Source: Grammothele lineata (lineage: Eukaryota; Basidiomycota; Agaricomycetes; Polyporales; Polyporaceae). From it: a stretch of DNA of 64,000 bases. The stretch is taken from NCBI GenBank assembly GCA_002150815.3, contig NDFF03000045.1:62001-126000 (forward strand), in the 5' to 3' direction. The translations under genes and the position numbers were made by a program. Below the pieces are notes generated by a model. The model was not told the DNA's origin, searched no databases, and saw only the letters and a program-made list of their open reading frames with translations. This document shows, piece by piece, positions 1 through 64,000 of this stretch. Every line of letters begins with the position of its first letter. Within the stretch, counting starts at the first letter, position 1.

Positions 1-698
1 TAGACATCCGAATCATGCGATAGTGGGCAAACATCAGTGCTCGTGTCGCGCATAACGGCGCGCTATTGAACCTGCCCTGAACAGCGCCTTCACGGCCGTC
101 TCGCCCGTCGATCAGCGCGCTCAGGAATCCGTGTCTATTCACCGCATCGACGTTTTTACAGCCATATCAAGCTCAAGTATCTGAAACCAGAGTGGGCCCT
201 CATGCTTGCTTCACGTTGTTTTCAAGGAGAGCCTGACCATACGATACTACATCAGAGTCCTGTGGTACAACCCCCCTTGATAGTCCTAATGAAACTTAAT
301 GTGGATACCCCAGTTCGACAGACTCCGCTTCCGCCCAATGATCAGTCAGAGTTTCCGTGCGTACCCGTTGTTTATCATCTCTCGTACGATGCCATCCAGT
401 GACACGTTCGTTCACAGATGTTCTGGAAAACCTGTTGCCTAGGTCAGTACTTGATTAGGATCATGCCGTACACCTATCGTTTTTATCGCTTCTATCCAAT
501 TCTATCCCAGGGTTATTGAGGTCATACACCTTCTTAGGACAACTTCGTGGCCTAGGTGCTCGCGCCGCGCGATCGTCATGCCGTCCCCCTGCTCGGCTTC
601 GACTGCCCAAGTGGCGCCAACACAGCACTATATGAAGTGCACTATCAAACGGCGTTCATCTCCACCTCAGGACTTCCCTCCTGTCCCAACGCGCGGAC
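1..698. other. Upstream region without a recognised gene
   Basis: No reading frame here shows a recognisable domain or a convincing exon structure. A TATA-like stretch (tatatgaa, about 629-636) lies some 65 bases before the start codon of the first secreted-protein gene and may be part of its promoter; this is inference from position. Confidence 0.4.
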
Positions 699-1420
699 AT
701 GCATCTCCTCTCCGCTCACGTCTTCGCGCTCCTTGCGATCGCGTTTTGTTTCGGCGTTCACGCGCAGATCACACCCGCCCATGCCCCCAATTTCGAGCTG
801 CTTTTCGTCGGCACGGTTCTCCAGTCAGGAACCGACGATCTCACTCAGGGACCTTTTGGCGCGCGCGTTCACGTCCCAACATACGGGTGAGTCCGTACTT
901 CCTAACCTGTGCCTCTGTAGTACGATTCTTCTGTTATTCTTTATTCAATATGCGTATGCAGTGGTAGTCTGAACGATGTCAACGGAACTCTCGTCGGAGA
1001 CTTTTTCCCCGGGATAGACACGGGGATTTTGACCACAGATGGCATATTCTATCCCGAAGGCATCATGGGTATCCGCTGGGTCGCAGATCAAAAGAACGCG
1101 TACTGGCATTCCACTGGCGTCGGGTAAGTTTCATCTCTCTAGGATAGGCTGGTCTGCATTCCAGGCCCCGACGGCTGAACGCATACTATATGCTACAGAC
1201 ATGCGTTTCAATCCAACCTACTTTTCGTGTATGTACTTTGTTCTTCTGTAGCCTAATGGCCGTACCTCCATGCTCATCTGTCATAACTTTCACTGGTAGG
1301 AAAATCGAGACGGATTCCCCAACATACAGCTATCTCAACAGTCGTTTCCTTGTTGCGAATGTTACCTTCCCTAAAGGAGAGAACGCGAGCGCGGTTATCA
1401 CCATCTTCGGTTCGGTATGA
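699..1420 (+). CDS. Small secreted DUF3237-type protein, copy 1
   Basis: Four exons (699-886, 962-1123, 1199-1228, 1300-1420) join in frame to 166 residues. Residues 1 to about 22 form a signal peptide ending in a small-residue site (GVHAQ), so the product is probably secreted. The body carries FVGTVLQSG, GPFGARV, DTGILTTDGIF, RWVADQKNAY and a final ETDSP-x-Y-x-YLNSRF-LVAN stretch, which resembles the end of bacterial DUF3237 proteins (FET-x-APRYAWLN). That family has no settled function. The model is supported by two paralogs at 3.8 and 30.7 kb that keep the same four-exon layout, with identical lengths for exons 2 (162 nt) and 3 (30 nt). The DUF3237 assignment is from memory of the motif; the gene structure itself is clear. 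Confidence 0.82.
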
Positions 1421-3809
1421 GGACAGTCAAAGCAACGTGGTGGCTACCCGTGGCCGACGCCCCGGTTGTTTGGTCATGTGCTCAGACTCTAAGCGTATAT
1501 CGCCTTCAAAATGCGATGATCCTGTATCCCGGCTTCTAATTTATCAGACGCATGGCCCCATGCCTAACAAGCACATTTGTGCGTCTGAAATAACACTAGC
1601 ATCTTCGTGTGATATGCATCTTGCTGAAAACGAGTCGTGCGGAAATGATTGGTGTCTTTCCTCATGACAATCCAGGGTCAGAGACGAGGAAAAGTGAGTA
1701 CCGTACCCTCCGCTGTCCAGCATACGCCACGGTTCCCGCGCGCAGTTCTGATGAGTTAGCAGCTATTCCCCCTATGCAGAAGCCGTGGCTACCTCCCCTG
1801 GAGACCTCCCCGCGAGATGTTCGCAAGGCCTCCGACGGACTCGGGTGCTCCAGAAGTTCTTCGCGGCCAAATCTTTCTATACGGTCAAGACCCCAGCCCC
1901 TCAACCGGCGACAGCCAAATCCTGCGATCGGCCTCTATGAAGACGCGTCCGTTCTCGACGATCATCGAGCGTGAGTATGGGCTTCTGTTCCTTGCAACCA
2001 CCGCGTAGTATTGACGAAGGTGTTATTCTCCTGTTTCATCCAGACCTTCAAACAATGAGAAGAACCGTTGAACCATCCATATCACCCCATACTGGCAGTG
2101 TACACTCGTGCGGCGGTCCTCATCATCCGCGACCGCAGCCTCCATTCGTACCCCCGCACGCCCGTAGAATCCTCTACCCAGTCTCGTCTAGACCACCTAC
2201 ACACCAGCGCCGTGCAACCACTCCGTTGCATTCTGTCGACTCACCCCTCACTCGCCTCCGGCGGCACGCGTTCGCGTCGTCCGCGTGATGCGCGCGCTTA
2301 CGATCCTCGACTATCCGCGCATCCGTGCGTGGTCATGGAGTTCATCAACTCCTTTCGCATGCCTCCCAGATGCGGCGGCATGACGCGCCCATGGAGGTGG
2401 CAGTGTACATATCCTGCCAGCCCGGGGTCAGTGGCAGCTTTGCGACGTCTCCCGAAAGGCGCGCCCTGAACGATTCAGCGTGGCAGAGGACTAGCATCGA
2501 TTCGATTCTAGACTCGCACTGCTAAGGGAAATACGGTGGGTTCCTCTCGGATGTGCAGCACCGCCTCTCAGATTGCTCACATGCAGCGCGACAGGGAAAA
2601 GACGTACACTGTCGTCGATGACCAGCTCGCCCACTGCGATCCCTCACTATGGGCGCTGTGAAACGATGGTGGCATCCGCTCTCCCTTTACATCCACCCAA
2701 TTCGCCCGTCTCCGACCTGGAGGCATCAATACGGCACGCACATTGGCGCTCTAGCGGCGCCATTCGGGAGCAATCGACATATCATCTCCCTGAGAAACCG
2801 TTCGCTCGCAAGACAGCACCACTCACTGATCTAGCTCATACGGCTGCAGTCCTCTCCAGCCTATGACGGACACGCCGACGGACAGGATTTAGCGCAGGGC
2901 GGGCTATCATGGGGATTCGGGAACTTCTACCACTGAGCGCGGATGCGCATCTGTAATGGGCTGGTTGGTTGAAGTAGGCAGTGCGCAGTCTCAAGTCTCG
3001 ACTGGGTCTCAGCATAAACTACTTTACGGTCTTCGTTGGTGATAATGACCATAAAATTGTTGTTGTCCACAAACACGCACTTGAGTGATCCTCGGACTGC
3101 CGCAACGAGCGCGTGTACGGTAAATTAATAGTTTGCAGAGTAAGTAGGTTCAAGTTTCATCGTGTTAGCGCTCAGCGCTCGCATCATAGCGCGGCACCGT
3201 AGTCGCTGAGCCCTGCCCTGAATGAAATGACGTCACTCTCTGACTAGTTGAAAGCGTCGCGATTTTGAGCTTCAAATTCAAATTCATCTTCTTTCTATTG
3301 AATCGCAACCCTCAGCACACATTCTCGTCCAAATTCTCGTATCATTAGCCGCTGTCGTGTTCCTACCGGTGTTGTTGCCACCTGCCGACTGCGCGGCGGC
3401 GAGTCCTCAGGATCTCTAGCGACATCACACAAGCTTGCCAGTGATCAACGAACTGTGGGCCTGCGGATACCGTCATGTCTTGGATCTCAAGGCACTTTCG
3501 ACCTACCAATCCGCGCTTGTCGCCGCTGTCGCTGCATCGCCGCATCCGATTGCTCCATGTATATGATGCCGCACCCCTTTCCAGTATGCTTTTGGCATTT
3601 GCAGTAGTGATGGTGACGTCTACTTCCGTTGGCGTGTTCGGCTACCAGCCACCACCGGCATGCTCTTCGGCCGATTTGAACCGGCGAGGCCAACTAGCTA
3701 CGACGTTCAGCTGCGCGAACACCGTGAGAGACTAGAGTAGAGGTATATGAAAGTAAGCCAGCTGGCCCTCATCTCACAGAGGCTTTCTCTGACATTCGAA
3801 CGCTCAAGC
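1421..3809. other. 2.4 kb without a supported gene, possible gene relic
   Basis: Several overlapping frames run between about 1.7 and 2.9 kb and the DNA is GC-rich there, as in coding sequence, but frames change repeatedly and no domain could be named. It may be a decayed gene. A block near 1634-1684 is repeated downstream of DUF3237 copy 2, so part of this spacer belongs to the duplicated unit. The stretch 2.9-3.8 kb is more AT-rich and shows nothing else. Confidence 0.35.
1634..1684 (+). repeat. Direct repeat downstream of DUF3237 copy 1
   Basis: About 50 bases starting at gtcgtgcggaaatgattggt recur with few changes at 4842-4892 behind the second DUF3237 gene. This marks the 3' flank of a tandem duplication that includes the gene. 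Confidence 0.7.
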
Positions 3810-4525
3810 ATGCACTTCCTTATCGTCCACACGATCTTTGTCCTATTTGCCACGCTCTTCCTCAATGTTGGCGCGCAGTCCAATAGCACCGACGCGTCAC
3901 TCACCCCAGCCCCTATACCCAACTTTGAGACGCTCTTCGTGGGCACGATCCTCTCGTCCGGCACAGAAGATTCCACGCAAGGTCCTTTCGGGACTCGAGT
4001 TCACATACCGAGCGATGGGTGAGTTTTAAACTTCGCGTACTGGACGATCCTTGCACTTCATGATTATTGACCCTGCATGCAGTGGAAGCTTGACCGACGT
4101 CAACGGGACCCTAGTCGCAGACTTCTTCCCCAGTGCAGATACTGGTCTGCTCACCACAGATGGCATCTTCTTTCCCGATGGCACTATGTCCTTCCGCTGG
4201 GTTGCGGACCAGAAGAACGCGTACATGAGTATTAGTGGCATTGGGTATGTGTTCCAGGTCTTTCGGATGCCTCCTGCCGAACAACATTCTGATCTGTGAT
4301 CTACAAGACGGTTCCGTGAATCGATCCTCCTGTCTCTGTACGTGACTTGTCATTTCCGATGCGAGAGTCTCCGTCTAGAGCTCAACAAAACGTTCTCTCA
4401 GGCGCATAGAGACCGACTCTCCTCAATTCAGTTTTCTGAACAGTCGTTTCCTCATTGCGAGCATTTCTTTCCCTCAAGGAGTGAACGCAAGCGCAATAAT
4501 TACCATCTACGGCGCTACGCCGTAG
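3810..4525 (+). CDS. Small secreted DUF3237-type protein, copy 2
   Basis: Exons 3810-4018, 4083-4244, 4308-4337 and 4402-4525 give 174 residues. The start at 3810 places a signal peptide (MHFLIVHTIFVLF, cut near NVGAQ) at the N-terminus, as in the paralogs; an in-frame upstream ATG at 3747 is less likely because it would bury that signal. The core repeats the family motifs FVGTILSSG, GPFGTRV, DTGLLTTDGIFFP, RWVADQKNAY and ETDSPQFSFLNSRF. It is a tandem neighbour of copy 1 with the same orientation and exon layout. Known function: none for DUF3237; secretion is inferred from the signal peptide. Confidence 0.83.
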
Positions 4526-4841
4526 TCACGACGGTGCGCATTTGGCGGAGGTGTTACTGTATTACGCTGAACTCGCCTTATAGGACGATAGTACACGGTG
4601 CTCATATGTTGTAATAACTTAGATAGGACAAATCAAGAGGCAAGAGCCGATGTTTTGCCCTAGGGTTCACGTTTATCGTCTGCATCAAATCGTCAATGCG
4701 TCGCCGACCTCTAGTCCCCCAACATGTACCTCAGCATACTTCCAACCTCCGGTGATATACCAATAGCTCTAGAATTGCAGTAACATCATCGGGGTCGGCA
4801 TAGACGACAATCTCTGCCTCGTCCCTCGGATGATATGACAT

Positions 4842-4892
4842 GTCGTGCAGAAATGATTGGTGTCTCTTCTCATGTCAACCCAGGGTCAGACT
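4842..4892 (+). repeat. Direct repeat downstream of DUF3237 copy 2
   Basis: Partner of the block at 1634-1684 (gtcgtgcagaaatgattggt and following bases). It ends about 80 bases before the stop codon of the convergent family 2 gene. Confidence 0.7.
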
Positions 4893-4972
4893 AAATGATG
4901 ATACACGTTGCGAGAACAGCACATTCAGCAATATGAGAAAAACCCGCGCGCGGCGTCGTTGAAGGTCGCTCT

Positions 4973-6463
4973 TCACGACTGACGGGAGCGACCTTTGTCA
5001 CCCTTACCACCCTTACCACGCTTGCCGCGCTCAGTGCCGTCCTTTCTGCCCTTGCCTCGGAATACGTTCACAGTTTGGAAGATACCGCCATGTTGCTGGC
5101 GATCTTCATCATTGGACTCCTGAGCACTCGCTGGACGAGGAGAGTCGACATCCTTTGACGACTGCGAGTGTGAACAGACACACCGTCAACGCCCCAGCTG
5201 TCGTCGCTAGACGAACCCGAGAATGTTAGGGACGTACCGTTTTCGGACTGGAGGAGGCTTGAGCTCTAGAGGGTCCGGGATACGAGCTTTGCACCTTGGC
5301 TGGATTCTCGGCATGGGGGCGTAACGACGCCTGCGATGCCCGCGATTCCCCCTAGCAATGGATGTAAATGACGACCATTATGTGTCAGTCGATGCTTTGC
5401 TGAAGGAAAACTCTGTCTGAATACGTACGGGGGTTCGCCCTACCCCTGATGTTTTGGCTTTTGGTTTAAAATCCTATAACGCAAATTGCGTGTTGGTTCG
5501 AGGGACGGATGGCTACGACGCGAGACGCACCTCATATTCGTTCTTGGCATTTTGGAGGTTTTCCGGGTTTTCTCTGCACCACATTGTCCACGCCCTGAAC
5601 CTATCAGTACAAATCTCGTCGAGGTCTGCCCAGTGCTGCTTGTCGACCATGAATCCCGCGTGTTTCGTTCTTGGCATTCTCGTCTTTCTCTCCTGCCGAG
5701 TCCCCTCGGGTGTCGTCTCCACCTGAATCTCCTCGTTAACACTCATACGTCCCTCTACAGGTTCGACGTCTCCCTCCCCTTCTCCCTCCTGGGGCGTCTC
5801 CAAATTACCCTTCCACTCCCATCTGCCCTTGACATGCCCCCGCGAAAGGAACGGAAATGCGATGAACCATTGATGTTCCTTCTGCCACTCGGGGCACGTG
5901 TGCACGTGATCGCACTCGACGGAGACCTCGCAGTGCGGCGCGACGGGCAAGCAGAACCGGCGTAGGATGTAGGGACGCTCTTTGAACGTTTTCTTTCTTC
6001 TGTAGCCTGTCATCAGGCACACCCATATCGAGTTCTTGCCCTCGCTCCCCTCCGCGTTCCAGACGATCGCGGGGCGACCGTCGTCCGGGCCCACGGTGCT
6101 GGTGCCGCCGCTGGAGGCATAAGAGGCGAGCGAGGTGACAGATAGCGAGGTGGGGGGCCTCCCATCTCCCTTTAAGGGGGAAGCATCGGGGTTGTCCTGT
6201 AGAGCCGTGGAGGGAGTACGGGGGCTGCTAGAGGGAAAACGCTCGGCAAAGCCCGGGCCGTGACCATCGCGCGCAACGAAGGGAGAGCTGGCATTAAAGA
6301 TCCTGTCGACAGGTGTGTGGACAGACTCCTGGAGCGCTACGATGTCGCGAAACTTGTAGAACTTGTTTGTGGGGTCAACAGAATACCGTGTGAGGTTGGG
6401 GTTGGAGCACGCATGGCATGTGGGGTCGATGGTGGGAGCGATCGTGCTTTGCGTCCGAGGCAT
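4973..6463 (-). CDS. RPCV-family protein (family 2), copy a; partner in pair 1
   Basis: Not a family I can name. Exons 6463-5531, 5473-5444, 5351-5238 and 5161-4973 give 421 residues. The N-terminus holds a CxxC (residues 16-19) and the block RYSVDP; residues 129-135 read GRPAIVW, 170-176 FCLPVAP and 200-205 FIAFPF, separated by His and Cys residues. After the core comes DLDEICTDRF-AW, shared with copy b. The tail is Pro/Ser-rich and ends in a repetitive Gly-Lys-Arg segment (RGKRGKGGKGDKG), a likely nucleic-acid or membrane-contact region by composition only. It stands head to head with the family 1 gene at 6985, 521 bases away. Introns 2 to 4 match copy b in position and phase, which supports the model. 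Confidence 0.78.
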
Positions 6464-6984
6464 AGTCTAGGATGAGTCGTCGTAGCAGTCTTCTGCTCGC
6501 TTCTCCAGATAGTGCAGAACGTCGAGGTGAGTGTCGAGGGCACGAATCCGTACGACTGCGCACCGCCCGTCGAATCATGGATTTGGACCTGGCTTCGCGA
6601 AGCGGATTGAGCGCGTCTTTGCACGTGATGATATAGCATTTGCTCGAACAGCGAAAACAGGACGACGTCAACCACCAGCTGCCAACGGAACTCTCCCAGC
6701 TGCAGGACGTTAGGTGGCACGAGGAGTCTGAATGTGGGAAGTGGTAAAGTTTAAAGTGGCGCTCGTCCCACGTCGGACGCAATATCCACGTGTCCCTGCC
6801 GACCTCGGCTTGGGTAAGCGCGCCACACGAGCCCAAAAATGGCCACGGTTGCTGTTTCGCCTCCCACCGCGATCCATATAGCCAAGTCCCTTCCACCTCA
6901 TTACTCCATCCTTGAGTCATTGTCGTCTATATATCCTTCTGCCGCGTGTGGGCCTATGCAGACCTCTGCGATACCTTCTACCAA
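6464..6984. promoter_or_regulatory. Shared intergenic promoter region of pair 1
   Basis: Only 521 bases separate the two divergent start codons, so both promoters must lie here. A palindromic CACGTG (6787-6792), the core site of bHLH-type factors, and a TATA-like tatatat (about 6931) on the family 1 side are visible. Bidirectional use is inference from layout. Confidence 0.55.
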
Positions 6985-8307
6985 ATGGCTGGCCTAAAGT
7001 TGATGGCTCCCTCTCCTCGATACTACGCCGTCATCCGCATGGATCCCGTGGCAATGGTACAAGGCCTCGAGCTTGACGATCCACAGATGCTGGAGGAGGC
7101 CCGCAAGATGGAGCCTCAAAAGTATTTGGTCTATCTGGACCGCGTAAGTTGCCCTTTCTCACCTTTCACAGCCCTCCCTAGTCTACCCCTTGCCCTGAGG
7201 CCCTTGAGCCTCTCGGACCATATGACTGACTCATCTATTGTCCGTCGAGCAGCCTGTTGAATTACCTTTGCCAAAGAGCCGCTGGACTCGCTTCCGCGTC
7301 TGCCCAATCGGAACCACCCTCCGTCCAGAAGACCCCGAGAGTGGGATCACATCCGATATGGTCGCTCCTATCGCCCCCAACTCGTCCCCCGCTGGCGGCC
7401 ACAGGCCTGTGCAACCCGGGACGCCGTTCCCGTTTCCCAACTGCTGTCACTGGATAGAGAGCAAGCTGGAAGTGCGGGTGAAAGTCCGGCCAGAGGATTA
7501 TGACCACACGGGGGCGGTACGCTTGAGCTCGATGGAGCACCTGGAGCTGATGGAAAGCTTCACGGAGGACTATCGGCGGATTGCTGCGGTGCGGCGGCAG
7601 AAGCAGGCAGAAGAGGCTGAGAAAGCCGATATGGGGCGGTTCACGATGGGCGGGAGCGACTCGGAATCTGAGTCGCTGACGGACAACGGGCGCACCAGCG
7701 TAGAGGGTGCAGCGCCGTCCGTCAGCGACTCAGATTCCGTGTACGACGCGGCGCTCGTCGCGAGCTTCCACTCTGAAGCGCCCTCTGCGTCTTCGTCAGC
7801 TGCAACGACCGTCGATCCCGTCTTCAAAGAGGACATCTTTGGGTGGGATGCAAACCCGCGGATCGTCGAGCGGAAGCCGCTGGTGGATCTGTGGCTTGAG
7901 CTGGACGAACATCTGACTCCCGATACGATACCCAACCCCATGGAACTGCTCGAAGAAAGGAAAATAATACGAAGGTACAGTTCCCTATCTTGCACGACTA
8001 TGATGCATGCGTGGTACTGAATAAGCCGCGGCATAGGATTATCGAAGATGCGTATGCGCGCCGAGGACATGTTCTCCCCGAGGTCCCAGCCAGCCCCGAC
8101 ACGAGTCAGGGCTCGGTCGAAGAGGACGCGCGGGTAGAGAAACCATCCGAACCACCAGTGGACGGGCTACCGCCTTCTGGCGAAAAGCGCACACTGGAGC
8201 AGGAGCATGCTAACGAGGAGAAGGCTGCCGCACGACCGCAGCGCAGGCTACCACTCCGAGTCGGCTTCTGGCGCGCGCTCGTCCGGAGGTTGAGTCAGCG
8301 AGGCTAG
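6985..8307 (+). CDS. NCHW-family protein (family 1), copy A; partner in pair 1
   Basis: Unrecognised family. Exons 6985-7143, 7253-7974 and 8037-8307 give 383 residues. Order of features: RYYAVIRMDP-x-AMV (about 12-24); KYLVYLDR closing exon 1; PLPKSRWTRF and DPESGITSDM-x-API (about 58-95); the family hallmark PFPFPNCCHW (111-120) followed by LEVRVK; a Ser/Asp/Glu-rich low-complexity stretch; VDLWLELDEHL and DTIPNPMELLEE; then RIIEDAYARR across the last intron. The C-terminus (GFWRALVRRLSQRG) can form an amphipathic helix, which may dock on a membrane or partner. No signal peptide. Exon 2 is about 90 per cent identical in protein to copy C at 12.3-13.6 kb, while exon 3 is much less alike. Confidence 0.85.
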
Positions 8308-8520
8308 GTTTTGTCGGCGCGTGTTTCTGGGTTCTCTTCCCAGTAAGTGTCTCTCTGTGCTACCGCAGCACGCCCGCATGACGAATTATACATCGAGCTG
8401 ACTGACGTTTCTCCGCAGCTCTCCACCCATGTCTGGATCTTCTTCGCTGTCGCTTGCTCTCTATGTCTTGCTCTCGGTCCTTGCTGCGGGATTCGTGTAT
8501 CGTTACGACATGTAATTGTA
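8308..8520 (+). other. Hydrophobic exon-like segment after the stop codon of copy A
   Basis: After the TAG of copy A the same frame runs on to a GTAAGT donor (8342). From a CGCAG acceptor at about 8419 it continues in phase and encodes a hydrophobic helix (SLALYVLLSVLAAGFVYRY) before a stop near 8516. A related segment lies downstream of copy C, where the frame is shifted. It could be 3' untranslated sequence, an old last exon, or an alternative membrane-anchored ending. Confidence 0.35.
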
Positions 8521-8696
8521 CGCCCCGGCCTATGTACGTGCATCCACTTGTTTCGGGCTTCATCCCATGCTCTCCTGCGTATTCGTCCCAGGGGTTTTAT
8601 CATACCTGTCATAACGCTGCAGCGCGCACGGCCAACGGCCAGGATCGATTGGAACTCTGATTCCGGCGCGCGCATGGCGGCCCGTCGCTCAAGTAC

Positions 8697-9095
8697 TCAA
8701 CCTCTGCCCCCCATGCCCGCCACGGCCCGCGCAGCAATGAGTGCGTCCATCGACGGCGCGAGCCCACACAGCAGCGTCCCGGACCCTGTCCGCGTTCCGT
8801 TAACCGAGCGTTCTTCTCCTAGCCGGACACGACATACCGAAGAAGGACAGGGCGAGAAGCATCGCGCCTTTCCGGCCAAGGATGTCTGACAGTCGACCTG
8901 CGCGGTGCGGCGGTGACAGCCCCCGCACAAACGCCGAGCCGAGGCAGTGGCACGCACCATAGAGCGGCGTGAAGCAGCATACCGAAAGCAGGTACGACGT
9001 CCCGCTGTATGACGAGCGGTTCGACTCGTTGAAATAGCTCCCGATGGGCGAGCGTAGGATGACCACGATCGTGCCTGTCGCATCAGCCGTACGCG
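8697..9095 (-). pseudogene. Truncated MFS transporter fragment
   Basis: Three linked exon pieces (about 9095-8958, 8897-8838, 8785-8697) with intact GT-AG borders encode the start of a major facilitator superfamily carrier: SIGSYFNES-like residues, SYLLSVCCFTPLYG, then the MFS motif A region GRLSDILGRKGAM, and LLCGLAPSM-x-x-LIAARAVAGMGG. A stop follows at once. This covers roughly the first three of 12-14 membrane helices, so both the far N-terminus and most of the protein are missing. It is a relic, sitting between copy A and copy B of family 1. The family assignment is strong from the motif; the cause of truncation is unknown. Confidence 0.8.
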
Positions 9096-9449
9096 AATAC
9101 GCGCGGGAATGAGCTCAGATTGGAACGTACCGATAACCGTGCATGAGCAGACAGAACGCCGGTCTCAAGAGTTTCCCGCAGCGATTCCACTTGGATCGCG
9201 GAGCATGCGATTGCGCATTGTCATGCCGGGCAAATATTCTGGCCGAGCCTTTCATTTTTGCAGCACGTGGGACTGCCATATAGAGAAAAATCGGCTTTTC
9301 CAAGTGCAGGCGCTCACTAAAGCTTAAAGTCTAATCTTGTTTCCCGCCCCCGTCCTCCGAGCATCTTGCCCTCTGGTGACGCTCCTATTCCACATATAGA
9401 GTCATCTCTACGAGGCTGTCGTCTTCGTAAGCCTCTACAATCTATCGGC
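9096..9449. other. Spacer with no gene seen
   Basis: No coding signal stands out. This stretch presumably holds the promoter of family 1 copy B, whose start codon is at 9450. Confidence 0.4.
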
Positions 9450-10670
9450 ATGTCAAGCCCCACCATCATGACGGCAAGCATCCAAAAATTCCCCGTTGCT
9501 CGGTCGGGCTATTACGCTGTAATACGTGTCGATGCCGAATCCATGGTTCAGGCTCTCCCTTTCGAAGACCAGCAGATGCAACGGGAAGTACAGGAGATGA
9601 AGAGACAGAAATACTTGATCTACTTCGAGCGCGTAAGCAGCCTTGCTCACCCGGACGTCCTGCAAGATGGTGTGTCTCATAACCATCCCTCAGCCTGTTG
9701 GGCTCCCCTTACCTCACTGCGCCTGGACCGCCTTCAACATCTCTACGGTTGAGGGCAACGATTGCGCAGAGGACCTGGCGAAGGGAATCACTCGCGATAT
9801 GGTTGTACCCATTGCACCCAACACAAAGCACGCTCATGGCCGCAAACCGCTGGAGCCCCTGACGTCCTTCCCATTCCCAAACTGCTCCCACTGTACGAAC
9901 GCGGTGTTAGAAGTGCGAGTGAAGAACCGGCAGGAAGGCTATGATTACAAAAACGCCCTTTACCTCAACTCGCACGAGTACATCGCGTTCAAACGGTATC
10001 GCTCGGAAGATTGTCATCGGCGATTTGGCCAGCAACAGATGATCTCGCAGCGTCAAGAGGCAGGGCAGACTGCCCATGCAAGCACCCCTGAGTCAGGATC
10101 ATCAGAGGAGGTGGGGGGGTACAATGTCGATATGGTCTCATTGGTTGACACAAATGGCCAGCGTGATTCGAATTCAGGACAGCTTACGGACGTCAACTCC
10201 TCTGACGCCAACAGTACATTGTGCTCCATAATAGACATGGCCGACGTCAATCTCGACGACTTCTTCCGCTGGAGTGACGAAGATCGCAGAGTCGTCGAAC
10301 GACAGCTACTGGTCGACTGCTGGTTTGAGCTTGACGAGCATCTGACCGCTGACACCATACCCAACCCTTTCGGCTTATACCAAGAGAAGGAGATTATTGA
10401 AGGGTGAGTACTCTCATATGTAGCTCGAACATATGTCCGCTGATAACGCGCCATGACAGAATTATTGATCGCGCGTACGCGCGACATCCTGCTCCTTTGA
10501 AGATCAGCCCCGCCTCCGAGTGTAACCCCACGTCTGTCTCGAAGGAGGGCAAGTCGGCGCATGAGACAAGAGGGTTGTCGTCACGGGAATCTTTGGAGAA
10601 GCATCATCACGGGCCGAGTTTATCTCGTGTCTGGCGGGCCTTTTGTCGGACGATGTGTTTCAGAGGCTAG
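9450..10670 (+). CDS. NCHW-family protein (family 1), copy B, without a family 2 partner
   Basis: Exons 9450-9632, 9694-10403 and 10460-10670 give 367 residues. It shares GYYAVIRVD, KYLIYFER, GITRDMVVPIAPNTKHAHGR, PFPNCSHC (the usual Trp is Cys here, so NCSHC), VRVKNRQEGYD, VDCWFELDEHL-TADTIPNP and IIDRAYAR. The acidic Ser-rich linker is present. The C-terminus (VWRAFCRTMCFRG) is the Arg/Cys amphipathic tail seen in most copies. Intron positions and phases equal those of copies A and C. Upstream lies the MFS relic, not a family 2 gene. Function unknown; the Trp-to-Cys change in the hallmark motif is directly visible. Confidence 0.83.
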
Positions 10671-12253
10671 GCACATCTATGAGCGTTCCGCCACCAGTAA
10701 GGTACTATATTGAACACGAATAACTTCCCTTCGTTTGTAGTAGTATTTTAGAGCCGTTACGTCGCGGCCCATGGGTGCGCCGTACAGCTTAAGATGAGAG
10801 CACACCTCACAATGAGGTTCTACGACCTCCAGCGCGTCGCGTAAGTCTACCCGTACTCCCCAATGTTCCCCTGGTAGTCACGCCCTTGCGCGGCGCCAGA
10901 ATGTCAGACGTCCTATGCCAAGACTCGTTCGCCGTACGTGAAGGGGAGGAAGAGAAGAGGAGAGGAGAGAGTAGAGGGTGCCGAGGTCGGCTGGGGCGTC
11001 GAAAGAGTGATAGACTTGGAGGTCGAACATACGTGAGACGAGACGGATGCATGCCAGTCGGACGCCAGAATTGAGGCCAGGCGAGCTAGCATACAGCCAA
11101 GGTCGCGAGTCGTGATCAGTGCGGCCGCGGAGGTCGTGGCGTAGCCAGGATACGAATTGGGTGCACGCACTGGTCGTATACTGTGTACATCATCTGCAAT
11201 GAGTGTTAATCTATGACAAGGGGCAAGCTGAGAGAAAAAAAACAAGGTATGGGAAGACATCCAAAGGCCGCTAGATGTGCGAAGTATTGCCGGCGTCATA
11301 GCTGCTCCTCAGGCCTCACGGCCAGAGGGCAAGAACGGAGGAGCCAGTGGATGTGTAGTGCGTCTAGTAAAGCTCCACGCGCGTCGTCTAAGGGGTTAAA
11401 ACACCGCTCCTGGACGTGTTCCTATATATAACAGATATTAGCATAGGAGAAATATGTGGACGATACCGTATACGGATTTAGACGAGAGCAGAGCTCCTTG
11501 AGCCCCGTACGATATCGAGTTGGTGCACAAAAACCTGTAAGGAACATGCGGAGATTCAACGCCGCAAAGATTCCTTGGAAAGAATAACGCCAAGGCCAAC
11601 GCACGTAAAACCCGTCAACCATCCGCGCCTCGTCAACTCGTGCTCAGGCCAACTATGCACGGCCAACGTCAAGGCTCGCAGGGGGACAAAGCGCAAGCGC
11701 ACCCCATTCATCAGTTCCGTCCCGCGTTCCTTCCATGCGAGGGTGCTGGTGCCTCGAGGGAGAGTGAAGGCCGCGGTTGTGCACGACATGTCGCCCCGAG
11801 CTGGCCCAGTGGCAGATAGGTCTCTACCGCCCGTCGTCCTAACGCCCGCGAAGGTCAACAGCGGCACGGTGGTTGTGATCTGACGTCGAGAACGACCAAT
11901 CTGTCTATTGTCGCACGAAGATGGGCGTAGGCTCGAAGCTTGCATCTTGTCTCGCTCCAGTAAAGTAGTCTGGCTGAGAATGGAAGGGAGAACATAGGAG
12001 TCGTGAAAAATTATCATGGTACGTACATGGGAGGGCGCATACAAACACATGTAATAAAGATACACAAATCCGGCGATGACAACGAGAATCGGAACAGACG
12101 AGAGCGCTCGAGGGAACACTCCAGACCCCGAGAGAGACCTGCGCGCATGCGACGACGTGACGTCAGCCAGGTTGGCGCACAACGTGCCGCAGACACACGC
12201 GGTGACGGCGCGGAGCAGTACTCACAAGGAAGGGAAGGGTGCACCGGCGGAAC
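10671..12253. other. Spacer between copies B and C
   Basis: No gene supported. On the minus strand, just downstream of copy C (about 12,010-12,160), a segment encodes AGFVYLYYM-like hydrophobic residues and is related to the segment downstream of copy A. The rest (10.7-11.9 kb) has only short frames without domains. Confidence 0.4.
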
Positions 12254-13558
12254 CTAGCCCAGACACATTCTCCGTGAGAGCGTCCGCCAGAAGCCGTGTG
12301 GTCGCCGCGGACTGCGTGCTGCATCCTCCGCATCGTCTTCGTCGCGTTCTCTCTTTTGTGGTGACCTTGCACCGGCACGCTGCGGTAGCGCGTCCGCTGG
12401 TGGCGTAGACGACTTCTCTGGCAGCGAGTCGTCCGAGACGGAACCCTGGCTGCTCTCCGGTGTAGGTGGAGAGTCGGGGAGGGCGCGTCCTTCATGACGC
12501 TTGTAAGCGTCTTGAATGATCCTGAAGGAAACTTTCGTCAGCACCGAGCATACATGAGATCGTACGAGTGTAGGAACGTACCTTCGTATCGTCTTCCTCT
12601 CTTCAAACAGATCCATGGGATTCGGTATCGTATCGGGGGTGAGATGTTCGTCCAGCTCGAGCCATAGATCCACCAGAGGCTTCCGCTCGACGATCAGCGG
12701 GTTTGCATCCCACCCAAAGATGTCCTCCTTGAACACGGGGTCGATCGTCGTCGCAGCGGACGAAGAGGTAGAGGGCGCCTCAGAGTGGAAGCTTGCGGCG
12801 AGCGCCGCGTCGTACACGGAATCAGAGTCACTGTCGGATGGCGCCGCACACTCTCTGGCACTTTCACCATCCGACAGAGACTCTGATTCCGAGTAGCTTC
12901 CACTCATCGTGAACTGCCCCTTATCGGCTTTCTCAGCCTCTTCTGCCTGCTTCTGCCGCCGCACCGCAGCAATCCGCCGATAGTCTTCCGTGAACCCCTC
13001 TATCAGCTCCAGGTGCTCCATCGAGTCCAGCCGCACCGCCCGAGTGTGGTCATAGTCCTCCGGCCGTACTTTCACCCGCACTTCCAGCTTGCTCTCTATC
13101 CAGTGAAAGCAGTTGGGAAACGGGAACGGCGTCCGAGGCTGCACGGGCCTGTGGCCGCCAGCAGAGGACGAGTTGGGGGCGATAGGGGCGACCATATCGG
13201 AGGTTATCCCGCTCTCGGGATCTTCTGGACGGAGTGTGGTTCCGATCGGACAGACTCGGAAGCGAGTCCAGCGGCTTGTGGGCAGAGGCAGTTCAACAGG
13301 CTATTCGATGGACAATGGATGAGTCAGTATGATTCAAAATGCGCGAGCGCAGGGCAGGGGGTGTAGGGAGAGCTGCGCGAGACGAGAAGGGCAACTTACG
13401 CGGTCCAAATACACCAGGTACTTTTTGGGCTCCATCTTGCGGGCCTCCTCCAGCATCTGCTGGTCGTCGAAGGGGAGGGCCTGCACCATGGCCTCGGGAT
13501 CCATGCGGATGACGGCGTAGTATCGAGGAGAGGGCGACATTAGCTTTAAGCCAGTCAT
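12254..13558 (-). CDS. NCHW-family protein (family 1), copy C; partner in pair 2
   Basis: Exons 13558-13400, 13300-12582 and 12521-12254 give 381 residues. The start was chosen to match copy A (MTGLKLM against MAGLKLM); an in-frame ATG at 13576 would add six residues. All family blocks are present: RYYAVIRMDPEAMVQ, KYLVYLDR, GITSDMVAPIAPN, PFPFPNCFHW, LEVRVKVRPEDYD, VDLWLELDEHL, DTIPNPMDL and RIIQDAYKR, ending in FWRTLSRRMCLG. Exon 2 is close to copy A, including identical runs of about 60 bases, but exon 3 is only about half identical. It is divergent from the family 2 gene at 14036, with 477 bases between start codons. Confidence 0.85.
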
Positions 13559-14035
13559 GGTGTCGAGAGGTATCACAGAGGTATGCGGGAGCCGCCCGCC
13601 ACAGAGAGCTATTTGTACCAGGAGGAGGCAGTGGGGTAACCGGAACTTGGATGACTGGATATGACAGAGGCGGTGAGAAGAGGGTTGGGCCTAGGGACGC
13701 CGAGGCGGCGCAGGGGCAACCATCACCCGTTTTGGGTTTGCATGGTGGCGCACGTTTGTCACGTGGCTACTGCGTCCGATGTTGTACGGGTGTCTGTTTG
13801 CCGGTTTCCCGCATTCATCATGCCGACCGTCCTGGGAGAATCTGGGAAGTCAATATCGCCCTTTTTGCATTGGCGCACATGACTTGAATCGCCCCGACGC
13901 GTCTGCTGTGGCTTCGCGAAGGCGAGTATGCTTGGACTGCGCAGCCTTTCCACTTTGCTCTTTTCCTCCTCGACACTTAGTGACTGATCCTCTAAACCCC
14001 AGTAAACGTCACTGGTACTTCGCTGCTAGCCTTGC
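13559..14035. promoter_or_regulatory. Shared intergenic promoter region of pair 2
   Basis: 477 bases between divergent start codons. A CACGTG palindrome lies at 13760-13765 (context tgtCACGTGgc). Otherwise the sequence is not obviously similar to the pair 1 spacer. Confidence 0.5.
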
Positions 14036-15615
14036 ATGGCTTCCGACGCGGCGACCACGCCAACCCCCCCGCCTCCTACACTTCACCCCGACTGCGAGGC
14101 ATGCGCCAATCCCGACCGTACGCGGTACTCTGTTGACCCTGAAGACACCTTCTACAAGCTCGGGGACATCATCGTCCTTCAGGAGTCCATCCACACTCCA
14201 ATACACCAGCTCTTTGCTCGCTCTCTCTCTGGTGCGCCCAACACCGACGGCGCAAGTTCCTCCCCACCCGTCCCTCCGACCGACCACTCCTCCGCCCCGT
14301 CCACAGCCCCAGACCACCTGGCACCCCCAGTACTCGGGACGAAACGCTCTGCCTCCTCCTTCGCGTCCCAAGCGTCCGGCGCGTCCAGCGTCGGAGCTAG
14401 CAAACGCAGCACCAAACGGCAGGCCTTCCCCAATCGCCCCGCCATCATCTGGGACGTCGAGGGCGCGACACAGCGCGGGACGTTCGCGTGCCTGATGACG
14501 ACGTACGCGGGCGCGCACGCGTTCGCGCATCTCCCGCCCATCCTCCAGAGGTTCTGCCTTCCCGTCGCGCCCCACGCCGCGCTCGAAGTTGGGTGCGAGC
14601 ACGTTCACACGTCACCCGAGTGGCAGAGACCCCATAGCTGGTTCGTCGCCTTTCCGTTCCTCTCGGCCGGACGCGTTAAAGGCCGGTGAGTCTCCTCCGT
14701 GCAAACATATGCAGCGCGCTGTTGACGGAGATGCGAAAGGTGGGAGTTCAGGGCGGGATTGGATCCTCCAGCAGGCGTTGCAGCCGATGGTGAAGGACTC
14801 GCTGGAGAAAAGAAAACCGTTGAAGGAAATGGACATGCCGATGGAGATGGGGACGTCGTGGGTCGCGGTAAGAGTGAAGTAGTACAAGCAAGCATCCTCA
14901 CAGAAGCAAGCGTCCTTGGGGTGAGGACGCCGGACGCCGGGTTCAGAGTGGACAAGCGACAGTGGGCGGTGCTGGACGAGATCTGCACTGCAAAGTTCGC
15001 AGAGTGGGTGGAGTTGTGTACCAAGGACCCGGACAACCTGGAGCGATGCAAGGAGGAGTACGAGGTGCGTCTTCCGTCTTCGATGTCCGTCTGCCTCTGG
15101 TACTGACATACCGCCTATATCTTAGAGATTCAAAGATCAAGGACCCAACGTGAAACGAACTGCAGTACGCGTTTGCTTGCTCCCCCGCTCCCGCGAAGCA
15201 TTTGTTGGTTAACGCTTGGATCGCGCCTCGCCTACTACCCAGGGAGCCTCCCGCGAGACGTTCAACTCCATTGCTCAGAACACGTCGGAGCCTCAACCCC
15301 CAAACATGCCACCGCCCCAGGCCAACCCAGAGCCCGGGCCGTCGCGTCAGCAAGGCTCTCGCCGTCCGTCTGTGCGTTTCTTCAAGCTCACAATGTCACG
15401 TGTTTAGACGAGCATTAATGACGTCACAACTCACTACTCTATCGTAGTCGTCAAAGGAGAACAACTCGGAGCTTTTTCCAGGGAACGTGCGGCTCCCTGG
15501 CCAAGGAAAGAAGCGCGGCCGTGGCGGTGGTCGTGGTCGTGATTTTTGGGATAAGCTGCGGGGGCTCGGTAGGGGACGGGGCGGCCGCGGTGGTGGTGGC
15601 GGCACCAGAACTTGA
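14036..15615 (+). CDS. RPCV-family protein (family 2), copy b; partner in pair 2
   Basis: Exons 14036-14685, 14740-15064, 15126-15164, 15243-15371 and 15448-15615 give 436 residues. It has an N-terminal CEAC, RYSVDP, LQESIHTPI, then NRPAIIW, FCLPVAP, CEHVHTSPEW and WFVAFPFLS-GRVKGRW, followed by DLDEIC-like VLDEICTAKFAEW. The last exon encodes an Arg-Gly box (KKRGRGGGRGRDFWDK followed by RGRGGRGGGGG), a pattern known from RNA-binding proteins. It shares intron phases with copy a but has one extra intron after GRVKGR. Compared with copy a the protein is only about half identical, although the adjoining family 1 genes A and C are far closer to each other. Function unknown. Confidence 0.82.
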
Positions 15616-16208
15616 AGCGCCTCAGATCAGGGATTGGATAAGATGGGGACGCACTCGGACTAAGTTTCCCTCGCAATATCGTGTATCGTTATTCAAACAT
15701 GGATGGACTAAATGGAAAGGACAGGATATTTGTACACTACCGCCTCAAGACGAGCGTCACACTGCCTGCGCATGCGACGATCGACGGTGTCGCCAACGCC
15801 GAGACTCTAGATTTAGCGCATCGCCATGAGCATCCGCGGATTGCCCCTCCTGCTCGGTGATGAGCTACTGACGAGTGCAAATGATGTTGCTCATGGTTCC
15901 AGTCAATTATAATAGCGACTTCAACGCCATCAGTGCTCTTGTTGAACGTTCTCACGCACCTTCCTACGGTCACCCACAGACGCATACACAATACACAATT
16001 CAATAGCGTAGTGCTCCCAGTCATGGGAGAAGCTCTCGCTAAGGTCCTGTGCATCCGCCCTTCTTCCCCTTTTGTCTTCTCTGTTGTTGTGTCGCCACAA
16101 TACTGATATGCACTTTCCTTCGCCTTCCCTGTCAGTGCCATATAATGAGGCTCCGACCTGCTGTGGCAACACCTTCATCAAACCCGCCAGCAAGCAGGAC
16201 CATTCATC
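15616..16208. other. Spacer with no gene seen
   Basis: Only short frames without domains. It holds the 3' end of family 2 copy b and the promoter of family 1 copy K, which runs in the same direction. Confidence 0.4.
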
Positions 16209-17645
16209 ATGACCCTCAAGTTCCCTCTCATTGGGCTCTATGCAGTGGTCAGGATGGATCCCGTCGCAATGGTCGAGCATCTAAATGATCCTATCGCTCT
16301 GCAACAAGCTCGCGCTCTGATCACAAAGAAGTACCTCGTTTATCTGAAGGACGTACGTCTACCGTGCCAACATCCCCGTTTCGCGTGGAGCTAACTCATA
16401 ATGTACAGCCACGAGAGCTTCCGTGGCCTCACAGCCCATGGTGTCGCTTCGAAGTTGCGTTAATTGCGAACGCACCGCGAGACGAAGAGCCGCTCAAGGG
16501 CATCACCCGCGACATGGTCCTTCCAATCCATCCCAACGTGGAATATGCGAACGGACGTGAACCCCTCCATCCTACACGACCCTTCCCCTTTCCAAACTGC
16601 TTCCACTGGTTCCGTGCGATTACGATCGTGCGCATCCGCGCCATTCCCGAAGGGTATGGAGACGGGTCAGAGGGGATTTATCTCCCTCCAGAAGAACATG
16701 CCCTAATCCTGAAGAATTGCAAGCCTTTCGTTCACCGCATGCTCGAATTTCAGGGGGCAAGACAGGTGGGAAATAATGTAGTAGCGGACGTTACGGAGGA
16801 CGCGGTCGAAGGCCGCAAAGACTCTGGTCGTAACGCCCCCAATGATTCTCGTCCGGAACTGAAAGAGTACGGCACCTCTGAGCCCGCGGCGCCACCACCT
16901 CATATCGTGCAGAACTGCGACGAATACCATATAGCGTCAACGCCGGTGATAAATCGTCCAACGAGTTTACCATCGTCGAGCCCAGCACGCGACCAGGACC
17001 AAGAACACATTCCACACGGTTCCGCCACTAGCCTCGGCATCTTGGTGGACCTGTTTGGGCCGAATTTCAGAGCCGACGAACGATTCATGCCGCTTGTCGA
17101 CCTCTGGTATGACCCTGAGGGGCATTTTACTGCAGACACCATCCCCAATCCCTCCGGCTTACTCGAGGAAGAACAGGCTATTGAAACGTCAGTATGATGG
17201 AATATCGTCAGCTTGATATAGATGTTAACGTGCCTACAGAATCATTTGTGATGCTCTTGCAAGACTGATAGCTCAAGGCAAGCCAATACCACCTGTGCGA
17301 CCGCCACGCCCGCCGCCTTCGTGGACAGAAGAATCAAGCATTAAATACAGCCAGAGCAGCTGCAGCCGCATACACTCTATAGCTTCGTCCACCTGGTCTG
17401 TGCATATCCCCGAGACGACACGTCCTGTAACACCAACATTGTCTGATCGTGCGTCCGTCGAGAGCGCACGCTTCTTTCCCGGTGTGTAACAACGTCTCTA
17501 TTTCAAGCTGACGCGCACTAACGCGCCGCCCTTAGCTCCGAAACCGACAGCGATGCCCAAGGTCATAACGAGAAGAATTCGCCCTTTGTTAAAAAGGTGG
17601 TTAAGACTTCCTCGCCACCTCCCTTTCCTACCATATTGGCCATAG
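16209..17645 (+). CDS. NCHW-family protein (family 1), copy K
   Basis: Exons 16209-16352, 16409-17187, 17240-17481 and 17536-17645 give 424 residues, and phases close exactly. Family blocks: LYAVVRMDPVAMVEHL, KYLVYLKD, GITRDMVLPIHPNVEYANGR, PFPFPNCFHW, VDLWYDPEGHFTADTIPNP, IICDALARL. A Pro- and Ser-rich segment follows. The fourth exon adds a strongly basic, aromatic C-terminus (RRIRPLLKRWLRLPRH) that can form an amphipathic helix, comparable to the short tails of the other copies. It lies in tandem behind family 2 copy b rather than head to head with a partner. Function unknown. Confidence 0.82.
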
Positions 17646-18047
17646 CACGCACGTTGTGGAGAATTGCCCCGGAGCCTCCGCCGTTCTGAATCTTGATCGT
17701 TCCCGTACACCGTACTTCGACTGTACTTCTTTTAGCTTACCAATCCCCGTATGCGGCCTCTACCACTGGCGTGACATGTTGTACTGGCTAGAAGCTTGAG
17801 GGCCATTTCGTCTCGTGTTTTCACTCCGTCCGAGATTTGTTTGTCAAGAACTGGTGAGTGCCCGTGAACCCGGCGTCAGGGTTGATACGACGTCTCTAGA
17901 GTCCTAGTTCGCAGCCGTTGTATTGGAAAAGCTGGTTCCAAATATCTGAAACCACTGTGGATAGATAAACAATCGGACTCATCGTGTACATGACCTTCAG
18001 TCGACCGGGAACAGACAAATACAGGTCGCGCTAGACCATGGCAGCAA
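17646..18047. other. Convergent spacer, end of the first accessory cluster
   Basis: No gene seen. The 3' ends of family 1 copy K and of the conserved RS-rich gene face each other here, so this marks the border between accessory and conserved DNA. Confidence 0.45.
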
Positions 18048-19284
18048 TCAGCCGTCGAACATAGAGCCGTCCATGCGTACGCCCAGATTCTGTTTGATGT
18101 CCATGCCGAGCAACTTCATCTTTCCAGCCTGTAAAAGTGAAGCTTGCCTTAGCCCACGGTATCCATCTGAGCAGAAGCGACAAGACGCACCTGTATGCGC
18201 TCGCTCTGAACCTTGCGCAGCTCCATTAGTTGCTCCCTGCTCATGTACGTCTCTGTCTCAGCCGGGCGGCGTTTGTGCGTGCTCTCGAGCGCCTTCATGT
18301 CTGCGTTGGGGTCGTACGAGTCGTCGGTGGGAGGCAGGTACTCGCCCGCGCGCAAGGCAGTCATGCGACGTTCGTATTCCTCCATGTGATAGAATTTCTC
18401 GTGGGGAAGCGTAGCTGCAGTACGCGGATCGCTCTTCAGAGATACGGGTTGTGTGGTGAGGACGTTAAGGGGCATACCTGTGTTGTAGTCCTCCACGAAA
18501 CGAGCGAATTCCTTCTTAGTCTGATCTTTCGATATCGTTTCTGGGTTGATTTTGCGCTCCTCCACAAGCCATGCGCGGAACTCTTGCTCTTTGTTGTACA
18601 TACTAACGCTCAAGTTAGCGACCACCTGTAATCCACGATAACCATACCACACTTACTCGGACTCGTTGATAATGCCGTACTTGCCCCACTGGTGGTGACC
18701 CACGGCTCCGCTCTTGTGTTTCTGTGTAGCACGGACGCACCATAAGACAACGCAGCGTAACATAGATAGCATGCACGCACCTTCTTGTCCTTTTTGCTCT
18801 TCCTCTTCTTCTCCTTCCTATCCCGACTCCCACTCCTGCTGCGCCGCCGTTTGTGTTTATCCTTCTTCCGCCTCCGCCGTCCGTGGTCCGAATCGCTCGA
18901 CGAGGAAGAACTGGACGAAGCAGAGCGCCCCCGCCGCCGCTTAGACCGATCCCGCCGCCTGCTACGCTCACTGTCCCTCGAACGCGAACGCGAGCGGCCT
19001 CGGCCGTCATGATGTGCTCCACCACCCTTCTGCTTGCCACTTTCCCTGCGATTGTCTCTCCTCCCTGACCGCGAAGACGAGCGTGGGTGTGAGCGGTCTC
19101 TCCTCGGGCTGCGTGATCGTCGGCGCGGAGACCTCGAGCGTCGGCGTGGGGAACGGGATCGGGAGGGCATGCGTTGGTGTCGCTGCGAGTAGGAGTCGTC
19201 GGGGGAGCGCGACCGGCCCCGTCGGTCGCCGTCGCGGTCGTCGCGTCGCGGCCTGTCTGGCCCTCTTGACGATGGCCCATCCAT
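18048..19284 (-). CDS. RS-rich nuclear protein, SCI1-like
   Basis: Exons 19284-18781, 18721-18657, 18602-18478, 18414-18191 and 18128-18048 give 332 residues. The first half is an arginine-serine domain with repeated RSRSPRR units, basic stretches and a run of Ser. The second half has KSGAVGHHQWGKYGIINESD, NKEQEF-AWL, FVEDYNT, LPHEKFY and EEYERR. That order resembles the style cell-cycle inhibitor 1 (SCI1)-like proteins of plants and their uncharacterised fungal relatives (QWGKYGI, EDYNT, KYY). RS domains target proteins to splicing speckles, so a nuclear role in RNA processing is likely but not shown. The intron between EDYNT and ATLPHEKFY was placed by this homology. Confidence 0.82.
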
Positions 19285-19475
19285 CCGGGCAAGCTGATCA
19301 GTGTCGGTCTATTGATTGAATGAGCGCAGAATGAAGAAGCAGCGTGTTGACGAGGGTGCGGTAAGGGGAACACCCAAGTAGCGTTCGAACTTTGGGCTAA
19401 CGGCGAAGGACCCGCACGTTTTGGGGAAGGTAAGCTTTTTCTGGCTATGTTGGCACAAGTAATAGCTCTTCCGTC

Positions 19476-19549
19476 GGCCGACTAGCTCAGCTGGTTAGAG
19501 CGTGGTGCTAATAACGCCAAGGTCGTCGGTTCGATCCCGGCGTTGGCCA
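19476..19549 (+). tRNA. tRNA-Ile (anticodon AAU)
   Basis: A 74-base sequence folds into a full cloverleaf: acceptor stem GGCCGAC with GTTGGCC, D-arm GCTC/GAGC, anticodon stem TGGTG/CGCCA with loop CTAATAA (anticodon AAT), and T-arm GTCGG/CCGGC with loop TTCGATC. The discriminator is A. There is no intron. A and B box promoter elements lie in the D and T arms as usual for RNA polymerase III. Confidence 0.97.
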
Positions 19550-19552
19550 TAG

Positions 19553-19562
19553 TTTTATTTTT
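19553..19562 (+). terminator. RNA polymerase III terminator of tRNA-Ile
   Basis: Runs of T (TTTT then TTTTT) begin four bases after the tRNA, as expected for polymerase III stops. Confidence 0.85.
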
Positions 19563-19781
19563 CCCTCTTAGACGATAATCAGCGAGATCGACTGGGTACT
19601 GTCGTCTACTGTCTGCTTCGAAATTTTCACCCACGAACCCTGCGAGAAGGGGTGTCTAGCTATTCAGTACAGGGCACTTGAAATCTGGAGATGTCCTATA
19701 AGATGTGCAACGGACACGGTCGGGAAGGACTGCTTACACAAATATGATAGGATGCTTCTGAAGTCGCTGGTACACACCTCT

Positions 19782-20700
19782 CTAAGCTAGAATGCCCTCA
19801 TTTAGCCGCTTCAACAACCAATGCTTCCACTTGTCTCCCGGGTTCTCCTTCTCCAACGGCGTGGGATCGTCCGAGAAGCCCATCATGACGACATTGGACA
19901 CGGGCGGATCGACGCACATCAAAAGCACCGCGAACGCGCCCTTGCCGCCGTTCTGCACCGTCAGGTCGTGCGTGTACTTGAGCTGCCCGCGCAGCTCCGC
20001 CTCCTGCTCCTTCCCGAACGCTTTGTACGGCACGACCGCGGCCCCGAACGCAAAGAACGCCGTCTCCGGGCGCGGCGCGCTCCCGTCCGGCATCGTCCGC
20101 GGGCCCCTGAGGAAGATCGCGAAGAGGAAGTCGTTTGCGCGCCGCGCGTCGTGCATGACCCCGAGCGCGGTCGCGGCCGCCTCGGAGATCGTGGGTCGGT
20201 GCTTGGAGGTGAAGGCGCGGAGGTCTTTCGTCTCTTTGGGCTCGCCGAGGCCACCGTTGGCTGGCTGGTACTTGCGGTTGAGCGCGCATTTGGGTTTGTG
20301 CCGCTTCCAGTTGGCCTTTTGACACTCTTTGCTCTGTGCGCGGCAAGAAGGCGAGGGCGAGGGAGAAGGGGCGCGTACATCGCGACAGGGGTGGATGGAG
20401 TCAGACGAGGAGATGTAGTGGGACTAGGGGCGGATAGGGAAGGAGAGCACGAACACAATAGATCTCGATAGAGCAACCTCCGCACCGAAAGAACGTAGCG
20501 CCCTCGCTGCGAGACTTGAAGCAGTACTGACATTGCATGAAGTCCCTGTGCATGACACCCTTGTTCTCGGGCTGAGGATTGGGCCGGGGTGGGGGCGGTC
20601 CACCCATGACCATCCAAAGAGCGTACTGGTCGTGGCAGCATTCACATCCGATCTCTATGTAGTCCGCAAGTGCGACGCCCATGCGATTGTTGAAGGCCAT
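19782..20700 (-). CDS. MYND zinc-finger protein
   Basis: Two exons (20700-20455 and 20333-19782) give 265 residues. The MYND zinc-binding series starts at residue 57: CQYC, then CGGC, YCSKECQ and H-x3-C across the intron (WKRHKPKC), the classic spacing of two zinc sites. An extra Cys-rich patch (CECCHD, residues 19-24) precedes it. The rest has no named domain; it contains HDARRANDFLFAIFLRG and ends WKHWLLKRLNEGILA. MYND fingers bind proline-rich partners or, in SMYD enzymes, sit beside a SET domain; no SET motif is present, so an adaptor role is more likely. Splice choice is supported by the continuous zinc motif. Confidence 0.85.
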
Positions 20701-20998
20701 TGCGATCGGTAGCTGGTTGATTGGCTTTTTTAGAAGAGGATACGGGAGGTCGTTGTCTGTCGTTGTGGCCGGAAAAGAGCTCAGCAGCAGCGTCGATTTT
20801 GCGCCTCGGATTTTGCCGAGTGGCCTTTTGGTGGCGGAGCGAGGGATATCTCGATCATGACTCGCACGCCCTGATAGCTCATACATAGCTAACGGGAAAG
20901 AAAGGGATCTTTGGTCGCATGGGTAATGCTAGCGGAGTTGTATATAGCTACAAATAAGTACAGCGCTACTATCGACTTCGTTCCTGCTATCTCGAGGC

Positions 20999-22373
20999 TC
21001 AGACGATCTTGATCTTGTTCGTCGTGTTCGCCTCTTCGGGCTCCCCGAAGATGTTGATGTCCCAGAAAGGCGGGTAGGTCGTCTTGATGTTATACCGCCT
21101 GCGCTTCTTGCGGCCGAGGTCGCACAGTTTCTCGTAGTCCTCGTCCGAGAGCTCGACCTGCTGGAAGTTGGACTCGATACGTGCTGGTCATGACGAGTCA
21201 GGAACAAGGAGCGTACGAAATAATAAAGGCAATACACTTACAAGGGGTGACGCTCTTCGGGATGACCGAGTAGCCGCGCTTCGCGCCCCACGCGATGAGC
21301 ACCTGTGCGGGCGTCGCGTTGAGCTTCTTCGCGATCTCCTGCACTTCGGGGTATTCTGTGAGCATCGGCTCGTTCGCCACTACGCATAGAGACCGTTAGA
21401 GTATTGCTTCAGAGGAACACGAGTACGGCGTACTGTTGTTTCCGAGAGGGCTGTATGCCGTCAGGTGGATGTTGTTCTTGTTGCAATATTCCACGAGGTC
21501 GTCCTGAAGGAGCAGCGGGTGCGCCTCAATCTGGTTCGCGACCTGCACATGCGAAACCCCAGCGCGTCAGTCACTTCTAACCCAGTCAGGACACGCAGCA
21601 GAGTCCACCCACCGGCCATACGCCCGTCGCATCGACGATGCCCTGGATGTACGGAATGGCAAAGTTGGAGACACCAATCGCCTTGACCTTGCCCGTATCG
21701 AGGAGCTTGATGGTCGCCTTCCAGGTGTCGACGAGGCTCGTCTCCGTGTCGAGGGTCACCCAGCCGGGCTTCCCCGGCTCCTCGGGCTCGAGGATCTTCG
21801 CGCCCGGTTCAACGGGCGGGAACGCGACCGGCCAGTGTACCACTGCCAGAATGAAACGCGTCAAAAAAGTGAAGGACAAGACCAATGGAGGTGCGCGTAC
21901 GGTAAAGGTCAACGTAGTCAAGCCCGAGCTGCTTCAATGACGCGTCGAGCTCGCGCTCGACCATGTCTGGCCTGTGCGAGGTGTTCCAGAGCTTGGTAGT
22001 GATGAAGAGCTCCTCGCGCTTCACGACGGAGGGAATGACCTTCGCGAGCGCACGTCCGACCTAGTATATGCGCATCGTCAGTCGCGTTCGCGAGAGGACG
22101 GAGCGGGGAGGACGCACTTCGTCTTGGTTTTGGTAGACCATAGCACAGTCAATGTGCCTGTATCCCGCGCGAACCGCGACTTCGACCTAAAGATCGGAGG
22201 TTGCATGTCAGCCCCAACGTCCCACAACGTCTCTCGCAATCTCCGACTGCACGCGACGCAAGAAAGATACTTACGGCATTCTCGACCTCATTCGGCTTCG
22301 AGAGCCACGTTCCGAGACCAATCTGGGGGATCTCCGTGCCGCTCCTGAGGGTGATCTTCTTGCCAAACGACAT
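20999..22373 (-). CDS. Aldo-keto reductase
   Basis: Seven exons (22373-22275, 22186-22118, 22060-21901, 21842-21613, 21542-21434, 21379-21242, 21183-20999) give 329 residues, the normal length of the family. These enzymes reduce aldehydes and ketones with NADPH in the cytosol. The catalytic tetrad is visible: Asp46 and Tyr51 in HIDCAMVY, Lys79 in FITTKLWN, His112 in LVHWP. Also present are PQIGLGTW near the start, [19 protein letters not shown] and the cofactor loop IPKSVTPSRIESN. The sequence suits the xylose-reductase/GCY1-like branch, but the substrate cannot be told from this. All seven exons keep frame, so the gene looks intact. Confidence 0.93.
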
Positions 22374-23112
22374 TTTGATTGCGAACTGGAAGCTGTGGAT
22401 GGATGGCGCTGCTTCGGGGAGACGAGGGGGAAGAGATGAGCGAGGTGATAGCATCGTCGCCGCCTTTATACATTCCCTCGTCTTCGCCCTCCGGCGGGGG
22501 TGGAGTGCGGCCCGGCGGCCCGGAGGAGGAAGGAGGGACGAGGGCCGATCGGGACTCCCGATCGGACTCGGGGGGCCGGCGGGGTGTCGCACTGGTGTCG
22601 CCTGACCGCGTGAGTACTCGTCCAGGCGGGACTTGCGCGGTCGAGCGGAACTCATGATGTACATCTTGGAAAGGAGAGCCAAGCGTTCGGCCGCATCTTG
22701 AGAGCGCAGGGGTGACCTAGAGATACACGAAACGCAACGGGCGCTGGACAGTGGCCGATGTCGATGAAGCTCGGGAGGCTGATCTGTTTGGTTTGAGGCG
22801 TTTCCGGGCCGCTGTCCGAACTGAGCCCACGACGTCTCGAGAGCGTGTCCGGGCGGGCCGCCGTTGAGATCTGAGAGGACAAGATGTGCTCACCGGTGGG
22901 ACGGACCGTCCATGTTCCGCGGACAGCGAGAGCAGAGAGTGAAACGTGATCACTTGCACTGGATACCGATATTGCAGAGAATGCGTATGCTCATAGGGGC
23001 GACTTAGTCGCGGGTAGAAGTGCATTGATATACATATGTGAAAACGGCCTGCACTGGGTAAGGTCGGTCAGGAAAGACAGATCCTACCGAAGAAAAAACA
23101 TACCAAGCAAAG
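22374..23112. other. Spacer between aldo-keto reductase and EFG1 genes
   Basis: No gene supported. The first 300 bases are GC-rich and presumably carry the reductase promoter; the rest shows only short frames. Confidence 0.45.
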
Positions 23113-24075
23113 TCACTCATCCATATCAACATCCCCACCATCGTCGTCCCCCATCGCGAAGAAGTCGTCATCTGCGACGCCTCCACCCTTGACTGCCATC
23201 GGGACCTCCTCCTTCGCCCTTCCACCTTTGGCCTTCTTGCTATTCTTTGCTGTCTCGCCTTCATGCGACGAAAGCTTGACCGCACCCACACTCGCGCTCC
23301 TCTCCCCCTTCCCCAGCTCCAGTTCAGGTTCCCAACTCAACTCGCCCGCGTCCATACGTGCCCGGATCTCCTTCCTGATCTCCTCCCGTTGTTGGTCCGT
23401 CTGATTTTTCTCCTCCCCGCCCTCTCCTGCCTTCTCTTCTTCTTCATCCTCTTCCTTCTCTTCGCTATCATGATCGTGTTTCGACGCGCCTTCTTTGCCC
23501 TTCCGCACCTCGGGTGGGAAAAGGGAGATATACTTCCTCGCCTTCGGAAAGTGCAGCACGTAGTTCAGGTCCACCCTCAACTCCCGCAACTTCCCCTCCA
23601 CCTCCTTCCTCTCCCTCTTCCGCTCCTTCCTCCTCTTCTTCGCCTCCTTCCCGTCCGCCTCCCCTTCCTCTTCCTCCTCCTCCCGCTCGAGCTCCTCCAA
23701 GCGCCGCTTCGTCTGCCCGATCTTCCTCGCCACCTTCTGCCGCTCGAAGAACTTCACGTGGTGGTACCGCGTCGCCATCGCACGCTCTGCGCGGGCCTGC
23801 TCGGCGGCGGCGAGGTCCGCCTCAAGCGCACGGAGACGCCGCTCGGTGCGCACGCGGACGTCCGCGGCCAGCCCGTCACGCGCGAGCAGCCGTCGTGTTT
23901 GGCGCAGGGAGGCCTTGAGCTTCTGCACGCCTGGAAGCGCGCTCTGGGATTCGGCGGAGGGTTGAGAGGAAGGGTGCTGTTTATGTTGCGGACGATGCTT
24001 GGGGCCTTTATGTTTGGCCTTTTTAGAGCCGGATTTGGGTTTGGAGGAAGAGGGTTCGGAGACCTGAGGAGCCAT
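23113..24075 (-). CDS. efg1: rRNA-processing protein EFG1
   Basis: One exon of 320 residues. The N-terminus is basic and Lys/His-rich (nucleolar-type). The central region GVQKLKASLRQTRRLLARD, then ERRLRALEADLAAAE and ATRYHHVKFFERQKVARKI, is the hallmark of EFG1, a coiled-coil nucleolar factor needed for 18S rRNA maturation in yeast. Then come long Glu/Lys-rich helices and VDLNYVLHFPKARKYISLFP, also family-typical, and an acidic C-terminus. Length is in the family range (yeast about 230, fungi often 300 or more). A long frame on the opposite strand is a shadow of this biased sequence. Confidence 0.92.
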   Translation of the reverse strand: MAPQVSEPSSSKPKSGSKKAKHKGPKHRPQHKQHPSSQPSAESQSALPGVQKLKASLRQTRRLLARDGLAADVRVRTERRLRALEADLAAAEQARAERAMATRYHHVKFFERQKVARKIGQTKRRLEELEREEEEEEGEADGKEAKKRRKERKRERKEVEGKLRELRVDLNYVLHFPKARKYISLFPPEVRKGKEGASKHDHDSEEKEEDEEEEKAGEGGEEKNQTDQQREEIRKEIRARMDAGELSWEPELELGKGERSASVGAVKLSSHEGETAKNSKKAKGGRAKEEVPMAVKGGGVADDDFFAMGDDDGGDVDMDE

Positions 24076-25324
24076 CGGTGCGAGACGAGATAGGTGTTAT
24101 GAAGTGAAAGGATATTATCCCAGAGTTTTCCGGGTCTGAGTGTAGGGTGGAATGAAGGTCGAGTGGCAGATGCAGAAAAACCGAGTTGTTCGGCGCCTAC
24201 ACCCTTGGACTGTTGGCGTCTGCGGAACGCGCTCAGTCCGAGAATCTCGGAAAATCCTGCGCAATAATGTCTCGATGAATGTTTCGCTACATAACGCAGC
24301 AACTTTCGAGGTGATATAGTGGTGCGTCCTGCGTATGCCGTCTCGCAGTGCTGGCTCTACTGTTCCCCGCGGCCGAACAAGCGCTTCAAAGCGCCAGTCC
24401 GACCAAGCAGGACGCAACATATGGCAGGCGATTTGGAATATCTGAAATTGAATGGGCAAAACTATGGCATATGTTGCGTCTCCAATGGGACGGGGAGACA
24501 CATTAGTCTACGCTCAGAGTCTCGGGCAGCGAGTATATGATCGCTCCGACTGGGGCTTATAGTACATATCCAATAAACCCTCGTGACTTTGGCCAAGTTG
24601 AGCGAGGGAGAAGGGTTGTTGCAACCTATATCGAATAGTTGACACGCGCATATTTAGACGGTGAGCCTAGATGCCCTTGCGCACCAGCCCCCGCATTTCA
24701 TATGCTCTATATGCGCGTACGAGGGTGCAACAAGCTGATGGGTCGAGTTCACCTTTCTGAAATTTGGAACGTGCCAACTTCCGGACGATGTATCAGCTCG
24801 CCATTCAGAGCGGACGGGGTTTCCGGCGCACACCGTTCGTGGCCGCTCGGACTTGGATCGAGGTCAGACGGTCATGTTTTGCAGCTAATAGGGGTCAGGT
24901 CCGTGTCTGATCTGACCTTTTCAGTCTAGAGTAGAGAGCTTGACGTAGCCCACAAACAATTAAGGCATTGCAAGTGTTCAGTCGTACCGCAGTTCAAGTC
25001 GAGAATGGAGTTAGGTGCGGGGTCACCAACTCTCAGCTTTACTTAGCTAGTCGCCACTGCATCCCGCCAGTGACCACGTTGTCGTAAAACATACTGGTGG
25101 ATCTCAACACGTGGACTTTCTTCCAGAAAGCACACGAGTTATGATGACGTCATGGAGATGTTATAGGTGAGATGGACGCTGCAAGGGATAAGAGAGGCGG
25201 TCGACAGCAAAGAGCAAGTACTGAGACACAAAACGGGGGTAAATCGCCGGACGCCCAGAGACGCTGTCATGCTATGTACGCACCAATGTAACGAAAGCGC
25301 GCTGGGCAGGGGAGAAACGCCCTC
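24076..25324. other. 1.2 kb spacer with no gene seen
   Basis: Only short frames without domains on either strand. The EFG1 promoter is expected at its left edge. Confidence 0.45.
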
Positions 25325-25886
25325 CTAGCCAATCCGGTCTGTGAAGTCCTGTGCGAACAGCGAGCGCGTGGGATCTCGTTGAACGCGATCATCCTTGAGC
25401 ATGCTGTAAGGCCGATCGGAGGTTACAGATGGAATGTAGATGGGCACGCGCATACACGCACCGGGCATCTTTCCTGGGGTCCTCTCCTTCCACCCCGAGC
25501 ACTGCCTGGGGCGTCTTCGCTTCGATCACCTGCCAACACACCCATAATCTTGAGGAAAGGACTGCGGAAGAATAAGAAGTGAAGACGTACGAAATGGTTA
25601 TCGCAGTGTGGACAGTACTCGTCGCTCTCGTCGAATTCTTCCATGTTCTTGCGGAACGCCTTCTTGCACTTCTTGCACAGGAACGCCATCTCCATGGTCT
25701 TCCGGAGCCGATGGTCCTGTGTCTCAGCGTGACACTCGGCGCAGTCAAACCATTGCTTGCAGCACGGCGCGCGGATGGCGACCTGAGCGTTGAGGACGTG
25801 TTTACTGTGTGGCGAAAGCAGTTTAGTTCACATTCGAGGTACGACTCTGAGGTGTGCGCTCCTGGAAGAGCTACCACGTACCACAT
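25325..25886 (-). CDS. CHY-type zinc-finger protein
   Basis: Four exons (25886-25882, 25804-25591, 25529-25462, 25403-25325) give 121 residues. The first coding exon is only five bases (ATGTG); the start was chosen because it restores MCKHVLNAQVAIRAPCC, the usual beginning of this small fungal group. Zinc ligands: C-x-H at the start, the CC pair, CAECH, then CKKC and CPHC, which is the CHY finger pattern. The C-terminus reads IEAKTPQAVLGVEGEDPR and ends DRIG. The CHY finger occurs in E3 ligases and in the mitochondrial Hot13 protein, but this protein has no RING, so its role is open. Confidence 0.85.
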
Positions 25887-26378
25887 GACAGACGATGGCT
25901 CTTGGGACCACAGAGACACGAGGGAGAGGCAAGGCAAGGCGAGTGCGTTCGGACGAGTCTGGAGCGCGTCCCCGGGGATGCTGATCGGCTAGATTTCTGA
26001 CCACGCCACAGGATCCGGTCCTCCCGATCCGGCCCGGGCTGTCTTGTTAGCCTCGAACCTCTTCAAGGCGGCTCAGATCGAGTCCGCCTGGGGCCGTGTC
26101 GAGCGTCGTGTACTGCCACGGTAGAACGAGTGAATAGGATGTCTGGGACAAGAGGTTTCTGCTGACGCGTGCTGCATGCTGCTCCTCGACGTTCACCGCC
26201 TCGACCGGCCTGCACACCCTCATCTCCGACGACAGCGGCAGTCCATCATCTCGTCGGCCTCGCCTGCCCGCTTGCTATTTCTCTTCTCTCCGCCCACCAT
26301 CTCCCCTCTCCACCATTCCTCGCAGCCATCCCCGCCCTCCGGAGTCCGTTCCTGCCCCTCGCGTCCCGGTGAAGGTTG
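25887..26378. other. Divergent spacer between CHY and mucin-like genes
   Basis: No gene seen. A C/T-rich stretch (about 26,270-26,350) just before the mucin-like gene is typical of fungal core promoters. Confidence 0.4.
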
Positions 26379-28370
26379 ATGGCATGCACTCCGACGCCCA
26401 CTTCGACTCTGTTTGAGGTCGTCACGACCTCGACCGTCTCCACCTCTCTTTCCGACATCACCTCCACCATCCCCGCTCAGATCTCAACCATCCTCAGCGC
26501 TCAATGCGTGTCGTCCACTGTCGATACTAATGGGACCACGTCTTGTTTGTCATCTTCGACCGTGGAGGCTGTCACCACCATCCAAAGTGAGTGTTTGCGT
26601 CCTTTGTGTAGTGGTCACCAGTTTTCCACCACAACCCGTCGTCTGTACCTTCACCTCCAAACTATATATGAACCTTCGGATATTGTTTTGCGTCACACTG
26701 CGCATATAGCCTTTTAGTCCTTTCTACCTCCCCAAAATTGAACTTTACTGAACGTTTCATTTCTGCAGCGGAAGAAGTCACCACGATCGAGTCCCAGGTG
26801 GTTCTGACCATCCCCATCATCACCTCCGAACCCACGGCCACCCTCTTCTCCACGTGTCCTACCGATGGCGGCACGACCAGCCAGGGGGGCAGTACCACCA
26901 CCAACACCACCACCACCACCACCGGCGCGCTTACCTCTCCCCCGGCCTCTTCCGCCAGCCTCATCACTACCCAGGAGGCCTCGACGCTTCCGAACGGCTC
27001 CGTCGTCTACATCACTGCAACGTCGACGAGCTGGGTCCCTTCTTCTCCTACCGATACTGGCGGCTCCTCGGGCGGGGATAGCGGCTCGTCTCACAGCAGC
27101 GCGAGCGATGACCTTGGACCCATCATCGGCGGCGCGCTCGGAGGGTTTGTGGGGTTGATCATGCTCGCGGTGCTCGTCTGGTTCATCTGGTGCGTTTTCC
27201 CCTTTTCTCTCTTCTCCTTCTTGTACCAACCTCCTTGCTTTGCTTCCCACGCGCCGCAGGCGTAAGAAAGACCGTCTGCGCGAGCTCTATGCCAAAGAGC
27301 ACATGCCCAACTTCGAGCCCTCGGCTCACGCGTCCTGGATGCACCGCTCCGACGCTGCCTCCCCACCCCCAGGTCCGGAGCCAAAGCCGTACGAATACGG
27401 CCTCGTCGGGCACAAGACGTCCACACCCTCACGCGGGTCCTCGCCCTCGCCCACTCCGTCGACCAAAGGCGTCCCGCCCCCGTCGCCAGCGGCGGGGCAA
27501 GGACAACAAGGGCAACAAGGGCAGGGCCAGGTCCAAGGAAGACCGCAGTCCCTCGCACTCGCCCACTCGAACCTCTCCCCCGGGGCCGCCTCGGCGCCCG
27601 TAGGGCTCGGACCGAGCGCTGAGGCGCAGCTCGCGCTGAACCCGTTCTCGCCCGGGTTCTCACCCGCGGACTTCGCGGGGCTCGGGCTCCTCCCGCCCGC
27701 GCACAGCAGCCCGTACGCGGCGTCGTTCGCCAACGCCAATATTAATGGCCCGCACACCCCGCACACCCCGCATACGGCTGGGTATGGGCCCTCGAGCCCG
27801 TACGCGCCCATGTATGCGGCGGGAGCGGGAGGGAGCGCGCCGCCGACGCCTGGGACGGGCGTGTTTGGGACCGCGCCCTCGACGCCGATGTACGTCAACG
27901 GGAACGGGAACGGACAAGGGAGCATGCCCCCAACCCCTCGCCGACAGTCGTACGGCCCCGTCCAAGTCGCCGCCGTCCCACCAAACGGATCGCCCGGCCT
28001 AGGACAGCAACAGTTTGCGCAGGTCCCGTTCCCGCAACCACACACCCCTCCGAGCCCTCCCCACTCTTATTCTCCGCAACATTCTCCGTCTCTACAGCCC
28101 CCGCCGCCCGTGATGCAGATGCACCACCCCGGTGCGGGGGCGAGCGCCACCTCCGTGGGCACCGCCGTGAGCTACCCCGGGCCGGTGTCCCCTCATCATC
28201 TGCCCTCGCACGGCGAGGACGGGGACGGGGACGGGGGCTCGAGCGTGGTGGAGAGGAGGGGGAAGCGGATGTCGTTGACGCTGGCGAATTGGAACCCGGA
28301 GACGGACGGGGAGTTGGGCGGGCGGGAGGAAGACGAGGAGCGGAGGGGGGCTAGTGGGGGCAAGGGGTAG
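26379..28370 (+). CDS. Mucin-like single-pass membrane protein
   Basis: Exons 26379-26586, 26769-27189 and 27260-28370 give 579 residues. The outer part (1 to about 180) is rich in Thr and Ser, with a run of Thr near an NTTTTTT stretch, so it is a candidate for dense O-glycosylation. A single transmembrane helix (IIGGALGGFVGLIMLAVLVWFIW, about 187-209) follows, then a basic stop (RKKDRLREL). The long inner part is rich in Pro, Ser and Gly. This layout matches fungal surface sensors of the WSC/Mid2/SKG6 type, but no WSC domain is present and no clear signal peptide is seen, so the role as sensor is inference. The acceptor before RKKDR is needed for frame and is well supported. Confidence 0.85.
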
Positions 28371-29053
28371 GGGTAGGATGGGTGTGGGCGTAGGGAGGGA
28401 GAGGTCTGGGGTGAGCTGCTCCTCGTGTTGATTTATGTCGACCTTTCCTCTCCTCCCCGCCCGGTTCCTACCCCTACCATCTTCTTACCCTCCTTTCACA
28501 TCTCACGACTTCTGCGCTCCTTCATGACGACTATTAACTTAGGCTACTCTACGGGCTCTGCGAATCGTCGGAGACGCCCCCGGCCCGTCCACTCGCGCTC
28601 CTTCCCGGTTTCTCTCTCACTCTCTAACTCTTTCGCTGTATTATAGCGGCACGGTGTGTTCCGGGGCGCCTTCGGGGACGTTTTTAATCATCATCATACA
28701 CACTAGTGGGCTTCTCGCCGTTCAACCTGACCGGCGGTGCTTTACGACTTCTGCCATCCGCTACGTATATTTGTTGCTGCGCTGAACCCCTTAGTGCTCG
28801 CATCGCCAGAAAGGCCACATTTAGGCGGGAGTCGGCCTTTCCTTGCGTAAATGGTGAGTGTTCCTCGCAGAATGGGGTCGTGTCGCGCACGGTGGTGGCT
28901 GACACTACCGTACTGGGCATTCGTGAAACCTCCCTCCTCGGGACGAAAACACGAGAGCCCACCAATTTTTAGCTGGCTCATTGATCCGCGTTCTATGTAC
29001 AGATAGCCATATAAGCCATTGTGAGACAGCCATCTATCTGGGTTCATCTCCAT
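28371..29053. other. Spacer with no gene seen
   Basis: C/T-rich 3' flank of the mucin-like gene followed by unremarkable sequence. No supported coding region. Confidence 0.4.
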
Positions 29054-29118
29054 GTTGGATATCCCGTTGTTTCCGTTGGATATCCCGCTCTTCCTTTGCA
29101 CCCATGTTGGATATCCCG
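29054..29118 (+). repeat. Three copies of a 13-base repeat upstream of copy E
   Basis: GTTGGATATCCCG occurs at 29054-29066, 29075-29087 and 29106-29118, about 80-140 bases before the start codon at 29195. The inner GGATATCC is palindromic, as expected for a dimeric regulator site. A regulatory role is inference. Confidence 0.8.
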
Positions 29119-29194
29119 CCCTTTCCGCCACAACCTTATTTAACCCACCACGTTTGGTCCAGACCTACTCTACTGCCCTTCTGCATCATACAAT

Positions 29195-30191
29195 ATGCTT
29201 TCCGGCACTCCTCTACCTCCCAACACCTACGCTGTCTTCCAGTTGGACCCGGTGCGGTCCGTCGCCCACCTGAAAGACCAGAAGGCAACGACTGCGGCAT
29301 CGGCGATGATGCCCAAGTCTTATCTGGTCAAAGTGTCCTCTGTGTGTATTCCATTCTTTGTATATGTAGTCTTCCCGTGGCTCTCCTGCTTACAAAATCG
29401 CGATTCTCTAGGTCGGACCTCCGCGGAAGGCCCGTCGATCACAGAGATCTCGGTGCACCATCAGGGTTAAGCCTGTCAAAGCTTCCTCAGGTTTGGATCA
29501 CCGCGACGTCGACATATCTCACCCGTACATCGTCACAATGAAGGGCGTCCGTGGGCGCCCTTCATCGAAACATGGCTTATTCAAAGGCGATTTCGCTAAG
29601 GGCGTGTACGCCTCCTATCAGCGTGCGGTTGACGGCGCGTGGGGCGGTCTCGAACTCGACTTCGGCGTGGTGGTGCACTTGTCTCCGATGTCGCGGTCGA
29701 GATCGGGCTGGAAGAAGACCCGGAGTGTGTATAAAAAGGAAGGTGTGAATGAGAAGGAAGTGTTATGCGATCCTAGGGGCCTATACAGGGAGCTCAAGGA
29801 GATCGCTAAGTCGGTGACCACCTCCTCTGCACGGACAGTGTGTATCGACTGATCACGGTACGCCCAGGATCGTCAAGGAGTCTCGGGCGCGCAATTCGCA
29901 GAGGTCGCCGGGTGGCAAGATCAAGGGTGAGTATACCTCAAATCCCTTGTATTGTACTACTTGTTGATTCCCCTCTGCGAACGTATCTCTTATCCCATTG
30001 TCTTGGAGTTCATGACTCGTCTGACTCGTCTCGGCAAGATCGCCTGCAGAGCCGTCAGTGTCACGATTGCGGTTGCCTTCGTCGTTTCCGTCACCGTCGT
30101 GGGCGCTGCATTTCGAGCGGTTAACTTCGTGGTCTCTGCCGCCGTGCGGTTCACTTGCGGCGTTGTCTGCTTTGCGATTCTTCTACCGTGA
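29195..30191 (+). CDS. Divergent NCHW-family member with hydrophobic C-terminus (copy E), structure uncertain
   Basis: Exon 1 (29195-29341) is clear: NTYAVFQLDPVRSVAHL and PKSYLVKV match family 1. Exon 2 starts at 29412 (VGPPRKARRSQRS) and reads through to a stop at 29852, or is spliced near 29812. A following piece (about 29870-29930, IVKESRARNSQRS in one frame) and a last piece (about 30011-30191) encode MTRLTRLGKIACRA and a strongly hydrophobic end (VAFVVSVTVVGAAF, SAAVRFTCGVVCFAILL). I could not join all pieces in one frame, so the gene may be decaying or use a splice I missed. It lacks the PFPFPNCxHW block. The nearest relative is copy L at 32.5 kb. Confidence 0.55.
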
Positions 30192-30688
30192 GCGTTGTGC
30201 ATAGCTTAGATCTACTGTTCGAGCGATGCGTCGTTGTTTCTCAGAGGTAATGTGTGTTGAATTCCGTATAGATTGTCGCACAAACTCTGACTCTGGTGGC
30301 GAACTGTAAAGCTTCTCATTCCATTTGAGTTTCTTCAAATCCCTTCTTCGGGACATTGATCATCCAGAGATGGACAGGCGCATACGTGACCGTACGATGA
30401 AGCACCCTACTCCCAAGCCTGGTATAGCACCCGTATATGTACAACGCGCCCGTACGTATAGATAGTCAACTCCATCATTATCACTGATTTCTGGGAACGC
30501 ATACATCTTCTCGTCATGGCCACCTACTACGGGAGTTGCACATTCTGGGATAGTAATATATAGCGTAAGCTCCTTTGCACCTATGTTGGTAGTGCAGAGC
30601 GCGTCGCTGACAACAGGAACTGACCCGCGGCACGTACTACCCGCTCCGTCCCCGTGAAAGGGAGCCGCTCGCCGTTGCGCCGCTTGCG
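30192..30688. other. Convergent spacer
   Basis: No gene seen between copy E and DUF3237 copy 3. Confidence 0.4.
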
Positions 30689-31381
30689 CTAAGCTTGGAC
30701 GGTGCCGTAAATGGTGATGGTGGGGCTCGTGCCTTGTCCGTTGGGAAAAGAGACATTCGCGAGGAGGAAGCGGCTGTTCAGATCGCTGAATGTCGCCGAG
30801 TCCGTCTCGAGGTGTCTGAAAATACGTTTCATTGAGCATCGAGGTTCAATCCTTCGACCAACCAAGAGTGAGATACAAACACGTATAACAGGCTCGAGGC
30901 AAATGGGACGCTGTGAGACAGCATGTTAGCACGGAAAAGTTGTAGAAGCATGGTGAGGAAGTATGTACCCAATGCCATTGACACGTAGGTACGCGTTCTT
31001 CTGGTCTGCAACCCAGCGAAGGGGCAGGACGCCCTCGACGTAGAAGATCCCGTCACTTGTGATGATACCCGTGTCTGCGCTGGGAAAGAAATCGGCGACA
31101 AGATTCCCGTCGGGATCGGTCAGGCTGCCACTGAGAGCATACATAAAGAAGTGAGAATCATGCTGTCAGGACAGTGTCAGTGGCGAGGGATCTTACCCAA
31201 ATGTAGGAATGTGGACGCGTGTTCCGAGAGGACCTTGAAGGAGGTCGTTCGCGCCAGATTGAAGCAGCGTGCCGACAAAGAGTGTTTCGAATTGAGGAAC
31301 AAGGCCTGGCGATAGCTGTGCACCCACGTTACGGAGGGCGACCAAGAAAACAAAGGCGAGGTAGATGGAAGCAAGATACAT
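30689..31381 (-). CDS. Small secreted DUF3237-type protein, copy 3
   Basis: Exons 31381-31197, 31130-30969, 30910-30881 and 30815-30689 give 167 residues. A signal peptide (MYLASIYLAFVFLVAL, cut near NVGAQ) starts the protein. FVGTLLQSG, GPLGTRVHIP, DTGIITSDGIFYVEG, RWVADQKNAYLRVNGIG and LETDSATFSDLNSRF follow the pattern of copies 1 and 2. Exons 2 and 3 have exactly the same lengths as in those copies (162 and 30 nt). It lies about 26 kb away from them and on the opposite strand, between two divergent family 1 genes. Function unknown; secretion inferred. Confidence 0.83.
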
Positions 31382-32535
31382 TTCTGTTGGGTTCTAAAGG
31401 GTGAGAGTGATATGGAACTGCGCAGAGAGCTGGGAAGTTGGCCAAGGATTCATATACGCGAGGGCTGGCGTTACTTGCGCAGCTGTCAGGGAGAGCGATA
31501 CTAGCTCGGCCTAGTTCGGTGAAGACGAACACGCAAGAGTGTCGTGAGTGCTCTGGGTACGCCCAGCTACCTCATTGTGATAGTACCAATTGGATAGATC
31601 TCATATCTGTAGGATGCAATTTGGCCTTCTCATTGACATATTCTGCATTCTTCACGATGGGTGCGAGCGCGAAGGTACGCTGGAGTGAGGCATGGTGCCA
31701 GAACCAGCGTTGTCAGACAGTGTTCATGGAAGCGACTAGTCAACAACTCCCGCACCTAGTCTAAGAACTTGCACTGGAAGCATCAGCAAAGGACGACAGA
31801 GGGCCAGAGCCATTCTTTTTCGTCGAGGTCGAGGTAACCCGTATGTCTCCGTACGCCAGATTCGAGCACTGGGAATTGAACCGTCTATGGAACGGGTTTG
31901 GCATCTCGTCTAAATCGGCAGTGAAGGTAGAAGTTGAAGTGAAACAGGCGCATTTTGGAATCGATGTGGTCATACTCGCTGGCAGTGAATCCGGGCTCGT
32001 TGAACAGGGAGATCAAGCGAGTGACCCGCCGGACTGAAGACGCGAAAGGTAATGACGTCATGAGGTTTAGGGCAGGTCCCCCGACGCAGATTGCAGCCGC
32101 GTGCTGCTATCTCCTTCCCACCTCCGAGGCCTGCTTCCTGGACTCAAACCTTCGTGAACCCGCCGCACATCGTCCATCATATACTTGTGTGCGGATAATG
32201 CAGCATTACACAAGTCCCCCTTTCGCGCGCTTGTTCCGTGGCACGAGAGTCATCGCCGGCGGATACTATGCGAGTAGAACAACAAATGCACCGCCCCGGA
32301 TGGTCCAATACTGGTCTGACATAGGTGAGTCTTTTCTTCAAAACAAAAAACGAGAACGTATAACGCCACGTAGTTGGATGGCCTCTGCGTCACACACAAC
32401 AGCTCGTACTGCTATCGTAACATGCCTAAAGGATCCTTGGGTGAGTGTGCCGTTCTCTTAAATATCCCTGGGTTTAGTTCGTCGTGTACCCGTTCCGTCT
32501 TCCCCGTCTGCGTATCTCCTCGAAGTCTCCTCCTG
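31382..32535. other. 1.15 kb spacer with no gene seen
   Basis: Short frames only. The left part must hold the promoter of DUF3237 copy 3 and the right part that of copy L; the two genes diverge. Confidence 0.4.
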
Positions 32536-33584
32536 ATGGCCCAGTTATTCATCGGTTTCCCGCTTCCTGGCATGTATGCTGCCGTCCGCCTCGACCCGGT
32601 GCAGTCCGTTGCCCATCTCAACGACTTGTGGGCGACAGCTGCGGCGTCTGCCATGAGCCCGAAGTCATATTGGGTCAACGTGTCTTGCGTGAGCATCCCG
32701 TTTTGCCGTTCCCTCTCTGCATGCATCCGCCTGTTGACGAGGCTGTGACGATATGATACACTGGCAGGACGACCCTCCATCGAAGTGGAAACGTTCGCGG
32801 AGCACTGAGCAGATGTTCACAGTCAGGCCGATGGGGGTCTCTCGTCGTCGTGGCGACGACAAAGTTTGCATGTACATGCCACTTTTGGGTCCTCCCAAAC
32901 CCGGCCGTACGTGCCTACCACCAGGAATTCTCGTGCTCCGGTTCGTGTCGTCATCTTCGAGAGGCATCCGCGTGCGGTCTTTGTCGCACGCGAAGGACTT
33001 CACGGCAGACGAGGGCCTCAATCTGTTCAAGGACGTTCGTATCAGCGCGTTTTTGCGCCGGAAAGCATCCCAGGGCGTGTTTGTCTTCCCGGCTATCGTC
33101 GATGACTCGCAGCATGAGGACGATCCTGAGCTGTGCCCTGTTGCACACTTCTCTTCGGGCACAACCTCGGGATTTGATGAGGAAGATGTGATTGAACCAA
33201 TGGGCTTACATGACGAATGGGAGGCGATTGTGAGGTAAGCGAGTAGTCATCCGTCTACCAGTGCGCGTACTAAACTGTATACCCCTGCTCATAGAATCAT
33301 CAAGGCAGCAAGGATGCGCAATCCCAAGATTCCGCCGCACACTACGAACAGGTTCAAGAGTGAGCGCAATATTCTCCCCGTTTGATATCTCAATATTTGC
33401 TGACTGTGATCGTCGCTCCCTCCCCCGCACATTTGTCCCAGGTTCTGCGCGCCGTCTAGGCCGGCGCACCTGGGAAAACGTTCGCGCCGTGGGCTACCTC
33501 GCTGGTAACATCGTCTTGGCCATCGCTGACGTCGGTTCAGACATTCTGTCTTTTGTGGCGGCTATTCTGTTCATATCGGACTAG
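32536..33584 (+). CDS. Divergent NCHW-family member with transmembrane-like C-terminus (copy L)
   Basis: Exons 32536-32688, 32768-33234, 33295-33359 and 33442-33584 give 275 residues, all in frame. The N-terminus (GMYAAVRLDPVQSVAHL, PKSYWVNV) and the splice into RIIKAARMR match family 1. The middle is different: no NCxHW block and no Ser-rich linker, but DDPPSKWKRSRST, GRTCLPPGILVLRFV and KASQGVFVFPAIVDD. The C-terminus after RRTWENVRAVGYLAG is hydrophobic (NIVLAIADVG, ILSFVAAILFISD) and may insert in a membrane. Together with copy E it forms a subfamily that keeps the family N-terminus but has a new body. Function unknown. Confidence 0.78.
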
Positions 33585-35299
33585 AACGTGATTGTGAGAG
33601 ACACTTTGCCTTTTTCCCTATGTCAAACTCTCCGTCATGTGCCCGCTCTCCGTCCTGTGATTCGAAGGAATGCAGTGTTTTTTGTTGTGCCTTGGATGCT
33701 CGAACGGAGTGAAAGCCTTGCTAATTGCGATCATAGAAGTTGTATGTGCGTGAAGGGCCAGAGAACTACTGGTCATGACGCACGCGCCCACTCTCGATTG
33801 AGCTGACCTCTCGACTTATTGTTCTACTCACTACTTCCACATAGGTTTTAGATCCACGCGCTAGCTTGTGTGGGCCTCCAACGACCCACAGACTTCCACC
33901 CGCCTAGCAACGGCCCCAACGCGTCTGGCGGGATCTCGCCACATGTCCGGCCGCTGGTACTAGATGTCAAATTCACCCTGCGCGTACCCCGCGTAGGCCG
34001 AGGGAACACAGCGCGACGTCTGTGGCGTAGTGGCAAACTCTCACCGGCGACTAAGTGAGCCGCGCATCCGGCCTGTCCTTTCCGTCAGTTTTGACTGGTC
34101 CGACCCCTTATTTGACGTTACGGCCGTCCGCGGTGTCCGCTCGTAGACGCCTTTTCCGCCGAGGCTGCCAGCGTGGGGCTGCCAGAATTTTCTATACATG
34201 TCCTGGGACAGTTGACGTCTCCGCCCTCAGAAGTCTTCATCCCGCCCAAAAGCACCCGGAAGCTCCTCGCCTGCGGAGTGCATGCGTAAGGAGAACCAGG
34301 TGTTCATCGAACGAGCTTCGTTCAATTCTGCGGCCTAGGCCGTCGTGACGTTGGAGAGGCAGGCACAACAAACGAAGGAGCTATACATAGGCTGGTCACG
34401 CCCCTCTACTTCCGGTGCACCCACCGCGATACACACATCGCAACATCTGAGCAACCAGCCGACGCTCCTTGCGCTGCTGCTATGTTTAGATGCGCGTGGG
34501 ATGGAGGTCGGGTTGAGGAGAGGAACGTCTACATACTTGCCGAAGCAGCGCAAGATGTGATGTACCTGGGTTTCAAGGTGTTGAGTAGAGAACGTTCTGT
34601 TGAGATTCGGACGTAAGGTTCAGGTCGCCGAGAACACGATCTTGGAACGTTCCTCGCGTGCCCTCGGAGCCGAGATCACCATGGGTCGCAACTGCGGGGT
34701 GCCTCTCATCTGCTTCAAGCTGAGTAGACCTGTGAGGATGATGGACGAGCATCGCTGTGTGGCTTCTATCATTGACCACAAATTGAACTTCATTCCGGCT
34801 CTACCTTTTTATCATCACTCTCGAGAGCACATATTAATGGTCGCTCACTGGCGTACGTATTTAGCTTGGACAAACGTTTGATATGATGTTCCTGGTCATG
34901 ACACGGTAGAAGAAATTTGCCTAAAGGAGCTAGTTCCAGACGGACGCGATTTGCTCATCCCGTCCCAGGCACGTCTCATTTCGGCACGGGTCGCTCCCGC
35001 AGCCACCCGCCGTCCCACGGGCCACGCCGCTTCTCTTCGAACTTCCCGCTCTCTTCTGTGGCCAGATTGCATGCGCTCCTAATTCAGCATCCCGGCCGCA
35101 CGGCGCTGGGCACCCACACCAAGACATCCATGCACATGCGTCGTGGCAGCCCTCTCCGCTTCTGGTGTTTCGTGTGCGCGCTGGGAAGGCGAAGGGGCGA
35201 CCCGTGCCCGCTCTCTCTGTCCATTTCCGCTCCCGGAACCCAGCATCCATGCACCGGCGGGTCTGAACTGAGCTGGGCGAGCACCATCCAGCGTCAGAC
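33585..35299. other. 1.7 kb spacer with no gene seen
   Basis: Several short frames (for example around 34.6-34.9 kb) have no recognisable motif and no splice-linked extension. The last eight bases before 35300 are the left target-site duplication of the transposon. Confidence 0.4.
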
Positions 35300-35982
35300 A
35301 GGACCCCCGACAATCCGCGGGGAAGGCCTGATCCCGGTTTTCCAAAACCGCCAGAATTTGTCCGAAAAATCAGGCCCCCGGCCGGACCCTTCGGGTCCGG
35401 ATTAAATCAGGCGTTCGGCCGCTCGTCGACGATTTGTCCGGACAAGCGCACCAGGCGTCCGTGAGGCCCGTCAGCGTCCGGATGGAGGAAAATCAGGCCT
35501 TTTGAGCCTTATTTTTGCCCTATATTAACTCTATGGAAGCGCTTACGGGTATTCAGAGGTTCTTTAAAGCTGCAAAAGCTTCAAACAATCCCAAGGAAAA
35601 GGCTACAAAGCTCCCGACGTAACATACACCTGCGGGTTGCGATGAGCGCCTAAACGGAAAGGTCGATGAGACGCCGGCCAGTCAACAAGATGATAAGAGA
35701 TCCGCTAAGGACGAATAACAAAACTCATATAGGACTTGGTTACTTCACTTTCTTACTCCGGGCCGAAGGTCTATCACTGATCAACGCTTACCTTACCCAC
35801 CTCGGATGGTCCCTCGGGATGAGGCATCCCGGAGGTCCGGACGCCGGGTCCGGACGAGGGCACCAGGGGTCGCTGGAGGATCTGGTGAAATTTGTCCGAA
35901 TTGCACTAGGCATTAGGCCTCCTCGACAGGCGAGTTTGTCCGGATTGGGATCAGGCCTTCCCCGCGAATTGTCGGGGGTCCT
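35300..35982. mobile_element. Non-autonomous DNA transposon, 683 bp, 8-bp target duplication
   Basis: The ends are inverted repeats of 36 bases starting AGGACCCCCGACAATC (left 35300-35335, right 35947-35982 reversed) with one mismatch. The element is flanked by identical CGTCAGAC at 35292-35299 and 35983-35990, so insertion duplicated eight bases. That size fits hAT or KDZ-type (Kyakuja-Dileera-Zisupton) elements, both known in fungi. Subterminal copies of TTTGTCCG recur near both ends, and a perfect hairpin lies at 35382-35400. No transposase is present; a 29-codon frame at 35533-35622 (starting MEALTGIQRFF) could be a leftover of one. The near-perfect ends suggest a fairly recent insertion. 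Confidence 0.9.
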
Positions 35983-36317
35983 CGTCAGACACAGATCGTC
36001 ACGGTCGCCCTCCAGATTCCGATCCCGCGGCGTCAGGCGTATCTAACCGAGGCCAACTGATCACGTACTTGTGCGTTTGCTGCAAAGTGGGGCCCCATCG
36101 ACCCTCGGGTCTCGGCGTGCGTGAGGTACAAGTACCCGAGTCCCGCCCAGCGCGGCCGTCCAGCTCCGGAGCGACCGCCCTCGCCGTCTTCCTCTCCTCT
36201 GCCGCCTCGCACGTCCCCTTGGTCAACGTCCTCCTACCTCCTCCGACTTCGAAACCAATTGCACAACGAAACCGCCTGCGCGGCCCCTAGGAGGCGGCCT
36301 CAAGCGCGCGAGCGATC
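35983..36317. other. Spacer before the multi-pass membrane gene
   Basis: Starts with the right target duplication (35983-35990). Otherwise GC-rich promoter-like sequence with no gene. Confidence 0.4.
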
Positions 36318-38499
36318 ATGTCCGCAAATGACACGACGGGCGGGCTCAGCGCGGCGGACACCGACCAGCTACGTGGTGAGCTCACCATTCTCGCGGAGAA
36401 CCGTGTCTTCCCCATTCTACTGGAGACTGCGTTGTTCGGTACGTCCAACTCTGTTCCACTTCTTCGCGCGCGCTCTGACGCGATAGCGCTCTCCCCGAAG
36501 CGATCTTCACGGTCCTCTTCCTCATCTCCTCCTGGGTCCTCTGGTACGTCCTTCCTCCACCCTACTCTTCTCACATGCACTACCTACCCCAGATCCCAAA
36601 CGCTAATGTCACCTCCTCCCGCCCACCTTATTCTGACATGTCCCTTTGGCGTCGGACGCTAACTCCGGACGCCACCACCCGCCGATCACGTCCATCATCA
36701 TCACGGACTCGAACAGCAAACGCGGGATCCGGGCCTCCTGGCCGATGCTCGCCGCCACCGTCGCGATGTACGCCCTCTCGACGCTCGACTGGGCCATCGA
36801 CATCCGCTTGCTCTGGAATGACCTCCGCGCGCTCCAGCTCTTTGGGCTGCCCGGCGCGCCGGGGGCACCCATTGGCCAGTCGAGTCCACCGCTGCTCGTC
36901 CTGCAGGGGATCACGAGCGTCGTTTGTGTGCGTATACCTTTCGTTTCATATTGTCCTAGTACGCGTGAGCTACCGCGCGCGCGTTTGACGAAGAGTTTCG
37001 GCTGATGAGGGGCTCAAACATAGATCATGCTCGGTGACGCGGTAGTGTGTTGGCGGGTATGTGTGGTATGGGCGAACGACCTACGCGCGCTCGCACTTGC
37101 CTTATTCTGGACTATTGGCTCAGTAGGTACGCCGTGTTTTATCTCTCCCCTCCAACCATTCTTCTACGTCCTCTACATATTTACGTACGCTTCAACCACA
37201 TCATTCTGTGCGACTCCATGATGTCCCGTTTCATGCTCGCGCGCTCGGTCTAACTCCCTGCTAACATGTCCCCTCGCTCACATAGGCGTCTTCACCGCGT
37301 GGAGCGTCATGTTTGTCGGGTTCTACTACCCCGTGCCGCCCGCAGTCTTCAGGCTCGTCATCCATCACGACATCATGAACGCGTTCGCGTTCTCCTGGTC
37401 CGCGGCGACGAACGTGTGGGCAACCGCGATGATTGCATACAAAGCCTGGTGCGTTCCTAGCCACTCCCACATGCTCTCTCCCCCCTTCCGGATAAGATCG
37501 CTCACGAATAGCTTCTCTTTGCTCCGCCCGTGGCGATATGCGACTTTGCGCGCTTGTCGGTCTGTCCCGTTCGCGACTGCGCGGATGTCAATGTGTCCTC
37601 CCGCATCTTGCCCCAACATTTTGCGATGTGCCTCGACCTGGGCGCGCGAACTCAATACTGAATTCTTCGGCTGCGATCTCGGATTGCGATCCCACAGGAC
37701 GCAGCGCCGGGAGTTCCGACGGCACCTGCGCAGCACGGGCCTGGTGGTACACGACGTGTTCACGCTCCTGGTCGACTTCGGTGTCATCTATACGGCCTTC
37801 ATGGTGCGCAGCTGCTTCTACGCCCGTATTCGAGGTGGCAGAGTGGACATGTAGTTGGCTGATGCATGCCATCCACCCGCAGCTTCTGAACGTGATCGTA
37901 CTAGCACCGTCGCTCAACGGCGGGACGTTCTTCTGCTACGTCACGCTCATGATGCAACAAATTACCGTAAGTCTTTTCCCTTTTCTCACCCTCCAGCCCA
38001 GTCAGACTGTCAGTCCCCGCTAACGTGTGACCCGCAGGGCATGTACCCCACCGCAGTCATCGCCCTCGTCGCCCTGCGCAAGTCCGCGCTCGAGCACCAC
38101 TTCACCTACCCCTCCTCCGGCTCCTCTCTGCGCTCCCCCGGCGCGCGTGGTGGAGGTGGCGAAGACTCGCTCCTGCCCTTCCACGCGTACCCGAAGGCGC
38201 GCACGCCGTACGAGACAGACGTCACCTCGCAGACCGCGAGCGCGTTCGAGAAGGACTTCTCCGCTGGGGCCGAGACTTCCACCGTGGGGGGCGGGGGCGG
38301 GGGCGGGGGCGGGGATAGGCGGAGGGTGGTAAGGGTGCGCGCGCCGACGCGCTCGATGAGCACGACTGAGCTCGATACGCCGACGGAGGTCGACAAGGAC
38401 GAATCGCTCTCGCCGTGGGACCGCGAGACGGCGTGGTGCGAGAGCTTGCCTGGCCACGGGGCGCACGTGAAGGAGGAGATCGTCGGGGAGGCGAGGTGA
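36318..38499 (+). CDS. Multi-pass membrane protein of unknown function
   Basis: Exons 36318-36442, 36487-36543, 36717-36921, 37024-37126, 37286-37448, 37698 to about 37803, about 37850-37969 and 38039-38499; the junction near 37.8 kb is uncertain. Hydrophobic segments: AIFTVLFLISSWVLW, LAATVAMYALSTLDW, IMLGDAVVCWRVCVVW, ALALALFWTIGS, VFTAWSVMFVGFYYP, FTLLVDFGVIYTAFM and FCYVTLMMQQIT, giving about seven spans. The order (short outer N-terminus, W-x-D-x-R-x-x-W-N-D-LRAL, CWRVCVVW, cytoplasmic tail) is common in a large group of uncharacterised basidiomycete membrane proteins. The tail is rich in Gly, Ser and charged residues, with a run of nine Gly coded by G-rich repeats at about 38286-38314. 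No enzyme or receptor motif was seen. Confidence 0.75.
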
Positions 38500-39427
38500 T
38501 GATTGTGTGCGGGGGTGGGGTGAGGTCCGCGGCGTGCGCCCCCGCTGCTCTCATCATGTAAGTTTACGGTCGTGTATATTCTCTCGATCGAGGCTGTCGC
38601 TGCTGCTTCCGTTCCTTCACACGCTACATCTCACTGCTACTCGCTCCTAGTGCTACGCACACCACATCTTACTACATACATCGTGCACGCTGCATACGTC
38701 TAGTTCTCGTTCCCCTTATGCCGCTCTCTTTGATCAGCCTCTCGTGACGCCCGCTCTGCTAGTCTACACTAGAATTTCCTTACGCCAAGTCTCCTCAGGA
38801 TACCACGTTCTCCTCTACTACCACACCCTTACCTTTGGATCTGTGTATTGTACGCGGCTGAGCCATTCAGATATTCATTCCTTGTTCTCTGGTCGGCCTA
38901 CAGTGGAGGAGTGCAGTTATGACGCTCAATTACGTCGTGGTGCTGGATCATTGGAATCTCCAGGTTCCAAGTCTGAGGTCCCGATCAACACTAAGTAATA
39001 GGGAATCACGAGCCACGCCGGAGATCGTTATCATCAATGAAGTTCACGCTTCTGGTTCTCTTAAGAAGCCAGAAGGTGTTAATTTCCGGGCCAGTCACTT
39101 GAGCTTGAGACCCGACGTCCGGACCCCGAGGGCCCGGAGCGCCGCAGCATTCATCGGAATACTAGCCTCCGACGGGCGCGGGAGGATATATACAGCAATC
39201 TCGATCGTGGATGCGAGGTTATAAAAAACAGGCTCGTCGCCTGGGTGCTAGTCTATCATTATGCGTGATAATTAGGGATAAGCACAGTATGTATACGTGT
39301 CAGCATGGCGATAAATATATGAGTCGAAGCGTGAAGAAAATGAGTGGGGGACGAGAACGCGATAAGTCACGGTAAAATAAGTTAATCGAATTATCTTAGT
39401 AGGAGAATCCCCTTGACCCGATACACA
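38500..39427. other. Spacer with no gene seen
   Basis: AT-richer intergenic DNA. An imperfect palindrome (about 39049-39075, CTTCTGG/CCAGAAG arms) is visible. No coding region supported. Confidence 0.4.
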
Positions 39428-40735
39428 TCACTGATCCAAACGAACCCAAGAACCTGCTGGGAGAACCTGCAGTGAAAGGACGTCACGTCTGAGTTTGCGT
39501 GTCGTGGGTACGCCGCGGCGAAGGAGTACAAACGCACCCGAAGAAGCCTTTCGTTTGTAATCGGAAGCCGGACGGAGGCTGACCTTCTCCACGATAGTAG
39601 AAGTTTCGGGGGTGGTGGCACCGCTCTTCCACACCGAGTGCCGCTCCCGTTCCTGCGGGAGGCACATGCCAAGGTCGTACCTGATGACAATGTACTCCGG
39701 TGTCCGGTACTCCTTCAGCAGCCTATAGCAACAAATCGGGTCAGTCCTTCCGTGACCGACGTCAACCCCACACGACTGGAGTCCCGGCGGACGCACCGTG
39801 TGACAGCTTCGTACTGGCGCAGGAACTCGACTGGGCTGGGGATGTCCTTCTCGGAGACGTGCGCAGCGAGGTCGAGCCAGAGATTCACGACGGGGATGTA
39901 GCACTTGCGGTCCACCTCGTCGGCTGCGCCGTACAGGTCCACGTTCGAGAAGGATGTCACCCAGGACTCCGGCGACGACTCGGCGTTGCTCACTGCTGAG
40001 TCGGAGTACACAGATGCTGAGTCGCCTGGGTCGGAGTCGTCTTCTGACATCGTCCCCGCAATGAACGAGAGGTGCGAGTCTTGCGAGCCCCAACGCGCAT
40101 CGACGTCGCGCTTGCTCTCCCTTCGCCACTCATTCACAGCCTCCTCGCTCCGGGTTGCAGCTTCCATCTTCATCTTCTCCACCTGCATTCGCTTCCTCCG
40201 AAAGTCGTCCTCGCGACGATCGCGCTCGAGTTTCAGGTATTCCTCGTCAGGGAGCTCGACACCTTCGCCGCGGTGGTATCTGCCGCGCTTGACACGCACA
40301 CGGAGCGCTGCGTCGGATCCCGCCCAGTGCGCACAGTTGGCGAACGGGAATGGAGGATCTGGGCGGACGGGCTCACGGCCAGTGGGGTGCGAGGTGTTTG
40401 GGAAGATCGGGGTGCACATGTCCGCGGCGAGACAGAGGGCGGGATTTGGGGTGCGCACTGGGCCGGGGCCGATGAGGTAGACATAGTAAGTGAAGTCGGG
40501 CGTGTGTGGTGCGGGGAGCTCCTGTATCTGCAAGTGGGGTTGCTACGATATGAGCGTTGACGTACGATGAAAAGCTGGAGGCACTTACAGAATGAAGATA
40601 AATAAGACACTTAGTCGTCTTGATCTCTCGAGCTGCAAAGAAGGCACTGGGGTCGACGATGCCGCGCAGGCTAGACTCCAGATCGATCTCTGCAACGGCG
40701 TAAGTACTGGGGAGCGGAAAACAAGTCATGACCAT
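39428..40735 (-). CDS. NCHW-family protein (family 1), copy F
   Basis: Exons 40735-40589, 40527-39797 and 39722-39428 give 390 residues. A second in-frame ATG at 40729 is also possible. Blocks: STYAVAEIDLESSLRG, KCLIYLHS, ELPAPHTPDFTYYVYLIG, DMCTPIFPNTSHPTGREP, PFPFANCAHW, LRVRVKRGRY, a charged linker, VNLWLDLAAHVSEKDIPSP and FLRQYEAVTR, then LLKEY. The C-terminal part past LLKEY does not resemble the other copies and may hide one more intron. It is divergent from copy G at 42.9 kb, 2.1 kb apart, with no family 2 gene between them. Function unknown. Confidence 0.8.
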
Positions 40736-42857
40736 GGGCGAAGTTGAACGAAAGTCGAAAGGAAAAGAAAGTGGGCCGCCTGGAGGACGTCTCGAGTGGC
40801 AACAGTTGCTTATAAATGCTACTCACATGGAGTCGCGGGTTAGACTAGGCCAGACGAGTTCGGCGACGCATCGCATCGTCGGGGAGCACGGCATGCCGGA
40901 CGGGGAACATGGAATTGAAGCTTGGAACGGGCGCCCCGGTTCGGCAGAGTCACGATGCCACTGACCCGGCGGTGGAACTCAATACTGCAGGTCGGGACGC
41001 GATGGTTACGTGGTTTCCAATCCTCAGACACTCGGTGTTGGTTCGAATTGTAATGCAATAATTCCATACTATCTCACGAGCTTGCATGCTTAGGCCTGAG
41101 ACTACGAGCGACTTATTCAGTTCTCTCATATGTTGAGACTGCTATTGCAACATTACCTGCATACCGCAATGAATTGCCCATGAAGAGCAACGAGCATAGG
41201 GCTTGTCTGGACGAACTGTGGCACGGGCTCAAATTGACGGTACTAGCGGAGTGGCAGTCGATTGCTCAAGTATCGATAGGTCGATCCACCGTAAACATGC
41301 CAGTAGTCAACGGTGAGTTCTCTCCGTGGCCGGCGCACCTCAACGGCTTCCCTAGACAAGTAGTTCTAGTTAACTAACGTGAGCCAAAGCTGTGAATCAT
41401 GAAGAGACCTTGAACGACCTTACCGTGTTTGAGAACCTCGGCCGCGGTGGTCGTAATCGTCGGAACAGCCTGCGACAAGCGAAATTTCGCGTCACCACCG
41501 ATGTGGCAGCCGGGCGGTCCGAGCCGCCGCTCCGGCAGCTTCCGGTGGGGTGGCCTTGCCAGAGTCTAGACGCCTTGATTTTGCTGCCTTGTCTCTGAAC
41601 GTTCACCTTTGTTCACCCGAAGCTTGATACTGCAACGTCCCTACAGGAGCCGGAACTTATCCTCTTGAAAGAAGGGGGAATAGACCACGTTTGCACGTCG
41701 TATCTGATCTCCTGCTTCAGCCATGCATTCTTACCGAAGTTTTTAGCATGGACTTTCCGATCGTGCCCAGACGACATCTTCACTTTGAAGTTCATCGCCG
41801 TCGCTCACCTCTTGCAGTTGTAATGGACAACTATTTTCGCGCCACTATCCCATTGAGAGGTACGCTTTAGGTCACAGTCTGTATCCAAGCATCGCTGAAA
41901 CTGTGAAACAAGCACATTCCGACAATCCCAGTGCCTAGACCGTGATGGGCGACAGCTGCGTTGCCCCACATGCCGCGCACTGACGCCGATATCGGTGCGT
42001 TTCGATCCGACGATGAACCTTCTCAAACACCAAGATTCACAAGTAGGCATGGAAGGCTCCCACTTCCTATGGTCTCCACGTCTCCGCTTTTGACGTCTCA
42101 GTTTGCGGCGTGGGACCAGTTCTAGACCCGAGGCATGCACGGCCTCTCACGGATTAGACACCCCTGTGCTTTTCACTGCAGCTCGTTATATTCGGACCCT
42201 CCAACGCGCTGGATCATCTGGACCTTCCCCATACTCCCGTTCAGTGACTTTAGTGACGTCACGGACGCGTCCTGTCGCGATGTGACACTACGCGTCAGTC
42301 ACACATCGACGTGATATCAGCGTCACAGTAGAAGGAGACCGTCAGCAGCATACGCCGCTGACGGAGGTTGTTAGGTCCTAGACTTAGCCTAATCGAAGTG
42401 TGTGACATCTCTGGCCCAGACTCATGCTGTTTGACTGATATCAGGGAGACAGGGACTAGTTATGGTTGACAGCCGCCGCTATACAAATGTTGGCTAGCCT
42501 CGTGGAACCGGCACGGACTGTGCCATCATCGGTTGAACATCGACGCTGACGTCGAAAACGAGCGCCCCGTGGCCTTGCGCTGCCACTGAGGCTTTGTGGC
42601 AAGCGGGCCGCGCTGACGCCTTGTCCGCCGTGCTATGACCCGATTCCGCTCCGCAGCATGCATGCCACACTCCGCTTTCTGCCCTCTCGGCCATTGTTCT
42701 ACAGGAGCGATATAAGACACAGCCGCGGGCCCGACCCCGCCCGCTCCCCTCTCCCTTCCCTTACGACCTCTCACGACACCGACACGTACGGATCCAACGT
42801 TTCAGCTTTCGCCCGCGAACCACAAGTTTCCCACACGCTTTCTTTGCTGGTTTATTC
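40736..42857. other. 2.1 kb spacer between divergent copies F and G
   Basis: No coding region could be supported and I found no remnant of a family 2 gene here. Promoters for copies F and G must lie near the two ends. Confidence 0.4.
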
Positions 42858-44255
42858 ATGACGCCACGACCCTTCCGCTACGCAGTGGCGCACATCAATA
42901 TCGAGGCGACACTTCGCCAGCTCGATTTCCTCGACGATGAGGCCCGCGCCGCGATACGTTCGTTCAAGGGGCGCTGCCCCAAGAGTCTCGTCTTCATGCA
43001 CGCCGTATGTTGCACACTCTCCTTCACATTCTTGATATCACCGCTTATTCTCAGCTGCCAGGTCGTCGAGGAGCCCGGCCCTACGGACCCTTACAACAAG
43101 GTCACACTCTCCGCCGTGGGGCCCTCCCTGCGCCCGGCCGGCCCCACGCTTGGATACGCGCCGGACATGTGCATGCCCATCTTCCCAAACGATGGGCGCG
43201 CGTACGACATCCGCCGCACCCCGGTGCGTCCAGAGGCGTCCGATCCGCATGAGCGCTGGTTTCCATACTGGAACTGCTTTCACTGGTACGGGCCCGACGT
43301 ACAACGCTGCGTGCGCGTCCGGTTCGCCGAGCCTGATGGGTACTGCGGCGTCGGCGGCGCTCTGGACGGAGAGTGGTCCGAGAAGGGGAGACGTCAATGG
43401 CGCCTCCCAGTGGAGGAGTACGTCGAGCTGCAGATGGCGTACGCTCGCGACTGCGCACGGGTCGCATTCGTGCAACAGATGGGTCCCAGGGCGTTTATTG
43501 ATTACGTCCCCGATGAAGATGATGCAGAAGAGCAAGACAGCCTCTATCGGGAGCCCAGCCTCGGGTCGGTCGGTGAAAGTACGATGCGGTTCTCTCCTAA
43601 CCCAAATCTGGGCTTCCCAGAGGACGAAGAGACTGTCGATGGTTTTGCCACCGTGGTCGGCACTCCTGTCGACGAGAAGATGGGCCACTTTCAACCGCTC
43701 GAGTTCAGTGACAACGACCACCAGGACTCCCGCGACGATCACGGCAACAATTCTACTCACGACCGCTACGACTCGTATACGAGTGATAGCGAGTACGCGG
43801 CGTCCATCGCGGTATCCTACCCCACCATTGGACCGATGCCGAGTATCCTAGGCATCAGCGACGGCTGCATTCCGGTAGTCGATCTTTGGTTCGATCTCCC
43901 CGCACACTTCGGTCACGACGACGAAATCCCGGACCCATCGGACCTGTTTCATGTGTGCGGTGAGATAGCAAGGTCTGTCAGCTATCTTCAAACGATGCAA
44001 TGGAGTCGACTGACCCAACGATCGTAGAATCGCGAGAGAAAGTCAGGAGCGGCAGGCCGCGAGAGAGTGGGCGCATTACGAAGATCGGACGGGATCAATA
44101 CAGGGCGTACGAGCACCTCGTCGCTCCAAGAAGGGTCTTAAGCGTAGGTTCTTCGACAGCGTGTTTATTGTTCCTTGCTCACTGCTCCACGCGCAACAGG
44201 TGTTACCTCGATGGTGCAACGCGCGCTTCGCTCGCTTTTCTGCTGGTCGGTGTAA
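42858..44255 (+). CDS. NCHW-family protein (family 1), copy G
   Basis: Exons 42858-43004, 43062-43972, 44028-44143 and 44200-44255 give 409 residues. Blocks: FRYAVAHINIEATLRQL, KSLVFMHA, GPSLRPAGPTLGYAPDMCMP, IFPNDGRAYDIRR, FPYWNCFHWYG (keeps NCFHW), VRVRFAEPDGY, an Asp/Glu/Ser-rich linker, VDLWFDLPAHFG and IPDPSDLF. A charged stretch (RESQERQAAREWAHYED) is followed by the short last exon RVTSMVQRALRSLFCWSV, the amphipathic Cys/Trp tail of the family. Every junction keeps phase, so the gene is intact. Function unknown. Confidence 0.83.
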
Positions 44256-44878
44256 ATGTTGCCCCTGTATCCGTGTACCAGTAAAGTCAACTCTCCTCTG
44301 TGCTTGTACCAACTTTCATACCCCGCCACGATCTCATGCTTCATATGCGCTGCTCTGATGAATTCGTTTGCTCTGCCTCTTATGTTCTCTACTGGTTAAC
44401 ATAGGTATCCACTGGTTGCACTGCTTCCTTGATGATGTTACATGATCTGTGACGGCGACGACTAATATAGCTGCGTTTGTCTAGCAACTGACGTACGTAT
44501 CACAGGCGCATCGGCTTTTCGATCTGTCCGGGTTCACGCAGCGTTGACGCTGTGAACTTGGGAGCGAACAAATATGGGCGCATCGCGTTGGTCGCCGTCT
44601 CCGTAACCGCGACAGTCAGAAACAGAAGCGCTTACTCGACTAGATATAAGTCTGGAAACAGACTTGCGAGCTGAGACTCGACGTTCAGGAAGCAGTCCTA
44701 GTTGTGCGTAAGTCCGCTGGTTGGACCGCTGGTTATTGCGTCGAAAGCTAGAAGACAACCTTGTAAGCGGATACTTACTATCTCTTTCAAATGTTATACA
44801 CCTGTTAATTTCTCGAAATTCGCAGCGTCGTCCAACAGCTTGACGTCGCGTCCGGTACGCTTCAGTCGACACAGCACG
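44256..44878. other. Spacer with no gene seen
   Basis: No supported coding region between copy G and the first DUF6533 gene. Confidence 0.4.
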
Positions 44879-46551
44879 ATGTCCACGGAAGACGACGGGT
44901 TGTCTACGATCTTCTCTCAGCTGTCAGTTGAGTCAGGGCGTTTAATCGGGCGTTACTACAGTGCCTCACATAGTGGCGAGCATATAGGTCGATAGAGAGC
45001 TACTGTATCGTGGCGTCTACAGGTGACATTCTACCACGTTCTTGTCATCAGAGGCAGAGACTCGCTGACGACAAGCTGGCATCCTTTACACAGCGCTGTT
45101 GTACTTCGACTTCGCTCTCACGTTGCCTGCCGAAGTTCGGCAGATTTGGAGACGCAAGTTCACCGGCGCGACCGTCGTGTATCTTCTCACGCGTTACGTA
45201 TCGCTCGCGGAGCGCATCACACTCCTTTTGACGACCTTTTTGTGGGATGTTGATGATCAGGTTCGCACTCACGGTTCATGTTGTCGTCCCGTACGTCTTA
45301 CAACATTGAATTTCCAGACCTGTAGCATAGTTTTCCACGTAGACGATGTTCTCACCTTCCTATTTTACCTCGCATTCTCTGGTATATGTTCTGATCTGTG
45401 ACCGTCTTCAACAGGCTAACCAGTATTTTGGACTCAAAGCGTTCACCGTCCTGCGTGTGTACGGTATATACAACCGCGACTGGCGGACGCTGCTTGTTAT
45501 GTTTCCTCCAGCACTTACTAACCCATTTGTATTCTTGGTAAGACAGATGGACTGGGGAATGCCAGAACTGCGCTAATGATTGCACGCACAGATAGCCAAT
45601 GTGCTGTCTACTCCTGCTGAGGCAGGCCCTCCTTTCGGATGTATCTATGGGCAAACCCCTCCATACGGTCTCACGTGGGTACCACTTGCCACGATCGTGT
45701 GCCGTGCTCATCAGTATCCGCGGACTCTGCAGGTGTGAGCTGTAGCCGCAACACAGTACTTTTAGATGACACAATAACGGATCATACCCGTCTAGTGTCG
45801 ACTATGGGCGTAGTCTCAACCATCGTCACTGACGTTCTCCTCATGGTCTTTACCTGGGCTAAAACATTCAAAATCTACAAGGCATCGAAGAAACTCGGTT
45901 TTTGCACACCAGTATCACGCTTACTCGTGATAGATGGTGAGCAAATCGAATCATATCGGAGGTGATATAGAGCAATAACACGTCATTGAACGTCAGGGTC
46001 TTTCTATGTCGTGTGCGATACATGAGGCACCCATCTCAACTTCGAACTGACTCAGTATTTAAGCGTTCTCGTCGTCATCAATGCAATTGCAATTGCAACC
46101 AAGGAGATCGGAGTCGTGAGTCACTCTGACACATTTCATGCACCCTGTTCTCAGCTTTGCCGTTGAACCTTTTGCTTACGTGCAGAGCCCCGTTTGGTCC
46201 TATTTCGCCGAGGTGTAAGACAACATTCTCTTCCTTAGTTCTTTCTACTCAGCATCTTTGTACAGCTTAGCTGTTGTCTTCCAATCTCGGCTCATGCTCG
46301 ACCTGCGCCAGGTTTACTTCAACGACGAGCCCGGAGAAAGCTTCGACCTCTCCCGCCATTCGGGCATCCGTTTTGCCCGTTCAGTCTCCATCGTTGGCAA
46401 TCTGGGCGCTACTCTAAACCTCTCGCCGTATTGTCAGTGGAAAACAGGAGATCTGGACGGCTGCTACGGTCGTGGATTGACGGAACGGAATGAGGGGCAG
46501 CAGGGAGACCAAGGGGATTTGTATGTACGGGATCCGTTCCGAGAAGGCTAG
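44879..46551 (+). CDS. DUF6533 multi-pass membrane protein, copy 1
   Basis: Clear exons: 44879-44972, 45094-45260, 45318-45381, 45440-45537, then from 45592; further coding pieces at about 45800-45939, 46055-46115, 46186-46215 and about 46268-46551. The DUF6533 signature is FDFALTLPAEVRQIWRRKFTG, followed by hydrophobic spans (TVVYLLTRYVSLAERI, VLTFLFYLAFS, FTVLRVYGIYNRDWRTLL, TIVTDVLLMVFTWAKTF, YLSVLVVINAIAIAT) and the usual closing LMLDLR. These proteins are common in basidiomycetes and have no known role. I could not join the pieces around 45.70-45.80 kb in frame, so either an intron was missed or the gene carries a defect. Exons 2 and 4 equal copy 2 exons 3 and 5 in length (167 and 98 nt). 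Confidence 0.72.
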
Positions 46552-46829
46552 AAACAGCAATCGAAGAATGACAGCGACGGCGCTACTCTTGCGTTGATCT
46601 CTGTTCGGGATTGAGGCCTAGGGGACAGGCGAACCCTGCACCATGGCGGCGAATCTCAGCGGACGAGTGTGAATGAGGTCAGCGAGTGGTCAGCAGTCAA
46701 GCAATGTACAGTAATACACAGGTCTTAACTCAAGTCCCATCCTAAGCGATAGATCTCTCCTAGTCACCTCAGGCAACAGCTATCTTATCCCGGCCTCCCA
46801 CGAACACCATCAACGACAACCACAGGTTC
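46552..46829. other. Convergent spacer
   Basis: Short 3' spacer between DUF6533 copy 1 and the kinase gene; nothing else seen. Confidence 0.4.
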
Positions 46830-49265
<2,436 letters not shown>

Positions 49266-50855
49266 GCTGGGCACAGACAGACCCGCAGGAGGCGTTGGCG
49301 TCGCCACCTCCAACGACGAGAAGAGCAGAAGACTGGTAGGACGCCCAGTCCAAGCCCTTTTGTGGGGAAAAGTTCTGCTCTTTCAAAAGTCTTGCGGTAG
49401 TGTTCAATGACGATTCTCAAATTCAACACAGATATTGTTCAGTTCTCAATGTGGATTGGCTTGAGTGACAAGTAGGCTGTACACGCAGCAGATGTGGAGG
49501 GCTGGGGAATAGCCGTGGCGCGATGATAGAGGAGACAGACGTGTGGGCGTGTGGGGATATGAAACTGGTTGTAGTCGCTGCAAACGCGCTCGACGCGACG
49601 CGAACATAAACGCGCATCATTAGGACGCGTCGTGAGTCGGAGCACAACGCGGCTTGATTCAGGCTTGACGTGCTTTCAGAGGATGTTTACACTCCGATGT
49701 AAAATCCATTTAAATAATCAATGATGTTCGAACTCCGATGATATCGATGTCTGACTAGACTCAAGTTACATCGTGTACGCAAGCTGAGAGGCTCCGGGCC
49801 CTGGCAGATTCCATGTAAGCAACTTCCAGTAAATCATGCGGGCGAAAGAGTATTCGAGCCTCGCGCTCTGCTTACTAGTATAAGTAGTCCCCCTTTAGCC
49901 AAAAGTTAGTGACATCAGCGCTGCACGGCGGCGAGACCTAAGTATGACTGTACAGCGCTCGGGCCGACAAGTTACACCCGGTCGGCGAAGCGGCAATATG
50001 GTGGAGGACTGTCAGGTGTGTTTGAACGCCGGTCGAAGTCCGACTCTTTGATGAACTTTGTCGTTAACATCGGAACAGCGTGGGGCACGATGTGACCTGA
50101 AAACACTGCTCTAGCCCCTTGCTATCCGCCGTAAGTGCGCAGCTACCAGTGAGACTAGTGCTGATCGTTCACGATGTGCTGTATGACCCTTCAAATCTCA
50201 AACTTCGTATATACCCGCGGGGGTGACTCAAAGGTCAGTGACTCGCGTAATACGTATCACGAGGCATGAAGATATCTTGTAAGCAACAAAGGAACAGGAG
50301 AGTTGAAGTCATGCCGCTCGCTGCTCGCTATTCGTGACTATTACCCGAGAAGAAACCGGAGGTCAAAACGTGAAGGGAAACCGCCAGTAGTAGATGCCGA
50401 GGCTCTATCTTTTCGACGTCGTCCAGAGTTTGGAAGTCCATTACCGGACCACATCTGTCAGGTATAGGTCGACACCTAGCGGTCGGAAGGCAAGGATGCC
50501 TTGCATAGCCCCTTACCCGATCGATGGCTGCAATCCCCACGTCCTTCCACCCGAAGCTTACCGTCTTTCGCTCGACAGTTCGAACCACAGCCAGGGTCTC
50601 TAAGTTTACCGAGATACACGGATTAGTGGATTGATATCATGCGAAACGAGCGGACACAAATATCACTGCTAGATGTACAATAAGCTCAGTCAAATGGACG
50701 GGGTCTGTGCGGCATGTCAGTGTCAGCGGCTGATGAAGCTAGATTCCGCCGGCGACGTACTGACACTTCCTCGGAGCTGCCTTCCAATCCGACGACGCGT
50801 TGCACGCCGCGGAGGGCAGTTCGAACCTTCCTCAGAGAGACGGCCTCCGGCGCTC
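49266..50855. other. 1.6 kb spacer with no gene seen
   Basis: The right flank of the kinase is promoter-like. A short frame at 50.3-50.6 kb has no recognisable motif. Nothing else supported. Confidence 0.4.
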
Positions 50856-52650
50856 CTACCTCGCCCGAGTTGAGCGACGGACGTGTCGTGGTAGCGCGTC
50901 CGAGGGCACGTCCGTCACATTGCTCCGTGTGTCCACGGGATAGTCGCCAAGACGGTACTCCCCGCTCCGGCGTACTACACGCGCATCGGATAAAGCGTCC
51001 GACTCCTCTCTGTAATTGAACATGCCGTGCCCGAGGCTCGGACTGAGCGGGGCGCCCAGATTTCCGACCACCGCCGAGGCCGTTATTGGGATTGGAACAG
51101 TAGACAGGCCGGCGGAGGAGAGGCTGCGAGTCGTCGTAAGGTCTTCTTCTCTGACGAAGCCGCGCAAGTCGAGCATGAAACGCGAGTGGAAGATCACCAC
51201 AAGCCTGCGTCAAAAAGAACCGGTCAGAAAATTGCGCGAGCCAGAAGCAGAGGATAGACGCACACATCCCCGAAGTATGACCAAACGGCGAGCTGAGGGA
51301 CGGCGATGAGTGAATAGCAGATGATAGCTGTAGTCACAAGACGACGTACGAAGTCCACTATGAAAGACACCATAGTGGCAACCTGGATCAGCATGATGAT
51401 GCTGGGCGGGAACTGTAAGCGTCTGAACAACCTCGAGGGACGTTACACCGCTCACAAAAAATAGACAGTGCCTATAAGAGAGAGCATTAGTTATGGCGTC
51501 GATGCGAGAACTCAAATGGAAAACGCACCATCAATTAGGAACATCTTGGAGATATGAGAACCGTTCTTTATCTTCTTCCACTCCTTGTAGATGCTGAACG
51601 TCTTGGCCCACGTGAGGCCCACAACAATCATGTCGGCGGCGATAGTGGTCGTCTCCGCCGCAATAGTAACTGCACAACGTTAGTGTTCAGATAGACCATG
51701 CCACGTCACAGCCCACTTACACCTGCGCTCAACGTATGAGCCAGCTGAGACAACATGGTAAGGGAGTCTGCTCACAGTGTCCATGTCTCGTGCGAAATGC
51801 CGTGATAAATGTACAAGCATCCATATGGTGGTCCGCCCTGCGCAGCTCTGTACCTCGACGCTTGAAACTACGCCGATATGAGCGGCGTTCTCGCGGGAAT
51901 GTGGGAATGAACTCACTGCCACAAAGATAGGTTTGAGTAGTGTCAGTGGAACGATGGCGAGCAGTGGCTTCCAATTGCATCCCGAGATAGCATAGCCGCG
52001 AAGAATGGTGAATGCTTCACAGAGCGTTAATCCAAAGACGGGATAGATGAGCGAGCGGCTGTCGACGTACAAGCAAGAGCAAGGTAATTCAGAAAGAGAA
52101 GAACGTCGTCGCTGTGCGTGATAAAACCACATGTCTGCGTAGTTGCGCCGCAATCAGAACCGTTCACCGGAACCGAGAGCTTGGGCCGAGGCAAAGTCAC
52201 GGCGTACCTTATCGCTCGAATTCCATACCAAAACTTCCGACACAAAAAACAACCTCTCCAGGAGAGCGATATAGCGCGTGCATAGGTACACGAGTGACGC
52301 GCCCGTGAACCTGCGTCCCCAGATGCACCGCACCTCCTGCGGGAACGTGAGCGCGAAGTCGACCCATAGCAACGCTGTATGCGTTTATTTGATGTCAGTC
52401 GTCTTTATTTGACACTGCGCTTGGGATCCCCGATGCCGAACACTCACCAGTAGATGCGACGATGCAGTAGTTAGCTGCAAGCCTCGAAGCTAGCGCTTGT
52501 AGCGGATCCGATGACGAGGAGCTACGCAGAGTATTCAGGAAGACCGGGGGAGGGGAGCGCGGTTCTCAGACGAACAAGTACTCACAAATTAGGATACGCT
52601 TCTACGACTTCCGGGACCGACGGCTCGTAACTGAACACCTTGAAGACCAT
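50856..52650 (-). CDS. DUF6533 multi-pass membrane protein, copy 2
   Basis: Exons 52650-52586, 52521-52448, 52374-52208, 52134-52071, 52014-51917 and 51867 onward; later exons lie at about 51671-51530, 51491-51467, about 51438-51250 and about 51190-50856. Start MVFKVFSYEPSVPEVVEAYP. The DUF6533 block reads VDFALTFPQEVRCIWGRRFTG, then VYLCTRYIALLERLFFV, VLLFLNYLALA, FTILRGYAISGCNWKPLL, TWAKTFSIYKEWKK and a closing FHSRFMLDLRGF, typical for the family. It is an inverted paralog of copy 1 on the other side of the kinase. The splice near 51.77 kb could not be resolved in frame, similar to the problem region of copy 1, which hints at a shared exon I did not recognise. Confidence 0.72.
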
Positions 52651-54429
52651 TAAGACACGGGCAAGGTGTCTGGGAGGTAGAGTACGTGAGCGTAGCGGCG
52701 AGGAAGAGGTTGGGCGAGCATACCAGCCGAGGAGCTCCGAGGTCTCGGATATATAACCTCTGCGCTTCGCAGTCGGGGAGAGAAGCGGCCTCCGACGAAG
52801 GACATCTCGAGGCTAGCGCAGCCGTGCGTGCCTTCCTTTTGTCGCCCGATTGACGTTCGGGCGCCGGACGGTACCCTACCAAAAAGGTAGGATAGGAAGC
52901 CCGCCAACCGGTCGAATCGGGTGATCTGCGCTAGAATAGGTTAGAGCAGGAGAAGATAGCGGAGCGACAGTGTGCGCGCGTTCTGCTCGAAAGATACATT
53001 AATTTGATGTTGGCGATGGAATGATGTCACGATGATTAGACTACGGTGATCGCGCGTCAAGCTCAGCTTGAACTTAGTAGAAGATCCTTTTAGCAGGGAT
53101 GTTCTCCGCCATTGACGACGACGTATCAAATCCATTTGTATCCCCAAATTTGAAGGGACTTGGAGCGTATGTGCCTATGTAGACGGTGGGCTAGTGAGAC
53201 CAGAGGACTAGTAGCTTCTGTCGAGAAACATTCGTCGTTATGTACCTGGACACCGCGACTGTGATATCGACCACGCGATTTCCCGGAAGATATCTGAGCC
53301 GTTTCCGATCGCATTCAGGAGCAACGCCAATACGGTTTGAATACGCGGGCTGCCCGGCCCTCACGTTGCTTCCGGGAACCGCGAGCAAATATGATCAGCA
53401 GTACGCGCACTACAAGTCTTTTAGGAGCGGACGTAAAGCCTACGGTACGCAGCTGGTAGTACACCGAAGTCCCTTACGAATTCGCTATCGTAGATCTAGA
53501 CTCCAGGCAAAGCGTCATGTCATGAAGATAACGTCTGATATGTGGCAGGACACTAGTGCGGTAGTAGCGCCATCTCGGCAAGCGTGAGGTTCAAATGGAA
53601 GAAGTTGAACGCACAAGTCGAAGATACGTGAGATTGAGGGTTTGACTTGAGTCTAGCTGGTGAACATCGAGCGTTGAAGATGATTGCTGGAGAAGGAGGG
53701 GGCCAGTATTGTGGAGAATGAACGTGGAATGGGAGACCCTACGGTGAAGAAGAAAGAGGCAGAAGACCAGGGGGAGATGGTGAGCTGAGTTGTGGAGCCG
53801 GTAAAGACTCAGCCGGGACCAAGGTGCGGCCCGGGCGCCAACGAGGCGGTCTTGCCTTGCCTCGGCCGTTTCCGGTGGGAGTTCCTAATCAGGCGCAGTC
53901 AACAGCCGGATTAATTACACCCCGGCTCAATGGTCAGAGCGTCTTGGATTATAGCTACTATCGTCGACTGACGACCTTCGACCGGATGCATTAATGAGCT
54001 AGTAGAAATTCAAGGCAGGTAGGCTATTAATCAGGGCGGACTCGTTGACAACGCGTGTGGTGGCAAACGATTCGGGGCACATGGGATTCGGGCCGCGTTT
54101 CACCAGTCCGAGTCGCTTAGACTCTCAGATTATGAGTAGTGAGCTGCATGGGCCCACCCTTTCGTGGAAGAGATGGCGGCGGGAGTCGAGCGTCCAAGAA
54201 TTTAAACTCCACAGGTCTCACATACGCAGGTATCACGGTATTCTACGGCAGTACACCCACTTGCGGTGTCGTGACTAGTCCTACTAAACGTTGCAATCGT
54301 CAATTTCATGCGCCCTACTGCGCCGCTCCTGTATCACCTAGATGCTACTCGGGACTGGAGGGTATCGACCGCGCGCAAGAAACCAGTACTCCGCCGCCAT
54401 AAACCAACGCAAGTCGATAGCGTAGCGAC
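52651..54429. other. 1.8 kb spacer with no gene seen
   Basis: Sequence between the second DUF6533 gene and the second accessory cluster. Frames at 52.6-52.9 kb and 53.2-53.6 kb show no domain. Confidence 0.4.
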
Positions 54430-55617
54430 TCACGCGGCCGACGCCGCTTCTGGACCAGCCCGAGTTTGTGAGCGTCTTACAAAGACTTTGTCGGTGTACG
54501 ATCTCAGGGACGATCGAGTACTCCTACGACTTCGAGCGCTCTACGCATGGATGCACACTCGTCAGCTCTGCGTCACGAACGTATCAATGGGAAATCACGC
54601 ACAATGATGCTCGGAGGACGGTTTTCACCGTAGCACGGGGACGTGGGCGGGGTAAATGCAGTCTTCGTTGGGGTCTGCAAGTCACTGTCCTCGTATAGCG
54701 GGGTGAGTGGCGTGCGCGGTAAGGCACTGTATGCAGAAACGACGCTGCGGGAGCTCCCTCGGGAGGCCTACAGAGATTGATACGAGCATGAGTATCGCAG
54801 AGGGCAAAGCAATGATGACATGGACTCACTATTGAGGCGCAGCTCGCGTTGAAGCGAGATTGCTATAGCATCCATTACGGATCAGAACTCGAGTCGAGTA
54901 GAACGGGTTCAGACTCACTCTATATTCGACAGCGCACCTGAGCGCAAACTCCGGGTCGGCCCTGCACAGCTCCTTCCATGCCTTCAGTCGGCTCACCATT
55001 AGTTGTCGGAGCTCCAGCATGTATTCGTATTCGATATGACGAAGTACCCGCGGATACTCTGGCGATGTGCCCGGGTTATTCGGACGATACCACGCACCGC
55101 GAATAAAGCGCTCTGTTGTGAAAGGGATAGCGAGGATGAACTGATTGGGATGTGTCATCTCTGGGACGGCATGCATATGCACGCCGTCCGGTCCTGATTG
55201 AATGTTTGGACGCATGGGAACGACGAAGTGTCGGTATATCGTGGGGAGCGCGTCGTACGGAGTGTCATCGAAGGTTCCCATGAGGCAAACATCGGTCTTC
55301 ATACCGCTCGGCTCGCGACCTTTTCCGTTCCAAGGGGAATAATTGCGACTCTTGAGGATGACGCAGGGGCGAGGCTTGCCACTCTGGCGCTGCTTGAACT
55401 TAGTCAAGTTCGCTTCGCATTGCTGATACGTCGTCGGTGAGTTTTCGAGGTTTGGACTGTCTCGCTGGAGAGTGATTTCTGTGGGAATGCCCATAGTCTC
55501 GTGGATTGAGCAGATGAATCCGGCCTTGTATTTGGCGCGCTCAACTATGACGTCTGGTTGGATAGGCGGAAGGGGGGAGTCAGTCCCTGCGCAGCGGGAA
55601 CATGAATGGCCAGGCAT
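54430..55617 (-). CDS. RPCV-family protein (family 2), copy c; partner in pair 3
   Basis: Exons 55617-54919, 54862-54830, 54767-54603 and 54540-54430 give 335 residues. The N-terminus has CSRC; the core has AKYKAGFICSIHETM, GKPRPCVILKSRNYSP, VCLMGTFDDTPYDALPTIYR, HFVVPMRPN, PNQFILAIPFTTERFIRGAW, and after it LRQLMVSRLKAW-ELCRADPEF. A short exon (QSRFNASCASI) and a Pro/Thr-rich exon (ASRGSSRSVVSAYSALPR) parallel those of copies a and b; the last exon is Arg/Ser-rich. The start was placed at the MPGHSC methionine like copy a; an in-frame ATG at 55692 would add a hydrophobic leader resembling a signal peptide. Divergent from copy H, 790 bases away. Confidence 0.76.
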
Positions 55618-56407
55618 GTGAACGGGATTCAGTAATAGTGTGGAGAGAATCAAAGGTGAGATATAGGAAGTTAAGGCAACGGAAAAAGACACAAGGTACC
55701 TGATGAGGGTCTTGCCTTAATGTATGCGACGGCGAACGACGAGGGGGTCGCCAGAGACGTCTCGGAGATGTTGTTCCCACCATAAGTGACATGAACAATT
55801 GAGAGACAGGTGTACTCACAACGTCGTAGAGGTAAAACAGGCTAACGGGTCAATTGTCTCTTGACATGGCCGAACGCATGGACCAACTTGAAGGCCCGAG
55901 CGGTATTGAGAGACGACGTCTGTGTTACCAACATGTTAAAGGAGTCAACCCGGGAGACGTTCAGTAAACTTGAGTGTCCATTGCGGAGATAAGCATCTCT
56001 TCAAAATGAATACTACCGTCACTTATACGGGTAGTAGGCGCAAATTTTACCTTGTTCGGGAGGGAAAAGCAGGAGGCTGACGTCGAAGAACATGACGTCA
56101 ATACTGGATGCGCGCTCGTTTCCGCCCATTTCGACAAGTATGGAGAAAAAGCGCCTGATCAATTCTCTCGGGAATTGCCGGTAAAGGTCAACTGACGGTC
56201 TGTGCTGCGGCCTTGTAAGCTACGTTGACGACTATACTTCGATCAGGGCCTTGTTCACCTTTTGTCAACGAGCGCATGCTGTTGCCCACGTTGAACTCAT
56301 GTTCCCCTTTTTGTTATCCTTTTCTTTTTGGATAAAAGGTCGACTCGGAGAACCTCCTGGCTTTGATCAAGTTTCCGAGTCCCTCTGAACTTCCACCGAG
56401 ACCCACC
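55618..56407. promoter_or_regulatory. Shared intergenic promoter region of pair 3
   Basis: 790 bases between divergent start codons, or 715 if the longer N-terminus of family 2 copy c is used. Contains a TGACGTCA site (about 56093), the core bound by CREB/ATF-type bZIP factors. No CACGTG here, unlike the four other pairs. Confidence 0.5.
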
Positions 56408-57641
56408 ATGTCGAGGCCAACGAGCTACCCACTTCCTGGTACTTACGCCGTGGCACAGATTGACATTGCCGCAACACTGGCCAGAATAGAAGATCCTGAC
56501 GCCAGAGCGGCTCACTCCCATATCGTGCCTGTCAAGTGTCTCGTCCTTCTCAACTTGGTAAGTTACAGGTGTTATACCTAAGTCTATGGCGAGATGCTCA
56601 CTGCGCATTACTACAGGTGCGACAGTTGCCGCTACCTGGTCGAGAAACGTTCTGCTTTGATGTATACTTCGTCGGCCAAGGGCTGCGCCCAGAGGAGCCG
56701 GAGAAAGGCGCAACTTCGGACATGTGTATCCCCATCTTTCCCGCTGTCGACCATCCCTGCCACCGCCCGCCTTTCCACCCCGAGCCCTCGTTCCCATTCT
56801 CGAACTGCTACCACTGGAGTGGGCAGGAGCTCTGGTTTGAGCTCGACATCAAGAACGGACTCTTCACGCAGACCCCAGGCGAGTTTACATGGCTCCCCGA
56901 CGGCGACGCGGTTATGCTTCATGATCTGTGCGGCGACGACGAAGCAGAAATGGAGATCAACAAGATGGCGAAGCGCGGCGAGAGTATTCCTCGAATGTCC
57001 GCCTTTTCCCCTTTCTTCCCATCTCATACCTGTGATGGCTCCTCTTGCTGCTCGTCTGGCAGCGGCCGGAGCGAGGCCCTCTATTCCACCGGTGACGAAG
57101 ACGACAACTCTACCTTCGACTTGTTTCGGCTGGACGAAGAATCTTGCCGCCCCATCGTTGAGATTAAGCTGGACCTCACGAATCATCTTAAGGACGGCCA
57201 GATCCCCAGCCCACTAGAATTTGTCGAACAATACAACTCTTTCTTCTCGTAAGGTTTCTTCCCATAGCGCTCGCTCTTCATGGACTGACATAGAACCTCT
57301 TTTCACGTGTAGCCTTTTGAAGGAACACAAAGAAGCACAGCTAGCGACGATGCGAGCCGAGCGGGAGGCGAAAGTACAGCGTGAGCTACGAGAGAAACAG
57401 ATATCGCAAGAGAAGAGGATGGCTGAGACTGGAGACACGGAGCGAGGATTAGGTAAGGTCCGGGAGCGAGATGTTTCGGCGCAGGAAATACCTACCCCCA
57501 GCCGACGGGGTGAGTGTCAGCACTCTATTCTGCGTTGGGGCTATCTTGATTGACCGCACGCTGCATCAAGCAGGGCCGTTGTTCGCTTTCAGGGCGCTAT
57601 CTCGACTGTTCTGCGCTGGTGGCCACGGACATCATGAGTAG
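56408..57641 (+). CDS. NCHW-family protein (family 1), copy H; partner in pair 3
   Basis: Exons 56408-56557, 56617-57248, 57313-57509 and 57574-57641 give 348 residues. Blocks: GTYAVAQIDIAATLARI, KCLVLLNL, VRQLPLPGRETFCFDVYFVG, LRPEEPEKGATSDMCIPIFP, PFPFSNCYHW-like SFPFSNCYHWSGQELWFEL, a Cys/Ser-rich linker, VEIKLDLTNHL-KDGQIPSPLEF and LLKEH. A charged helical stretch with many Glu, Arg and Lys follows, then the family tail FRALSRLFCAGG. Phases close at all three junctions. The 3' end lies 235 bases from that of copy I, which runs the other way. Function unknown. Confidence 0.83.
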
Positions 57642-57876
57642 CACGCTCGTCTTTGCCTGACCGCTTCCTGTTCGCACATTCGACGGTCGTTCATTCTTGT
57701 GCTACTTAGTGGCATACCCTATCACATCCGTTCTTGCGAATAATCGATCCCCGTTGACGGACACGTCTGCACCAGGACAAAACCTCAAACTTCTACGTAG
57801 TACGACATCCGCTCAGATAGGGAACTCCATATGAGACAACGTTATGAACCCGCAACGCATGCCGGACCAATAATGA

Positions 57877-59168
57877 TCACTTGCAGAACCATGCACGGAT
57901 GGCACGCAACGCCCACTGTAGGCGATCTGGGCCGTAGAGGGACGATCAGCGCCCGGGGGAATGCGCACAATGAGAACACTCACGCACGAGCCTCTCTCGG
58001 AGGCGAGGCCGAGTTGGCGTCATTGCCGCAAGCAGCAAGTTCTCTATCCCGCTCTCCCGGGAACGAGTCTCTAGACGTCGGTGTATACACGGGACGGCGT
58101 GAACGGGAGCGTCAATGTCACGCTGTAAGATCCTGCAAATCGCAAATATTAGTTGACTGCTAGTGACAATGCACACGTCGGGTACGAAGACGCACCGCGT
58201 CGCAGCCTCGTACTGCTCGAGGAACGCCATTGGGTCCGATATCTCCTCCCTTAGATGGGTAGCCAAATCTGTATACACTCGGAGAGTGGGGAGACATTGA
58301 GGATTTTCGTCGAAGAGCTGATCGCAGGGACAGTCTACCGAGTCAATGCCGTACGAACATTCGGACTCCGAGTACCAAAACGACTCTGCGTCCTCTCCAG
58401 CGTCTGGTACATCCTCTGGCAAGTCGACTGTGGGTTCCTCAAGCGAGACGGTGTTGAGAATGACTTCTTGAGCTTCGGTTGCGGAAGGAACGGGGCCCGC
58501 CACAGTAGCAAGTGGGGCCATCTCGGTTTTCACTGGGGTCTGTTGCACCAGAGGAGACTGCTTCGCCGCAGCGAGTCTTTCTTGCATCCTTGCGTTGTCC
58601 TCCATGCGCAGCTTGTGCATGCGGACATACTCGGGCGGTAGAAGCTCGTACCGTCGCGCGAAAGAGTCTTGCGGAGGCCGGGACGAGGTGTGCTCACCTG
58701 GACCTCTGGGCTCGCCCCACAAACCAAAACCATCCAAAAGCGCCACTCGAAGCTTCGGCTTCATATCAAGTCCAGTCCAGTGGTAACAGTTGCCGAATGG
58801 GAAATCCCTATTTGTTCGTAGGGCTGGTCGTCCATTGGAGTGGTCAACGCCGGGGTGGATTGGTATGCACATGTCGGGGGTGATACCCTGGTCCGGAATG
58901 GCAGTACGCGGACCTTGACTGACAAGGTATGCGCTGTAGATGCACGCCTGTGTCATGCTGTATATGTCGCCGACCTATATGGGTAATGTGTCACACGGAT
59001 TGCATATGCGAATTTTGGCGAACGCACCCCGTCGAGATACATGAGACATTTGAGGGGCTTGAGTGCCTCTATTTCAGAACGAACATCAGGGTTACTTGAT
59101 CCACGGAGGGTGGCCTCGGGGTCGATCTCGGCGACACCATAGCTGGGGCCGGGAAGAAGGGGTTGCAT
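57877..59168 (-). CDS. NCHW-family protein (family 1), copy I; partner in pair 4
   Basis: Exons 59168-59028, 58974-58196, 58132-57984 and 57926-57877 give 372 residues. Blocks: PSYGVAEIDPEATLRGSS, KCLMYLDG, YSMTQACIYSAYLVSQGPR, GITPDMCIPIHPGVDHSNGR, DFPFGNCYHW, a linker ending near VDLPEDVPDAGEDAE, LRVYTDLATHLREE, DPMAFLEQYEAATR and RILQRDIDAPVH. The short fourth exon gives the tail HRLQWALRAIRAWFCK, a Trp/Arg/Cys amphipathic helix; its acceptor was chosen because copy J has the same splice and tail. It is about 70 per cent alike to copy J and part of the duplicated pair 4/pair 5 unit. Function unknown. Confidence 0.83.
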
Positions 59169-59790
59169 AGCTGCGGTGCAGTAAACGGCAGATGGTGGTA
59201 TTCAACGCAGGTCATTCGAACGGACATATATAGGGCGACGCGAAGAAGGGGATGCCAATAGCCATTGTGAGAACAGTGCCAGTCGTAGCGAGTGGCGGCT
59301 CAAGACATAACACGTCGCCTCGAAGCGGAGGCAATGATGTCACGTGCATGAACTCGTGCGGGCGAGACAACCACTGAAGCCTCTGGTAAGCGCTCGGGCG
59401 GGAGGCTCTTGTGTGGCACTTCATCGCTAGTTTGAACAATGGACCTTGAGGTGAACTCATTGTTTTCCCATTCGCCTACTTATACATTTGCACGCTAGAG
59501 CTCTTTCTACACAACAATATCTGGGTCCTCAAGGCTAAGGATATGCCGCTGACCCAACCGAGAGCATAATTACGCGGTAGGCTCATTCGGACATGTACGA
59601 TTACGGTACTCATCATCCAGGCCATCGATTCTTACTAGAGTCCATGAGGACAATGGAAGTTTCCCACAGATGATTTTGTGCTGTGATGGTTATGATATAA
59701 CACAACCACTCCTGCCAGCCCGAGGAGTCGAACCCTCCTCCTCCCCCGACGCCGCTTTCATTCTGTCCTCCCGCTGGTCGTAAGAGCACC
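59169..59790. promoter_or_regulatory. Shared intergenic promoter region of pair 4
   Basis: 622 bases between divergent start codons. CACGTG at 59341-59346 in the context tgtCACGTGca. Just before the family 2 start a CCCGCTGGTCGT block recurs in the pair 5 spacer. Confidence 0.5.
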
Positions 59791-60646
59791 ATGTCACTCC
59801 ACTCTTTCGATATTTCAGCTGCGCCTCAAGATATTCCTGAGCAGGTTATATCTGCTTCAGAATGCTGTGCCGTTCATTCAAATGCTCCAACCAATGGTAC
59901 AGCTGTCGACCAGCTTCAACTTGTTCCCGGGATGGTATATCAGATCATGGACTCATTACGTAGCCCTGCGGAGGAAATTCTCCTCCATAGCCACGGAATA
60001 GCGGACTCACCTCACCTTAGGCAACAGTGCATCAACCGACGGAATCAAATTCGCAGGAAAGGGTCTCCTATAGGAAAGACTCGCCCCTGTGTGGTGCTGC
60101 GCGCGGAACCCGGTGAAGATCCCTTTATCTGCTTGTTCGGGATGTTTGATAAAGTTGAACATTTCACTTCTCTTCCAGATTTATACCAGCACTTCTCCGT
60201 TGCGGTATTCCCGAACTGTCAAGAGGCCCACCGGGGAATCGTCCAAGTGACTCCTCCCATGGAAAATCCCTCGCAATACGTCGTCGCTTATTTGTTTGCG
60301 ACTACGAGACGAATTGTAGGGCCGCGGCGTACCAAGGGAAGGACTCACCGTCTCACTGAGGAAAGCCTCGCATGGCTTCAGAACGAGTGTTTGGCCCGGT
60401 CGAAATCATGGGAGGTGCGCTGCCTTGCCGACCCCACCTTCGCCGCGCGATGTGCGGCCGAGTATAAGGTGCGTCTGACTTACTTCTCGTGCGCTCTTCT
60501 CGAATTCAAGGTCATATCGTACTTATCTTTCGTCGCAGAAAGGCGCTAGGACCGCCTCAAAGGGTTCTCGTACGACCTCGAATATCCAACGCACTCGGCG
60601 TCCCAGACCAGTCATGCAGTCCACCCCGTGCAGAGGCACCACCTGA
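59791..60646 (+). CDS. RPCV-family protein (family 2), copy d; partner in pair 4
   Basis: Exon 1 (59791-60468) is clear; exon 2 was taken as 60539-60646, giving 261 residues, but further exons are possible. Core: VPGMVYQIMDSLRSPAEE (45-62), GKTRPCVVLRAEPGEDPFIC (95-114), FGMFDKVEHFTSLPDLYQHF, SVAVFPNCQEAHRGIVQVTP, SQYVVAYLFATTRRIVG (161-177), WLQNECLARSKSW and CLADPTFAARCAAEYK. Exon 2 is basic (GARTASKGSRTTSNIQRTRR). Downstream, another basic stretch (SRRRRTYGRRK, about 60,671-60,710) could be a last exon. No N-terminal CxxC, unlike copies a to c. The spacing of GMVYxI and RPCVVL recalls PemK/MazF-type barrels, which is only a suggestion. Function unknown. Confidence 0.78.
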
Positions 60647-61496
60647 GGTGGAATGCTACGTTTGGGTGTACTGATCAAGAGTCGGCGGCGACGCACGTAT
60701 GGTCGTCGTAAGGTTTTCTCAGCGGATAATGTTCTCATGCTATGTGATTTATGTTATGCTCACTGTATCGATGTCCATCGCCTATGTTGTAGAGATAGTA
60801 TGGCCTCTCTAATCTGTATCAATGTACTCGCCATCGCGGGTTCACGCTTTTGGATGAATCGAATTTCCCGAAGCAAAGTGTGCCCATAGCGTCATGAGTT
60901 GGCTTGCACGGCCTCCTAGCAGTAAAAGAAAAGCAATGACTGCCAGGCCTAGATTGAGCTACGAATGCATTGACAGCGGGGTATGGAGAACCCGGGAAAA
61001 GCAGGGGGGCTCATGCTTACAGCGTGTATGTTCAGACTGGAGAAGCCGAGGAGCAGAGGCCAAGTGGACGCTAGTAGGAGGGAGACACCACGGACTCGCA
61101 GCTGATACCGTATCTGCCGCTGCCAGTCGACATAATGAGTGTCAGATTTCCCGTCTTTGTTTCGTGATTGAGGTGCCGACTGTACACGGCACTATCTTGG
61201 ATTTTCCGAGTGGATGATTGTGGACACTACGCAAGTTAGCTTTGAGCTGAACAAATCTGACTTCCACGTTTAATAGTTATCCGGTTCCGTTCTTGCGCCT
61301 CTCTGTGATAGTCACGCCGTTGGGGCTCTTCATTGATAGTCGACGTTGCAAGTATACACACGCTTCAAATCCATGGAATCTTGAACAATTTATACAGTAG
61401 GCCGCCCACTCGAGCAAGAAATGTGAGATATTGCGATGACACCCATAGTACATACTACGGTCCACTCCGATCGGAATCTCTGTTTGCCAAACCGTG
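60647..61496. other. Convergent spacer, possible extra exon of family 2 copy d
   Basis: Contains the basic stretch near 60,671-60,710 noted for copy d. The remainder shows short frames without domains. Confidence 0.4.
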
Positions 61497-62799
61497 TCAC
61501 TTGCAAATCCAACAGCAGACAGCACGCAACGCCCACCGTAGGCGATCTGGGCCGTGGAACAATGATCAGCGTCCGGGAGAATACACACAATGGGAATACT
61601 CACGCATGAGCCTCTCTCGGAGGCGAGGCCGAGTTGGTGCTATCGCTACAGGCAGCAAGCTCTCCATGCTGCTTTCCCGGGAACGAGTCTCCAGACGTCG
61701 ATGTATACACGGAACGGCGTGGACAGGCGCGTCGACGTCACGCTGTAAGATCCTGCAAATAGCAAATGTTAGCTGACTAGATGGTAATGCACACGTCGGC
61801 CGCGAAGACGCACCGTGTCGCAGCCTCATACTGCTCGAGGAACGCCATTGGGTCAGATATCTCCTCCTCCTTTAGATCGGCGGCCAAGTTCGTCCACACC
61901 CGGAGGGTGGGTAGACATTGGGGATTCTCGTCGAAGAGTTGATCACACTGACAATATATCGAGTCCGACTCAATACCGTACGAACATTCGGACTCCGAGT
62001 AACAGGTCGACTCGGTGTCCTCCATGACGTCTCCAGCATCTGGTATGGCCTCCGGCGGACCGGGTTCCATGATCGAGCGGGAACCGAGTATGACTTCTGA
62101 AACTTCGATTGGGGGCGGGACAGGGTCCATCCCGGGAGCGGCGGGAGTCGCTTGGTCTTGTGCTATGGTCGGTTGCGCCGGAGGACGCGTCGCAGCAGTA
62201 ATCCTTTCTTGCATCTTTGCGATGTCTGCTGAACGCAAATCTTGCATACGGACATACTCGGGTGGGAGAAGCCCATAATACAACAATTGCGAAGGCCGGG
62301 AATGGACGGTCGACGTTTGCTCACCTGTGCTGGGAGCTTCGCGCAGAACACCAATGTCATGCATCAATCTCACCCGGACCTTCGGCCGCACATCCATCCC
62401 AGTCCATTGATAATAGCCAGGAAACGGGAAGTCCAGATCTGTTCTCAGGGCGGGTCGTCCAGAGGAGTGGTCGGTGCTGGGATGGATGGGAATGCACATA
62501 TCGGAAGTAACGCCCTGGTCGGGCAGAGCGATTCGCGGGCCCTTGCCGGCTAAATACGCGGTGTAGATGGATGCCTGCGTCATACCATATATGGCCTCCA
62601 TCTACATAGGAGATAAATAATGCGTTGGACAGTTTCTGTAGGCGAATAGAGGACGTACCCCGTCGAGAAACATGAGACACTTGAGGGGTTTGAGTGCTTC
62701 TATCTCGGCACGAACCTCGGAACTACTCGACCCACAGAGCGTGGCCTCCGGGTCGATGGCGGCGACGACGTAGCAGGGATAGGGAAGAAGAACTGGCAT
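61497..62799 (-). CDS. NCHW-family protein (family 1), copy J with altered core motif; partner in pair 5
   Basis: Exons 62799-62659, 62601-61814, 61752-61604 and 61546-61497 give 375 residues in an unbroken frame. Blocks: CYVVAAIDPEATLCGSS, KCLMFLDG, GMTQASIYTAYLAGKGPR, GVTSDMCIPIHPSTDHSSGR, then DFPFPGYYQW where other copies have NCxHW, so Asn, Cys and His are all replaced (G, Y, Q) and only Trp is kept. LRVWTNLAADLKEE, DPMAFLEQYEAATR and RILQRDVDAPVH follow, and the tail HRLRWALRAVCCWICK. It is the closest relative of copy I and faces family 2 copy e. The loss of the hallmark residues with an otherwise intact gene suggests altered function. Confidence 0.83.
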
Positions 62800-63498
62800 C
62801 GCTGCTGGGTAGTGAAAGGGGGATGGCGGTGGTCCCGATACATTGGGGAAGGATTTTATAGGTCTTCCCAAAGATGTGAACAATCGCCATTTATTGTGAG
62901 AACAGTGGAGAGAGACAAAGCAAGCTGTACTAATTTCGACCAGCGGCGGAGTCCGGACTCCGATCCGTCGCTTCGCCAGAGGGCAGGAGTCACGTGCACC
63001 GGATCGCTTCTCCGGATCGGGATACCGGCTGGCGGCGCTACCAGACTGGGACGACAATGGCGTCAGTAGTAAGTACTTTCGAAGCCACCGTCACTTGCTC
63101 CCCACATCGATTTCATAAACAGCGTTTCTCGGAAATCTGTTTCGAACAATGACCACCCGGGTAAATAACAGTCCATGTACCCGCACGCTCGAAATCCTCC
63201 CAGACAATGGGAGCAACGTTCACATCGCGGAGGTACCACTGCTGGAGTCAAGGGCAGCCCTCGCCGGTCCAGTTGTCTCATGACAATTAACATCTACACG
63301 CCGCCGCCGCGGAAGTCACGGCTCGTCATGAGCAATGATTGCTTTTCAGAGACTTTTTAGGTACTCATAAAGCCCTATATAACATCGCAACCGCTGGTGC
63401 GGGGAGCCAACCCCGCTACGCTCTTCCTTCGCTCTCCCGCTGGTCGTCGAGGCCTTGTGTTTCTTATTCCTTCCACACTCCTTAATATTGTCCATACT
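62800..63498. promoter_or_regulatory. Shared intergenic promoter region of pair 5
   Basis: 699 bases between divergent start codons. CACGTG at 62991-62996 in the context agtCACGTGca, at a distance from the family 1 start (about 190 bases) close to that in pair 4 (about 175). A CCCGCTGGTCGT block near 63,440 matches pair 4. Confidence 0.5.
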
Positions 63499-64000
63499 AT
63501 GTCCACTCTAGAGCATTCTAGTCTCCAGTCAGATGCTTCAACTAATTGTACCGCTGTAGATCGCTTTGAGCTCGTCCCCGGAATGCTTTATCAGATTCGG
63601 GAATCCCTGCGCAGCCCCGCAGAAAGAATTATTCTCGATAGCCACGGAATAGAAGAATCTCCTCCTCTTATGCGACAATGTGCTAACGAACTCAAACAGA
63701 TTCGCCACGAAGGTTCTCCCATAGGAAAGACACGTCCCTGCGTGGTGCTCCACGCTAATCTCGGTGAAGCCCCGTTTGTTTGTTTGTTTGGAACTTTTGA
63801 AAAAATCGAGAATTTCTCGTCTCTTCCTGTTCTTTACCAGCATTTTGCGGTTTCGGTATTTCCGAACTGTCAAGAGGCCCATCGAGGTATCGTTCAAGTG
63901 ACCCCTCCACTAAAGAAGACATCACAATACGTCGTCGCTTTTCCGTTTGCGACCCAGAGACGGATTGTAGGGCCATGGCGTACGGGCAAGAAAACTCACA
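63499..64000 (+). CDS. RPCV-family protein (family 2), copy e, cut by the window end; partner in pair 5
   Basis: An open frame of 167 codons from ATG 63499 runs off the window. It matches copy d closely: VPGMLYQIRESLRSPAER, GKTRPCVVLHANLGEAPFVC, FGTFEKIENFSSLPVLYQHF, SVFPNCQEAHRGIVQVTP, SQYVVAFPFATQRRIVGPW. Copies d and e share an N-terminus without CxxC. The matching family 1 genes I and J are also close, so the whole pair was duplicated in tandem. Function unknown. Confidence 0.83.
   Translation, partial: MSTLEHSSLQSDASTNCTAVDRFELVPGMLYQIRESLRSPAERIILDSHGIEESPPLMRQCANELKQIRHEGSPIGKTRPCVVLHANLGEAPFVCLFGTFEKIENFSSLPVLYQHFAVSVFPNCQEAHRGIVQVTPPLKKTSQYVVAFPFATQRRIVGPWRTGKKTH

What the first reader, a model, noticed from the sequence alone, without database searches (positions are those of the whole stretch)
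4973..64000. A two-gene system: five head-to-head pairs of two unrecognised families
Every family 2 (RPCV) gene in the window stands head to head with a family 1 (NCHW) gene: 4973-6463/6985-8307, 12254-13558/14036-15615, 54430-55617/56408-57641, 57877-59168/59791-60646 and 61497-62799/63499 onward. Start codons are 477-790 bp apart. The pair occurs in both orientations and its members have diverged strongly, yet the partnership and polarity never break. That is hard to explain by chance and points to co-expression from one promoter and joint function. Analogy with known paired conflict or recognition loci is inference; no product could be named.
Basis: partly seen in the sequence, partly recalled or inferred. 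Interest (0 to 1): 0.93.

Follow-up and report, generated by a model that had tools for sequence, protein, structure and literature searches.

The report
Paired mushroom genes sharing a promoter
In a wood-decay fungus, five pairs of undescribed genes stand back to back at one spot; both partners may share the fold of a bacterial RNA-cutting toxin, which hints at a built-in toxin-and-antidote or recognition system, though nothing has been tested in the laboratory.

Summary
The five head-to-head pairs are real; start codons are 521, 477, 790, 622 and 699 bp apart. Four protein queries against the 41.8-Mb assembly (a Polyporales fungus, inferred) find only these five F2 (RPCV) genes, apart from weak stop-containing rows. 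All five face an F1 (NCHW) gene. The rule is one-sided: of at least 13 F1 genes, 8 lack an F2 partner. The pairs fall in three lineages. Paired F1 genes as one clade are rejected, and the eight genes in duplicated pairs show purifying selection. Four of five spacers carry CACGTG 173-202 bp before the F1 start; so does one unpaired F1 gene.

The parts
4973..6463 (-). F2a gene (RPCV family), lysine/glycine-rich tail; first exon 5531-6463
6464..6984 (.). shared spacer of pair 1 (521 bp); CACGTG at 6622 and 6787
6985..8307 (+). F1a gene (NCHW family), exons 6985-7143, 7253-7974, 8037-8307
9450..10670 (+). F1b, unpaired F1 gene; CACGTG at 9264 (181 bp upstream)
12254..13558 (-). F1c gene, inverted duplicate of F1a (79% aa identity)
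13559..14035 (.). shared spacer of pair 2 (477 bp); CACGTG at 13760
14036..15615 (+). F2b gene; first exon 14036-14686; later exons not resolved, one open frame of the end is Gly/Arg-rich
16209..17489 (+). F1d, unpaired F1 gene
29196..29852 (+). F1e, divergent F1 member, unpaired; only the N-terminal exon matches clearly, end uncertain
32534..33584 (+). F1f, divergent F1 member, no F2 partner; end uncertain
39427..40735 (-). F1g, unpaired F1 gene, close to Epithele typhae P0005
42858..44143 (+). F1h, unpaired F1 gene; 3' end uncertain
54430..55617 (-). F2c gene; first exon 54919-55617
55618..56407 (.). shared spacer of pair 3 (790 bp); no CACGTG, one TGACGTCA at 56093
56408..57660 (+). F1i gene; 3' end uncertain (reader gave 57641)
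57877..59168 (-). F1j gene; clear exons 59028-59168 and about 58196-58974, last exon uncertain
59169..59790 (.). shared spacer of pair 4 (622 bp); CACGTG at 59341
59791..60646 (+). F2d gene; first exon 59791-60468
61497..62799 (-). F1k gene; clear exons 62659-62799 and about 61814-62601, last exon uncertain
62800..63498 (.). shared spacer of pair 5 (699 bp); CACGTG at 62991
63499..64000 (+). F2e gene, runs past the window end (C42:125499 onward; first exon read whole in L005)

Best explanation
F1 and F2 are two anciently diverged families that probably share one fold, the MazF/PemK-type beta-barrel, and are kept as a divergent gene pair on one shared control region. I think the products form a heteromer in which F2 is the nucleic-acid-binding, possibly RNA-cutting, member. 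F2 keeps Arg-Pro on the strand where MazF carries its catalytic Arg and usually has a Thr on the next strand; F2a, and perhaps F2b, end in a Gly/Lys/Arg-rich tail. F1 would be its matched partner and restrainer: a similar barrel with Lys on the matching strand, then an acidic linker that could occupy the RNA groove, as the acidic MazE tail is thought to do in bacteria. Several diverged pairs side by side would give several insulated specificities, useful for self/non-self recognition or defence. Shown: the gene pairs, constraint, three lineages, the CACGTG element. Predicted: the fold. Inferred: heteromer, activity, restraint, role.
For: Five of 5 F2 genes are divergent from an F1 gene. Paired F1 genes lie in separate parts of the F1 tree and one clade is rejected. 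dN/dS is 0.17-0.44 in four duplicate comparisons.

Sequence: HHalign puts F2 R83-P84 on E. coli MazF R29-P30; 2 of 200 column shuffles score as high (5 of 200 with F2 shuffled). F2 against F1: 0 of 200. Arg-Pro is invariant in 7 of 7 F2 sequences. Thr stands at one of two adjacent positions in 6 of 7 (alignment). In B. cereus MazF, Arg25 and Thr48 changes severely reduce cleavage (PMC7354611, passages).

The F1 linker is net -7 to -24 in 9 of 9 genes. The acidic MazE tail is thought to mimic RNA in MazF's active site (PMC5408214, passages). CACGTG is in 4 of 5 spacers.

Against: The F2 model rests on 7 sequences; the five models score 66.5, 53.0, 43.4, 41.0 and 40.2 mean pLDDT, and 120 of 233 residues reach 70 in the best. 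The F1 model is of a relative (P0005), not of a window gene.

F1 against MazF by sequence is not significant (34 of 200 shuffles). PF02452 finds nothing in the genome while ringing in 3 of 14 controls, nor in F1 or F2 rows. F2d lacks the Thr. F2 is only mildly charged (net +8 to -3, mostly first exons). Eight F1 genes live without F2, which does not suit a dedicated antidote. No expression or interaction data exist here.
Confidence: 0.33

Rival explanations
1. Self/non-self or mating-like recognition by matched heterodimers: each pair encodes two partners, and specificity lies in which F1 binds which F2, as with HD1/HD2 or TgrB1/TgrC1. No nuclease need be involved.
For: Several paralogous divergent pairs at one locus is the HD-locus pattern in many mushrooms (PMC8305134, passages). 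[quoted passage not shown] the proteins heterodimerise and one partner diverges more (PMC12324515, a preprint, passages). Here F1a/F1c are 79% and F2a/F2b 50% identical.
Against: No homeodomain or other family above its cut-off in F1 or F2. Average dN/dS below 0.5 shows no overall diversifying selection. No population data.
Confidence: 0.2
2. Inertia of descent: one divergent pair was duplicated in segments, the arrangement was simply inherited, and the partners have no joint function.
For: Two of the five pairs are duplicates of two others. Label shuffling within F1/F2 slots reaches 5 pairs in 4.4% of trials. Eight of 13 F1 genes are unpaired. On the F1 tree the paired label needs 3 changes, and 145 of 500 shuffles need as few.
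Against: Synonymous sites are saturated between pair 3 and pair 4, and pairs occur in both orientations, yet no F2 found here lacks its F1 neighbour. Between duplicated pairs only short spacer stretches of 11-29 bp still align, while CACGTG persists.
Confidence: 0.25
3. F1 and F2 are SH3-like barrels used as RNA, chromatin or peptide readers; the likeness to MazF is general barrel geometry without toxin ancestry.
Against: MazF-type rows fill the top of both VIA lists with nearly full-domain coverage, and F2 aligns its Arg-Pro strand to that of MazF without use of structure.
Confidence: 0.22

Closest known systems
MazF/PemK endoribonuclease toxins (Pfam PF02452)
   Same: Probable barrel fold of both families; in F2 Arg-Pro on the second strand and usually a Thr on the third; an acidic partner segment
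   Different: No sequence-profile match; eukaryotic, intron-bearing, larger proteins with a helical insertion (F2) and low-confidence linkers and tails; genes divergent, not an operon; the partner is itself modelled as a barrel
HD1/HD2 mating-type pairs of Agaricomycetes
   Same: Several paralogous divergent pairs in one locus of a mushroom-forming fungus
   Different: No homeodomain match in either partner; F1 often occurs alone
TgrB1/TgrC1 allorecognition pairs of Dictyostelium
   Same: Paired diverging genes on a shared promoter region, several pairs, partners diverging at unequal rates
   Different: Those are recognition proteins of an amoeba; no known domain is seen here, and heterodimerisation is untested
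Uncharacterised Polyporaceae proteins (e.g. Epithele typhae BXZ73DRAFT_100548; Trametes, Lenzites, Ganoderma, Lentinus, Earliella)
   Same: They are the F1 family
   Different: Those with a name are listed as hypothetical or uncharacterised; whether F2 stands beside them could not be checked

Membership tests
MazF/PemK (PF02452) | match to the sequence profile | tested here: not met
   0 matches in the genome at E<=10, control rings in 3 of 14 genomes; F2 rows 0 of 7 at E<=10 and no toxin model in NCBIfam; F1 rows 0 of 30 at E<=1
MazF/PemK (PF02452) | MazF-type barrel fold | tested here: inconclusive
MazF/PemK (PF02452) | catalytic Arg and Thr on strands 2 and 3 | tested here: inconclusive
   F2: Arg 7 of 7, Thr at one of two adjacent positions 6 of 7. 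F1: Lys on the corresponding strand in 9 of 9 window genes, matched by strand order only
MazF/PemK (PF02452) | co-transcribed MazE/PemI-type antitoxin gene | tested here: not met
   The neighbour of each F2 start is F1, divergent and modelled as a barrel
MazF/PemK (PF02452) | sequence-specific RNA cleavage | not testable with these tools
   needs purified protein
HD1/HD2 mating-type locus | homeodomain in both partners | tested here: not met
   no Pfam homeodomain match in F1 or F2 rows
HD1/HD2 mating-type locus | divergent gene pairs, often several | tested here: met
   five pairs
HD1/HD2 mating-type locus | flanking mip and beta-fg genes | not tested
   no dedicated search; ten neighbouring open frames gave kinase and Efg1 above cut-off, aldo/keto reductase and others below it
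TgrB1/TgrC1-type allorecognition | diverging pair on one promoter, polymorphic, heterodimerising | tested here: inconclusive
   arrangement met; polymorphism and binding not testable here

The most novel reading that the evidence does not exclude
A eukaryotic toxin/antidote-like system in which both halves descend from a MazF-type RNA-cutting toxin: the antidote (F1) is a tamed copy of the toxin fold with an acidic RNA-mimicking arm, and pairs are multiplied at one locus to give parallel, mutually insulated self/non-self specificities in polypore fungi.
Probability: 0.15. Interest if true: 0.92.

Novelty: new variant of a known kind. Interest (0 to 1): 0.62.

Why it matters
If right, it adds an undescribed paired gene system to mushroom-forming fungi and would bring MazF-type barrels into eukaryotes as a two-partner system. 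It offers concrete candidates for recognition or defence in polypores. The pair architecture plus the predicted shared fold makes a sharp bench prediction: F2 toxic or RNA-binding alone, relieved by its own F1 and not, or less well, by another pair's F1.

Tried and rejected
Searches that led nowhere: Pfam on 9 proteins (two chance matches, E 1.7 and 1.1), on 30 F1 rows (chance matches below cut-off) and 7 F2 rows (none); NCBIfam on F2 (two chance matches, one row each); PDB by sequence with both profiles (chance matches); PF02452 genome-wide; Foldseek against PDB and, with F1, against viral models (none at E <= 0.001); viral contigs with both profiles (no confirmed relative).

F2 protein homologues: only two environmental proteins (P0001, P0002), against 21 for F1. 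F2 is rare or hard to find; the tool needs shared exact words, so absence from other polypores is not shown.

Degenerate F2 beside unpaired F1 genes: none found by an F2 profile over the window and 12 fetched 10-kb stretches. The best stray match (L032 5034-5102, E 0.021, 23 profile positions) was judged chance.

Considered and rejected: mating-type HD locus (no homeodomain); one recent clade of paired F1 genes (rejected); decayed pairs (dN/dS below 0.5 where measurable). F1 as a sequence-detectable MazF relative was not supported (34 of 200 shuffles).

Rows left out: P0017 and P0023 from alignment A5 (19 of 21 database proteins); P0023 from the tree (20 of 21); one of 80 MazF loci by a length filter (E. 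coli plus 79 used).

Literature: seven searches listed 7 of 7, 1 of 1 (62), 15 of 144 (64), 2 of 2 (80), 15 of 25 (81), 0 (89) and 8 of 5,123 (93) papers. By the titles and abstract openings of those listed, none is about these families or about MazF-like proteins encoded by fungi; the unlisted ones were not seen. I saw passages only of PMC5408214, PMC7354611, PMC12324515 and PMC8305134. The E. coli catalytic numbering (Arg29, Thr52) is recalled.

Searches were made for that check.
Full report
What was checked. The window is contig C42:62001-126000 of a 41.8-Mb assembly in 252 contigs. The named relatives of the F1 family are polypores: Epithele, Trametes, Lenzites, Ganoderma, Lentinus, Earliella and others. 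The genome itself is unnamed; Polyporales is my inference.

The pairs. F2 (RPCV) genes start at 6463(-), 14036(+), 55617(-), 59791(+) and 63499(+). Each faces an F1 (NCHW) gene, starting at 6985(+), 13558(-), 56408(+), 59168(-) and 62799(-). The spacers are 521, 477, 790, 622 and 699 bp. The nine clear F1 genes share a first exon of about 50-60 codons, a long second exon with a PFPNCxHW-like motif, an acidic stretch and a PLVDLW-like motif, with variations. Only F2 exon 1 is well fixed; some 3' ends are uncertain.

Census. Queries F2c, F2b, F2d and P0002 against the whole genome return five F2 genes, all here. Three weaker rows on other contigs (E 0.06-0.93, one stop each) are not counted. F1 queries return nine clear genes in the window, two divergent ones (29196, 32534), and one each on C233 and C246; one weak row on C46 (E 0.74) is not counted. 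So 5 of 5 F2 but 5 of 13 F1 are paired. No convincing F2 lies in the 20 kb fetched around each of the two outlying F1 genes, nor beside unpaired F1 genes in the window.

How surprising is the pairing. With 28 hand-listed gene slots, 5 head-to-head F1/F2 pairs arise in 60 of 200,000 shuffles over all slots, but in 8,741 of 200,000 when labels move only among F1/F2 slots. Pairs 1/2 and 4/5 are duplicates. Counting therefore gives a modest case, and lineage depth adds to it. In a 31-protein tree the paired F1 genes fall in separate places and one clade is rejected (p-AU 3.9e-84); the deepest split is weakly supported (68/64), and the paired label is no more clustered than chance (3 changes, 145 of 500 shuffles as low). 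F2 relationships run parallel by identity: F2a with F2b, F2d with F2e, F2c apart. No F2 tree was built.

Selection. dN/dS by a simple Nei-Gojobori count is 0.22 (F1a/F1c), 0.44 (F2a/F2b, first exons), 0.27 (F1j/F1k) and 0.17 (F2d/F2e), so these eight genes are constrained. F1i and F2c could not be measured because synonymous sites are saturated. dS differs within duplicated pairs (0.59 against 1.17; 0.93 against 1.40). This could mean gene conversion in F1 or unequal rates.

Promoter. Only short stretches (11-29 bp) of the spacers still align between duplicates, yet CACGTG occurs in 4 of 5. In F1a, F1c, F1j and F1k it lies 193, 202, 173 and 192 bp upstream of the F1 start (F1a has a second at 358). 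The unpaired F1b has it at 181. It is absent from the 800 bp upstream of F1d-F1i. Five of the window's 17 sites fall in spacers covering 4.9% of it (binomial p 0.001). Over the 800 bp upstream of all 16 F1 and F2 genes it is 6 of 17 against 2.6 expected (p 0.033). The motif was noticed by eye and a k-mer scan and the copies share ancestry, so these p-values are optimistic. The pair-3 spacer lacks it. The fixed distance ties it to F1; whether it also drives F2 is open.

Sequence link. With 80 MazF sequences (E. coli and 79 relatives), HHalign places F2 81-122 on E. coli MazF 27-61, with R83-P84 opposite R29-P30. The raw HH probability is only 8.9%. Reversed-sequence controls score far lower. 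Two of 200 column shuffles of MazF score as high, 5 of 200 when F2 is shuffled. F1 against F2 aligns a 'PI-PN' segment, probability 4.6%, with 0 of 200 shuffles as high. F1 against MazF is not significant, 34 of 200. F2 T115 falls opposite Thr53, the residue after the recalled catalytic Thr52. At these two positions 6 of 7 F2 sequences hold a Thr; F2d holds none (alignment).

Mechanism. In B. [quoted passage not shown] The same passages note that one M. tuberculosis MazF has Lys instead of the Arg, so a Lys does not prove F1 inactive. An acidic MazE tail is thought to mimic RNA in the active site (PMC5408214, passages). F2 keeps the Arg; F2a ends in a Lys/Gly-rich tail, and one open frame at the end of F2b is Arg/Gly-rich. 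F1 has Lys on the corresponding strand in 9 of 9 window genes (by strand order, no residue-level superposition) and a linker of net charge -7 to -24. From this I infer a heteromer with F2 as the active or RNA-binding half and F1 as restrainer. The eight F1 genes without F2 argue that F1 has a life of its own, or that F2 was lost there.

Comparison. [quoted passage not shown] Neither is matched by domain. Sequence membership in PF02452 was tested and not met, so I do not file F1 or F2 as MazF; I say only that they may work like it.

Verdict. Joint function is plausible but unproven.

Noticed in passing
5008-5161 and 15449-15615: The end of F2a reads as Lys/Gly-rich, and one open frame at the end of F2b as Arg/Gly-rich (a second frame is open too): tails like those of RNA-binding proteins.
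   Followed up: partly
6463-8307 and 12254-15615: Within the inverted duplicate pair, F1a/F1c are 79% and F2a/F2b only 50% identical, with dS 0.59 against 1.17: possible gene conversion in F1 or faster F2 evolution.
   Followed up: partly
3747-4022 and 31196-31387: Two genes share a 72-residue stretch (49% identity, E 6e-18) with 'FETLFVGT..SG....QGP.GTRVHIP': a second small duplicated family in the window (no Pfam match for the first piece).
   Followed up: partly
46830-49313: Protein kinase gene (Pfam Pkinase) with an FHA domain upstream (PF00498, E 2e-5); perhaps a Rad53-like checkpoint kinase (name recalled).
   Followed up: partly
23113-24075: Efg1 rRNA-processing protein (PF10153, E 1.7e-31), a housekeeping gene between F1/F2 blocks.
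   Followed up: no
19476-19549: tRNA-Ile (AAT) by ARAGORN with the bacterial code.
   Followed up: no
29196-29852 and 32534-33584: Two F1 members keep the first exon but have strongly diverged bodies without the NCHW motif; the body of the second finds no other match in the genome.
   Followed up: partly
39427-44143: F1g and F1h are themselves divergent neighbours, but 2.1 kb apart and both F1; no F2 trace lies between them.
   Followed up: partly
L032:5034-5102: Stray 23-position match to the F2 profile (E 0.021) on contig C233, about 5 kb from an F1 gene; probably chance.
   Followed up: no
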